A DNA stretch of 64,000 nucleotides. It comes from Angiostrongylus vasorum (taxonomy: Eukaryota; Nematoda; Chromadorea; Rhabditida; Metastrongylidae). Below the pieces are notes generated by a model, which worked only from the letters and a program-made list of their open reading frames with translations, ran no database searches and had not been told where the DNA came from. Made by a program: the position numbers and the translations under genes. Position 1 is the stretch's first letter, and every line of letters begins with the position of its first letter. The stretch covers positions 2,880,501-2,944,500 of the forward strand of contig JADANN010000174.1 in the NCBI GenBank assembly GCA_018806985.1, read 5' to 3'. This document shows, in pieces, positions 1-64,000 of this stretch.

Positions 1-62
1 TGAACAAGAAAACGACGCATTCATATTCCATTGCCGAGATTAATAGAAAGTCGATCCTGGGA
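1..62 (+). mobile_element. 3' tail of a Penelope-like element cut by the window edge
   Basis: The first 62 bases match the 3' end of the PLE-derived element at 14337-14890: a CTGAACAAG-type end of the inverted repeat, then GACGCATTCATATTCC and the tail reading GAGATTAATAGAAAGTCG and ending CTGGGAA. The body of this copy lies to the left of the window. Confidence 0.7.
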
Positions 63-132
63 ACTAGGGAATAGTTCTTGATATTCTTGTTGAGCAAACA
101 CGAGGTGTTACTTTATTCTTTATTCCGTTTAA

Positions 133-168
133 GCTGACGTTTCAGCGGATTTCGCCTTTTTCAGAGCC
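133..168 (-). ncRNA. Hammerhead-ribozyme-like motif in PLE terminal repeat (decayed)
   Basis: Read on the minus strand: GGCT, then CTGAAAA (consensus CTGANGA, one substitution), a GCG/CGC stem II, then GAAACGTC and AGC closing helix I with GGCT. It is the antisense-arm copy of the PLE at 85-1787. Confidence 0.5.
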
Positions 169-539
169 TAGAAGGCTATATTGATAGGCAATTTACTAAG
201 TCAAACGCTCCGATAACACATACAAAAAGGTGAAAATGTAGATCGCAATCACACGATCAACAGCTTCCGAAAAAAACCCACCGTTTATTACGTGCCTTCC
301 GCTGAGGAAGAACAGCTGATCACAGTCGCATATGGTCGATAAATGCACCACGCCACATCAAAAGTCGATGCGAAGTTACGGGGCCAGATCACGTGTTATC
401 CCCGGGCAGTCCTCCGTGCTGTTCATTCTATGGTTCGTGGTATTTATCTAAAAAGCCTCTAGAAGTTTGCGCGTTGGTGTTTTGGCATCCTGTGCGAGGA
501 TATTGACTTTAATATTAAAATCAATGTTGAACGTGAAGC

Positions 540-1235
540 AGGAATAAATATGCATGGCTTGTCCATTCGACAGCTCATGGCTCTCTTAAAAGAGTGCCTG
601 AACTGCTCGATTTTCAAATGGTCTAGGAAATACTACACGCAATTGAGAGGGCTTTCAGTGGGACAGCGACTGGCGCCAATTCTTGCCATTGCATTTATTT
701 CTAGAAGCATTTATTTCTAGAATAGAAGCCTCCGTTATTGATCTCCGGCCGGCACTCTACTGTAGATATATAGGTGACTGTTTTTTCATATTCTCTGCTC
801 AGAAGGAGATGGACAAATGCTTTGAATTGTTGAATGAGCATTCTGAGTACATCAAATTTACCCGTGAGAAACCAAAAGAAAATTGGCTTCCATTTTTTAA
901 CGTCCAGATCAACTTATCGTACATGACAAAATGGTACCGAAAACCAAGTAACAAGAACATCCTCGTTCATTTCCTCTGCTCCCACCCTTCGCACACAAAG
1001 AGGGCGATTGAGGAAAGAGAAACATGTTTCGAACAGCCACCTCTGTGTACACGAACAGGGAACTAAAAGAGGAATCGCGCAACTTCGCTCGGCAAATAGC
1101 CATCTCCAATGGCTACGAAGTAGTAACCCCACGAGATAAGTCTGGAAGGAGAGCGACGCCCCCAAAAAGAAAAACGTGGCCAAGACAAAAACCCCGTTTA
1201 TGTTGCCCTTTATTAGCGATGAAGTAAGCGTAGCG
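540..1235 (+). pseudogene. PLE reverse transcriptase fragment (dead)
   Basis: In one frame the translation reads GLSVGQRLAPILAIAF (RT motif B of the PLE/telomerase-like RT group), and in a shifted frame RYIGDCFFIF at the position of the catalytic YxDD box, followed by EKPKENWLPFFNVQINLS and, in a third frame, RELKEESRNFARQIAISNGY. The first catalytic Asp of YxDD is replaced by Gly. Frameshifts separate the pieces. The same protein is seen in the fragment at 30500-31122. It cannot encode an active enzyme. Confidence 0.75.
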
Positions 1236-1655
1236 ATTAAACGATGCTTAAGAAGGGCAGGTCTAGAGGAATCGGTAGCGATAGTTGAAATACCATAGGA
1301 TACTCTACGTCGTCAGTTAGTTCGTAACCGACTATATGACCGTCTATGCGAAACACAAAGTTGCGTAATTTGCCCTTACGGCAAGGACGGTGACTGCATG
1401 AGTTCAGGTACGATATACCAGATCTCTTGTAATGATTGCGGAGATGAATATATCGGCGAAACGGGCAGACCTTTGTGTATCCGTATAAAAGAACACCTAG
1501 ATGGCAAACGAAAACTAAGACAAAGTACCCCACTAGGCGCGCATAGGATACACAAGCATAGCGGCGACGATTTTGGAGTAAAAGTCAATATCCTTTGTGT
1601 TATCGAAACGTTTGACTTAGTAAATTGCCTACCAATATACCCTTCCAGGCTCTGA
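1225..1655 (+). pseudogene. PLE GIY-YIG endonuclease domain
   Basis: Reads CVICPYGKDGDCMSSGTIYQ and then a Cys-rich stretch with DEYIGETGRPLCIRIKEHL, the GIY-YIG signature (TIYQ...EYIGETG...RIKEH) found at the C-terminus of Penelope-like elements, where it nicks target DNA. The domain is open from about 1350 to 1655. An in-frame stop just upstream (near 1300) separates it from the RT part. Similar remnants lie at 6950-7292 (minus) and 49512-49632 (plus). Confidence 0.8.
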
Positions 1656-1683
1656 GGAAAGCTAAATCCGCCGAAACGTCAGC
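1648..1683 (+). ncRNA. Hammerhead-ribozyme-like motif in PLE terminal repeat
   Basis: GGCT, CTGAGGA (fits CTGANGA), a weakened stem II, then GAAACGTC and AGC. Stem II is imperfect (AAGCTAAATCCGCC). Confidence 0.55.
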
Positions 1684-1822
1684 TTTAACGGAATAAAGAA
1701 TAAAGTAACACTTCGTGTTTGCTCAACAAGAATATGGAGAACTATTTGATCAGTGCCCAGGTTAACAGAAAGTCGGTCGTGGGAATTACTACTTGAGAAT
1801 AGTCTAGCCTATAGAGAATCTG

Positions 1823-2102
1823 GGTGTGGCGCAGTGGTAGGAGGAGCCCTGCAACACACATGTGGAATCAGTCCCCGCGCCCATGGCCCACCAAGCCTTC
1901 CATCCCTCCAGGGTCGCCAAATTGGTACCAGACTTGTCTAGGAAGATAGGAGCACTGGGTCGATACATCGGTAGGCCACCGCGAGTCACTGTAAAGACTA
2001 GATATGCATTCAATCACCTCCAGCGATGCTTAACGAAGTTGAGTGCATGGCGCATCCCTCAGGGGATCGATCAACGCCGAGATCTGTATCCTTTATCCTT
2101 TA
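1823..2102 (+). repeat. SINE-A copy (tRNA-derived)
   Basis: tRNA-like head with a full pol III A box (TGGCGCAGTGG), then a GTCGCCAAATTGGTACCAGA core and a tail ending with ATCCTTTATCC. One of the best copies and useful as a reference for the family. Confidence 0.8.
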
Positions 2103-2543
2103 TTGAGAATCCAGTTAGATCCCCATATCAGGTCTATGTTTGGAGTAGTTTTTGGTTAGAATCTATTATAATGGAGAGGAAGTTGGTTGTCCTGACTTCT
2201 TAAAATTCCCAATGCTGTAATGTTCAGAAGTGCGGAGAGGTTGCTGATATCAAGTGTGTAATGGCGTTATCGACTCAAATCAAGCGCGAGTCACCGGTCT
2301 GATGTTGTTGTCCTGGTCGATGCAGATACATCAATTTGTTTAAACCCTTGTCAACTCGAATTACACATCTTTTTTCGAAAAGAAAACCGAATTATCTGTG
2401 GTTTTCGTCTCTTTTCTCAAACCGAAATCTTTTTTAAAGTAGGAATATTCTATCTACAACGTGTTATTGGCGATTTGACTATCATATCGACAAAAATTCT
2501 AAGAAATTGAAAAAAAACGAAATTTAAGTGTCTATATACATGT
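2103..2543. other. No gene seen; AT-rich spacer
   Basis: No exon with splice signals and no repeat I recognise. Confidence 0.5.
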
Positions 2544-2550
2544 TTTTATG

Positions 2551-2640
<90 letters not shown>
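2544..2640. repeat. (TA)n microsatellite
   Basis: An almost pure TA dinucleotide run with two short TGTATA interruptions, directly abutting repeat C. Confidence 0.95.
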
Positions 2641-2641
<1 letters not shown>

Positions 2642-3045
2642 TTGATACTTGGTACTTAATACTTGATACTTGAACGACCCGTCTCCACTAGTTGTGCGGG
2701 CCCCAGCATAATCACCATGTTTCGGAGATTTGCTGGTTAAGCCACTGTGGTTCCCTGGAATCCCGAGGACAACCCGGCCAAAGTCTGCCCCCAGGTCGTC
2801 ACCACGCCAGGCAGTCGCAGCCCTTGTGGATCAGAGGGAGATTTGCCACCATGCTACTTTGATACCAGGACGGTGGTGGATCCTGGTATTGGTATTGGTT
2901 TACTCTTAGCTAGGCTTCCTAATGGAAACGCCGGACTCCTCAGCTTGGGAGACCCTGCCAGGGGATGAGTCCCCCGCTGTACATTGCAGTCCGACACCCA
3001 GGAACACTTCCCAGCCACGATAGAGGCGGTAAACCGTTGGGAGGA
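2641..3045 (+). repeat. Repeat family C, near full-length reference copy
   Basis: A ~400-bp interspersed repeat running from ACTTGAACGACCCGTC through GAGGGAGATTTGCCACCATG and GGATCCTGGTATTGG to GGCGGTAAACCGTTGG. Other copies: 16715, 26125, 31985, 52378, 58060, 61968. No tRNA box or ORF is evident, so the class (MITE or SINE) is open. Confidence 0.75.
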
Positions 3046-3049
3046 TATA

Positions 3050-3063
3050 GGATATATATATAC

Positions 3064-3110
<47 letters not shown>
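3050..3110. repeat. (TA)n microsatellite
   Basis: A TA run with ACATATA interruptions between repeat C and a SINE-A copy. Confidence 0.9.
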
Positions 3111-3111
<1 letters not shown>

Positions 3112-3112
3112 G

Positions 3113-3380
3113 AGCGTGTGTAGCGAAGTGGTTATATGTGCCTTGAAATATGTACTGGATTGGTCTTCAGTTCGACCTCCGCTCGGGATCATCAAACCTT
3201 TTTTTCCCATCGAGGTCGAAAAATTGTTCGAATTTCTGGGAAGATAAAAACGCTGATCTGATACATCGGTAGACCACCGAAAGTATTTTATAGGAGGGAT
3301 ATGCATTCAGTCACCGCTGCGGTGATTGATGAAGTAAGATGCATGGCATATCTTTCAGGGATCTGCGCTGAACGATTTAT
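3113..3380 (+). repeat. SINE-A copy, diverged
   Basis: Head GTGTAGCGAAGTGGTTA with a B-box-like GTTCGACCTCC; the tail matches the family end (GATACATCGGTAGACCACCG). Confidence 0.65.
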
Positions 3381-5424
3381 TCGGTTTTTATATGTATGAA
3401 TGTATTATCGTGGTTCTAATTGTATGCTGCCATTCATCATTTCAAAAAAAGTGGTAGCAGCAGGCGCATTCAATGTCATGATTAAGAAGCTTTTTAATAA
3501 TACAGTGGTTTAGTCCAAAACATGAAAAAAAGGTTATAAAACTGTAGCCTTTACTCTTATTTTTCCAGTTGATTCCCGTAGGCCCACTCAACATCTCAAG
3601 CAAGGTGGTTATCTGCCCTCGTATGAGTTTCAGATGTCTGAAGAATAGCCCCTCAATTTTACTCGTTACACTGGCTCGCCTTTCCAACTGTCATCCCCAG
3701 AATTTTGAAAGCTGTCAAAATGCGGAGTGTGGATGATAATGTACGGGTTGTGCCACCCACAGGGTACCACACCACTTAGTTTCTTTCGGTAATTTATAGG
3801 TTGTTTACCTGAACCTAAGTCACTTCTAATAATACCGTTGACAATGCTAACTACTGGAAAACAAAGAGGGAATGCATATATGCTGAGAGTACCTCGAAGA
3901 CCTTTCTGGAAAATCGAGGTATCACGAGACAACGAGCTGCTGGGTATTTTGATCACCTTGAGTCCCAATCATATTTCCGCTGTGCCAATGAATTTTTCAA
4001 GCAGATAAGAATTTTAAAATCAGATATGAATGCGGCGAGCCATTGTTATTCAGTATCACACAAGACGACGATGCGTCTATTGAATGAAGCCTTGTGTCCA
4101 TGATCTTCATGATCATGATCATATTTTTAAGAAGAAAAAATAGTACCACATGTTATGTTAAGCTGATTTTCGTTGTGCAGGCCTTAGAAAATATCTATGT
4201 TGCTATTACAAGTGAGCATATATCTATTTCAACATTACGTCTTTTGAACGAGAATTAAGGAGTCGACATAAAATGAACTGATGAACAAGGAAGACTATGT
4301 GATTGGTCCACTAGCAGTTTGTGACAAGTTGTGTTGCAGCTGGATACGACTGTTGGAACAGAAAAGAAACAATGTTATTTCGGGCTGGCATCATACGCTA
4401 GACACCAGCCTACGAAACATATTTTGTGCACTTTTCTGCAACAAGGCATGTATTTCAAAAGTGAATACAATTCAGTAAGCTGTATTTCGCCTGGACGACG
4501 GGATTGTGTTCTCCTACATTTGGCTGTTGTTTGCTGATACTGCGCTTGGGTGGGAAGTTTTAAAAGTTGGAATCCTCTTTGCAATTTTTGGTGCTAAATA
4601 AATTCAAAACTGAAAAAGATATCTCGCAAAGGCTGTATAAGCGCTTAGGGCGAAAGAGCCACTTCTGTTCTACAGGTCTTTTAATTTTCAATTCCTTCAT
4701 TTCTTTATTAATGGGGAGATTCCTTTTGTCGCTAACAACCAACGTAGTCGCGAAGGAGATGCATATGGACAGCGTGTGCATCTTTGATGCCAAGTCTTAC
4801 TCACAGTTCAGGTTCCGTTTCCTCATCCCATTTATGGCCCAAGTCAGCTGTTTTTCATTTGATCCGCTAAGAAAAGACGTTTGAATGGATTAAACCAACG
4901 TCGTTAGAGTTAAGCAGTAACGGAACCTTCCGGCAAGTTCCGGATGTTGTTGACACATTAATGAGTCACCAATTATGGGGTTCTTTTGAACCTTGCATTT
5001 TTTTGGTGGTAGAAATACTACCATTTTTCCAAAGCAGAGTATTTGTTTTTCTTTTATCACTTCCTTTTGCATTTTTTATGCATAGTAACTTCAGAGTGAT
5101 AATCATAGCGTGCCACCTTCAGGCTGCGTTTCTCATTCCCATGATAATTGTCTCGACGAGAAAATTCGCTGCTCTCAATACACTGGGAAGTGTGTTGTTA
5201 TTGCTGAGGTGAGCACGTTCATTCTTTCCATTCATTCGCCTCTTGATTTAGGGACCAGTGACTGTGGATGGCTATTGAATTAGTTAGTAGTGATAAGGTG
5301 CATTTCACTTTGAGACAAGTTGGACATACATCTTTATCAAGAGGGGGGATGGAAATTGGACAGTTGAATGACTCATTAAACAGTTACGGCATAATGAATA
5401 AAACGTGCGGCTTTGATCAATACC
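3381..5424. other. No gene recognised
   Basis: Several short open frames on both strands (e.g. 3666-3968 minus, 4567-4884 plus) lack family resemblance and a consistent splice context. No repeat from the families listed here is seen. Confidence 0.4.
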
Positions 5425-5668
5425 TGGATGGTGCGCCATGCATTCGACGCCATTAAGCATCGTTAGGGATGATTTAATACATATCTGGCCTATGCGATGA
5501 CTTGCTGTTGCCTGCCGATCTACCGAGTCAGTGCTGCTATGCTCTCGGACAGGCCTGGTACCAATTTGTCGACTTCTGACGGATGGAGGGGTTGGTGAAC
5601 CTAGTGCTCAGGATCGAACCATTGTGTACTGCAGGGCACCTGTAACCACTGCGCTATAGGCGCCCCCT
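5425..5668 (-). repeat. SINE-A copy
   Basis: On the minus strand: TATAGCGCAGTGGTTA (A box), then TGGTTCGATCC (good B box), the core and the AAGCATCGTTAGG tail. Confidence 0.75.
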
Positions 5669-6718
5669 CGAGTAGTTTATTGAATGATCTACCTGAAAGT
5701 AGTTATAAAAGAAGAAGCTTTTTGGCAACAAATAATATCTCTCGCATTGATGTATATGTCTGTGTTTTCTTGAAATGAGTTTTGATCAAACAGATGGGAA
5801 GAGGACTTCACCAAACCACATTTTTGGCTGTGATTTAGAAAGTTGAAGAATCAGCTTTTTGGTGTGGGCCTCAGAAATTTCTGGTTTGTTCGTCGTTTAA
5901 ATAAGACATGTATTTATAACTAATTAACTTTGTCTGTAAAGTGGGAATGGTATGGATGTAATATTACATTAACAACATCCATCTCGTCCAGTTGTGTTCC
6001 ATTCGTCATGGAGGCGAAGCACACAGGTCTTATACTCGAGAAAAGAGGCAATCATGAAATATATGACGGTGCGATGCCGTAAACTTGGCGGTTTATGAGC
6101 TGCACAAGAAATGGATAGTAGATTGGTACATAAAGATATATTATCGCGATTATATGTAAAATATTTTAGGAGGTTGACCATTGTTGAAATATTTTCAGTT
6201 TCGCTTTTCTCTGGGGACCGTCAGCGTATCTGCAACACTTAGTATCTAAGCAGAGACGATTGGTCACAGTGTGCTACATGTCCTCCCTATTTGCCACACT
6301 CTACTCTTCGCTTTGGGTTCGTTTATAATCTGAAGCAGACACATCGTTATTTCTGTGCATTCATTCAGCACATACCTCAAGCTAAGCCGTCTATGTAAAC
6401 ACAACTGTGCTCTTTTTTAATCAAAAACTCATTAGGATTTTGGTGAGAAGTGCAATTTTTCAAGTGTTCCTTGGAATGTTACACTTCTGCCCTTTTTTTC
6501 GAAAAAAAGTGAAAATTGAGTGGAGAGAAATCTGAAAAAATAAAATTACGACCAGAGAACTTCTCATGACGTCTTTTTTCTTCATGCAAATTTCAATTCC
6601 TGTCGAAAGGCGGTTAGGGGATATAGGGCTGCGAATGGTTTACAGAAAATAGTGCTAAGCGTAATGAACAGAAAAGGCGTTTTTCACTGTAGTGTAAATC
6701 TAGGGCTCAATTTTTAGG
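5669..6718. other. No gene seen
   Basis: AT-rich unique-looking DNA between a SINE and a PLE insertion. Confidence 0.4.
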
Positions 6719-6858
6719 AAATTCTTTTTCCCAGGATCGACTTTCTGTTAACCTCGTCATTGGAATATGAATGCGTCGTTTTCTTGTTCAGCAGTCGCGG
6801 GGTTGTTAAACAGCATGCATTTACTTCCATAGAAAAAACACAATGCAATACGACAGTA

Positions 6859-6893
6859 GCTGACGTTTCGGCAGTATCGCCTTCTTCAGAGCC
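6859..6893 (-). ncRNA. Hammerhead-ribozyme-like motif in PLE repeat
   Basis: Minus strand: GGCT, CTGAAGA, A, GGC-GATACT-GCC stem II, GAAACGTC, AGC. All core positions are kept. Confidence 0.65.
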
Positions 6894-6949
6894 TGGAAGG
6901 GTATACTGATATGCAATTTACTAGGCCAAATGCTTCAATAACACTTACA

Positions 6950-7292
6950 AAAAGAAAAACTCTATGGCAATTACATGATCAACAGCTTTCGCGTTGGTGT
7001 TTTAGTCTCCTGTGCAAGGATATTGACTTTTACTTCTAAACCGTCTCCGCTATGCTTTTTGTATCCCATGCGTGCCTAGTGTGGTACTTTGTCTTAGTTT
7101 TCGTTTGCCACCTAGGTGTTCTTTTTTATGCGGATACACAAAGGTCTGCCCGTTTCGCCAATATATCGATCTCCGCAACTATTACAAGAGATCTGGTATA
7201 TCGTACCTGAACTCAGGCAGTCACCGTCTTTGCCGTAAGGGCAAATTACGCAATTTGTTTCACATAGACGGTCATACAGGCGGTTACGAACT
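6950..7292 (-). pseudogene. PLE GIY-YIG domain remnant
   Basis: Minus-strand translation reads NCVICPYGKDGDCLSSGTIY followed by DRYIGETGRP, the same domain as at 1225-1655. It is cut at the 5' end by the truncation of the element and frameshifted after the IRIK motif. Confidence 0.75.
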
Positions 7293-7419
7293 AAATTCTT
7301 TTTCTTGTGTGAAGAAAAATAATACTTTTAAACTATATCCGGTTTATGTTCACACATTTACTAAAGCTATTTCAAGTCGCCAATTTTTTATTTACTTCCT
7401 AGTAATTTATAATGGCGGG

Positions 7420-7640
7420 GTACTATGTGATATAACCATAATGTCGCTGAGATATTTGCAAAACTTCGGACCGCTGGTGTCTACGGTGGGGACACGCTAT
7501 TATCCTTTCCGGGGACCAACGCATTCACCACCACACCATGCGAGTTTTTCGTTTTGCCTGTCTCACAGCCATGTTATTGACCTAGAGCGTTATCAGCAAT
7601 CCCCCATCAACGGGACGGCGTTTTCAAATAGCTCTCTGGG
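7420..7640 (-). repeat. SINE-D copy
   Basis: Minus-strand head CATGGTGTGGTGGTGAA, then the shared GTCCGAAGTTTTGCAAATAT segment. It lies downstream of the calmodulin-like gene. Confidence 0.65.
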
Positions 7641-7873
7641 GTTCACGTTGCTCAAAATTACTTCCTTTCGACTTTACATACGTCGTTTATTTTCTTTAAT
7701 ACATATCTGACAAAATCGAAGCAATACAACTTTTTATACGAACATGAGTATATGCAAAAAACCCGCGATTTGAGTTGAAATCTTTGAATTAGAAGTGGGG
7801 AAGCCAAAGCTGAGATTCCGTGGACTGCACTCATTAGCGATGGAGTTCGTTCCATGGTGCGATCGAATTCGTT

Positions 7874-10587
7874 TCATGGCATCGTCATCATTTTCACGAA
7901 TTCTTCATAGTCAATCTAAACCAACATAATTGTTCATGAGCACAGAGAGAGTACAGCTTATTCTTAGATGGTTTCTAGTTGGAAATTTCCGGCAGAGACA
8001 CAAAAGCGACATTTGCTTCTGGAAGCCTAGGTAAAAATAAGGTGCACCGGGAGTTGCTGTTAGTCTGGAAGAAACCTGGTTTAAAGACGACAAAGCTTCA
8101 GAACGAAAAAAATGGGGCGTTATGTGTTTCAAAAACATAGAAACGCCATGGAGCAATAATCTAGGGATATCACGGAGAGCAAGAAAAGAACGTTCAACCA
8201 GCAAAACACTAACATAAAGAACTGTGGTGGGTGAAGCGCGATTTGAAGAGCAGGCAGTCAACTATATCAAGTATCAAATATTATCACGGGCAGCTCGGCT
8301 GTTGCAATTTTAAGGTGCAATAAGACGTTACAGAAATAAATATAAATAAATGAAAATAAGTAAGGGAGTTGCAGTACTTTGATTCCCAATGACTGCATAA
8401 ACGTATTTGCTAACTATGGCTGGCTAGGTTTTTAATGGGTAGGCCAAGTACTATCACAGTGATGTAGTTACCTAGTTATTTTTTTATTTTGTACTTTTTT
8501 ATATGACCCGTCTTCACGTCTACCGTGCGGATCCCAGCACTTCTCACATTCGATTGGTTTTCCTCGCATTCAAGGTTCACGAAAGGTCTTTCAAGTTCTT
8601 TTTTACGTGTGGTTTCGGCTACTGCTTGAGGATTTTCATTTCATCTATCTAATTATACAATGAATAAAATGAAGTTCACGAGAACGTGTTCACTATGTGC
8701 AGGTGCTTGGCTTGGGAACACTTCTTAATACTAGATTGCTTCTGTCTGGGTTCCATATAGAATGGAATGATTCTCATTTAACGCCGCCATTATCGACGTT
8801 TTAAAACAACAGCTTCAATTGCGGTGTAATTTCAATCGACAGGGCAATGAGCGAATTCCCCCAGAGGAGTGGTATGCTTTCAACATAGTTGTCTTACTAT
8901 TTCAAAGAAGCGTTTTCTGAATTGGCTAATGCCATGAAAAAGACTGATTTCGCCACGCGGAATTTCTTTAGTAAAAGCCGTAATTGTGGTTTCTTTTTTT
9001 CTATAATACTGACTTTCCACAAGAGCTACCACGTTCTTAAGTTAGTGTTTGTTAGAATCTCAATCATGGTCACTTGGTATTCTGTTAATAATAGTGCGAA
9101 TGGTCGGTGGGTTTTCAAATGATCAGCGCAGAGAGAGGTCTTAGTGCTCGTCGAACGCGATTCCTATGACAGCAACTTCCTAACAGCTGTTCCGAGAACG
9201 AGAATAAGTTACTGTTGTTTGCATCAATTTGTGTAAACGATTACGAAGCTTACATATTTATATCGGCTACCATGTGGTATCATGAAATATAGACTGGGTA
9301 AATAGGGGGAGCATCTACTAGCGGTTGCTTATTTGGTTGCATAACTCGGTTGTGTTAGCTACCTCATGGTCGGCTAACTACGTCACTTGTCAGAAATTTT
9401 GTGGATTCCGTTTGGTATGTATCATAACAAAGCTTTTATGTTTAAATTTACCTGTCCATCTCCATCAATATCGACTTCGGCAATGATTTCGTCAACCTCC
9501 TGATCACTGAATTGCTCGCCCATGTGAGTCATGAAGTAGCGGAATTCCTCTGCCGTTATGTACCCGTTTCCATCACGATCGAACACGCGGAATGCTTCCC
9601 GGATCATTTCGCTATCATTCTCCTGGAAAGGCAGTGTTGGTTTTGTAGCTTGAGGATAATTGTGCCTAGGTTAGAGTGGGTGCATTGACATTGTCTACTA
9701 ATGTCTCCGATCGTTTGTTATTCACTGTGGTCCCTAGCTCACGCACTTTCCAATAAGTCCATAGTTTCTGTTATTCTTCCAATTTCTTTGGTATAGTACT
9801 TTCTGGCAGAGCAATCTATACCAGGATCGTAGAATGCTTCGAAAAGAGTTGGTACTGTTTATAGTTTGACTAAATATTTGATTTGTATGGATAGAAAAAA
9901 AGTTGGCGATGAAAGTGCAGTCATTAAGCAATTAGCTATACTGGATAGATATTCAGTTCGTCGGGATTGTTTTGGGGTATGGAAGCTCATGCGCGTAATT
10001 ACATTTCAAGCCAGCTAAAAGATAATTTCCTTAGAATATTCAGCCCAACCTTATTCATTCTCTTCATCATTTGGCAAAATTCAGGGAAGTCAATGGTGCC
10101 GCTGCCGTCAATGTCTACCTCGTTTACCATATCAAGAAGTTCCTGCTCTGTAGGATTTTGTCCAAGAGACCTCATAGCGACGCCCAATTCCTTAGAAGAG
10201 ATAGAGCCGTTTCCGTCCTGAAATTCATTCAACGTAACACAACAAGTTGACCATGCTTGCAAATCCCTTAAGTATTTCCACGAGTTCTGAACAGTGACGG
10301 AAGAACTTGTCTTCAGTTTTCTTTGACTACTAATAAATGAACTAACACGAGACAGGATAGTACGCTGATTTATGTTAGCCGCTATAAAAATCACGCGCAA
10401 GAGCTGTTTATCGCTTTGTGGATCAATTAACTCCTCGGGACCGTGAGCTAACCTTGTCAAATAGTCGAAATGCTTCCTTGTATTCGATCAGTTCTTCTTC
10501 GTTGATTCCTTCCAGTCCGGTGGGTACATCTGTTTGTTTCTGCTGCCATCGATTAAATAGGGAAATACGCCTTGGATCTGACGACAT
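7874..10587 (-). CDS. Calmodulin-family EF-hand protein, complete, 4 exons
   Basis: Coding exons on the minus strand: 10453-10587, 10050-10217, 9452-9622 and 7874-7915. All introns are GT-AG and phase 0; the protein has 171 aa. Four canonical 12-residue Ca-binding loops: residues 44-55 ([12 protein letters not shown]), 80-91 ([12 protein letters not shown]), 116-127 ([12 protein letters not shown]) and 152-163 (DIDGDGQIDYEE), each with Asp at positions 1 and 3 and Glu at 12. Calmodulin is about 149 aa; here a ~24-aa N-terminal extension precedes the first helix and the C-terminus is FVKMMTMP. It most resembles the nematode CAL calmodulin-like group rather than calmodulin itself; which member is not certain. 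An ATTGCAG acceptor lies 10 bases before the ATG (10598-10604), fitting a trans-splice site. Introns fall inside EF loops 1 and 4 and in the central linker. Role: cytosolic calcium sensor binding targets (family knowledge). Confidence 0.92.
8508..8650 (-). repeat. SINE-B fragment inside an intron of the calmodulin-like gene
   Basis: Matches the 3' half of SINE-B (CCGTCTTCACGTCTACCGTG ... TTGAGGATTTTCATTTCATC). It lies in the 1.5-kb third intron. Confidence 0.7.
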
Positions 10588-10596
10588 ATCGGATTT

Positions 10597-10604
10597 TCTG
10601 CAAT
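10597..10604 (-). promoter_or_regulatory. Probable spliced-leader trans-splice acceptor of the calmodulin-like gene
   Basis: ATTGCAG followed by AAAATCCGAT and the ATG on the minus strand. The position just upstream of the start fits trans-splicing; a cis intron with an upstream non-coding exon is also possible. Confidence 0.5.
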
Positions 10605-10639
10605 CCAGAATAAATTATATTTGATGGAATTCCTTATAG

Positions 10640-13330
10640 TCATTCTATGTTTAATTAACAAGAGAAGAACGACGATAAGCTACAAGAAGAAGATCAAAAA
10701 TGGTGAGCACGAATCTCAAGTGCCTCAATGAAAAATTACTCTATGGCTCGATTTCCTGTGGAACCTCCATGCCCTCTAAAAACATTTCCTCTAGTTCATG
10801 CAGCTACTCTCTCATAGCAACGAGGCAGCATGGCTGTATTTGAAATAACATTTTTTATCCTTCTATTTAATCATTTATTTGGTTACGCTCAGCGTAGGCA
10901 GCAAAAAATCGTACTGATTTCTCTAATTGAATTAGAAGTTAACAGACGATATCATTATTCGCCACGAAAAAGAGTCTCAGATCGAGAATAAGATGATGCC
11001 AGCTGACAATTAAAAAGTGGTTCGTAGGTTGCCTTCCTATAGAAACTACGAATCCTGAAAATGGGGGGACAGACGGTGTACTGCGAGGCAACGTCTGAGG
11101 AAAGACGAGCGGCTTGCAAGGGTGCGAACCATGGGACCCGTCTCGCGAGGCACCGCCCCAATGTCGATGAAGCACAACTGGCGCTACTCGTAGAGAAAGT
11201 GATTCTTTTGCGCCAATCATGAGAAACATGGATTTATGTGCCCGCCTAGTTCATTTTCACGCAAATGCCGAGTTATTCTATACTGAAACGTGTTACATAT
11301 ATTTTTTTAAATGATTGAAATACATTGAAATACTAATGTTCATTAATACGTAGGTGCCATGGTGTGGTGAGTATCGACGCGCAATTTATGCATAAATTTT
11401 CTAGAGTTATTTGGTTCGATTTACTGTAGTCATGATTTCTTGACGGAGGACGAGACAGGTGGCAGAATTTGTGAAGCAAACTATAATATTCAAGTAATGT
11501 TGGCCTTTCACTGCTTATGTTTATGCGGCGTATTTGCCACTTCTACTGGAACGTTTTCATTAGTAGTCTTCTTAAAGGGGGTAAAGAGTAGATGGACGCG
11601 CACAATATGGTGTCTTTTCACAAACGAATGAGCACTTGTTCTAGCGCTCATTTCACTAGTCTGGACAGTAGTGGGCTGTGGACCCACATGACAGCTACCA
11701 TATTCACGATCGTGCGACGATGTCTCGTCAAATGTCTAATCTGCTGAAATTCAATTCCATCGTAGTCGTTTTGTTTTTTAGAGTTCGTACATTTTGGCAA
11801 GTGACTGAGTTCACTTAGTTTTATACGTTGCTGGTCTGTGTTCATGATTCATGTAATCCCGAACTCACTTTCCATTTGAATGGTTGGTTAGGGTTTTCCA
11901 TAAAGTCCTGTAATACCTGTACAAGGGCGTTTCAAAGACGTCCGTCACCATAAGTTGCTCAACATTGTGTATCGGAAGGAGATTCGCCATCTTATGTTTG
12001 GGTTTCATTCAGATCTGTCAAAGCTGAACTTCCATATGGAAATGTCGAACTCTTTGGCTTCAGTTATTTCCCCATGGAAATGGACCTTCTGTTAGATTGC
12101 AGTTTGACACTCATGAACACTCCTTCACCACAACGGAGAGATAAACATTCAGGAAAATTATTAAGCCGCCAAAATCTAGAACACTCCGAGAAAGTGCATG
12201 TTCTACCTAAACATTTTCGTTTAAAAGATTTTATTTAGAAGCACCGCGTTTGAAGTGCTGATTTATTTTCACTTGGGCAAATAAGTGGTATGTGCGATTG
12301 GTATTACTTCAAAATTATTATTGACGTTTTAAAAAATTAAGCCGTAAAATAGGGTTAGTTACGCTTTGTTACAAATATTTCAAAGACTAGGCAGAAAGAC
12401 TAAAAGTTCACATCTCTGTCGGGAATTGTGGGAGCTGTCGTATTGACATGTGCATAAATGTCGAAAACAACCTCCCCATGTCTCCAAACACTTGTCATCC
12501 ACGATTTTAGGCATGTACTCTTTTTTACGAGAAAGAAGAATAAATGCTGGGATTTTTCCCGGAAAGCGATCAAAGATTTTAGCGTTGTTGTAATCATATG
12601 GTTTCTTGACGAATTGTGACATTTTCAGTTGCAAAGCACTTTGTTCACATTCATCGCTGCTGTTTTCCAGGCCTTTTCGCTAATTTGGTAAGTGTTTTTC
12701 AGTACTTAATTGTATTAAAACAAATGAATTGTCTCTATAATTGATTGTGATGGTGGATTGTTATAAGTTGTAAGTTAATTCGAGATGGCAAACGTTTGCC
12801 CGAAATCCCCAGAAGTAACGAATTTTGCACGACCAATACTGGGTCTGACAAGGTAGGCCCTATCAACAACAACACTAGAAATTGACGTTGAACTAATTAG
12901 CTGAGTACTCTTGGCTATGACGTAGTGCAACCGAGACCATAGGGGGTGTGACTGACTCAGTGTAGTTGGCTTCGATGTAATACAATCAAAAACGTAGGAC
13001 CTTGTGACGCACAACTGCGCCGTAGAGCTGGAGACTAGAAATTGGCTGCGTACCAGTTCGCCATTCACTGGATTAATAAGAGTTTTCTACATAAGAAAGG
13101 AGCCGAAATTTGTCTATGCTCTAAATGTATGATACTTCAGCAAAATAGAAGGCTTGCACATAGTCGACGAAGTGTTCTATAAAATTTTGTGAAATTCGTT
13201 CTCCTTTGGCGTTTTAATTTGACTTGAAAGTATTCGTGTAGTGCATACCTACGTTCGGACAGCTGAAATCACAGCGAAATTTCGTTTATTGACGAACATG
13301 GTCTATTAGTTGAAACTGTTCGGATTTATG
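10640..13330. other. No gene recognised
   Basis: Upstream of the calmodulin-like gene. Open frames at 10939-11229, 12380-12634 and 12775-13068 (all minus) have no family resemblance and no convincing splice partners. Promoter elements cannot be identified by eye. Confidence 0.4.
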
Positions 13331-13335
13331 CGCAC

Positions 13336-13590
13336 TGGAACACACACATGGGATCGATCCCATCATCTTAGACTCACCAAGCCTTCCATCCCTCCATGGT
13401 CGGCAAATGGGTACCAGACTTGTTTGGGAGGATAGCAGCACTAGCTCGATACATCGGCAGGCCACCGCGAGTCATTGTAAAGGCCAGATATGCATTCAGT
13501 CACCTCCAACGATGCTTAATGAAGTCGAATGCATGGCGCATCCCTTCAGGGATTGATCAACACCAAGAGCTTTATCCTTTACTCTATATG
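13336..13590 (+). repeat. SINE-A copy, head truncated
   Basis: Begins in the head (CACATGGGATCGATCCC) and keeps the core (GGTACCAGACTTGTTTGGGA) and tail. Confidence 0.75.
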
Positions 13591-14224
13591 GCACAACCCT
13601 TACGTCGCTCTATCTATCTGACTTGGTTTGTTATTGACTTGGCTTTTAGGAGAGCCGTCGTGAACTTGAAATTTAATATTTTACGTGGAACAACATCAAA
13701 GAATACGGCAATCAATATGTTTTCCCAGAAAACCACTCTCGCAATTTCGACGTAATTGTAACAGAGATTTTTTTCTAGAACATCCTGTTATCGTGCAATA
13801 ACGAAGGCGTCGGTAGTCGTTTAAATAACAGCGTAATTCGACTGTTCTTCTTCACGCTATTGGAATTCGCGGGAATTGTTCTGCTGTGCCCTCTGCTCTC
13901 GAGAATTTCGTGTTGCGGAAGCATAGCATGACGAGAAACTGCTGGGATTCTTAAAACCATGCTCTCTATAATTTACATACGTATCTGCCAAAACAATTTG
14001 TTAGACGACGGCAGTATTCCAGGTTTGTTGATTGTTGGATGGTGGGTGCACTTCTGTCCCAGCAACCAAGCCTTATCTATTTTGTGAACGCGTATGTTCA
14101 TCAAACGCTTAATTATTGGCTTTCCTCATTTTTTCTATAGGAAAACTCAGACGGTTCGTTATTCATGAAGATGAAGTCATGATTTCAGCCTTGTGCTAAA
14201 CAGAGTATAAGAAAATGAATTAAA
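13591..14224. other. No gene seen
   Basis: No coding exon or known repeat recognised. Confidence 0.4.
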
Positions 14225-14412
14225 CTAGTAATGAAAGCTTTCTGCGTTGATGAATCCACGAAGGATGCGCCGTGCATTCGACTTCAGTAAGCATCGTTAG
14301 AGGTGATTCAATGCGTATCTGGCCTATATATTCATTCTTGTTCAGCAATCGCGAGGTTGTTAAACAGTATACATTTGCTTCCATAGAAAAAACACAATAC
14401 AATACAACAGTA

Positions 14413-14447
14413 GCTGACGTTTCGGCGGTATCGTCTTCTTCGGAGCC
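14413..14447 (-). ncRNA. Hammerhead-ribozyme-like motif (one core change)
   Basis: Minus strand: GGCT, CCGAAGA (consensus CTGANGA), stem II, GAAACGTC, AGC. Confidence 0.5.
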
Positions 14448-14725
14448 TGGAGGGATATGCTGGTATACAATTTACTGGGCCAAATGCTTCAATAACACTT
14501 ACAAAAAGGCCAAAAAGCAATTTCTGATGTGGGATGGTGCAGTCCTCAACCTTATGCGACTATAATCAGCTGTTCTAATCTTCCTCATTGGAGAGCACGT
14601 AAAAAAGCCGTGGGTTTTTTTCGAGAAGCTGTTGACTGTGTAATTACCATAGAGTTTTTCGTCTTTTTTTGTAAGTGTTATTGAAGCGTTAGGCCTAGTA
14701 AATTGTATGTCAGTATACCCTTCCA

Positions 14726-14760
14726 GGCTCTGAATAAGGCGATACTGCCGAGACGTCAGC
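14726..14760 (+). ncRNA. Hammerhead-ribozyme-like motif (decayed)
   Basis: GGCT, CTGAATA, AGGCGATACTGCC, GAGACGTC, AGC: two core substitutions (G8 and one A of GAAA). Confidence 0.4.
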
Positions 14761-15284
14761 TACTGTTGTATTGTATTGTGTTTTTCTATGGAAGTAAATG
14801 TATGCTGTTTAACAACCTCGCGATTGCTGAACAAGAAAACGACGCATTCATATTCCAATGCCGAGGTTAATAGAAAGTCTATCTTGGGAACTATATATTC
14901 ATTTCCGGTGGCCTACTGATGTATTACGTTAGTGCTGCTATCTTCGAATACAAGCTTGTTACCAATATGCGGACCCCAAATCGATGCAGAGTGAGCTCCC
15001 GACACGCGTGGTCGAGCAAGCGACCACCTGTTTGTTTCAGCGCACCGCTGACCACTGCGCTACACGACCCCAAAATAGTGACATATTTCAAGAAGGTGAT
15101 TATCTTTCCATTAAGCTAGAATTCACAAACTATTCTTAATACTGTGCACTATTTAGGGACAGTGGTCAACATCCTGGCAATCTAAGTAGTAACTAAGTTT
15201 TGATGTTTTTTAAACATCGGGTTATTCGAGTCCTTCATAAATCCCGAAGTGTAACTAAGTATTCACTGAAGTGTAATTACATAT

Positions 15285-15325
15285 ACATATATATGTATGT
15301 ATATATATATATATATATATATATT
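15285..15325. repeat. (TA)n microsatellite
   Basis: TA run with a central GTATGTATA interruption. Confidence 0.9.
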
Positions 15326-15624
15326 CATCGGAAATTAGTCAACATAGTCTTTCCTTCATTGCTGTTGAAGACAAAATTTAAAGTGCAGTAGGTTTTGGCT
15401 TCGTGTGAAAGGTGAGACTTATCTCTAAATAGTTCATTGAGAAGATTGAAAGGTTCGGAAATTTTAAATTTGTTCTCAGAAGGACTACGGACGACCGTTA
15501 ATTGAGGTGGCTTTTAGTGAAAGTAGTTTCCTTAAGTTTTTGAATTGTAAATTTAAAATAAAGCTAATGGCAATTGACTGGATTTTGGTACATGGTTTTA
15601 TGAAAGATGAAAAAAGATAGAACT

Positions 15625-15885
15625 CCAACCGTTGGTCAATCACCATGCATTTGTTTCTCATTAAGCATCATTAGAGGTGATTGAAAGCATATCTAAATTA
15701 GTACGCAGACTTACAATGACCTACCGATGTATTACGTCACTGCTGTTGTCCTCGTAGACAAGTTTGGTACTAATTTTCCGACTATGGAGGGATGGAAAGT
15801 TTGGTGAGGCCAGATTGCGGGATCCAACCAACGACCACATGTTTATCGCAGAGCACCACTAAGCATTGCTCTGTACAGGCCGCAG
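15625..15885 (-). repeat. SINE-A copy, diverged
   Basis: Family tail (AAGCATCATTAGAGGTGATT) and core at the left, degenerate head at the right. Confidence 0.6.
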
Positions 15886-16714
15886 TGTTTAACCGTAAAT
15901 TTCCTATTTCGTACATTTTTCCTTGACAAAAAGCTTTTTAGAAGGAAGTGCTGAAAATGCTATCAAATGCTTAACAGCTAAAACACTTGACTTTTTCCTC
16001 AGCTTCTTATCACCATGTTGGTAGAGTTTGTCTGAATAGCTCTGATAACGACGATTTCGGCAGCATCCTAATTTAATTCAACACGTTTGCGTTGATTGCA
16101 AAGCGCGCGAAAATAGTTTGGCCTTTCAAATTTATGCAAACATGTCATAGCTCATAATGAACTTTATTGGTCTAAATAAAATTCAATAGAATCTGCACAT
16201 CTTTACCAAGCAGTCTCCTTGTGCTATCGTGTTTTTCCTTAGCTCACATGTCGTTTTTTTTCCTGTTTTCGTCTTTGGCTCATATCACGAACGCATTACA
16301 AAATGACGAGATGAGAACACTACATTGTCTACATGTGGCGGCAGTTTTCGCGCTCATGTTAGACGTTTTTCTTAAAATCGTTTTTTCTTTTTTTAGAAAT
16401 TTTGAAACAAGGATGGCACTCATAGAATCCCTCTACTCTTAGAGCGCTCGATAAACTAGCATGTTCCCCAATCTATTAATAGTATTGGAAGGTTGCATGT
16501 CTTGTTGAGGAGAGCAGATTCCCCTTATTTTATCTGTGCTCTCGTTATTTATCGAATAACTCGAGCAGGAGCCGAGAAGATTTCCATTTCTTGCTGTCAC
16601 ATGATTAAACTGATCGATAGGCACAGATTGTTCACGAAAGTCAAACGTTTTCTGTGAAGCCCATTATTTTTTACTCTTACTGGCGGGAAACTAGGCATAG
16701 CTGACTCAGCAGGC
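15886..16714. other. No gene seen
   Basis: AT-rich DNA without recognised exons or repeats. Confidence 0.4.
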
Positions 16715-16870
16715 TCATCCATGACATTGATTTACTCTTAGCTAGGATTATGGGTGGGAATGTCGGATTTTTTCCCAACTTGGGGAACCCTTCTGAAGGA
16801 ATGTATCCAACATTGTACATCACAGTTCTACAAGCAGGACCAACCCAACAAATAGGCGGTGAACTATTTG
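16715..16870 (+). repeat. Repeat C, 3' half
   Basis: Keeps TTTACTCTTAGCTAGG through TACATCACAGTTC and the GGCGGTGAACTATTTG end. Confidence 0.6.
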
Positions 16871-17334
16871 AGCGATTTCATCGTATTTGCGGAGAATTAC
16901 ACGGAATGCCTTCATAATATTATTGTTTCAAATGATTACCGTACAATTTCCATTCTTCTAAGATTATGAGAGAAACCGCTGCATTTCTTCCAGGTCATCG
17001 GACATGCTTTTTAACCATATACAGCATTTATAATAGTGCCATTCATAGATATTGATAGCTGATAACTTTGGGCAAAGTTCTGCTGTGATCACTTAGCATC
17101 TAAGGTTGTTGTGACAAATTTGATCTATAGAGACTAACGCTCACATTTTTTTGTTTGCCATTGAGTGAAATATCAAATAAAGTACGTTGTCAATGGACTG
17201 ACCATCGCTATGATTCATTTCTACCCACGTGTTTTTTTTTACTAATGTGTACCCATAGTAAGCCGCCACATTATAGTAAATCGAAGGTTTTGCCTAACCG
17301 ATGTCGCTGTCGTTGTAAATTTCTACAAGGAAAA

Positions 17335-17545
17335 TTCTATGCAGCTGAGAGACAGGCGAAAGGGAGGACTCGCATGCTGTGGTGGTGAACGCGTTACTCC
17401 CCGGAAAGGAGAAGAACGCGTTCCTTCCCTACCGCAGACACCTGCGGTCCGGAGTTTTGCAAATATCTCAGTTACATTGAAGTTGTAGTTATATTTCTCA
17501 TTGTACCCTGCCATTAAAAAGAGTATGCAGTAAATAAAACGGCTA
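17335..17545 (+). repeat. SINE-D copy
   Basis: GAGAGACAGGCGAAAG, GCTGTGGTGGTGAACGCG, GGAGTTTTGCAAATATCTCA and the CCCTGCCATTAAAAAGAGTA tail. Confidence 0.75.
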
Positions 17546-17599
17546 ACATTGGTCTCTGCAATTAATTCACACCATCACGTCCGCGCGAAATTCCATTTC

Positions 17600-19322
17600 T
17601 CGCAGCAAGGAGAGCAAGCCGCTAATTTCAAAAAGCGGAATTCCAAAACCACAATAATCTAGGATTTATTCAGTTCCTTGGTCAGTTTAAGGTGTCGTTC
17701 TTGATAACATTGACGACGCAACTGGCTCATTCATCATCTTCATGTTAGCGCTTTGCAAGCTGAGAGTTCGAAAGCCACCAAGAGACCTCACCTCTTTAAC
17801 AATTCGTCTGACACGCCAATGTGGAATCCTACGAACTACAGGCAAACGCCCACTCGCTTCCAAATTTGCAAAACACTGTAGTAAGGCGATAAAAGACCTT
17901 AAAAGGAGAAGAGCAGCGGTAATGGTCGAAATTGCAGAGGCTGCGAAAAGCATTTCCAAAACTCACCGAAACCTCGCCAATTCCTAGACCAAGATGGTTT
18001 CACTCCAAGGCGCAGACGGTACACTTACACCTTCCAAACAGACAGTAGAGAAAATCATTCGCCATAACTGTCAGATCTCTTAAATAGGCACCTCCTTCTG
18101 CCCTCATATGAAATAAAAGATGATAGATATGTCCTCCTACCAGTTCTTCCTTTTCAAAAGCCGACATGGTATTTCGTCGGTGAAGAATCGAACAATACCT
18201 GGTCCGGAAAGAATAAGGCCTGAACGCCAAATGAACTTTTCTCCACTCCTCATCAACACATTGACTCTGTTGGTCTCACGTTGTATATCAAAAATTCATG
18301 GTTCTTATTTAATAGAGGACTAGCAAGATTGTGTTATATTTCAACAAGTGTGACCTCCACGATATCGATAACAATCGTCCAATCCACTTGCTGTCTGTTG
18401 TCTGCTGACTTTTTGCTCTGTTCACTCGAGTCATCTTTAACGCGATTGGCAGAATATGTGCAATGGACTTTTTTCACGTAGTAACAAGACTCACTGAAGT
18501 ATCGCGAGAGTACAAGTGGCCGCCGCTTTGTCTCACTTTCATCGATTTAAAGAAAGCCTTCGACTCCGTTAAGACAGAAGCATCATGGAAGCTCTGAACA
18601 TCGAAGCCACCCTTACTCATTATATAAAGGCTGTTCGTGTATTATATAAAAATTTTATAACCAAAGTATCACCATTCTACAACGGTCTGTTGTAATCTCG
18701 CGACATTTCAGCGAGCCTTTTTATCGTGTGGATGAAGACCTATTGTACTAAATCCTTCAAAATAGATTTAAAAAAGAGGGTTCAGGCAGTGACATAGTGG
18801 AAATTGATGAATCGGTCGAATCGAGTCTCCGAATGCTTCAGCTACGTTTATCTAGGTCAGGAAGTCAACATAATGACCGGCTTCGCTCCAGTCTGAGCAG
18901 GTGGAAGCAAGCGGTGTAGGATCTATCAAAGATGTAGTGAGGAGATCAAACAACACCCGACTTTGTGCCCAACTTTTCGATTCAATGATTTTCGCCGCCT
19001 TAACGGATGCGTCAAAAACCCGGTTGCTACGTACGCTGGATGAAAGATCAGTCAGTGTTATCAAACGCGCAGTCGAGATTATTGTGACTGGAGTATCCCG
19101 CATGACACATGTGGGAGATGGAAGGCGATTTTCCGAACTACATCTTGGCATGCCTTGGCTTCGATCGCCATCTTTACTGGTAGTGCGAACTCTACAGAAT
19201 TTCCATTCGTTCTTGCGCTCAATTGTAAAATCACCATTCGATGCCTGCCACAGTGCTCTCCGCCAATCGAAATGGGCACACCTTATCCCGGCTGTCTGTA
19301 AGATTGCAAAAAGATTTGACTC
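17600..19322 (+). mobile_element. RTE-type LINE remnant, internally deleted and frameshifted
   Basis: Scattered matches in order to the RT protein of nematode RTE elements: REQAANFKKRN (~17595), LRRTAAVMVEIAEAAKS-type helix (17880-17960, read as RRRAAVMVEIAEAAKSIS), VKNRTIPGPERIRPE (18175-18222), LCLTFIDLKKAFDSV with the catalytic Asp of motif A (18520-18570), SYVYLGQEVN (18840) and then a long C-terminal open frame 18901-19347 (IKDVVRRSNNTRLCAQLF, ERSVSVIKRAVEIIVTGVSR). The motif C (FADD) region is missing between about 18650 and 18840. Non-functional. Confidence 0.8.
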
Positions 19323-19490
19323 GACCAGCATTCTGCGACATTCATAAAGAAGGCGAAATCCTCAACCAGCGGTTGAAATCACACGCGAAATGTTCGAAGA
19401 CCGCTGTGGATGTTGGATACGAGGAAACGAACAAGTGCACGATGTGCTGGGATCCCCACAGTAAATGTGATGAACGGTCATGTGATGTGA
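19323..19490 (+). repeat. SINE-B 3' part
   Basis: CCAGCATTCTGCGACATTCA, AAATCCTCAACCAGC, GTGCTGGGATCCCCACAGTA: the family's 3' half, directly abutting the RTE remnant. Confidence 0.7.
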
Positions 19491-19607
19491 AATAAAATAA
19501 CCGAAAAGACCGACTTTCTATAAATGTCGGTATAGATAGTCGACATATTTACATATGTGTTCTTATGAACTGATCTTGTTGAGCCGATGCGAGCTTGGTA
19601 TTAGGTG

Positions 19608-19627
19608 TCATTGTTGTTGCTGTTGTT

Positions 19628-19658
<31 letters not shown>

Positions 19659-19702
19659 CTGTTGTTGTTGTTGTCGCTGTTGTTGTTGTTGTCGTTCTTG
19701 GT
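19608..19702 (+). repeat. (GTT)n trinucleotide microsatellite
   Basis: About 30 GTT/GCT/GTC units. Homopolymeric open frames across it are artefacts of the repeat. Confidence 0.95.
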
Positions 19703-19941
19703 ATTCGTTGGCTGACTTTCGGCGATTTTGCTTTCCTCAAAGCCGTGATATTGCGAGTGGAAGTTGGAGTCCCACTTCAGAATGTCCATTTTCTATTATA
19801 TTATCAAGTTTATTCTGCTCAAATCTCAGCGTCGCTGTGGTTGTGTTTTCTGTTTTAGTTTAGCCGTCTTGGTGCACTCTTCGTCAGTCTTGCTTTTGCA
19901 ATGTCTATTTTTGGCTCATATTAAAGTTAATTATTGTGATC

Positions 19942-20307
19942 TTATAAAAACGGCGAAGATTTCAACTCGAAGTAGTAGGATATCGTATTGCTTCTGTTCT
20001 TTTGGTCCAACAGGGAGGTTCCTGAAACCAATGGTCCATTTACACTTTCCTTAAATACGCTTTGTTGCCGTTTATTCGAAATATTTACGTCCGCAAGGTA
20101 ATAATTTAGAGATTTTTCAGTTATAGACAGGAACGGCATTGCGAACACTTTGAATATACCATTTTCATGCACTTTGTTCTTAAGTTCGACATATTCGGTT
20201 AGGCTGAATTCGACGAGACTTCCACTGTGAATGAAAAGAAGCCAGATTCTGAGGTGACCTATTAGGGGGATGTATTGGTGATATCTGCTGTTACTTGATG
20301 TAAACAT
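19942..20307 (-). CDS. Unidentified open frame, 121 codons
   Basis: An uninterrupted minus-strand frame with protein-like composition (VEFSLTEYVELKNKVHENG, SLNYYLADVNISNKRQQ, NRSNTISYYFELKSSPFL, stop). A TTCATTCACAG acceptor-like site lies within it, so the true exon may begin near 20223. I do not recognise a family. It could be an exon, a pseudogene or chance. Confidence 0.25.
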   Translation of the reverse strand: MFTSSNSRYHQYIPLIGHLRIWLLFIHSGSLVEFSLTEYVELKNKVHENGIFKVFAMPFLSITEKSLNYYLADVNISNKRQQSVFKESVNGPLVSGTSLLDQKNRSNTISYYFELKSSPFL

Positions 20308-21077
20308 GATTTTAATAATTTAAGTGACCAATTCCTAGTTTGGCTCACTTCTTATAATGAATTCTCTAAGGCATAAGGTTTTGAATAGTGGCTTCATATT
20401 TAAACAAAGACTCACATTCGAAGTTTCTATTGCTTCTACTCCTTACTGACACCGTCCGCTACAGGAACGCTAATCATTTTGCGGTCGATTGTCGTCGATA
20501 TTTCAGGTTTGTGCTCTCGTATGTACCAGGCGGTGAGCGAGGGCTTCGTTTTATGTCCAGCTTATGTGCTGGATTTCTTAGAAAATCTCCGACTACGGTA
20601 CTTCCGATCTAAAGCCCCCAGTTGCTCATGAGCATCTGTGAATCTAAGAGACGGCGGCACAGTCGGCTTATTAACACATCCCAGTTATATATTTTAACTT
20701 ATAAAATTTGTATTATTTGTATTATTTCTCGTTGAATTTGTTGGATTGATTTTTTAGCCATCTGCTGTATAGATTTGATTATACTTTGATTTGACCACTG
20801 CAACGATGACTACAGCTTTTCATCTGTCGACCATATCGAGTAGAAAACACTGCTTTCTGAATTGTTTTTTACTCGCAAGATTTGTATCTTTCAAACATAT
20901 CATTGATTTCGATGTAATTTATGAAGTTTGCCTACTCACTGATAGCCTGCTTGGTGTTGTAATCTGGTTCTGGATTGTGATGAAAACATGGGTCCTTCCC
21001 TTGCATAAACGTTTTATATTGCCTCCTTTTTTCTCGGGAAGGGTCACAGCCAAAAATAAAAGAAAACACGTAGGAAT
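20308..21077. other. No gene recognised
   Basis: Open frames 20388-20612 and 20791-21180 (plus) have no family resemblance; the second runs into the PLE repeat at 21078. Confidence 0.4.
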
Positions 21078-21182
21078 TCCCAAGACCGACTTTCTGTTAA
21101 CCTCGGCATTGATTGATAATTCGGTGTTTACCTTCAATAAGCAGACACGAGGTTGTTATTATAAATTTATTAGGATATAATA

Positions 21183-21219
21183 GCTGACGCTTTCGGCGGT
21201 TTCGCTTTCTTCAGAGCCT
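21183..21219 (-). ncRNA. Hammerhead-ribozyme-like motif with insertion
   Basis: Minus strand: GGCT, CTGAAGA, AAGCGAAACCGCC, then GAAAGCGTC (one extra base against GAAACGTC), AGC. Confidence 0.5.
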
Positions 21220-21445
21220 GGAAAGGTCAAGTTGAGATGGGATCTACTCAGTCAAACACTTTCATAATACTAGCAGATAAAAAATAACAAATAAATCAAC
21301 TAACTGAAATACTTATAACAAATAAACGGTAGGTGTTTAAATGAAGCTGTTTCTTATGCGAATACAAATTTATTTGTTATTTTTTATCTGCTGGGGTTAT
21401 GAAAGTGTTTGGCTGAGTAGATCGCATCTCAATTTCACCTTTCCA

Positions 21446-21480
21446 GGCTCTGAAGAAGGCGGAACCGCCGAAACGTCAGC
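21446..21480 (+). ncRNA. Hammerhead-ribozyme-like motif, consensus copy
   Basis: GGCT, CTGAAGA, A, stem GGCG-GAAC-CGCC with four perfect pairs, GAAACGTC, AGC. All core bases and stem II are intact. Helix III is reduced to ACGT, which is self-complementary and suits dimeric action. Confidence 0.7.
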
Positions 21481-21539
21481 TGTTGTATCCTAATAAATCG
21501 GTAATAACAACCTCGTGTCTGCTTATTGAAGGAAAACAT

Positions 21540-22569
21540 CGAATTAAAAAAGTTTTATTCTGTACTAAGGTTAGTTCTCTACGCTCTCCATAGAGAAATG
21601 AGAAGGTTGTAGACAGCACTGGTTAGTTCTGCACAAATTTTCGTTGGAAAGAGACCAAGACTGTCCACTTTCCAAGCATATGCCCACGGGCGAATGTGAC
21701 ATGTGGAGTATTGAAGCGGCGTGAACATGGGCCTCATGGGAGTGCACGTTGCACGGAGTGTCCGCGAAATATGCCAGTGGTACTATATGGCCATATCGTG
21801 TTACCTTTTCTTTGCAGAAATACGATTTGGGGGTTTAAGCGATTGGAATAAATCATATAAAATTCATTTACTAAGATGGTCTTAGGAAATCACATCAAAC
21901 GTTCCCCATATCTCGGATGATTTGAATCATTCGCTTCATCTATTTTCCTAATTTTTTTTCCACCGTATACCATGGAATGGCAAAAAAGCATGTGGTATAT
22001 ATTGGATGTTTAATGAATAAATTGACGAAGCGGGTGGATTACTTTTGCCCGCATGAGAGAGCACCTAGAAAGGGAGCTTCAAATGCTACAAAGTACAACT
22101 CTAGGTTGGCATAGAAAAACAAAGATAAAACGGTGATGACTTTGGAGCAGCAAATCCGATACTCGCGCATGAATCAAAAGCATCCACGTGCAAGACCTTC
22201 GAGATGTTTTCGATAAATTTCAAAAAGCCTAAAAATCAAGGATTCCAGTGCTCGGCGCTGACTTGTCGCCTTAGATTATTTTGATTATTTTCTGCACGGC
22301 ATAAGTTTCATTTTCATCATTTTATGTGGTGAACATGCGAGTGGTCACACTCTTCAGGAAACGGGAAACGTTTTTTTTAGCAAACTGGAGCTGATTTATA
22401 AATTCGATCTTTATTGAGACAAGTAGTAGGATGGAAAACGACTGCATAACGACAGTTATAGGCTCCGAAACAATAGCCACCGAACATCAGGACACAGGGA
22501 GAAATCCCACGTAATCCCCCTCAAAGAAGGTCCTTAGAATGATAAGTTGATAACGAATAAAAAAAAGAC
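21540..22569. other. No gene recognised
   Basis: No exon with splice context and no listed repeat. Confidence 0.4.
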
Positions 22570-22842
22570 AGAGATCTCAATGTCGGTCAATCCCCTGAGG
22601 AATACGCCATGCATTCGACTTCATTAAACATCGTTTGGAAGTGATTAAGTGAATATCAAGCCTTTACAATGACTCCCCGGTGGCCTGCAGATCTATCGAG
22701 CCAGTGCTGCTATCCTCACTGACAAGTCTCGTACCAATTTGCTGAGCGCAGAGGTATGGAAGGTTTGGTGGGCCATGGGCGCGGATATCGACTCCACGTG
22801 TGTGTTGCAGGGCACCTCCGACCACTGCGCCACACGCGCCCT
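22570..22842 (-). repeat. SINE-A copy
   Basis: Minus strand: GGCGCGTGTGGCGCAGTGGT head, GGTACGAGACTTGTCAG core, ATTAAACATCG tail equivalent at the left end. Confidence 0.8.
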
Positions 22843-22849
22843 TGATTAC

Positions 22850-24140
22850 GAATGCCGATGTTAATTCAAAGTCAAGCTTTCGATTTAATGCAGATTCATT
22901 ATCTGCATTCAAATTTAATTCATATCATTATCTGCATTCAAATCTTCCGAAGATCCTCGGTTCGCGGAATTTTTTTCACTTTGCTGTAATTACGCTCGGC
23001 GTATTATCACCGCCCACGTAAAACTATTAAATGAAGCTCGCGCTTCACTGATTCACTAGACAGAAGAGCTCAACTCAACGAATGCAGGTGAATTTAGCCA
23101 ACTGAAACCTGCAAAGATGTTGTTCCTACGGTTTTTCGGCTAAAAATCTTTCTCGATGAAAATATTCTTAAGAAAAACTCTTTTAAAGAGGTAATAATTT
23201 GTGTTTTAACGTTATAGCGTGTCTTTAGCCAAATCTCACATGGAACCGTAGCAGTTTAACCCCACTAAGTTCGCTATCCGTTACCTGTATTTCCATCAGC
23301 TACGGCAAAATTTTGTTCCAACTTATTATTTAGCTGAATTCATTAAATTTCGCTGCATTACTTTGCTAATCTCCTTTATGTGAAAAACTCAAGAAAAGTG
23401 CAAAGAGCTAAATACCTGTGTTGATCGATTTTTAAATTGAAAGGGCAGAACATAATTGTTTTCGAACGGTCTGTGTTCATGAATGGGGCACAGCCTAGCT
23501 CCATGTGGCAGAATGTAGTAGAACCCTTGTAGAACCCATTTTTTACTCAACTGGTGGCGTCTCATCCGAAGTCATTCCTTGATATGTAGGATAATCTTTG
23601 AGACCAGGTTGTACATTACACTCAATAAGCAAATCTGACTATGGCTATCGATCTCTTCGGCTACTCTTCTTGAGAAGATTAAACGTGCGTAACGTCCCTA
23701 CACTGCTTTGACATGTTCATTTTTTGAGGGTGACATGTTATTCGTCCCACAGTCAGGAGAACTACATGTTATTCGGTGACTTTCAGCTCGTGGAAAGTCG
23801 TCTGTAATATTTCCGGGTCTTGAAGCTGTGCCTTTCTTCATGTTTTCCTTCAGAACTTCACCATAAAGGAAGAAATTCATCCGATTTTTCTCCAGAGGGG
23901 GATTTCAGGGTCTGAGATTGGGGTTGTGCGGTTTCTTCGGGTTGATTTGTTTTTTATGATGCTTCCATTAGCTTTTTTTGCTTGTGCCAGTGCAAGTCCT
24001 TCTGCAAAGATCGTCTACAGCTATTATTTATTGTCTTTGTTTATTTAGTGTCAAGGTGTGTTGCAGTAGAATCAAGCTACTGTCAGCTTTTCTTTTCCAT
24101 CAACTCCATAGTTTTTTATGACGATGCGGTGTAAATTTCT
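22850..24140. other. No gene recognised
   Basis: Short open frames only; a tandem TTATCTGCATTCAAAT duplication at about 22893-22942. Confidence 0.4.
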
Positions 24141-24143
24141 TGT

Positions 24144-24317
24144 TTAGGGAACTGAGGTATGTTCTGCGCCACTTGTAAGTCGTTCAACAAGCAGATAGTA
24201 GTCTTTCTTTATTTGTCGGTCATCTGTGGATATGCATTCATTCATAGTGTTCAACGAAAAAGCAAGACAAGTTAACAGTATGGCGAGTTGTCTTGTAGAG
24301 GCCATCACACTTCTAAA
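24144..24317 (-). CDS. Candidate short secreted protein
   Basis: On the minus strand an acceptor CTTTCTTTAG is followed 7 bases later by an ATG. The frame gives 53 aa: MASTRQLAILLTCLAFSL (positively charged start and hydrophobic core, a plausible signal peptide), NTMNECISTDDRQIKKDYY and LLVERLTSGAEHTSVP, then stop. The start context fits trans-splicing. There are no dibasic-amidation motifs and one Cys in the mature part, so it is not a clear neuropeptide or insulin-like peptide. It could also be the first exon of a longer gene with an unseen donor. No family recognised. Confidence 0.35.
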   Translation of the reverse strand, partial: FRSVMASTRQLAILLTCLAFSLNTMNECISTDDRQIKKDYYLLVERLTSGAEHTSVP

Positions 24318-24339
24318 GAAAGCGAGGGGGAAAAACACT

Positions 24340-25621
24340 GAAGTTAAAGGGGCACGACTGCCACTTATGGTCAGGCATTGTTAATTTACATGATCCTTGA
24401 AATCCTGAAGATAATACGGAAAGCCGTCCAACGATTTTATGAAGTGTAATGAATTTGGTGGTTTTTGCACTCCTAAAGTCAACTGACAAGGGCTAGATTC
24501 CTGGAACAGATCTTGCATAAGTTCCATTTAAAGCCGAAGAGATGAAGAATCTTTTTCATATGATTTTCCAAATTGGTATTGTCAGACGGTAATGTTAAGC
24601 AGTTGCTTGAGCTCGCATTTCATAGTTGGTGATCACGCAAATAGTGCACAATTTTTGACCAGAAAGGGATTGCAGAGGGTTGTAGCAAACATTCATGTAT
24701 CTGTTCGTATCAGGTTTCGTGCCTCTGACCGGTTGCAGGAGATTTCGCGTTCCCCACCTTGTTAACGGTGGCTTATGGGAGAATCTACAAGCACAAATTT
24801 ACAAGCTTGTTGACAGATTGGTCAAAACAAAACAGTATAAACTACATCGCTCGAACTAGCAAAAGAGATACCACGAAGCGGGGGAACCGAGAGGAAACCA
24901 ACGAAGGAATCCGTGGGCGCTCAACGATCCTGATGTTATATGTTCTTCACCATTCACGAAACTGAATAACTGAATAGGAGATGCAAATGATTGGCCAAAA
25001 CTACAAATACACGGATTGTTCGTCGATTCAAGCGGTAAATTGATTTTCCACTTGCTTCTTATCATGAAGTTAAATAGATGGTACATCTGTGTTTTTCCTT
25101 TGTTCACCCAGACAGCTCTCGTCATTGCTTGGGATAAATAAAGACCATTCAGAAATTCAGACTCTCGTTTTAGGGGTTGAAATAACTATCAGTTTTCATT
25201 ACCTGCAAGGTGTTTTTCTCAACCCAAAACGTTCTTGAAGAGCTTGTTGCCTAAGATGAGCAGCTGCTCCGGATCCTAGTTTGGTCTAAAAGAAAGCTTT
25301 TTGCCCATTTTACTTTTCGACTTCATCAATTAGTCTTTTTCGTTTCTGTTTGTTTATGCAAGACTATTATATGAAGAAAATCTTTTTCGTGGACTGTAGA
25401 AATATGTGCAACACATTTTAGGCTATTAGGTTCTGTAAAAAAAAGAAAGAAGAAATCGTAAACGGTCTTGCAGAGAGGAAAATCAGTTGTACGACATCAT
25501 TGACAACTGCTACATAAAAGTAGCGGAGATGAGAAATATTACATATTTAAATGGCACATCCTCAACTACGTGCATGTTCCAGTACATCTTCCATTCGATC
25601 ATCCTACAACTATCATCCATG
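24340..25621. other. No gene recognised
   Basis: Open frames 24759-24965 (plus) and 24856-25125 (minus) overlap and carry no family signal. Confidence 0.4.
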
Positions 25622-25905
25622 AGGAGCGCGTGTAGCGCAGTGGTTGGAAACTTCCTGCAATACACATGGGATCGATCCCAGTGCCGCAGACGCAGCAAGC
25701 TCTCCATGCCTCCGAGATCAGGAAATTGGTAGAAGGTTTGTCTGGGAAAATAGCAGCACTGGATGGATACATCGGGATGCCACCGCGAATAATTGTAAAG
25801 GCCAGATATACCTTTAGTCTTTCTCAACGATGCTTCACGAAGTTGAATGCATGGCCCATCCCTCAGGGTTTGATCAACACCGGGAGCTCTATCCTTTTAT
25901 TTAAT
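25622..25905 (+). repeat. SINE-A copy
   Basis: GCGCGTGTAGCGCAGTGGTT head, GGGATCGATCCCAG, core, ATCCTTTTATTTA tail. Confidence 0.8.
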
Positions 25906-26124
25906 TGTCGACTGTGAAGTTGGTTTGCTTCGTTTCCAGCTTGGCGATCTGGTAACTTCTCTGTGCTCTATTCAATTCTGATCGTACGTAAAATTCCGTG
26001 TGATCTCGAAATAGTTGTTGTTGAGCTTTCTCATGTGCAGATACCGGCCTTGCGATCAGAAGAAAAGTTTGTTCCCTTGTGAGTCAGATTGTCCTCATTA
26101 CTCCTATAACGGCACCATTTCTTA

Positions 26125-26345
26125 AGACCCAGGATCCACCACCGTCCTAATATCAAAGTTACACGGTGGCAAATCTCTCTCTGATCCACAACGGCTGTGA
26201 CTGCTTGTGGTGGTGAAGATCTGGAGCAGCCTTTGGCCAAGCTGATCTCCGAATTGCAGTGGCTTTAACCAGCAAATCTCCGACAAATGGAGATTGTGCT
26301 GGGGCCAGCACAACCAGTGATGGCGGGCCGTTCTAGTATCAAGTA
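26125..26345 (-). repeat. Repeat C copy
   Basis: ACCCAGGATCCACCACCGTC and GGTGGCAAATCTCTCTCTGA on the plus strand equal the family read in reverse; ends at TATCAAGTATCAA. Confidence 0.7.
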
Positions 26346-26349
26346 TCAA

Positions 26350-27554
26350 CTAATAGACTGTGAACGATTTCCCCAAAAAAGAACTGTTAGAGAAATAAGC
26401 AAAGATATCGGGGCAATATTTAGCGTGTTCACGACGTTTACAGTATTATTGATTGGCGAGTGTGAAACGCTACGAGCATTTAATGAAGGCACGGAAAACA
26501 GCGGGAAAAACAACGTTATGGATTCGCAACTCTCATCGTTTTCATAGAAAATAATCGCATCGCCGAAATATTCCAGTGCAGAATAAACTCAATGGAAAAT
26601 CCTACTGTCCTTCACAAGGATGTCATTAGGAGTATCGAGTATGACGTCACATCACCAACAATGTCTGGGTAACAGAAGATCTAAAGTAAGATATGCTATG
26701 CGCCTGATGGTGTTGCCGTGTGCCACCAAACTCCACGACGATTGACTATGCAGCTTTATGTTTATAAAAATTCAATGAGTGGCAAGCTTGTATTGTGGTG
26801 AATAGAACAATACTAGGATGAGCAAGATGATAGCGTCACCAAGTGGATGCTAAAAGACAATCACATTTAACAGTCATGACCACAGAGCTTGATTTCTTCT
26901 CCTAGGAAGCACACATACAACAGCAATTAATCTCTCCAATGTTGTAACTTGCATTTATTTCTGTTGAAGGGAATTATGAAAAGTGGTCGTTTATGCAGGG
27001 AAGTCACATGAATGGGAAACAAATTGGCTTCGTTTCTCATTTCGTTGGCTTAATGATGGCGACGGGCTTCTCCGTTGCGTTCCGCTGAAGTTTATGAATA
27101 CGCTTCTTTCGGGATCATCTTTGGCATCTCTCAGGCTTTCAAATCCTTCCATGCTAATCTTTTTTTAAAATTAATTTATACAAGCATGCCCTTGAATTTC
27201 ATTCTCTGGGAAGGAACGACATTGGTTACCTTGACTTCTGTTGATGCATTTCTCTCTAAATAATGAAGTCGTGGATTACAGTTGGGGGCCGTTTCTCCGT
27301 TTTTCTTAGCACTTTCGGGCCTAAAAGAAGTCCGATGATGTGCGGTGACATCATGACGTCTCTTGGAGCGCAAAGAGTACTGGGTCCTTTGAATAGCGTC
27401 TCGTCTCGCCTATTGCTAGGTATTAGTGTGGATGCTCATGAAGCACGATTGATGGATTGCAATTTCACCACTCCTGCAGAGTAACAAGCACACAGTTTTT
27501 CTTAAATAAACATCCACATCGTTTGCCCGAAGGCCATTTCAAAAAGTTCCATTT
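26350..27554. other. No gene recognised
   Basis: No convincing exon; open frames 26983-27263 and 27263-27484 show no family resemblance. Confidence 0.4.
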
Positions 27555-27950
27555 AGGATCGCCACGATGCTGAGATACGAGCAAAACTTGGGGCCTCAGG
27601 TTTCGAAGGGGTAGCGGGGGTTCAGGGGTATCCACCACACCAGACGAGGGCTTTTTTTCACCTATCACTTAGTTTTATGCTGCATCAGCGATAACGGCAA
27701 TCACCCTCAACGGGAATAGACTGAGGAGCAGAAATCGGAATTGAACTCCATTACAATGAAGGTGCAATCGAAATTACAATGTCTTAACTTTTTACTTGCT
27801 GCCTTTTCCCTTTCAATCTCAGCATCCCTGTAATTGTATTGCACATAGCACCCGGCCATTAAAGAAGAATGGACACCAAATAAAAGTTGAGACTTTCTTT
27901 TAGAATTCATCCATAATAACCGGTCATTTCTCAACCGCCACAATCATTTC
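27555..27950 (-). repeat. SINE-D copy, possibly two joined fragments
   Basis: A minus-strand head with CTGGTGTGGTGG at about 27635-27650, then the body; a CCCGGCCATTAAAGAAGAAT tail in plus orientation at about 27850 suggests a second fragment. Confidence 0.5.
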
Positions 27951-28241
27951 AGAAAAGGGTTAAAGAAAAAAAGCGGGAGTCAAAACTGGAAGTGTTAGAT
28001 TTTTAATGATTCCAGTATTGATTTTTCGAAATGTCATTCCACCACGTGCCCCCTCTGTGGTTATCCTTCAATCCTTCCACTCGCACTGTTGACTTTTCAG
28101 GTGAAATGCTTCCGTGACTGGCATCTCTACGGCGCCCCCAAATGGGAGAGAGAAATTAATTGTTGAATACACCACCTAACAACTTTTTATCATGTTTCTT
28201 CGTGTCTTCTGAAAAACCTGGACATCATAACCTAGACAAGT

Positions 28242-28635
28242 GTGCCTTTGAAGGATATGATGCTAGTTATGATGCAATCACAGTGGATCGCCAATGAGCT
28301 TAGCGTGGAGGCGTTTCATTATCAGTACTATCCAAGACACGAAGATGTGAGGACTGCTCCATACATCTTCGTAATGGCTTTTTTGATGGCTGCCTACCTT
28401 CTTAGGTCCAGTTTGACCAGCGATACGATCGAAATTCGCAAAGGTTCCTGCCAGCTTTTGGTTGCATCTGCAGATCGTATCTCCATACGACCACGTTAGT
28501 GTGCGATTGTGCCCATAAACTTTCCACAACATTGCCATAAATTGCAACATGTTTAGCATTTTCCTTACAGTAATTCTTTGCCCGTTTGAGTTTCCGAATA
28601 CTATCAATGCACTTAAGCTTGTCATTCATTCTCAT
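28242..28635. other. Unidentified open frames on both strands
   Basis: Three overlapping frames of 77-115 codons (28242-28499 plus, 28278-28625 and 28402-28635 minus). The minus frame reads KCIDSIRKLKRAKNYCKENA. No family is recognised and splice sites are not consistent; possibly an old transposon fragment. Confidence 0.25.
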
Positions 28636-28784
28636 TCATTTTTCGCCTTCAATTCTGGAGTGTTGTCATATTTAAACCCTACGATGGACTTTCAACAATA
28701 GTTTGTTGGTCTCACATATTTGCTAGCTTTTTTTAAGGAGTGTTTTCTGGTTTCAGTTTCCCACACGCTTTTCGAATTCATCAG

Positions 28785-29060
28785 TTATAACTCCCTGATG
28801 CTGAGTTATTTACAAACTCAGACCCCAGACTAGATTTGAGTGGGCGATTACGGTTTCTGTGGCCTCATGTGCTATCCACTGACCTCCGAGACCTTTTTTT
28901 GCATTTATCTCGACCAGTTCTTTATCTTAAAGGTGCCATCATCAATCACTCGTCAACGGGAGTGATTTGGGAAGATGCATCTCGGCATTGAATTTAGTTA
29001 AGCTGAAGCAGCAGTCGAAATCGCAATGTTTAACATCTTCAGCATAACAAAGTTCAATAT
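28785..29060 (-). repeat. SINE-D copy, diverged
   Basis: Contains TGCTATCCACTGACC (decayed head), ATCAATCACTCGTCAACGGG and GCAGTCGAAATCGCAATG, family body in reverse. Confidence 0.5.
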
Positions 29061-29079
29061 AGATTTGTTTTCTTCAGAT

Positions 29080-29285
29080 CATTTCCGTTGACGGGTGACT
29101 GCAGATAACACAGATAGGATAAAAACATGGTTAAAGCAGGGGGCTTCTGTGGTGCAGTGGGTAGCACGTGTGGCCCTGGAAACGGAAATCGCGAGTTCGA
29201 AGCTGGCCTGGGGACCGAAAATTGCAAATATCTCAACAACACTGTTGTTCTATTTCGAATATATAGCCTGGCACGAGAAAATGGT
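29080..29285 (+). repeat. SINE-D copy with tRNA boxes
   Basis: TGTGGTGCAGTGGGTAGCAC (A box) and CGCGAGTTCGAAGCTGG (B box), then AATTGCAAATATCTCAACAA. The clearest tRNA-like head of this family. Confidence 0.75.
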
Positions 29286-29384
29286 TAGCAGTGGTAAACA
29301 GTTCAACGTAGCGATTTCATTAATCATGACTGAAAACACAAGAGACTAATGCTTTACTTTTTATTCATTTTAAAATAAAAGGTA

Positions 29385-29660
29385 AAACTTTGTGATTTCA
29401 ACTGCAGCCTCAGCTTAACTGGGTTCAATGCCGATGTGGGCTCTCCAAATCAATCCCATTGACGGATGATTTCTGATTGCAGTGATCGAGAGAACTAGTT
29501 GAGAGACAGGCGAAACGAAGGACCTGCATGGTGTGGTGGTGAACGCGTTAGTCCGAGGAAAGAGTAATAGCACGTTCGTCCCACATCGCAAACACCTGCG
29601 CTCCGGAGTTTTGCAAATGTCTTAGCATCGTTGTCGTTGTATTTCGCATAAAGGACTAAT
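29385..29660 (+). repeat. SINE-D copy
   Basis: TGATTTCAACTGCAGCCTCA body, TGGTGTGGTGGTGAACGCG, GGAGTTTTGCAAATGTCTTA. Confidence 0.7.
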
Positions 29661-30039
29661 TTTTGAAATGTTTCCCTCCCTTGTGCTTCTTAATGATGTG
29701 AAGAAACAACAAGACTTGTGTAACGTCTCAATTCCATTTTTTAATCAGTTTTCCTATTTAGAATGAGGCTATCCATGTGCTTCCATATGATTTTAAGCAA
29801 TATTTACTTTCCCCCGATTTGAGGTGTACTTTTTCATCTGATAAGCTTCGCATTGAATTTAAAAGACTAAAAGTATTCAATATTTATCTATTTGTTGATA
29901 AATAGGAAGGGAAGGAAGGAAAAATTTGCCTCACACTCTAATAAAACTGGCATTCAGCAAATGGAAGTCGTCCTTAATTTTCAACGTGGCCTATTCCATT
30001 ATAGTGGCTGGATCACATTTCTCACCTCAATTTAGACGC

Positions 30040-30220
30040 AAGGGGATAGTGTAGTTGTAGTGATGCCGATCATCACAAGCACGTTGTTAGTTCGGTCCCG
30101 ATCTGTGCTCACCAAGCTTCTTATCCCTCATGGGTCGGAAAAATTGGTACCTGACGTCTTTGTGAAAAAATAAATCTCTGTAATCCCTAGTGGGAAGCTG
30201 TAGCACCTCGTCGAATTTTT
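30040..30220 (+). repeat. SINE-B head fragment
   Basis: GGGGATAGTGTAGTTGTAGT, ATCATCACAAGCACG, AGTTCGGTCCCGATC (B box-like), then GGGTCGGAAAAATTGGTACC core. Confidence 0.6.
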
Positions 30221-30499
30221 TATAAGATCTCGATCAAATCGTCTTTCATGCCGAACAAAAAAATTCCTGGAAAAATCTAAAAAGACTTTCCGCACAAATG
30301 CGCTCGTTTTACAAATTTTTCATGCCTTTTATTAAACGTTTTTTTCTTAAAGCCTTCCGGATTTTTCAATCGAAAACGGAAATCATTATTTATTTCTACG
30401 GAAATTACGTAGCAGCACAAGACTCTTCGAAACACCTAGAAGAGCGTGACAACTTGGGTCACTAAACTAAACTGCATCTAACTTTGATGCCTGAACTAC

Positions 30500-31122
30500 T
30501 CACTCTTCAGATTGTCCGAGAAGTGATTCGTACAAATGAAAAGGGTGGAAGCGAAAGAGCGACTGGCATCAAGCCTTGACATTGCAGTCATGTCTAAAGT
30601 TGAAGCTCCCGTAGTCGGTCTTTGGGCAGCACTCTACCTTAGGTATATCGACAGCCGTTTTCTTGTTTGCTCAACACAAGAAGACACGAAGAAATGTTTT
30701 CAGTTGTCAAATCTACAGTCAATACGTAAATTCCACCCAGGAGAAACCGAAAAAAGATTGACATGTTTGAGCTTTCACACTAACCTTTCCAAACACGGCT
30801 ACATCAACAAATCGTATTGAGACCAAGGCAACAAAAACATGATGGTCCATTACCTCTCCTCTCACTCTTCATACACGAAAAGGGCAAAGGAAGAGAGCTG
30901 AATGAGGAATCTCTAAACATGGGGAGGCAATCAGCCATTTTCTGAGATTGCGAAGCAAAGGAAGCGGGTTATTGGTTTAGAGGAAAAACAATGCCTCTAA
31001 ATTACAAGTCTGAAGAAAACAAGGTCACATTATTGCTGCCCTTCATTTCTAATCAAATAAACATGCGATAAAGCCTAGAGAAGTCGGCAGCAGATATAGT
31101 TGACAAACTAAAATTGTACCTT
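30500..31122 (+). mobile_element. Penelope-like element fragment (RT part)
   Basis: Reads as the same RT as at 540-1235: PVVGLWAALYLRYIDSRFLV, where the YxDD box is YIDS (second Asp lost), then frameshifted NKNMMVHYLSS-type and SNQINMR pieces. No terminal repeats are visible. Dead. Confidence 0.75.
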
Positions 31123-31359
31123 CACATGCTCTTCGGATCCTGATTTGTTGCCTTGAAACCGTCATCTGCGAAGGTGTTCAGAATTTTTTCGTGGTTGGGC
31201 TGGCACTTAAGGATTTTGCCCTCTTCATAAATGTTATTGGATGCGGGCAGAGCATGATTCTTCCTGGCTTCTTTGTGACCTTAACGGAGCATTCCCAAAT
31301 CTAGAGCACATGAATTGATCGGTATTTGTGGATTAGGAGAGGGCTTCTTTGCACAATTC

Positions 31360-31470
31360 TGGAACCAATCCCTCGATCCTATAGGGTCGAAGACGCAATC
31401 GTGTTCCAACCAGCAACCATCCGTGTGTTACACGGTACCTATAACCACTGCGCTATATGCGCTCCATTAA
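31360..31470 (-). repeat. SINE-A head fragment
   Basis: Minus strand: GCGCATATAGCGCAGTGGTT, GTGTAACACACGG and GGTTGGAACACGATTG. Confidence 0.55.
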
Positions 31471-31984
31471 TATGCTACAAAATATGAAATTAGAACACCA
31501 TCCCTCCTCATAAATTAACATATCTTTCTCCATAATTTCACACCTCGTTGCCTTCCTTCCTTTACCACTCCAGTCGTTGTCTCACTTTTCGTTTGCTTCT
31601 ATTTAATAACATTATAAGTGGAGAAAGAAGATTCATTCGGCTTAAACAAGATCAGCTTAAATGTTTTATAACTAAACGGAGCCATTAGTATTAGAACTCG
31701 ATGCAACCGATTTTTTTCCGGTTTCTTCGGCAATGGGAACCTGTTGCGCAAATTTTCTTTGTGTTGTTGAACATAAAGAGGATAGCCAAGAATCTTTTTC
31801 TGTTAATCCGAATTGCTCATCACTTCATCATTTCATTTATTCACTGTTTTCTTTGTCAAATATTCGTAAGCTGAAATCGAACTTACAAATGTTAACCATT
31901 TCAATCACGACGAAGTAGGCCGCTGTACTCTACCATGCACCACTCGTTCTTATTGATACTTCATTAAAATCTTTACTGCTTCCA

Positions 31985-32325
31985 ACGGTTTACCGCCTCA
32001 TCATGGCTGGGAGGTGTTCCTGAGTGTCGGACTGCGATGCAAAGCGGGGAGATTCATCCACCTTGCAGAGTTTCCCAAGCTGAGAAGGAGTCCGACGTTT
32101 CCATCGGGAAGCCTAGCTAAGAGTAAACCAATACCAGGACCCACCAGCGTCCTGGTATCAAAAAGTCGCATAGTGGCAAATCTCCCTCTGATCCACAAGG
32201 GTTGCGACTGCCTGTGGTGAAGACCTGGGCAAACTTTGGCCAGGCTGACCTCAGGGATTCCAGTGAACCACAATGGCTTATCTCCGAAAAATGGTGAATA
32301 TGCTGGGACCTGCACAACGAGTGAG
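31985..32325 (-). repeat. Repeat C, near full-length copy
   Basis: Starts CCAACGGTTTACCGCC and runs through CTTAGCTAGGC-type and TTGTGGATCAGAGGG-type blocks, all in reverse. Confidence 0.75.
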
Positions 32326-32645
32326 GACGGAGTTCGATTCCGCTCTGGGCCAACCAACCCTCTCATCCCTTCGGCATCGGAAAATTGGTACTGGGCTTGT
32401 CTGGGAAAAAAGGTGACTCTCTGCAGTCGAACTGGGAACGCTCTAGCCCGGCTATCTCAGGACTCTAGCGAGAATCGGAATCAACCAGCATTCTATGGCA
32501 TTCAAGATGAAATGAAAATCCTCAAGCAGCAGCCCAAGCCACACATAAAAGTTGGGAGATCTTCGTGGACAACAGATGTGAGGAAACAAATCGAATGTAA
32601 AAAGTGCTGGGATCCGCACAGTAGACGTGAAGACGGATCAAATTT
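32326..32645 (+). repeat. SINE-B copy
   Basis: GGAGTTCGATTCCGCTCTGG (B box), CGGCATCGGAAAATTGGTAC core, AAATGAAAATCCTCAAGCAG, ending CGTGAAGACGGATCAAAT. Confidence 0.75.
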
Positions 32646-32939
32646 AAAAAAACCTTTACTATTTCATGAACATAAGAAGAATAATTTCATGGAAGTTCCT
32701 GCAACTTTCTTCTAACAAATTTCTACTTTTACATCCTCTCCAACGATTAGACGGAAAGAACACTCACCTAAATAGCCTTGCCGTTTCAAAAATTCCAGTT
32801 TCAGAACAATAAACAAGTTCTGTATTTCTAGAAAAAATAGTTCACTGCAGAGCACTTGAACTGTTAACTTTTTTAATTGAGGTGGCCTATGTGTTAACCA
32901 CCAGTGCTATCTTCCCTCATCTAACATGAGCCGTCATGA

Positions 32940-33215
32940 AATGTTTTGCGCAACCAAGAACTTCTTGCCTTCGATTCGTTTCCTCGTCCCCTACACGAAG
33001 TTCTTCAGGTATTGAGGTGGTTCCAGTTGCTGTTTAAGGATCTGGTCTCATCTATGATGCTGTTGAATGTTACTTGCATGGTCTGTCGCTGAAATCTTGG
33101 GACATTCGTGCTACGGCCTACCCAAGCACTAAAGGGGACCTGTCTTACAACTAGAGGGACCGATTTCCCGACCCTGGAGTGATGGCGGCTGGTTGGCCCA
33201 TGGCGACGTCTACCC
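32940..33215 (-). repeat. SINE-B copy, old
   Basis: CCGATTTCCCGACCCTGGAG and TGGTTGGCCC identify the core in reverse; the rest is diverged. Confidence 0.5.
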
Positions 33216-34455
33216 AGTGTCAACCAATTTCCATACCATCTACCCATAATCTATATAAGTTTCAATACCATCTATCCGTCGTTAGAAAACAATTTTGAAA
33301 TGAGTGGTCGTTTTGTGTCCGCGTAGGAGAACTCCAGATATGAGGGTTAAGTTTCTAGGACCTCATCACTGTGTATATTTACACAGGAAAGCATAACGTT
33401 AATGACTTTAACTATTTCGATCCCATTAGAAATAAGCAAGAGCGTACATGCTTGCAAAACTCACAGATCGTTTTACTTAGAAGTTGGGACTCACAACATT
33501 ATCGGACAGAATGAACGCCCTTGAGGTGATAACACGCTTGCGATGTACACGTTAACATTAGGAGAGTCTGATTCAGATAGACCACACAGGCTACCGCAGC
33601 GGTTTTAGAGCTTGAAGGAACTGCATAATGTGGAATTTCGTTAATCATGTAGCTTGTTTGTTTGCTAATCAATCGTTCACACGCACCACCACCATTGAAA
33701 TACCTATTCCTCCCTTGCACGATGGTTTGCCAATTGCGGTTTTCTGGCCTAAAGTAGACTATGCACCACAGATTGATATAATCGTGACCATGTGAGCCAT
33801 ATATGACTAATATAGTGAGGAAAAAATGGCTACGTTCCAATTGAACCTGCCACATCTCAGTTCACTATGAACTTTGTCTTCTAAAAATGAAACCTAAAAC
33901 TTACAGGTCTTTGTCAATAAGGCACAAGCCTTTGTATTTTAGCAAGTCAAAATTCTACGTCTTGGTGTCCGGACGTCTTCCTACGCTTTTCGTTGTTGTG
34001 ACTTGTTTGTTGAGCGCAAAAGTGAATGAACAAGCGAGATTTCCTCCAGCAGCGATGGCGCCCGATTGCTAGCCACTGTGGGGATTAGCAGGAACGTGCA
34101 AGCTTACCAATGACTTAGGAAAACGATGTAGATATTTAAGCCCGCCACTGACTGCGATGCCATTCTTCTCCCTAGTCCACTTTTGTCTCAAGTCAAACGT
34201 ATAGTCGCTTCTGGTTCTTCTTTAGCCCTCATTCACTACTTGAGGACGCAGCGTGCAGCTCTACAGCCCACTTGCTTGACTTTTCTGGAATGGTGCGCAC
34301 CCATGCCTAGGATGCAGTGTTAAGTGAACGGTCACTACTGATCAAATAAATGTCACGTAAGAGTTTAGTATCGGCTCCTTTGCTGATGTTAACCGCGCAG
34401 GGTACGTTGTGCTTTTAAAAGCCTCTTATAATTTTGTGTTAAGTCGATGTGTATT
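33216..34455. other. No gene recognised
   Basis: A 118-codon open frame at 33499-33855 (minus; NGGGACERLISKQTSYMINE) is the longest but has no family I recognise. Confidence 0.35.
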
Positions 34456-34458
34456 ATA

Positions 34459-34459
<1 letters not shown>

Positions 34460-34520
<61 letters not shown>

Positions 34521-34565
34521 GTATGTATAGATTTGAATACACACATATATATACGTGTATATACC

Positions 34566-34602
<37 letters not shown>
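34460..34602. repeat. (TA)n microsatellite array
   Basis: Two TA blocks split by GTATGTATAGATTTG and CACACATATATATACG. Confidence 0.95.
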
Positions 34603-34619
34603 TTAAAGCTAAAAAAAGT

Positions 34620-34895
34620 TAAAGCTCTCGGCGTTGATCAATCCCCTGAGGTATGTGACATGCATTCAGCTTCATTGAGCATCGTTGGAGGTGATTGAAT
34701 GGATATTTGGTCTTTACAATGACTTGCGACGACCTGCCGATGTATTGAGCCAGTGCTGCTATCTTCTCAGACAAGTCTGGTTCTAATTTGCGGATCCCGG
34801 AGGGATGGAAGGCTTGGCAAGCAACGGGCACGGGGATCGATTCCATGTAGGTATTGCAGGGCTCCTCCGACCACTGCGTCACACGCGCCACTTGT
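34620..34895 (-). repeat. SINE-A copy between two TA arrays
   Basis: Minus strand: GGCGCGTGTGACGCAGTGGT head, core with AATTAGAACCAGACTTGTCT, tail next to the TA array. Confidence 0.8.
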
Positions 34896-34896
34896 G

Positions 34897-34946
<50 letters not shown>

Positions 34947-34972
34947 TATATATGCATATACATATATATTGG
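34897..34972. repeat. (TA)n microsatellite
   Basis: TA run with GCACATATATATGCATA interruptions. Confidence 0.9.
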
Positions 34973-34974
34973 GA

Positions 34975-35220
34975 AATAGTGTAGCACAGTTGTCATTGAA
35001 ATACGCACGCAGGCGTCGGTTTCATCCCCTGCCACAGGCTCACCAAGATTTCCACCCTTTCGAGGACGGCTACCGGTCTTTTCTGAGAGGATTACAGCGG
35101 TAACTTTATACATCAATAGGTCATCGCAAGTCACTATGTGAACCATATATGCATCCAATCACCTTTTACATTGTGTAGGCTTAGTGAAGTAGAATGCATG
35201 GAGCATCTCTGAGGGAGTTG
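34975..35220 (+). repeat. SINE-A copy
   Basis: AGTGTAGCACAGTTGTC head, GGCTCACCAAGATTTCCACC, diverged core and tail. Confidence 0.6.
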
Positions 35221-35452
35221 GTCGACTTCGAAAGCCTTGTAATTTAACTTTTATCCTATCATATACTTTCTTTACACGACTCGCTTTTTCACATCTACTG
35301 TGCGAATCCCAGCACTTCACCCATTCAACTCGTTTCCTCTTACCTATCGTCAACAAAAATCTTCCGACTTTTTACGTGTGGCTTCAGCTGCTGCTTGATG
35401 GTTTTTACGTCATCAGTAATATCGTAGAATGCTGCTCGAATCTCCCTGGAGT

Positions 35453-36057
35453 AACCCCCCACGTCCGACTTTCTATTAACCTCGGCATTGATCAAGTAAT
35501 TCTTCGTATTCTTGTTGAGCAAACACGAGGTGTTATTTTTTATTCTTTATACACGAACAAGCTGACGTTTCGGCGGATTTCGCCTTCCTCAGAGCCTGGA
35601 AAGGTCAAGTTGACAGCAATCTATTCGGCCAAACACCTCCATAACCAAACAGAGAAAACGCTGAACCAAGATTTCAATCATATTGAACACAGCTTTGCAC
35701 ACTCACCGCTTTCTATGAGGCTTCCACTGAGTATGTCGCGTGGAGACCAACCGCACAGAATCCACATGGAAGCGTAATATGCCTCTCCCATCAAAATAAC
35801 AGCCTTTTATACTGCTCAATATCACGCGTGATAATGAGGCATTCTTCCTTGCGGTTCGTTTTCGGATTTCTGGAATTAATCCAGAACGCCTCGAGAGTTT
35901 TGCGCGCTTGTGTTCTCGATTCCTGTGCGAGGATCGTGACACGTACTTCAAAGTCCTCCCCACTATGTCTCTGGGTCCTATGCGTGCCTAGTGAGGTATT
36001 TGGTTTACGTTTGCCGACTAGGTGTTCTTTTATGCGGACACAGAGGGGTCTGCCGTT
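35453..36057 (-). mobile_element. 5'-truncated Penelope-like element with 10-bp target-site duplication
   Basis: Tail (CGTCCGACTTTCTATTAACC) and terminal repeat at the left, then the end of the GIY-YIG frame (RPLCVRIKEHLVGKRKPN and EVRVTILAQESRTQA on the minus strand); truncated at 36057 within the GETGRP motif. Flanked by TCCCTGGAGT at 35443-35452 and 36058-36067. The body is clearly different from the 85-1787 copy, so it is a second PLE subfamily. Confidence 0.85.
35561..35596 (-). ncRNA. Hammerhead-ribozyme-like motif, consensus copy
   Basis: Minus strand: GGCT, CTGAGGA, A, GGCG-AAATC-CGCC, GAAACGTC, AGC; core and stem II intact. Confidence 0.7.
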
Positions 36058-36259
36058 TCCCTGGAGTCCTCAAATAGCCAGGCGAGAGCGTTCCCACTTA
36101 GACTGTAAAGAGTGGACTTTTCCCAGAAAATCCGATACTAATTTCCCGACTTCAGAAGGATGACAGACTTGGTGAGCGCGGAGCGGGTCGAGCCAGCATC
36201 GTGCTCGTGATGATCGGCATCACTAGCACTGTGCTGCTCACCCCGTATCATACATTGTA

Positions 36260-37264
36260 GTATAAAAATAAATTGCCACTAGTAGTAACTTGCCTAACTG
36301 TCCTCGTCTAAACGCACTGTGCATGAAATACCATTCACTACATTGTCATATGGTTCCTTTTCCATCTATAGCGTTTTCGATATCACATTTGATGATAATA
36401 GAACTGACTAAAGGTCATTGCTATTTTGGGAGACCATAGTTGTAATCTTATGCGAGCCTGCTGTACTTCAACAAGAACACTGGATACGAGTTGAGTGTTC
36501 TTGTCTGGTTTTCACCTTTCTTTCTCACGGTGATGCGTAAACCTTAGTGTTTTCCTACAAATGTGCAGTTCGTAGTATCACGAAAGCAAGACATTCTTCA
36601 GAGTTGAGCGTCGCTGTCGAGTGGTCGGTCGACAAATCGTATGATTAGCCGTCGTCATAGGAGTTGCTGATTTCCTCAACATCAGACGGCAGCATTCTTT
36701 AGACAAGGCTTGGGAACCATAGAGCACATGTGTCTCGGGATTCCAGTGGAAAGCGCCTTAAGCTACCTGAGAATGCAAAACAACCAAGCGAATGTTGGAG
36801 ATTCTGGAACTCCCACGACATATAACTTAAGTTATATTATATATAAGAATATATAAAAATATAAGTTATATTTCGCAATATACCCTGCCATTAAAAAGAG
36901 TAGGCAGAAATAAAAAAGGTTAAAAACTCCCACGACATTTGAAAATGGACTATCTAAGTGTTCAAGATCAAGTTTTCGCAAAAAGAATCTTTACTAACCA
37001 GCTTATGGCAAATGTTTTGACCTTTTTTTCATCTATAGGCAAACGCGAGATAGTTATAAGTGTTCTTCTCGGCTATATATCACTGTCTAAATCAAAGTCG
37101 GTTTCCAGGAAACGCTTACTCTATTCACTCTGGTGAGTTCTGGTAGCTTCACATGACTTTCTTTCTTATGATTTCATTCCTTGAGCCCACAAATGCATAA
37201 AATCATGCCCTCCTTTACGACTATGAAACTAAGTCTTCTTCATTTTCGATAATTTTTCATCTTA
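36260..37264. other. No gene recognised; short SINE-D tail near 36860-36920
   Basis: ACCCTGCCATTAAAAAGAGT at about 36883 is the end of SINE-D. The rest holds no exon I can support. Confidence 0.45.
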
Positions 37265-37640
37265 TTTCACTTTATTTGATCCATCTTCACGCCTGCTGTG
37301 CTGATTCCAGCACTGCTCACATTCAGTTCGTTCCCTATCATCCACTGTCCACGAAAATCTTCCAGCTTTGCGTGTGGCTTCGGTTGCTGCTTGAGGATTT
37401 TCATTTCATCTTGAATGTCGTAGAATGCTGATCGAGCAATTCTTCCTGGAGTCCTGAGATAGCCGGGCTGGAGCGTTCCCAATCGAGTTGCAGAAAGTGA
37501 TTTTTCTTCCAGATAAGTCCACTACCAATTTCCCGACCCCGGAGGGATGAGACGCTTGGTTGGCCTGCAGCAGAATCGAACTAGCACTAAACTCGTGATG
37601 ACGGGCCTCACTACCAGTGCGCTATCCGCCCCATTTCTAG
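37265..37640 (-). repeat. SINE-B copy, full length
   Basis: Minus strand: GGGGCGGATAGCGCACTGGT head with A box, TAGTTCGATTCTGC (B box), GGGGTCGGGAAATTGGTAG core, GAAAATCCTCAAGCAGC, end near TCACGCCTGC in reverse. Reference copy for the family. Confidence 0.85.
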
Positions 37641-37649
37641 GTAATTGCT

Positions 37650-38324
37650 CGCCTCAATTGCTGTTTCATCGGCTGAAGATGACATTTTGATGACAACAGT
37701 GGCTAATGAGTTCCCGAACCCATTTATTCATCGTTTGCTGTGAGCAGTAATATATTCGTTGCGGAAATGTGATATTGCTTATTTATTTCAGTAAATGTCA
37801 AGCAGGCCTCCCTCTATTAGAAGACTCAGCTTCATCTTTTTTAAAAACATTTTTTGTCGGTAATGGAAACAATCCTAAGGAACTGTTCCAATCTCTGCTT
37901 ATTCTTCTATTTCAACTCAGCTAAATCTGTCTTCATAATCTTTAATAACGTCAGTGTGCTCTACAACGAATAAACTGGTTGTTAAAAAAACTATTCATGG
38001 TTGGCAAACAGCTAGGATTCCCATTAGATGCCGGCGTCACATTGCGTCAACAAGCGCTGTTGATTTTCTGCCCAGAGACCATTTGAAGCAAAGAGAGACC
38101 TCATTAGAGTCGATAAGATGAGCGAGGGCTAGGTTCGTGGAGAAGAAAACGAGCCTCTCCAAATGAAAGTTTCTGGAAGGAGCATGCAGTCACCATCTTC
38201 CAGAGGATTCAAAAGGTTACTTTGCTAACGTAGGGCAAAAAATCTGCTTGGTGAAGTTCCAGAGAACTACGTAGTTCTTAAAACAGCCTCTGAATTGGCC
38301 TCAGATGAAGATTTAGACACATAT
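37650..38324. other. No gene seen
   Basis: No exon or listed repeat recognised. Confidence 0.4.
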
Positions 38325-38745
38325 TCGACTATTCTTCAACTACACACCATACTCTGCTTTGTTGCTGGAGTTTATAAATATCTCAACATCATTGTGGTTA
38401 TATTTCATAGCATACCCTGCCATGGGCGCATGTAGCGCAGTGGTCGGAAGTGCTCTGCAACACACGCCTGGAATTGATCCACGCGCCCGTGGCCCACCAA
38501 GCCTTCCAACCCTCCGGGGGTCGACAGATTGGTATCAGACTTGTCATAGCAGTACTGGCTCGATACATAGGCAGGCCACCGGGAGTCATTGTAAAGGCCA
38601 TGTATGCATTCAATCACCTCCAAACGATGCTTAATGAAGTCGAATGCATGGCGCATACCTCAGGGATTGATCAACGCCACGAGCTCTATCCTTTATCCTT
38701 CTACTCTGCCATGAAAAAAGAATAGTTAGTGGGTAAAAAAGTGAT
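38325..38745 (+). repeat. SINE-D tail interrupted by SINE-A
   Basis: Left part 38325-38423 (TATAAATATCTCAACATCAT ... CCCTGCCATG); right part resumes at 38706 (CTGCCATGAAAAAAGAATAG). The SINE-A copy at 38424-38705 sits between. Confidence 0.7.
38424..38705 (+). repeat. SINE-A copy nested in SINE-D
   Basis: Full copy from GGCGCATGTAGCGCAGTGGT to ATCCTTTATCCTTCTACT, flanked by CTGCCATG at 38416-38423 and 38706-38713. Confidence 0.85.
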
Positions 38746-38767
38746 TACATCACTAGACATATTTTTC

Positions 38768-38980
38768 AAGGCAAGGTATTATGTGAGATACAACCACTAT
38801 GATGCTGAGATATTTGCAAAACTTGGATCACAGTCCAGATCAAAACAGCGACTTCCCCTTTCTGGACTCACGTGTTACCCATTGCACCACTGAGGACCTG
38901 GCTCTGCCCCTTCTCTCAGCCGGTTTTCTACCTAATGATGTCATCAGCAATCACTCGGCAGCAATCATCCGTCAAAGGGA
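38768..38980 (-). repeat. SINE-D copy
   Basis: TGCTGAGATATTTGCAAAAC at the left; CGTGTTACCCATTGCACCAC is the head in reverse. Confidence 0.65.
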
Positions 38981-38984
38981 ATGT

Positions 38985-40490
38985 TTAAACCAATATATAA
39001 GGGTTGCTTGTTGTCTCCTTCTATTACCTTACTTTATCTTTCAGTTCTACTAAATATTATTAAGCATTGATATTGTAATTACGAGTTTGCAAAAAATATC
39101 CGATCCTCTTTCATTGGGCTGTTGAGGTCCGCGGGTTACTATCTTTCCCTCGCTTTCTACTGAATTATTTCCAACGTTCTCAACCAATTTTCTAAGGAAA
39201 TCACTACGTATACACGCAGTCAGAATGCTCATTTCCCTCATGACAGCTGAAGCATCCTGTTGAAATATTTATTATCACCATCCTTTCAGTATTATGACGT
39301 CCTCGTTTTCCTTAAAGGTTTCTGTTTCTTGAAGTAAACTTGAGAAGTGTTCGCTGCTTGATGCCATGTATGTCTGATAAGTTGTATTCACGATCGGCAA
39401 TTAAGCATCAACTAAGGATAATGAGGAAAACCACATATCTCCTTCATGTGAGAGGTCTCGACTCGATTAGTCGTAAGGCTATGTGGGGCACTCCTAAATG
39501 ACGGGGAGGCAGTGAAACTCCGTCAGCGAATGAGACTTTGTACTATAGTGGCGAGGGGCTAATTCAAGGCACGAGCTCAACTCCTCTGCTGCACCTGTTG
39601 ACTAGCACCTTCCGTACTTTTATGAATAGATCTCTGTGGTCTTGAGCGCCAACATGGGAATGTTGCTTGATATAAGTAATATACCACGCATGCCAGCACG
39701 CGTGTCACTAAGTGGTTCAAAGTTGCTCTTGGAAGGCACACGTGGTCGATAGTTGGTAATTTCGCCGAAAACCTGGAACAAAATGACGGAAAGACATATA
39801 GGACATATAGACTATAGTTCGCTGCCTTCAAGTGAAATCAAAAAGTAATTCTGAAACCAACCATCATTTAACCTCGGTAGTAAAGTGATCAATATGTATT
39901 TGCAACATTGGGCTTACAACAAATATGTAAGACTAAGTACTTACATCAGTAGGACTTTCTCAGATCATTTACCTAAAGCGAACTATGCATAAAAATTAAA
40001 TTTTCAAATAAATACGATCCACGTCAGTCAGATAGTCAGATATGGAACCTGTGAGAGAGATCTCAACCTCTGTAGAACCTCTCTAGTCCTATTCAGCTCT
40101 TGGCTACCAGTTAGTAATAAGATCTTTTAATAAAGGTAAAGCACTTTGGATTCTACATAGGGTAGTCTTCGAAATATTCCATATTCAGAGATTTAAACTG
40201 GGTAATTGAATTGAGTAAAGGTACGGATTATACATTCGGTTTAAAGTACTCCGCTGAGTTTAAAATGCCTGTCTCGCAATCCCGTCGTGTTTGAATCAAC
40301 TTTCGGAATTCTTCTTCGAGTATAAGTGATCGAGACGATTTTTAGGAACCTATTCACTTTCTGCCTCACCTTTTAATAGGAAGCAGGCACTTTTCTCACG
40401 ATTCTGGTTTTTCTTTCATCATTCGCAAGCTTTCTGTTGAGAAAACATACGAATTGCGTGACTCCATCATTTTTCCAACGGAATGCTTAA
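38985..40490. other. No gene recognised upstream of the cuticlin-like gene
   Basis: No supported exon. From about 40500 to 40694 the DNA is notably GC-rich for this window and probably forms the promoter and 5' untranslated region of the next gene (inference). Confidence 0.4.
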
Positions 40491-40694
40491 ATGTCGGAGT
40501 TTTCCAGCTCTCTGGCGTCCCGCCCACTGACCGTTCCTCAGTTGGCCGGAGGGCAGGGAGATAGCGTGTGCCGAGTGGAGACACAAAGGCTCGACCGCTC
40601 ACGGAGGTTGCGGCGTCGGGGAGCGCCGGACATCTTGCTCGACCACGGTCCTCCAAAGGACCTCAGCGTTCCCTCCTCTCACCCGCTTCCGAGC

Positions 40695-43600
40695 ATGGGC
40701 TTACATCTCTTCGCTTTTTTCGGTACTGGTCCTCTACGCTGCATCAGTAAACAGTCAACTCGACGACCTCCTGTCGAATTTCGTTTCTGAAGAGCCGTAT
40801 GTCAAGTGGGTTTGGCATAAATTTCAGCTCTTTTTGATTTGTTTTCATTAAATTCAGTTTCCATTTTTAGGTCATTATGTCATTCCTTTTTTTGCTCTGC
40901 CTTATTTAAAAATGTCTTTTTTGTTTTGATAAGGTTGTTCCCTACAAATGAGGATACCCAATGGTCCATTATTAAAGAGTATGAAACTCTATCATTGTGC
41001 TATGCATAGTGCTAATAGGTAGGCAAGTAAGTATTCCCAGACATCTCTCACAGTATTTTAACCCAAATTATTTCTTCTTCTTACCTATGTAAGACCTATT
41101 CCAAACTTTTTTTTCCTTGTTTAGCATTCGCGTCTTCAGTGGGAAAGTCCTTCGCACACTCTTTCTGCTGTTTAACTCGGTTTCCAACTTCTTAATCCAA
41201 TATTCAATTAACATTTAATAGTTCATCAAAGTCGAATTAACTGAGTTTTTAAAAACCCAAAATGTACTTGGGTGGGGTTTCAAGAGAAGAGTTTAGGTAG
41301 AACTTGAAAGGAGTTCATGCCTTAACTTTCGACTTTCCGCTCGTCTTGGTAGGAAGTGACGTTGAAATTCACCTTCAATGAGTCTGAATGAAGTTAAAAA
41401 TCACCACATACAAGGCTTGCCGGACTTCCCTCGGCTTCCAGTGCCCATGGTTACGTCATCTACAGCCAAACAGGCGGCTTGACTCATCACGCTCAAGTGT
41501 GGAAAGTCTGGTTCGCCGAGGTTTCGCGATTAGTCTCCCAACTTTCACCACATCTCTTTGCAATCCACTGGAAGGAATTTGGCAAAATACGCTGACGAAT
41601 GGAACGAAAACTAATTCAAACGCTAAGTTTTCAAAAAAAATGGTTAGGCAACAAATTGATTGGAGCTATGACAAGAACGAGAACACCAAGAAACTGAAGC
41701 AACTGCTAGGGTTTTATACTCCCTTTTTTTCGAGCAGCCATGCCGAAATTTGCGAGGGAAAAGGAAAAATTTTGATCCAGAAGGATGTTCTAGGCCAGGA
41801 AAGCTATCATCGGCAAAAGGCTATCTCTTTTGGAGGACTTTCTCTTTCTGCTTAGTTCAAATTATGAGCTCAATTTCTTACAAGCTAGCGCTTTTATTAA
41901 ACAGAAACAGTTTCCCAGATCGAAGGCTCTTAAATCTTCAGACTAGAATTGGTTGTTGCTCGTTGTCTCGCGTGCGATGCAAACCAGTCATCGTCGTTAG
42001 TGGATGGCCGAGAAACTCGTCCGTATGATAACATTATGCGCAGTAGTTTTCATGCATACTAAAAAACCTGATTTATATGGTAATCTTCAATGATTACGCC
42101 GATACCAAATCTGTTTGTCTCTGTTTATTGTCTCATCCAGTCTCTTTAAAACGATCGTTTTACCATAGCGAGATGATGGGCCACCCACTGCACTAGAAAG
42201 TAAATTGAACCTTCCTGTAATCAGTTAAAGAAGAACTTTCAAAATCTCCATAGTTATGGATAAAACTGCGATTTCACCAAAGTTAAGGCATTTCAAAGAT
42301 AAAGTGGAAAGATCTTTTTGAACAGGTACTCGCCAGTTTCCTTCAAAATGAGAGAATCGGCATCTGTGAAACGCATACGTATTTTTAAAAAACCTTCCTA
42401 ATATTCTAGAAGAATGAGAAGGCCAGAAAGTGCGGACAGGTAAACTGTGAGCTTGAGCAGGGTTCAAACGGCTGCGATTGCTCTCTTAGCACTCTCACAG
42501 GTCGCACCAAGCCCTTAGTAGAAAGTGAGTTTTGTAGAAGAACAACGAGAGCAGTAAGGCAGTGAAGATGGCGTTATGAAACGTTTAAAATGCTGTTTTC
42601 GTTTAGTATTGAAGATAAAGGGTTTTAAGAAGGTGATGGATATGGTTTAAAACTCTTCTGATATTTAAATATTTTCCTTTTCATGTGCCAACAGATGAAG
42701 TAGCGACTGCTACAGTACTCACTGACCCTTAAAAAGCAGATCATATTGGATGGCGGAAATCGACTAACACCCATCCTGTATAAAAGGGCATCGCCAAGTG
42801 AAGTTTCCTATTCGAGCGGTGCTCCGTCCACTAGATTCGACTCGTGGCGACATCGCTTAGTTGTGCATCAACGAGTCGGATCAGCGCCGCTACGAAAAGA
42901 GCGAAGAAGCCCAGGCGTTAGCCTATTAAAAGTTTTTTTCTATGTTATCACCGTGTTAGCTCAGAGCTATAAAAAGATTTTCCTTTTGTCTATGTTTTTC
43001 TATAGGTGCCTCGAAGTTAAATTGTACAGAGGTTATGATTTGCATTTCCATTTTAGAGTTGTGACAGTAACAAATCCTCTTCCAGTTGCGCTGCCGATGC
43101 GATCTACGTGAAGCTGAAGACAAATCAAACGTTCGAGGGACATGTGCAGGTGAAATTTGTCGTGCAGAAATCCTGCTATCAAGTGAGTTAGCAGAAATTC
43201 TTTACATAAGCAAATAGTTTTTGAAAGGACACCATGGACCGAAAGCGATCGATAACAGGCTACCATGCGATGAGTTTAGAGTGTCATTATATTCATACCT
43301 TAGTGAAGAACACTCACTGCCGAAACATTGAAAAACAGAGAACCACAGACTTGGAAACCACTGAGATTCGAGCCCTTCAAGTTCACTACATTTGAGAATG
43401 TTTATTTGCTTTAGTTTCCCCCGTGAGTACCCATAAGATTAAGGTTTTTTCTAGTTTAAAGTTCCTACTGTTCAACAACTATAGTCAGCCATCTAGACAA
43501 TCGGTAACTCCTAGGTGCTGGTGACTAATAATCAGATAGAGGTGCTCGTTCCACACGAAGAATGCGCAGTGCCGAGAAGGCGGTGAGTAATAACGAAAAT

Positions 43601-46600
43601 GAGAACAGATTTTTGAGTAGCTGTGAACCATTACTTTTTCTTTATCTTGGTTTCAGTTCTCGATCACCGGCAGGCATTTTTCTGGAAACTGCGATTTCAG
43701 TTTCATTTCATCCTGACTTCACAACTGCTGACGATCGTATATTCCATTTACGATGTTTCCATCAGCGAGCGACAAACGGTAAAGTTCAAGGACCCGGAAG
43801 TCCCACAGATCCACCACGAGGTTTGTAAAGACCGTTTTTTCTAACCTGGATCAAGACGATCGGGCAGCGGTGTTAATTGGTCTATGTTGTCTTTCTTGCT
43901 GGCTAGTACAAGGAGACGGAAAAGAATGACAACCACAGCGTCGTTTAAGAGTTGAATAATCTCGGCCTCTAATTTCCCTAGGCATTAGGTTTTCACCGTT
44001 GGCTTAAATGGTTTGAATATATATCGACATTTTTCTTCATCAAAAATCTCATTTTCAATCTTTAAACGATTTTCATTATTTCATAGATAGACGTCTGTTG
44101 AAAAAAATACAACTGCCTTGATTAGATAGACGTAAAAATCTCGGAAAATTTCTCCACTTTTCAGAGCCGCTACACTTAGGGCCACGTAGTGCTGTGCGAC
44201 CCGACATTTCCTTTCCCTCCCTTGATCCCCACCAGGGCACACGCCCACTTCATCACTAATGCGTACCCTTTGCGACGGACATAGAGCATTAGGCTGAGGA
44301 TGGATTGGCTCCAGTAGGTTTTCCCATGATGGATCACGGATGCAACGATGACACACCATCAGACATATTCAGGTTCTGTTTCTTACGAAGCTTCCTCTTG
44401 CCCTTTTGTGAGTATGCAAATCGAAACAAAACCAGAAGAATTAAAAACTTGCAAAATCCATCAGAATCAAGTTGAAGTATCCGTGGAAATTCACTGTTCT
44501 CCTTCAGTGAGCAAAAAACGAGGTTGGTATTATACACTCATTGGCAAACAGTACCTGACGTTTCGGCGGTTTCCCTTTCTTCAGAGCCTGGAAAGATCAG
44601 CTTGACATGCAATCTACCCAGCCAAACACTTTCATAACCTTAGTAAGTAAGACTTAGCACATAAGTTTGCATTCGCTTAATAAACAGCTAAAATTTATCC
44701 GTGGAAAGCAGCTACGTTAACTAAAGTTACTTAGTAAACTAGTTAGGTATCGATCACCTAGAAGAAGAAGCTCGTATTGTGAGAAGAGCATTTCCAACTA
44801 GTTCTGATGATTGGTGGGCACCTTGTTCGCCACTTAGACACCGTTCATCATTGGAACGTTTCCTATACACATAAAAATACTCGATAATTGAGCTCGTGTT
44901 TTCACTAAGTGCTTAGGAGTTCCGAAGCCGCCATTAGTTCAACTCCGCGCATTTGATGAACTTTCAAAAAAGGCTTCTAAAAATATTAGTTCAGAGGAAA
45001 AAAAATACTTGATGTTGCGTACTAATCTTTTATAGCTATAAAGGATAGACCTCTCGGCGTTGATCAATCACTGAGGTATGGGCCATGCATTCTACTTCAT
45101 CAAGCACCGTTTGGAGGTCATCGAATGCATATCTGACCTTTACAATGAATCGCGGTGGCCTACCGATGCATCGAGCCAGTGCTGCTATCCTCCCAGACAA
45201 GTCTGGTACCAATCTGTCGACCCCGGAGGGTTGGAAGGCTTGGTGGGCCATGGGCGCAGCCATCGATTCCACTTCTTGTGTGCTGCAGGGCGCTTCAGCC
45301 CACTGCGCCACACGCGATCATCTATAGCTATAGAAAACAAATTCAGTATACATTTTGATGCAGTGAAACAGAGAAAGAGATGATTAATGCAGATCATTCA
45401 ACACCTTCTGTATATCGTAATAAAAGGCAAAGGGGATTTTTTAAAATGCTCTCCTTATAGAAGTTTTCGACAGGAAGTAGTAGGTCGATTTGAAGTACTG
45501 TCTATTTTGAACATAATTTCTAGTGAAAACTAGCTGAGAGACAGGCAAAAAAAAAGGACCCGCATGGTGTCGTGGTGAACGCGTAACTCCCCGGAAAGGG
45601 TAACAGCGCGTTCCTTCCGCACCGCAGACACCTGCAGTCCGGAGTTTTACGAGTATCTCAGCATCATCGTGGTTGTATTTCACACTATACCGTGGCGTGA
45701 AAAATTATAGTAGGCAGCAAATAGAAAGTTAGCATTTTGACAACTTTTAGTATTGCTAATTTTCAATCTAAAAGATTTGTAATAAAGGAACCTCTGCATA
45801 GTCTCCTTTCAATTTGGGTTTTTTTTTGCTATCAACGTTAGATAACCTTCTTTTTTAGATGCTATGCGAACGCCTTCCTGTTCTTACACCGTGCGTAAGC
45901 GGCCGAACGGTCCCCTTGCGGGAACAGTTGTGCTCGGTCAAGTAGTCTTTCATCAGTGGAGTTGCGAAAATCAACAGGCATTTCTTTCTTTTCGCACAGG
46001 TGGAACTCTTGGGGATAGTTCTTTTTCAGGACACGTGCTTAATCGTCCACAGCTGCTCCGTGGTCGGCGGCGAGACGAAACACGAACTGATGGACGAGGA
46101 CGGGTGCTCGAAAAACACAAAAATTCTCCCAAATCTCGTCTACTTGAATCCGGTCGGTTTCCCTTTGTTCTCGATCTCGATGCTCTCGTTTTTTCTCACT
46201 GGCCGGCGTCCCAATTCTCTAGTCCGATGTTTTGTGCGTTTCACATCAAGTGGTGCACGTTAATGACTGAAGAGCCTAAACGAAATCAGAACCAGTTTCG
46301 ATGTAAAAGAGATGGAAATTGTCATGCTCGTTAATGTGGGAATTGATGAATGGAATTAAAAAGCAAAAAGTTACCTCAGCCCTTCGAACCTAAACATATC
46401 TATGAATATCCGTCATAAAATCGCTCTTAACGACTCAAAAAAAGCACATGTGCTCGTAAACGAGGGCTTAGAATGACGCATAAAGTAAACGAACTTTCAG
46501 TCGTGCATTCTATGTATTAACAAATGCGTTGCTTCACTTGAAGGTGATTGAAGAAAGAAAATACGGGACCTCGTGGATTCGTCGAAAGTAGTCAGCATTA

Positions 46601-49600
46601 AAGGAGAAAATGTTTGCTGCAAAGAAATTCCTTCTTGGGAAAGAAACTAGCTAGGGTAAAATTTCGTTAAAGCTCTGAAAGGCATACCACATGAAAACTG
46701 AACACCTATTTCGATTCATGGAATGCGTTAAGATACGTCGCAATCGGGTGTTCTCGTTTGGAGCGTGTAGTAGCGCACTCCTAAGCATTTAGTGGCTATT
46801 TGACAACCGTGAGACTTTCATGAGACGAATTTCATGCGACTGAGATATTTGATAATGCAGACATTCGGCTATTAGCATAAGAATATGGGACCGAATGGGA
46901 TTATAGCAAAAAGCAGAACAGTGCTTTGGTAAAAAAAGCAGTCATCTAGAAGGCTCACAATTAACGCTGGAACTAACCACATGTTAAGGAATCACCCTAT
47001 TAGCATGAGGTAAGCGGGTGTTGCACAGCTAAACAACACCACATTTCTTCTGGTGCTCGTCGGTTTGAACAGCATAGCAACGCCGTGCTTATCCATCCCT
47101 CGAAGCATAACCAATTAATAATGCAGACTGGTTTTCCATGTCGCATAACTCCTTTCAATCACTGCAGCGATGATTTTTTGCTCAGATTAATGAGGAATGT
47201 TGAAGTGTAAGCTCTATGAGATTGCTCGATTTTGTGAATTTAATCCGTTCTCTCTGTTCGACAATGTCGCCGAAATTGGATGCGCCGGACCGGAACTGGC
47301 GCTGTGCCACGCGTGACATTAACGAGATACCATTTCATCTGACTTTTTTAAAATGGCAGGATTCAAAAACAAAACTAGAAACACTGAGTGCTCGAGATCT
47401 TTCACATGCAGGAATTATGCAAACGAGTGACTTTTGTGGTAGTGATCCAAGAAAATATAGATGATCTCCATGGAAACGCAGTTAGGGAAATTCTCATTGT
47501 TAGTTTGATAATGGCTAAGTAAGCGAGTGTAGCGCAGTAGTTAGAGCTCCCCCGCAATACACAGATGTCCGTAAGCTTGGATCGGCACCCAGGCCTAGCC
47601 CTACCTTCCATCGCTCCAGAATCGACAAATTGATAGCAGCATTTTCGGGAATAGTAGAAAAATGACTTAATACAACGATCAGCCTACGCTGAACAAGTCA
47701 AATACGCATTAACCCAGATCAAAGATGTTTACTAGAGTCGGAAGCTTCGCAATGAGACTTAGCAGTGCTGAACCTCCTATCATTCGTACTTTAGTTTCAT
47801 GAGAACAGGGTATTGCGTTGTATTAATTTTTATGTCTATAAGTGTTTACTCATCTATTATTTTACCTTTTTCTGTTTTATTTTAATTTATTTTATATTAC
47901 CCGTCTTCACGTCTACCATGCGGTTCCCAGCACTTCTCACATTCGATTCGTTTCCTCGCATCCACTGCGCACGAAGACCTTTCATCCTTTACGTGTGGCT
48001 TCGCTTGCTGCTTGAGGATTTTCATCTCATCTTGAGTGTCATAGAATGCTGCTCGAGCAATTTTCCCTAGAGTACTGAGATAGCCGGGCTGAAGCGTCCC
48101 CAATTGACTTGCAGAGAGTGATCTTTTTTTCCCAGACAAGCCCGGTACTAATTTCCCGACAACAGAGGGAAGAGAAGCTTGGTTGGCCCGGAGTGGAGGA
48201 ATAGAAATAGCACCATGCTCGTGATAACGGACACCATTACCACTGTGCCATCAGCCCCCTATTTACATTTACTGCAAGTAAGTACCTGTTATTTTTTATC
48301 ACAATGGAATTAAGCGTTCTAATCGAGCACGAACTCCTTGCCCATTACCTCATGGTACATTACAAATGTCGTGATCAAAGTGAACATGGTATTCCCAACA
48401 TTTTAGTCATTGGTCGGTCAGAATGTGAGCGTATTCGGAGTGCCGCAGACGTCTCTCATCTACTTTGAATGTACCTTACTTTTGATTCCGAATACTGACG
48501 GATTTTGCAAGGGTCCGGAATGTCTAGAGGATTCCTCTTCACTAAATCGGACGAGGTAAATTGATCCTTCAAGATTTTTTTTATTATTTATAAATGTTCA
48601 GCATTTAGAAGAAGCTTCGAGGCTTATAAGGACATATCTGTAGAAGTGCATTCTCAGCGAATCGAGGTGTCAGAGCTTGGTGAATTTCCTATTGAATTTC
48701 ATTTCGTTCCATTTCGAGATTGCTGTAACCTCCAGCCTTAACAATCGTACATCCAGGAAGAATGTCGAATGATGACAGTGATGGCACGAAACCTATAGAG
48801 CTTACTTGCCACGAAACATCCTCCCTATCCGATAATCGGATCTGCGTATCGTTCAATCCGTTTATCAGCTTTCTAGCCGGCCTCACCTCGGTAATTGTTC
48901 AAAGAATATTGTCTTTTTTTGTTCAAAAGTAAAGTTACGAATATAATCATAATGGTTCCCAGGATCGACTTTCTATTAACCTCGGCATTGGAATATGAAT
49001 GCATCGTTTTCTTGTTCAGCAATCGCGAGGTTGTTAAACAGCATACATTTACTTCCATAGAAAAACACAATACAATACAACAGTAGCTGACGTTTCGGCA
49101 GTATCGCCTTCTTCAGAGCCTGGAAGGGTATACTGACATACAATTTACTAGGCCAAACGCTTCAATGACACTTACAAAAAGACGAAAAACTCTATGGTAA
49201 TTACATGGTCAACAGCTTCTCGAAAAAAACTCACCGCTTTTTTTACGTGCCTTCCCATGAGGAAGATTAGAACAGCTGATTATGGTCGCATAAGGTTGAT
49301 GACTGCACCATCCCACATCAGAAATTGATGCGAACATACGGGGTCAGGTCGCGTATGACCTCTGGGCATTCATCCCTGCTATTCATTGTAGGGTTTTAGG
49401 CATTTATCCAAAAAGCCTCAAGAAGTTTTCGCGCTGGTGTTCTAGTCTCCTGCACAAGGATATTGACGTTTACTTCAAAATTGTCCCCGCTGTGCTTTTG
49501 TATCCTATGCGTAATCTGCCCTTACGGCAGGGACGGTGATTGTATGAGTTCAGGTACGATATACCTGATCTCTTGTAATAATTGCGGAGATGAATATATT

Positions 49601-49993
49601 GGCGAAACGGGCAGGCCTTTGTGTAGCTTGAGAAGGTTGTGACCAGTTACTGGTTACTTTAAGTTTAACGGCAAATCAGGTGTATGTTGCACAATTGATA
49701 GTAATCTGATGACTAAGCTTCACAATAGGGCTAGTGGAGAACGTTTTTTAATTCGCTTTATTGGTTCTGGTTTTTAATCCCTTGGCTTATATGTCGAAAA
49801 TCTGTGCGAAGCGGCTTTTAAGTTATTTGTTGTTCAAAAGATAGCTGGTTGGCAAAGTTTTTCAAGAATCCACTTTTTTAGAACACCTAAAAAACTTCTC
49901 GTTCTACAGGTGGTTGTCATCGCCGCATTCGCCGCTACGATGTTCTCACGCCAGCGACATCGACATTACTCCATGTCCCAGCCCGACTGCTAA
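40695..49993 (+). CDS. Cuticlin-like ZP-domain membrane protein, 10 exons, signal-peptide frame broken
   Basis: Exons: 40695-40805, 43086-43182, 43515-43582, 43657-43820, 45859-45977, 46030-46152, 48407-48555, 48609-48679, 48799-48890, 49910-49993; every splice phase joins, ~358 aa. Order: signal peptide (SVLVLYAASVNSQ), ZP domain about residues 37-270 (CAADAIYVKLKTNQTFEGHV, FLETAISVSFHPDF, LGQVVFHQWSC, LIVHSCSV, SLIYFECTLLL, FCKGPEC), furin-type site RTRR (275-278), transmembrane helix about 319-343 (ending VVVIAAFAATMF), basic tail SRQRHRHY and stop. These are the parts of nematode cuticlins, which are secreted from epidermis, cleaved and polymerised in the cuticle. ATG 40695 is out of frame with the rest by one base: the T6 run at 40715-40720 would need one T fewer. 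Intron 5 has a GC donor. Introns carry SINE-A, SINE-B, SINE-D and two PLE pieces. Paralogue unknown. Confidence 0.88.
44512..44650 (-). mobile_element. PLE terminal-repeat fragment
   Basis: ACGAGGTTGGTATTATACAC, hammerhead motif and the CCAAACACTTTCATAACC segment of the subfamily seen at 21078. It lies in intron 4 of the cuticlin-like gene. Confidence 0.7.
44554..44588 (-). ncRNA. Hammerhead-ribozyme-like motif
   Basis: Minus strand: GGCT, CTGAAGA, AAGGGAAACCGCC (one mismatch in stem II), GAAACGTC, AGG. Confidence 0.55.
45045..45318 (-). repeat. SINE-A copy in cuticlin-like intron 4
   Basis: Minus strand: GCGTGTGGCGCAGTGGGCTG head, GGTACCAGACTTGTCTGGGA core, tail at the left. Confidence 0.8.
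45530..45730 (+). repeat. SINE-D copy in cuticlin-like intron 4
   Basis: GAGAGACAGGCAAAAAAAAA, ATGGTGTCGTGGTGAACGCG, GTCCGGAGTTTTACGAGTAT, tail near TATAGTAGGCAGC. Confidence 0.75.
47522..47710 (+). repeat. SINE-A copy, diverged, in cuticlin-like intron 6
   Basis: GAGTGTAGCGCAGTAGTTAG head, CCTTCCATCGCTCCAGAATC and CGACAAATTGATAGCAG core. Confidence 0.65.
47895..48265 (-). repeat. SINE-B copy, full length, in cuticlin-like intron 6
   Basis: CCCGTCTTCACGTCTACCAT at the left through TTGAGGATTTTCATCTCATC to the head (minus: GATGGCACAGTGGTAATGG). It ends about 140 bases before exon 7. Confidence 0.85.
48956..49636 (-). mobile_element. Rearranged Penelope-like element in the last intron of the cuticlin-like gene
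   Basis: 48956-49510 is a 3' PLE segment in minus orientation (tail TTCCCAGGATCGACTTTC, terminal repeat, body). From about 49511 the sequence switches to plus orientation and reads the GIY-YIG start (ICPYGRDGDCMSSGTIYLIS, DEYIGETGRPLC) until 49632. Opposite orientations in one insertion point to a 5' inversion during reverse transcription. Confidence 0.8.
49086..49120 (-). ncRNA. Hammerhead-ribozyme-like motif
   Basis: Minus strand: GGCT, CTGAAGA, AGGCGATACTGCC, GAAACGTC, AGC; identical to the copy at 6859-6893. Confidence 0.65.
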
Positions 49994-49994
49994 C

Positions 49995-51140
49995 CTTCAG
50001 GGCTCAGTGGATCACTCTTCGCCACCTCTCCAACTCCTTGAATCTGTTTTTGCTTTGATCTCACACCATTTGCTCATTGGAATTCCGTTAAAGACTTCTA
50101 TCTGTGTGCATCAACGTTTACACTTGTTAACTGAAAATTCCTCTTACAATGTTTTAAAGCGATTCTCTAGCAACCGAATTATGATTAGACTCTTCATTCA
50201 CATTTGCCGTAGTCCTTGAAGGAATCCTTAGACCTTCACAGGATGCAATTAATGTCTATTGATCAGCTGACGGACGATGTCCTACGATCTGTTTCAACGA
50301 TCGATATGCATCACATGCACGAGCAATGTGAAACACGTAATTTTACTGGTTTTTAGGTATGTAATTATGTTTGAATTCGTTTGTTGTTTGTAATTTTGAA
50401 CAAAGAAGCCATTCATATTGCTTAACGCAGAAAGGAATGCAGTAGAAGAGAAGGATGGCCAAACAAAATATAAGTAACAACTGAAGAAGAAAACATGGAG
50501 GTCTTAAAGAGAACAACTGAAAATAATGAGAGAAGAATAAGAAGCAGGAGGGAAATGGATGGAATTCGAGTGATCAGCATTTTTTAAAAAATACTGTAGG
50601 TACTTGGGAAATGTCCTCACCTTGTGCTATAAAGTACGCGGTGACCAAAGTGTGAAAAGTTTTCCACTCGATCGTGGTTGAGACAAAGGCAATCAACGAC
50701 GGAGGAATCTGGAGAACGATGGAGTGCCTTAAAATCTTTTAACGATTCCCTGAATAAATGGCCCAAAACGCAAAATCTACTCATTGAAAGCAGAGTGTTT
50801 TTGTTTACACGACATTCGAAGAAGCCGTAATCCCCTGCCTCTCCGCATAAGAGAAGGATTAAGGAGGATTTACGACCGTTCCTTAAAGGTCTTCGAGTTT
50901 TGCTCTGGTATCAGCAGTTAGATAAGTGTCTAAACAGACTACCACTTTATGAGCTTGAAATGATGTTTTATTTTGAACAAAAAAACTTTTATAATCGTTT
51001 CCTAGCTGTCTCGGATGAAAGATATTGAGTACTAATAACATAGGAAGAGTGAATGAGCGGTCGCCGGCGGGTTGGCGAAATGATGACCTCTAAAACAAAT
51101 ACGCACTCTTCCGATTGCCCTTTTTCCAACAAAAGGTTAA
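49995..51140. other. 3' flank of the cuticlin-like gene; no other gene seen
   Basis: The frame 49914-50219 overlaps the last exon in another phase and is not used. Nothing else recognised. Confidence 0.4.
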
Positions 51141-51144
51141 GGAT

Positions 51145-51405
51145 AAACCTTTGGCGTTGATTAATCCCATATGGATGCGCTATGGATTCGACTTCATCAT
51201 GCATTGTTAGAGGTGATTGAATGCAAACCTGGCCTCCAATTTACTTGCGGTGGCCAACTGATGTATTGCGTCAGTGTGCCTGTCCTTCTGGTAAAACGTC
51301 GACTCAGTGGAATGGTACGCTTGGTCATCTTGCGGTTCGAGATCGAGCCAAAGACCACGTGTGTATTGGAGGACAGCTCTAACTACTCCGCTACAAGCTC
51401 CCTTT
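51145..51405 (-). repeat. SINE-A copy, diverged
   Basis: TTGATTAATCCCATATGG tail in reverse, GTTAGAGGTGATTGAATGCA, head with GTAGCGGAGTAGTTAG on the minus strand. Confidence 0.65.
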
Positions 51406-51409
51406 TCAT

Positions 51410-52377
51410 TTTCGACAACAGTAAAAAATCATAGTGATTTATCCCTAAATAGATTTTGACAAGAGGCCTTGGAGTCAGCTTTACCCAGAGTTCCTGTAAC
51501 GTTTGTTTTATTCCTGAACCGATCTCGATCATGTAAAGAACAAATTAGTTCGTCAATAGTTTACGTAGCGAATCCAATCATGCAGCGTAGATGGTTACGT
51601 GCCAAGCAAATTGCATGATGTACCGATCGTGAAAGCAGGTCTATTCAATAAATGGACTATCTGCCTCTCTAACTTTCTCCCAATGTATGCATGCATTCAT
51701 GCGTGGCTATGTATCGTGTATATAGAGATTGCGTATCGTTTCAATTTGACTGAAAACCTATAATCAACTATGCGACGGGCGATTTGGTGTGGTCTCCAGT
51801 AATTAAGGCCTATGTCTAATAGAAAGGCCGCACAGATTACTCTGACTGTCCACCTCCCACGGCAGAGCTCAGATAGTCAACGTGAACACCGGCTAAATAA
51901 AGCTCTAATAAAGGCTGCATCATAGAAAAACAGCAATGAATGCTGTTGTACTTCCAAAGAGCGTTCAATAGCTGGTATTGGGAAAATTCACTAACGTCTT
52001 CTCCTCAATATTAAGCGGGATTGGAACTAGTGCAGAGAATCCTTCTGCCTTTGTTTACTATAAGGTCTCAGAACGTGCTAAATCTGTACGTAAATTTATG
52101 AGATTTGTCATAATTAGTGACGTGCAACGCAGTGGTCAGAGGTGTAGCGTAACAGAAAGGTAGTCGTTGATTCCGTGCTCGAAGCTCCTTGCTTTTTATT
52201 TTTCCGGTGTCGGTATATAGAGTACAAGACTATTCTGGGTGAATAATAATGCGGACTAAATGCATCAATACAGAGCGGAGTGCTCGCCCATTTCTAAGAG
52301 TAGATCGGTGGTAAAAAACTTCATCGCTTATGCTTTCTATCTTGAAACCTTCAATTTCAGCGCCTGTAATAAGAATC
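51410..52377. other. No gene recognised
   Basis: A GTGCAACGCAGTGGTCAGAG string at about 52122 looks like a lone SINE head; otherwise nothing. Confidence 0.4.
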
Positions 52378-52500
52378 TTACTTACTTGGTACTTAAACGG
52401 CCCATCCTCGCTGGAAGTGGGGGCCCCCAGCTTAATCTCCATTTTTTTCGGAGATTTGCTGGTTATGTACTGTGATTCCCTAACTGTGAAATGTGAAATG
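52378..52500 (+). repeat. Repeat C, 5' fragment
   Basis: CTTACTTACTTGGTACTTAAACGGCCC and the GAGATTTGCTGGTTATG block. Confidence 0.65.
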
Positions 52501-53004
52501 AGTTGCGCTCCCTATTCTAGAGAAAAGACTGGTTATAGAAACAAATGATGGCATCCAGATACAGACGTATTCCATCTAGTGTACAACCTCTGGACAGAAT
52601 CACTGCGTCATCTATGCGTACGATTTGTTGGGTTACGTGGAGGTGACATTTTTTCAAAGCATTCCTTGTGACCACTAGGAATTGGTTGTACAATGGACGA
52701 CCAATAAGTTCCGAATCCTGTGAAGCTGTTCATTATTTAATCTGAATTCAAGCTCATAACTTTAATATTGGGTTAACTTGCACGCTAATAACACCGTTTG
52801 AGAGTGTAAAGGTGATTTATGAAAGCGGCAGTTACCGTTTCGACACCATCGAGCTTCTCTCATAGGTATAAGTGATGGCCGGTTAAGAAACGGCATGGCT
52901 ACTAATACCTTTTGTTGTGAATAGGGTGTTAAGCACACTTTATATTTTGCTACATACTACTAGTAAACATAACGGCAGTAAACTTTGCACTATCATGAGA
53001 AGTA

Positions 53005-53255
53005 AAGCACGAAGCCTTTGGCGTTGATTAGTCAAGGGGTGCCTCCTGCATTCGACTTCATAACGCGTCGCAACTCTGATTGAATGCATATTTCGGTCGC
53101 GTCTCGTAAGAGCCTACCGACTCATGAATGTAGGGTTCTCACCCTCCTAGGGTAGGTACGCTAGAAATTTCCTGACTTCAGAGAGATGAGAGGCCTGTTT
53201 AACCCTGGACGTATTGGAGGGCACCTTTAACCACCGTGGTTGGTTGACGCGCTCA
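53005..53255 (-). repeat. SINE-A copy, diverged
   Basis: Tail CCTTTGGCGTTGATTAGTC at the left, decayed core, head GCGTCAACCAACCACGGTGG region at the right. Confidence 0.5.
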
Positions 53256-53844
53256 CAAAAACTATGGAAATCAAATACTTAGAGTGGCCACTGCATTCAG
53301 ATTTCATGTTTTTCAATGGCTTCTTTTATATTACTGGTCAGCTAGTTGGTGTTGCTTGTCAGATACCGCTAAACTAGTGAATCCAAAGCTACCTCCAGCA
53401 GCATTTTACACAAGATGTCCCCAATACTTCATCACTGTGGGAGTGTGTTTGACGTGTTTGAGAACACGATAACAGTGGAATGAATGTACATTACGAGATA
53501 GATAAGAACTGATTACAAACGAGTAAACATAGAAGTAAAATTGTTCGTTGTGTGTGATGATAAACTTTTATAAAATAGATCAAATCACGCATTTCACACG
53601 CATCACTGGCGTACAGCGGGCACTTCGCTCGGCTCAGTAGAGCATTTCTGAGATATACTGCGACTGGACTTCTCGCAATCTGACGGTGCTAGGGATTTTT
53701 TGAATATCGTGATCCATGACAAGTGCGAAGTAGTCCGATTTTGAAGGCATTGGTCTCGTATCGCCCTCCATATGTATATCCGCATCACAGCGTTTTATGC
53801 TGAAAGAAAAACAAGCGTATATCCGAATTTAATATTGTAAAGAT

Positions 53845-54085
53845 AAAACCTCTCGGCGTTGATCAATCTCTGAGGGATACGCCATGCATTCGACTTCATT
53901 AAACATCATTTGGAAGTGATTGAATGCACATGTATCGAGCCAGTGCTGCTATCCTCCCAAACAAGTCTGGTACCAATATGCCGACCCCGGAATGATGGAA
54001 GGCTTGGTGGCCCATGGGAGCAGGGATCGGTTCTACGTGTGTGTTTCAGGGCGCCTCCGACCACTGCGCCACACGCGCCCTACTA
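53845..54085 (-). repeat. SINE-A copy
   Basis: Minus strand: GGGCGCGTGTGGCGCAGTGG head, GGTACCAGACTTGTTTGGGA core; about 30 bases missing before the core. Confidence 0.8.
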
Positions 54086-54364
54086 ATTTAATATTGTAGA
54101 CTAGCGAAAACCGAACCTTTGATATAGTTTTGGATAGTCGCACACATACATTTCAGTCAATGATTCCAGTTGATACTGAGATGGAATACTTGCAAGACGA
54201 GGTGCATAGTCCACTGAATAAGAAAACTCAGCGTAATTCAAGGAATTCAAGAATTTTGGGAAATTTTACGCTTTCTTGGGAAAGCAAATCCTTAGTGTTG
54301 TAATTAGGTAGAATCTTATATGTAACTATTTTTTTGCCTAAAAGTTTCCCACTGCTCTGTAGAT

Positions 54365-54535
54365 AAGATAGAGCCCCTAGAATTGATCAATCCCTGAGGG
54401 AAGCGTCATGAATTCGACTTCATCAAACATCGTTAGAGAAGGCTGAGCATGCGGTGCTGGGCGGACCTATGTGTGCTGCAGAGTACCTCTGAGGATTACG
54501 TTAGTTATGCTTTATTAGCGCTACACGCGCCCATT
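54365..54535 (-). repeat. SINE-A copy with internal deletion
   Basis: Tail (TTGATCAATCCCTGAGGGA) and head (GGGCGCGTGTAGCGC on minus) kept; core lost. Confidence 0.6.
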
Positions 54536-54852
54536 CAGACTATATGCGTACTATAAAGTCCACTGTTTTTATGACGCTTGCGCTGTAAGGCACATTCGCT
54601 TGCCGACGATGTGTTATGGGCATCCGATGAAAGTGATCTCTCACAGTGCTGTACTTTCTGTTGTATAGTTTCTCATCTTGCCCGTACGAAATGTGTTTAG
54701 TAGATCGTCATTATCTTTGACTTTGATCGCCGATGACGCACAATATGGCTTGGTTATTATAGCGCTGTAGAGTTCCACTCTGCTATTTTTATGTTGATGT
54801 TTAACAATCGACCACAGATTATCGGAACTGGTCGCCAACACACCGGTCTCTT

Positions 54853-57800
54853 TTAATTTAATCGTACGTAGTCGCCAGGAATGATGAAGAGGAAAAGTCT
54901 ATCAATTCTGATTTGGCAAATTCACAACGGGACGACGGTTGCATTCTATGCCATCATTCACGGTGCAGAGTAGCCTGCTTGAGTCATATGGGGTCATTTC
55001 TTACGATTGGCTTATTTGGGTGCACAAAACACTTTTCCTATAAATTTTGTAATCGGTCGATAGCGTATCAAACACAGACGTCGTTGCGAACGTCAGTTGA
55101 CAAAAGCAGCATTGTACATCTGAAATCACGCAAAAACATTTCCTCGAGCTATTTTACTGATAAGTAATTTGACAGGCTTTGGTTGTTATTTCCTCTCTAA
55201 TAGCTATGAATCATGGCAATTTTACATAAACCGTCATCACACCTATTGGGCTGATCCCAGTTCGAAAACATCTTGAGAAACATCTTTGGTAAAGTTTCCA
55301 ACTGCTGGAATTCTATCTAGGAAATAATGCTTCAACTTCTATTTACTGCCCATTTTTTTTCATGGCAGGTTACAGTACGAAGTGCAACCACGAGAATATA
55401 GAGATGTAAGCAGAATTCAGGACCCCAAATGGGCTTCGAACCTGCGTACCCTTACCAGGGACTCACGGGATAGCCACCACACCAAGCGAGGTCTTTGTTT
55501 TGCCTTTCTCTAGGCCATGGTCCTACTCTATGTGTGCTGTCAACAATGCTTTGTGAAACGAAATAATCTGGGGAACACACACCGGGATTGGACCCAGTTA
55601 TGCTAAAGCTGCGGTGGAAATCACGATATTTTAACGTTCATTTACGGCATATTGTTTTTATTTTCGGTTGGTGTGTTGGATAGCTTGTGAGCCGCGGTAA
55701 AGATAATTGCAGGTTCAAAGCCCTCATACGATCGCGAATCTGCCCATATCTCACCATTCTTGAGACTATTTAGCAAATAGCTAATATTTTTCAAAATAGC
55801 TGGTAGGATGCTGGTATGAGCTGATATACATTCTCGGCGCAATCTGGTAAAGAAGTGTCGTCTCATTAAAGGCAAGTCTGGGAACTATAAGCAGTAATCA
55901 TACGTGTGCCATAAGTTAAACCTAGTAAATTCCCTACCGCTCTTAAAGCAAGCTTCACTTCTACCCTGCTATCCCAGTAGTCCCTCTAGGTGAACAGTGC
56001 TCGGAGAAGATGCTAGTCGTCTACAATAGTCGTGATAGAAAAGATTGTTTAAAAAAGTATTGTTTTCCACAAGATCTTTCCTGCAACTTTGTAACATTAG
56101 TGTCCAACCTCTTAAATTTTCCAGGATGCAGGCAAGTTATTTTATTTGTTTGTTATTTACATATTCGTCTATAAAATTACAAGATAAAGTTTGTGTTTCT
56201 GAGTTAAATTTTTTACTTTTACTATTTCTCAGTTAAAGCATGCAGGACCATTCAGACACATTCTCCGGCAACTCAGAGACCTAGGACTGGTCAATATTTG
56301 TAGAGATAAAAATATGCGTCGTGCTGAAGGGCCTTATACATATGACCAGAACGTCAGTCAATATGTACTGTTTGCAATGGAGTGAATGATCACGCGATAA
56401 GCAAGGATTGTGCAGTATTCTATATTCTCACCTGGACCTTTATTCATTTCTTGGACGTGGTAATACGACGGAGGGAACTTTTTTAATCTTTCCTGGTGAA
56501 TAAATCCATCATAAGTCATCCCGTCAAAGTCCGTTATCACTTTTTTCTTCATCAACTGAAAATAAAAGTCCAATATTAAAGAAAAGCCAATGAGCGGAAA
56601 GGAGTTAGTCGTTCATGTCTAGATTTTTCTCTTGAGCCAGTAGGAAATTCACCCTGTTCCTCGTTCCAAGCACTTCATTTGCAAGTGATCAGAGGAAACC
56701 TCTGATTATATTTCGCTGAGACAAATGTATGTGTTCAAAGCTAGATCAGGCTTGTCGTCCACCAAGGACTTCGAATTTCGTGTGTGGATCGGTACTTGCT
56801 TGAGGATTTTTGTTCTCTTTATAGATGTCGTTGAATTATGGTGAAGTTGATTCTCCCTGGAATCCTTAAGCAGCTAACCCTGGGAGCTGCTGGGTTTCAG
56901 ATTCGAAAAAGGTTTCCAGACAATTACGTTACAACTCATCGAACCTACAGTAATAGTAGACTTGGTTTAACCAGTTAGGTTTTAGCCTGCTGTGTTGTGC
57001 CCACAAGTAGACGCCATCCTTGCGACTACGCTTCACTCACGGACCAAAACGAAATCCTGAATGAAATTCACCAGCTATTTTCTTGTCATCGAAAGAATGA
57101 TTTGGTCCATGCTTGAAAGGAGATAGAAGACCAAAGTTTCGACATGTTTCCTGAAACATAACACTTTATTTCAAATTCTTCACGTTAACAATGTAAAAAA
57201 AAAGGTAAAGCTGTCGGTGTTGATCATTCCTTTAGGGATGCGCCACGTATTCAACTTCATTAAGATCGTTTGGAGGCGATTGAATTAATATCTGGCCTGT
57301 ACAATGATTCGCGGTGCTCTAACATGTATCGAGCCACTGCTGCTATCCTCCCTAGACAAGTTTGGTACCAATTTGCCGACCTCAGAGAGATGGAAGGCTT
57401 CGTGAGCCATGGGCGCGGGGATCAATTCCGTGTGTTGCAGGGCCTCTCATGCCACTGCGCCACATGCGCCGATATTAACAATTTAGGTTCTATAATATAA
57501 CAACGCATAATACCGTAATCTAAATAGTTTTTTAGAGACAAAGATCCACTACATAAAACGCTGGCTCAGGATTTTTTTCCTTGCATTCGCAATCTTCAGA
57601 CAAGAATAGTGCGTACCTCGATGGCGTCATCAAATGTCTGCTGCACTAACTGAGCATTGAATGACGAAGCCGTTGACAACGACGACGTAGACATCTTGTA
57701 TACAATTCTGCAAGAATGCGAGAGTGATAAAATACATAAACTCCATGGTGAATCGATAACTGAGTTCTGGGATAGGAATTCATGATCACTGGTGACTGAT

Positions 57801-60703
57801 CTCGCAATATCAGTAGCAGTTCCGCTCAAACTTTCAGAGCATCTCGCCAAGTAGAAGTAATAAATGTCATTGAACTCTCTGCTATGGAGCATTTCTTGGA
57901 CAGATGGCGATGGCCGACATCTTAGCATTGCGTTATATGATATTTTTAATCTATACAAGCCTTCATTGCATCAATGGCATACGGAAATATTTGATAGTCC
58001 GAACCCACACATACTTAGCCTAGAATTAATAAGAAATGTTCAATCAGCATTTGACACACTTGACACTTGAACGGCCCGCCCTCACTGGTAGTGCGAGCCC
58101 CAGCATATTCACCATTTGTTGGGGATTTGCTGGTTAAGCCATTGTGGCTACCTGGAATCCCGAAGACAGCCTGGCCTAAGTCTGACCCAGGTCGTCACCA
58201 CGACAGAGCAGTCGCAGCCCTTGTGGATCAGAGGGAGATTTGCCACCATGCGACTCTGATACCAGGACGGTGGCGGATCCTGGTATCGGTTTATCTTAGC
58301 TAAGCTTCCTGATGGAAACGCCGGACTCCGTCTCAGATTGGGAGACCCTGCCGTGGGGACAGATCCCCCCTGTACATCGCAGTCCTACACCCAGGAAACA
58401 GTAGGAAGGTCAATCAGCATTTGCACTGAATAAACCTATGAGAACTTCACCATTAACTATGATGCTGAATGCAGAATTTTCTCCTATTATTTACTCCCTA
58501 TTCTTTTTAATGACAGAATATATTGCGAAATATAACTTCAATGATGCTGAGATGTTTGCAAAACTCCGGACCGCACGTATCTGCGGTGGAGACCGAACAC
58601 GTTATTACCCTTTCCGGGTGCTAACTCGTCCACTACCGCACCATGTTGGTCTTTCGTTTCACCTGTATCTCAGCTAGTTGAATGCAGACATATTTCAAAC
58701 GCATATTTTCCAGTGATAGAAATGTCAAATGAACTATGATTTAATAATCAGAACAAAATTCAGCTCACCTCCTAAATCGAAGACGGTTGTGTGAATGTGA
58801 CTTGCAGCAGCTGGAGTGGATTTGATAATGAACCTATCCAGTTTATTAGTGATTATACCACACATACTTTGCAATAACTGATGGAGGTTTATCAAGATAA
58901 TTATTCTGGTATATAAGTTAAACATAAAAGAAGGCTGTTCATAGTGTTGAACAATGCACAAGAATCATGAAAAGACGCCGTCGTATCTTTGGTCCGTTTC
59001 CAACCAGGCTGATCTAGCCTCGCTGTGGAGAGCACCAAGCAGGAAATGGACTATTCAGTTCGGACCATCGAAAACGAGTCTAAATCGCCTAAGTGACTCT
59101 GGAATTACAATAAAATTGAGTGGTTGATCAACCTGGTACTGGCGATCGGGTCGGTCATCCCTATACATTTTTTGAGAACTACCGTAGAAATGCGCTGTCG
59201 TGAAAAAATTTAATAAGACTGAATTAGTAAAGCAAGCTTTGGAGAGACAGCGTTTAGGCTAAAGCAATCTTCCAGGTAATACTACGATTCAGGCCAATCT
59301 AAGATATGAGAAAAAGGACCATTTTCTCTAGAGGCTACTGTACTCCAAGTGTCAAATAAGATTTGCTGAACACAGTTGAATCTATGTCCTCTATTAACGT
59401 TTTTTACTTGATAAGAGAAACCATTCTATTCTTTGGTTATTAAGAAGAAAAGAATCACTACTATTTGGCAAAATTCTGTCTCGATTCTCGTGATGCTTTC
59501 GATCTTGTGCTTCTGGTTAACCAAAGCGCTATCCCTACAGGATCGGAAAATTACTAACAGGCTTCTGTGGAAAGCTAGCAGCTGTAGACTGATTCGAAAG
59601 GAGACCACCATAAGTTATTATATAGCACTAATACACATTCAGTCACCTCTAACGAATCTTGATGAAATCGAACGTACGCTACATCATTTAAATATTTGTC
59701 AATACACAGAGCCTTATCCTTCACAGACTCCCTCTAGAAAACACTTCCACTGCAGTGCACGCCTTTGAGAGCCGATTTTTCTTTATTGATACCAACTCGA
59801 GCGATAAGATACTTCGAAACAGTTGAACCGGTAAGGATTTCGCATTGTGACCTTGATATGTGTACCGACCTCCGATGTCACCATTGATAACAGTAATCTT
59901 CACCGAGCATGACGATAGCACTTCGTTGCTTATGTCCGATACAAGTGAACGCTTTTGAAGTTTAGTGCTCTCTCTGAGCTTCTTCTTCCTTTCTTCGTTA
60001 TCATTTAGGACTTGCTAATGATAGTAGCAGGTTAAGAGACAAAGTAAATTGCTTCTCTAAAGTAGCTTCCTACTAGTGCGATTTTTGACTGTGCTATTTA
60101 TTCTTTAGAGTAGAATTAGACGATTGGTAATCATCAGAAAAATAACTATTTCTCTTGTTTCTATTTTACTAACTACTAAGCGAAAATGTAATTTACCTCT
60201 CCGAAGTAGCCTACTAATGATGCTACTTTATAAGGCAGTCAATTCTGCTCACAGAGAGAACAATTAACGGACCTGTATCTTCTGTAGTCCCGTTGATCAT
60301 CGAGAGACTTGAGCGGTGGCGAGTAAATCGTTGTCAACACTATTCCTAAAAAATTCAGCCGAGTCTCGTAGTGATTACTCCACAATGAAAACCCTTCGAA
60401 AACGAACTTTTGAGGATTCGGAAGGAAGAGACCTGTATGTGAACCCGACATTTCGTCAAACTGCGCTTTTCACAACGACTATCATTTAAGAATACCACTG
60501 AGAAAAGATCAAATCGAAATACTAACTCTTTTTTCTCCTTCTTCCCGTCGCTGTTTTCATACTTTTCTTTTGTCTACTCTTTTCTTGAAGCACGTTTCAA
60601 TAGTGGTAAGTCGATTGATCATTTTGAGCCAGTCATTCAAATGAACACCCTTTAAGTCCGCCATGAGAAACGCCGGCTTTGATATTGCATAGAAGTGTTT
60701 CAT
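54853..60703 (-). CDS. Unrecognised multi-exon gene, about 439 aa
   Basis: Proposed exons (minus): 60563-60703, 60273-60460, 60197-60222, 59793-60010, 58769-58877, 57617-57960, 56432-56555, 55005-55119, 54853-54907. All introns are GT-AG and all phases join through to a TAA. Translation starts MKHFYAISKPAFLMADLKGV, passes FVFEGFSLWSNHYETRLNFL, a charged segment NDNEERKKKLRESTKLQKRS, ITVINGDIGGRYTYQGHNAK, IITNKLDRFIIKSTPAAASH, SREFNDIYYFYLARCSESLS, QTFDDAIELMKKKVITDFDG, KKFPPSYYHVQEMNK, and ends LFLFIIPGDYVRLN. No signal peptide and no clear transmembrane helix, so probably intracellular. A TCTTCAG acceptor lies 24 bases before the chosen ATG; the first in-frame ATG was used. The 26-base third exon is the weakest part. 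I do not recognise the family. Introns hold SINE-A, B, D and repeat C copies. Confidence 0.72.
55365..55650 (-). repeat. SINE-D copy with tRNA boxes, in an intron of the unrecognised gene
   Basis: Minus strand: CTTGGTGTGGTGGCTATCC (A box region) and GCAGGTTCGAAGCCC (near-perfect B box). Tail at left. Confidence 0.8.
56755..57020 (-). repeat. SINE-B copy, old
   Basis: CTTGCTTGAGGATTTTTGTT and TTCTCCCTGGAATCCTTAAG match the family in reverse; the head is decayed. Confidence 0.5.
57210..57475 (-). repeat. SINE-A copy
   Basis: Minus strand: GGCGCATGTGGCGCAGTGGC head, core GGTACCAAACTTGTCTAGGG, tail at left next to an A-rich run. Confidence 0.8.
58060..58410 (+). repeat. Repeat C, near full-length copy
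   Basis: ACTTGAACGGCCCGCCCTCA through GGACGGTGGCGGATCCTGGT to CGCAGTCCTACACCCAGGAA. It lies in the intron between exons 5 and 6 of the unrecognised gene. Confidence 0.8.
58505..58680 (-). repeat. SINE-D copy
   Basis: GATGCTGAGATGTTTGCAAA at the left; AACACGTTATTACCCTTTCC and CACTACCGCACCATG head in reverse. Confidence 0.7.
59540..59725 (+). repeat. SINE-A 3' half, diverged
   Basis: ATCGGAAAATTACTAACAG, CACATTCAGTCACCTCTAAC, GAGCCTTATCCTTCAC follow the family order. Confidence 0.55.
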
Positions 60704-61412
60704 GAACGAACTAGGCTCAAAACACAACTGAAGAAGCGACTGAACCACCACTGATGTACGAGATTATTTGAGCAGTAATCTTAGTCTTTGTTTAACCATG
60801 AATGCGCCAATGTGGACTACTGGCACCCATTTGTTAGATTCCCAGCATTTCCGAACAGTTTCCAAACAGCAGAAACTTTAGCTATTGGAAGCGCTACAAC
60901 TTCCAGCTCAGTTTTTCAACAGTTTTCCGACGACCACCTTATGAGTACACTGTCAGTAATTCCCGAATCACATGACAAATAAAAAGTGAAGCAATTTTTA
61001 TTTATCAGCACACGTTATCAGCAGACTGTGTCGATATCAGTTCTCACTATGGTCTCTCACACGCTCATTGCCCGGAATCAGACGAAACAGCATCTGTTAC
61101 GTACTGTCTGCGTGTTGCCTTTGTCAATATCTTTTTTAATCAGTCACTCTATCACCCTATTGGGTTGCTTTTCGCAAAAAAAAATTAGAGTGTGAAGTGT
61201 TCCGTTCCCTTTTAATTTTGAATGGTAACATAAAACACCTTGGAGCCGGACAGACCTAATCATCGTAATCTAATGTGGTTTATCCAATAGCATATGTCCT
61301 CGGTCAAAGCTTATTTTAACACCGAAGGTGTTAATACTTGACACTATCTCAACACTCTACGCTGATTAGCGCCCCGCCTCCATGTCTGTCATACGTTTGA
61401 ATTCTCGTCAAC
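60704..61412. promoter_or_regulatory. Divergent intergenic region between the unrecognised gene and pah-1
   Basis: About 0.7 kb separates the two start codons and should hold both promoters (inference). It also has a plus-strand open frame (60788-60982) ending in a TAA that overlaps AATAAA; its peptide (VDYWHPFVRFPAFPNSFQTA) is not recognised. Confidence 0.4.
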
Positions 61413-61723
61413 ATGCCACCGACACATCTGGTTCATGAGGAATTTCTGGTAGGTTTAAAGAGCAAAAAAGTAGTGACTACATTCTTCTTTAGTAGTTACC
61501 AGGTAAAGAGTGACATATGCCTTAATATGCGAAAGGTCATAGAAATCCCTTCGGTTCTTTTTAGTCTTTTCTTCACGATGGCTTGATTTTTGCCAAGCTT
61601 TTTTAGAAGTACGCAATGGAGTCGTATGTTGCGGATATCAACACTGATGTTGGAAAGACGACGATTGTTTTTACGTTGAAGGAAAAGCCTGGAGCTCTCG
61701 CAGAAACCCTAAAAATATTTCAG
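61413..61723 (+). CDS. pah-1: Phenylalanine hydroxylase, first two exons (partial)
   Basis: Exon 1 61413-61448 (MPPTHLVHEEFL) ends at a GTAGGT donor; exon 2 61607-61723 follows a CTTTTTTAG acceptor and reads KYAMESYVADINTDVGKTT, IVFTLKEKPGALAETLKIFQ, then a GT donor, all phase 0. This is the N-terminus and the start of the regulatory ACT domain of nematode phenylalanine-4-hydroxylase (GAL motif present), very close to C. elegans PAH-1. The enzyme uses tetrahydrobiopterin, iron and oxygen to turn phenylalanine into tyrosine; in C. elegans it acts in the epidermis and affects cuticle. The catalytic domain is not in the window; the following intron is at least 2.2 kb. Start chosen because MPP-x-FLKYAMESYV matches the known protein start. 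Confidence 0.92.
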
Positions 61724-61967
61724 GTGCTCTTATATAAGAAAAAATTTAACTAGTAAAGCAGTTGTGCGATAAATTAACAAATACCGGACCACGTTTAGCA
61801 AAAGAGGTTCATACCTGTTCAGTGGTTTTTTACACCACTTTCGGCGTTGTATCGATAGCTTTTTCCAGATTAAATGTTTTACGAGACATGACCCACAGGA
61901 AAATATTTTTTTGCAGCTAACGATTTGCAAATGATTTCCACTGCTAATGATTTCTTGATTTTCGCGT

Positions 61968-62230
61968 TTCCATCAGGAAGCTAGCTAAGAGTAAACCAAT
62001 AGCAGGATCCATCACCGTCCTGGTATCAAAGTTGGATGGTGGCAAATCTCCCCCCTGATCCATAAGGGAGGTGACTGTCTATGGCCGTGAAGACCTGGGG
62101 CAGACTTTGCCTAGGCTGACCTCGGGATTCCAGGGAACCACAATGGCTTAACTAGGAAATCTCTGAAAAATATAGATTGTGCTGAGGCCCGTACGACAAG
62201 TGGGGGTCGGGCCATTCAACTATCAAGTGA
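61968..62230 (-). repeat. Repeat C copy in pah-1 intron 2
   Basis: GGAAGCTAGCTAAGAGTAAA through GGTGGCAAATCTCCCCCCTG to GGCCATTCAACTATCAAG, family in reverse. Confidence 0.75.
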
Positions 62231-62567
62231 GTAAGTAATGATTGGCAAAAAGCCTCTTTTGGCAGAGTTCATTTAGCAGACAAAGATTATTATTGTTGAA
62301 GAGAGCACACAGCATGGAAAGTATGAACAGTGAAGAGGAGCTAATATGCCTCTATTTGAATACTGGGATTGGATATCAGGGAGTTTTCGCTAACACGAGA
62401 TGACAGCAAGATCGTTGAGTAGACTTCTTCGCATTGTCTCGAACTTCACCGAGCATTCGCTCATCAGTGCGCTTCAACACAGTCTGCCTTTCGAAACAAT
62501 TGTCATCCTTTCATCTTAAATTTGTTCTACAACCAACAATTTGCAATTTATACATAAATGCTTTGTA

Positions 62568-62686
62568 TAAATATATATATATATATTGATGCGAAAGAAG
62601 ACGATGCATGCTTATACATATATATGCATATATATGCATATATATGTATATATATATCTATAGGCATACATCGTCTTCTTTTCCCA

Positions 62687-62738
<52 letters not shown>

Positions 62739-62749
62739 TTATACACATG

Positions 62750-62790
<41 letters not shown>
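62568..62790. repeat. (TA)n array with an internal inverted pair
   Basis: Several TA blocks; GAAGAAGACGATGCATGC-type text at about 62591 faces GCATACATCGTCTTCTT at about 62663, forming a hairpin. Confidence 0.9.
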
Positions 62791-63339
62791 ACGGAAGCAA
62801 CAATTATAGTAACGTGTTACAATTCTTGTTTTCAATTAAAACCGGCATTCAGAGATCATTCATAAGCAGTTACAGTGCCCTCACATAACTTTAAGTGTTC
62901 TCACGCAAAATCGAAAATCTTTACATAAAGCTTACAACTCTTGCCTACAATAAACAATGTTTGCGTAGACGATCGTGCCGGCGATGTGAACACTGTATGA
63001 CGTCTTTTGAAACATTCGTAACAATACCGTTCCCTGTAATGGTTGCATCCAGTACTAACCTTTCTGGCACTTTCAGTAGCGTATTTTCGATTGTTTACTG
63101 CTCTGTAATGGCTTTCTAACAACCCACTTGCCGCTTATATTCTTTTTGAATTACCTAGTGCCAGTTTCTTCAAAGAAATAGGAGTCGACAATGTCGAAAC
63201 ACTCCCTCATCCAACCGCAACGCAAGAAGACGTCCGTTCTGTAAGCATTCAGGGAGCGTATCCGCTGCGATAGTTATAAATCCTCCACCCGTTTCCTAAA
63301 GTTGCGGCAAAGTTGACTCTTTCTCCTTAAGTGTCCTTC
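62791..63339. other. Intron DNA; no exon confirmed
   Basis: A segment 63160-63240 (FFKEIGVDNVETLPHPTATQ, then GTAAGC) looks exon-like but does not match the next part of phenylalanine hydroxylase, so it is not called. Confidence 0.35.
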
Positions 63340-63625
63340 TGTTCAATAAGTGAAGAAAGAAGAAGGTTAGCCGTAGGAGGACTCGTATAGCAACTATCGG
63401 TGCAGATATGCCTTCCTTCATCTGGTAAATCACACATGAGCTTGAAGACCACATAGCTTGCCACATCTCCAGTTATGGATGGATCGCTACCGTTGTACAC
63501 GAGAACATTGTAGGTGTAGCCATCTCTCGTACACAGCTGGAACAGCTTGAGTCCGTACTTCTGCCTACTACGGGCAATTTACTTCTCAATGGTGCCATAG
63601 ATTCTTCAACACAATTGTGTTGTAC
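63340..63625 (-). pseudogene. piggyBac-type transposase remnant
   Basis: Minus-strand frame reads RSRQKYGLKLFQLCTRDGYT, YNVLVYNGSDPS, VVFKLMCDLPDEGRHICTDS, CYTSPPTANLLLSSLIEQKD, with stops on both sides. This is the central DDE region of piggyBac-like transposases (GRS-x-KYGLK, Y-x-ValxxYxG, GxHxxxDxxxTS). No terminal repeats or full gene are visible. Confidence 0.75.
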
Positions 63626-63754
63626 AGTTGATCAGTATTTTGTGCTGCAGTTCTTATTGATAAGGCCGAATAGTGGCCTTATCCGCCCAATTATTGAGGC
63701 TGTCAATTTTCAAACATTTTGATCGAATCTTGCTTCTAATTTATACGAGAAGGG

Positions 63755-64000
63755 CGTGTGTGACCCAGTGGTCGGAGGCGCCCTGCAACACACACGTGGA
63801 ATCGATCTCCGCGCCCATGGCCCACCAAGCCTTCTATCCCTCCGGGGTCGGCAAATTGGTACCAGACTTGTCTAGGAGGATCGAAGCACTGACTCGCTCC
63901 ATACATCGGCAGGCCACCGTGAGTCATTGTAAAGGCCAGATATGCATTCAATCGCCTCTAGATGATGTTTAGTGAAGTCGAATGCATGGCGCATCTCTCA
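63755..64000 (+). repeat. SINE-A copy running off the window
   Basis: GGGCGTGTGTGACCCAGTGG head, GGTACCAGACTTGTCTAGGA core; cut at the window end in the tail. Confidence 0.8.

Follow-up and report, generated by a model that had tools for sequence, protein, structure and literature searches.

Hammerhead-like units beside a leader intron in Penelope-like elements of Angiostrongylus vasorum

Minimal hammerhead ribozymes have been described in Penelope-like elements (PLEs) and Terminons (Cervera and de la Pena 2014; Lunse et al. 2017, as summarized in the accessible parts of PMC7761336, PMC6155905, PMC7229834 and PMC10085705), and the available text of a 2020 review calls their role in vivo "still a mystery" (PMC7761336). 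The window analyzed here is a 64,000-nucleotide stretch of a 279.9-Mb assembly. This genome contains thousands of copies from at least seven lineages and gives three ways into the question of what PLE hammerheads do: the core carries a fixed extra nucleotide, helix I contains a splice junction, and the footprints of insertion favor an uncut template. These features make definite models of PLE RNA processing testable, and the footprints extend an in vitro report on PAc, an Anolis PLE, to natural insertions.

As far as the accessible descriptions go, the present units share with PLE and Terminon hammerheads their place in the pseudo-LTR (pLTR), the type I order, a reduced or missing helix III, and tandem units for which action as dimers has been proposed. 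They differ from those descriptions, although the described elements may share either feature, in having an extra A ahead of stem II in every lineage examined and in being placed on a 3' splice junction. The available part of the PAc report states that hammerhead mutants still insert, that no RNA-seq ends fall at the cut, and that the hammerhead cleaves only with protein (PMC11167929). Common to PAc and our elements are a unit near the ORF start, an apparently uncut RNA as the insertion substrate, and reverse transcription starting about 110-118 nt into the ORF, which gives the tail (PMC11167929). The PAc ORF starts in stem II, whereas here it starts about 70-100 nt past the predicted cut and an intron precedes the unit.

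Three further systems share some features, according to the parts of their descriptions available. The plus hammerhead of the viroid CChMVd carries one extra A (A10) between A9 and G10.1, with moderately lowered trans-cleavage, but it serves rolling-circle replication rather than a PLE (PMC3705267); hammerhead alignments also include insertions of 1 or 2 nt beside CUGANGA (PMC10085705). Penelope elements of Adineta vaga have a pLTR with the first ORF residues, an optional ~31-bp tail on one arm, head-to-head inverted arms and retained introns, and their description names no hammerhead in its accessible part (PMC3846280). Newt and salamander satellite hammerheads have a weak palindromic helix III and act poorly as monomers and efficiently as dimers (PMC6155905, PMC7229834), but they show loop-loop contacts between helices I and II and lie in 330-350 bp tandem repeats that lack a PLE ORF. 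Within the accessible literature, the extra nucleotide is known from a viroid, and no report was found of the splice-junction placement.

From sequence comparison, we read the units as probable minimal type I PLE hammerhead ribozymes with a fixed A between A9 and stem II, placed at the 5' edge of exon 2 in the pLTR, and we assign this reading a probability of about 0.62. Beyond the original prediction, which was made from the window sequence, the analysis adds an eleventh copy, an intron whose 3' splice site abuts the motif, and a sign that uncut RNA is inserted.

Units in the window and their carrier element

The original prediction listed ten hammerhead-like units in PLE terminal repeats, all in the same orientation relative to the tail. 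Each is present where it was placed (Table 1), with the motif 5' of the tail side in 10 of 10 cases; six have a full tail and four a shortened one. Using blastn of one copy against the window, we found an eleventh, decayed copy with an AC-rich linker and a similar far tail.

Table 1. Features of the hammerhead-bearing elements, in window coordinates
Feature	Positions	Strand	Remarks
Hammerhead-like unit, lineage I	133..168	-	G8 -> A, shortened tail
Putative GT-AG leader intron, 114 nt, 5' site GTGGGT	168..281	-	Ends at first G of unit 133-168
PLE reverse transcriptase fragment	647..1066	+	150 scored genome matches; relatives in RT-GIY-YIG frames; itself without Pfam match
PLE GIY-YIG endonuclease fragment	1299..1594	+	Pfam E=8e-4, below cut-off
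Hammerhead-like unit, lineage I	1648..1683	+	Core letters intact, stem II damaged
Linker and full tail of 1648 copy	1684..1790	+	
Linker and full tail of 6859 copy	6728..6858	-	
Hammerhead-like unit, lineage II	6859..6893	-	Core and stems intact
GIY-YIG fragment of 6859 copy	7016..7303	-	
Hammerhead-like unit, lineage II	14413..14447	-	U4 -> C, shortened tail; left arm of head-to-head pair with 14726
Hammerhead-like unit, lineage II	14726..14760	+	G8 and one GAAA base changed; right arm of pair with 14413
Linker and full tail of 14726 copy	14761..14893	+	
Hammerhead-like unit, lineage V, decayed	19711..19744	-	AC-rich linker; upstream context that of a spliced copy
Linker and full tail of 21183 copy	21077..21182	-	
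Hammerhead-like unit, lineage III	21183..21218	-	Extra G in helix III; left arm of head-to-head pair with 21446
Hammerhead-like unit, lineage III	21446..21480	+	Core and stems intact, shortened tail; right arm of pair with 21183
Linker and full tail of 35561 copy	35458..35560	-	
Hammerhead-like unit, lineage IV	35561..35596	-	Core and stems intact
Leader intron, 111 nt, GTGAGT...TTTCCAG	35596..35706	-	Ends at first G of unit 35561-35596
GIY-YIG fragment of 35561 copy	35929..36054	-	
Hammerhead-like unit, lineage III	44554..44588	-	Core letters intact, stems damaged, shortened tail
Linker and full tail of 49086 copy	48956..49085	-	
Hammerhead-like unit, lineage II	49086..49120	-	Core and stems intact
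Leader intron, 115 nt, GTGAGT...CTTCCAG	49120..49234	-	Ends at first G of unit 49086-49120

The units have the minimal hammerhead anatomy that had been claimed for them, and it is of type I in core order, in helices I and II, and in the open ends of helix I. Positions are numbered (e.g., A9, C17 and 10.2-11.2) by the hammerhead convention. Helix I pairs GGCU with AGCU or AGCC, and its 5' strand is followed by CUGANGA, one extra A, a 4-bp stem II (e.g., GGCG with CGCC) with a loop of 4-5 nt, GAAA, ACGU and C17. The predicted cut lies after GUC (C17) and before AGC. CUGA, GA, GAAA and the U-C at the cut are conserved, and N7 and loop II vary. Because ACGU is its own complement, helix III is possible only between two units. 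This self-complementary element, also part of the prediction, occurs in 9 of 11 window copies; the unit at 21183 has one more G and that at 19711 lacks the C.

The extra A had been flagged as an oddity and proves to be present in all 11 window copies, such that stem II never directly follows CUGANGA there, as it usually, though not necessarily, does in hammerheads. When stem II is fixed as GGCG with YGCC, 5527 exact genome copies have the extra base and 23 lack it. Six of the about 100 matches listed carry a base other than A at this position, and lineage VI has three such units among the matches listed.

The whole motif layout is far beyond chance in the window. CTGANGA by itself is mildly enriched (51 occurrences versus 34.6 expected, with 2 of 100 shuffles reaching 51). 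A strict descriptor, consisting of a 4-bp helix I, the full core, 0-1 extra nt and a 4-bp stem II, is passed by 4 of 11 copies (6859, 21446, 35561 and 49086), whereas in 100 first-order Markov simulations of the window it found an average of 0.05 sites when helix III could have any length and none when the helix III span was limited to <=6 nt. The copies at 21446 and 35561 had been singled out as keeping every core base; both are indeed intact, but they are not alone, since those at 6859 and 49086 also keep core and stems. Core letters are intact in 6 of 11 copies overall, counting those at 1648 and 44554, whose stems are damaged. An informal reading of a column table of the copies gave no sign, beyond decay, of the "natural mutant series" that had been proposed, and on their sequences the defects look like neutral decay of dead insertions.

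As predicted, the carrier is a PLE; it has reverse transcriptase (RT) and GIY-YIG domains. The frame at 1299-1655 matches GIY-YIG weakly (Table 1) and has 62 relatives at E<=1e-3; the named ones come from strongylid nematodes, and the nearest are from Angiostrongylus cantonensis and Parelaphostrongylus, which by itself would point to a strongylid as the probable host. Elsewhere in the genome, one open frame (locus L010:5057-6028) combines RVT_1 (E=2e-5) with GIY-YIG (E=0.0045), both below the Pfam cut-offs. At L010, a tandem locus, two intact units of the same orientation mark the boundaries on either side of a broken ORF and are spaced 3026 bp apart. RT matches with the same spacing and direction occur in C316 (3034 bp) and C115 (3036 bp). 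The elements have the pLTR, the tandem or inverted units and the optional tail including the ORF start that mark PLEs. In lineage II, the tail ends about 132 nt past the cut (about +73 to +92 in the short form) and includes the next ORF start, which in L010 is MPRLIESRSWELL, 100 nt past the cut. A collection of viral contigs contained neither matches to the motif pattern (0) nor PLE relatives, and a collection of genome contigs gave one chance match, to a Clostridia contig that lacks the motif.

The frame at 1299-1655 suggested that the UGA of the CUGANGA core might be the stop codon of the PLE ORF. We rejected this reading because an internal deletion at 1595/1596 fuses the GIY-YIG frame to the terminal repeat and because the protein ends further upstream in other copies and in the nematode relatives. 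A more distant PLE reverse transcriptase fragment lies at 30584-30895 (+) and is 42% identical to 647-1066.

Conservation and pairing across lineages

The pattern CTGANGAN{8,20}GAAACGTC has 9194 exact matches in the genome, compared to 30 for a reversed-pattern control. Copy number proves nothing by itself, and 7 of 11 window copies fail the strict descriptor; both points would suit a chance hammerhead look-alike spread by repeat copying without any function. Since copies share everything by descent, the relevant test is whether the unit survived in lineages that have since diverged. We grouped the copies by linker and loop into lineages I, II, IIb, III, IV, V and VI. Among the ten copies originally listed (four families), between-family identity is 0.867 for the unit, 0.652 for the 60 nt upstream and 0.234 for the linker, and among the six copies with a full tail it is 0.702 for the tail. 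When each of the seven lineages is represented by one real copy, identity is 0.90 for the unit, 0.55 upstream and 0.48 downstream, against shuffled baselines of 0.48, 0.46 and 0.45, respectively. The unit is thus kept better than the rest of the repeat across lineages, the opposite of what would have counted against the original prediction.

Pairing was assessed in 36 hand-picked units of 72 distinct ones. In these, 93.1% of cells are paired, and 10 cells are changed on both sides, compared to 3.3 in shuffles (0 of 500 reach 10); slid controls give at most 55.6% paired and 4 double-changed cells. Counted by pair rather than by cell, double changes (4 in the 36 units) are not beyond the shuffles, 79 of 500 of which reach that number. 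Lineage VI has A-U for G-C at 10.2-11.2 in 521 exact genome copies (control 0). Helices I and II show compensatory changes. A chance look-alike would not be expected to have covarying stems, nor a 90% identical unit between flanks that, in seven lineages, lie near the shuffled baseline. Because of the pairing test and the seven-lineage identities, we consider this explanation refuted in substance and extremely improbable. On these comparisons, the motif looks conserved for a function. A second compensated pair, U-A for C-G at 10.3-11.3 (GGTG with CACC or CACT), was seen in L045 at 609 (-) and 2999 (+).

A covariance-model search had been proposed as a check of the prediction, and it did not bear it out: the Rfam hammerhead models have no match in the window, either at the gathering threshold or at E<=10. 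Searches of five loci that carry intact copies, and of a 71-base stretch surrounding each of two intact ones, were likewise negative. These negatives are hard to weigh because the searches were run without a known PLE hammerhead as a positive control. Nearest-neighbor folding gives the double-hammerhead dimer -13 to -21 kcal/mol, whereas other dimers reach -19 to -30 kcal/mol and are more stable; in the monomer, the hammerhead fold at best ties a rival hairpin that pairs CUGA with UCAG. We give these energies little weight because such models do not capture the hammerhead core.

Leader intron, insertion ends and possible function

A GT-AG intron of ~115 nt precedes the unit in copies of lineages II, III, IV and V. 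Exon 1 ends in ...AAAGCG, ...AAAACG or ...CATCACG, the intron then opens with GTGAGT, and its 3' end is CTTTCCAG, CCTTCCAG or CGTCCAG, followed by GCUCUGANGA. Intron length is 106-133 nt in 42 of 45 copies examined, and the remaining three lengths (30, 151 and 180) are probably due to 5' sites that are altered or wrongly assigned. Of the 11 window copies, 3 retain a recognizable 5' splice site. Exon 1 is joined exactly to GCUCUGA in L007, L015 (one arm), L017 (both arms), L094 and L098, and in the lineage V copies L003 and L086. Genome-wide, CCAG precedes GCTCTGANGA in 4365 exact copies (control 0), the intron-side context, and AGCG precedes it in 531 (control 0), the exact exon junction. The latter number excludes spliced lineage V, which has a different exon 1, and a small number of spliced masters may have given rise to some of these copies. 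Inserted copies represent both spliced and unspliced RNAs. Five lineage VI copies examined (L046, L058, L089 and L090 twice) show no intron.

Introns in PLEs are already known from the accessible account in PMC3846280. For a hammerhead on a splice junction, we found no report among the matches listed in the literature searched, which mostly lies outside subscription journals; a paper matched by the search refers to splice sites in connection with backsplicing.

The splice junction falls one base into helix I, and because intron and exon 1 both end in G, the helix I letters are unchanged by splicing. This geometry raises the possibility of a switch in which folding or cutting of the unit competes with the 3' splice site and sets the ratio of spliced, unspliced and cut RNA. 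The position of the junction, the identity of the unit letters before and after splicing, and the insertion of both RNA forms are in keeping with such a switch; however, adjacency is not regulation, and the lineage VI copies examined show no intron. We regard it as improbable. A broader proposal, in which a self-cleaving ribozyme built onto the 3' splice junction makes folding and cutting compete with leader-intron splicing and so decides between spliced mRNA, cut message and uncut inserted RNA, is somewhat less improbable and would still be doubtful.

Insertion ends bear on whether cut RNA is the template. According to the available part of PMC11167929, the tail, which lies downstream of the 3' unit, is where PLE reverse transcription begins; RNA cut at that unit would thus be without its start site. 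If RNA cut at the 5' unit were inserted at full length, the insertion would be expected to begin at AGCU. We compared 30 lineage-II loci, including L057, the place of the reference copy. In 24 of these the 5' break lies inside the compared stretch, and the other six run on beyond -734. Twelve of the 24 breaks are upstream of the unit, the copy reading through the 5' unit, two are inside and 10 are downstream, although some may be inversion junctions rather than insertion ends. None of the 24 falls at the predicted cut; the nearest lie at +10 and -22 (+7 in a neighboring inverted arm). Genome-wide lineage-II pattern counts (1614, 1475 and 1300) give a per-base loss of 0.978 across the cut and 0.979 beside it, with a deficit of 9 +/- 14 among 1614 copies. 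Neither break positions nor pattern counts support cut RNA as the insertion template. The absence of any clustering of insertion 5' ends at the site of predicted cutting suggests that the inserted copies derive from RNA that had not been cut, in agreement with the PAc findings in the accessible part of PMC11167929.

Four of the 24 breaks (L049, L061, L065 and L076) lie within 5 nt of one another, +62 to +66 past the cut. This cluster sits just after AACCTCG, which could pair with CGAGGTT in the tail, and perhaps marks a preferred RT stop or RNA start.

The lack of a cutting footprint among insertion 5' ends, the Rfam negatives and the dimer energies all count against the hammerhead ribozyme reading. 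The main rival is a fold that derives from a hammerhead and no longer cuts, being kept as an exon-2 leader element or as a binding site for the RT-endonuclease or the splicing machinery, with the core letters serving as part of the fold. The absent footprint, the absence of Rfam hammerhead matches, the extra nucleotide in the core and the adjoining 3' splice site all fit this alternative. Against it, conservation falls on the letters required for catalysis, with N7 and loop II left variable, and PAc has the same kind of unit, which cuts with protein according to the available part of PMC11167929. We judge a non-cutting fold unlikely, if less so than any form of competition with splicing.

If the units are ribozymes, as we favor, a lone ACGU could not close helix III, and two units would pair ACGU with ACGU. 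The resulting double hammerhead would cut after GUC, perhaps aided by a PLE protein, and tandem transcripts would be cut into unit messages. Such a cut would remove the cap, exon 1 and any intron, leaving about 70-100 nt of leader ahead of the ORF, and a cut at the 3' unit would also remove the tail where reverse transcription starts. Cut RNA would then be message or be lost, and uncut RNA would be the insertion template.

Inverted pairs and other repeats

Head-to-head inverted pairs with tails outward occur in the window at 1-1790, 14335-14893 and 21077-21546; one arm has a full tail and the other is about 35-55 nt shorter. The matches listed genome-wide include 18 pairs of spliced units separated by <200 bp, and every one of these pairs is in (-,+) order. 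At L017, both arms of the pair have a private C at the extra position, as if they came from one RNA, and the L015 pair is mixed, with one arm spliced and the other unspliced. The 49086 copy (48955-49625) continues into an opposite-direction 5' part at 49508-49625, an arrangement that resembles a twin-priming inversion. The window also contains an EF-hand (calmodulin-like) coding exon at 9999-10487 (-) and a further dispersed repeat family on both strands, with copies at 1824-2103, 13310-13589, 25628-25907, 34614-34884 and 63758-63902, among others.
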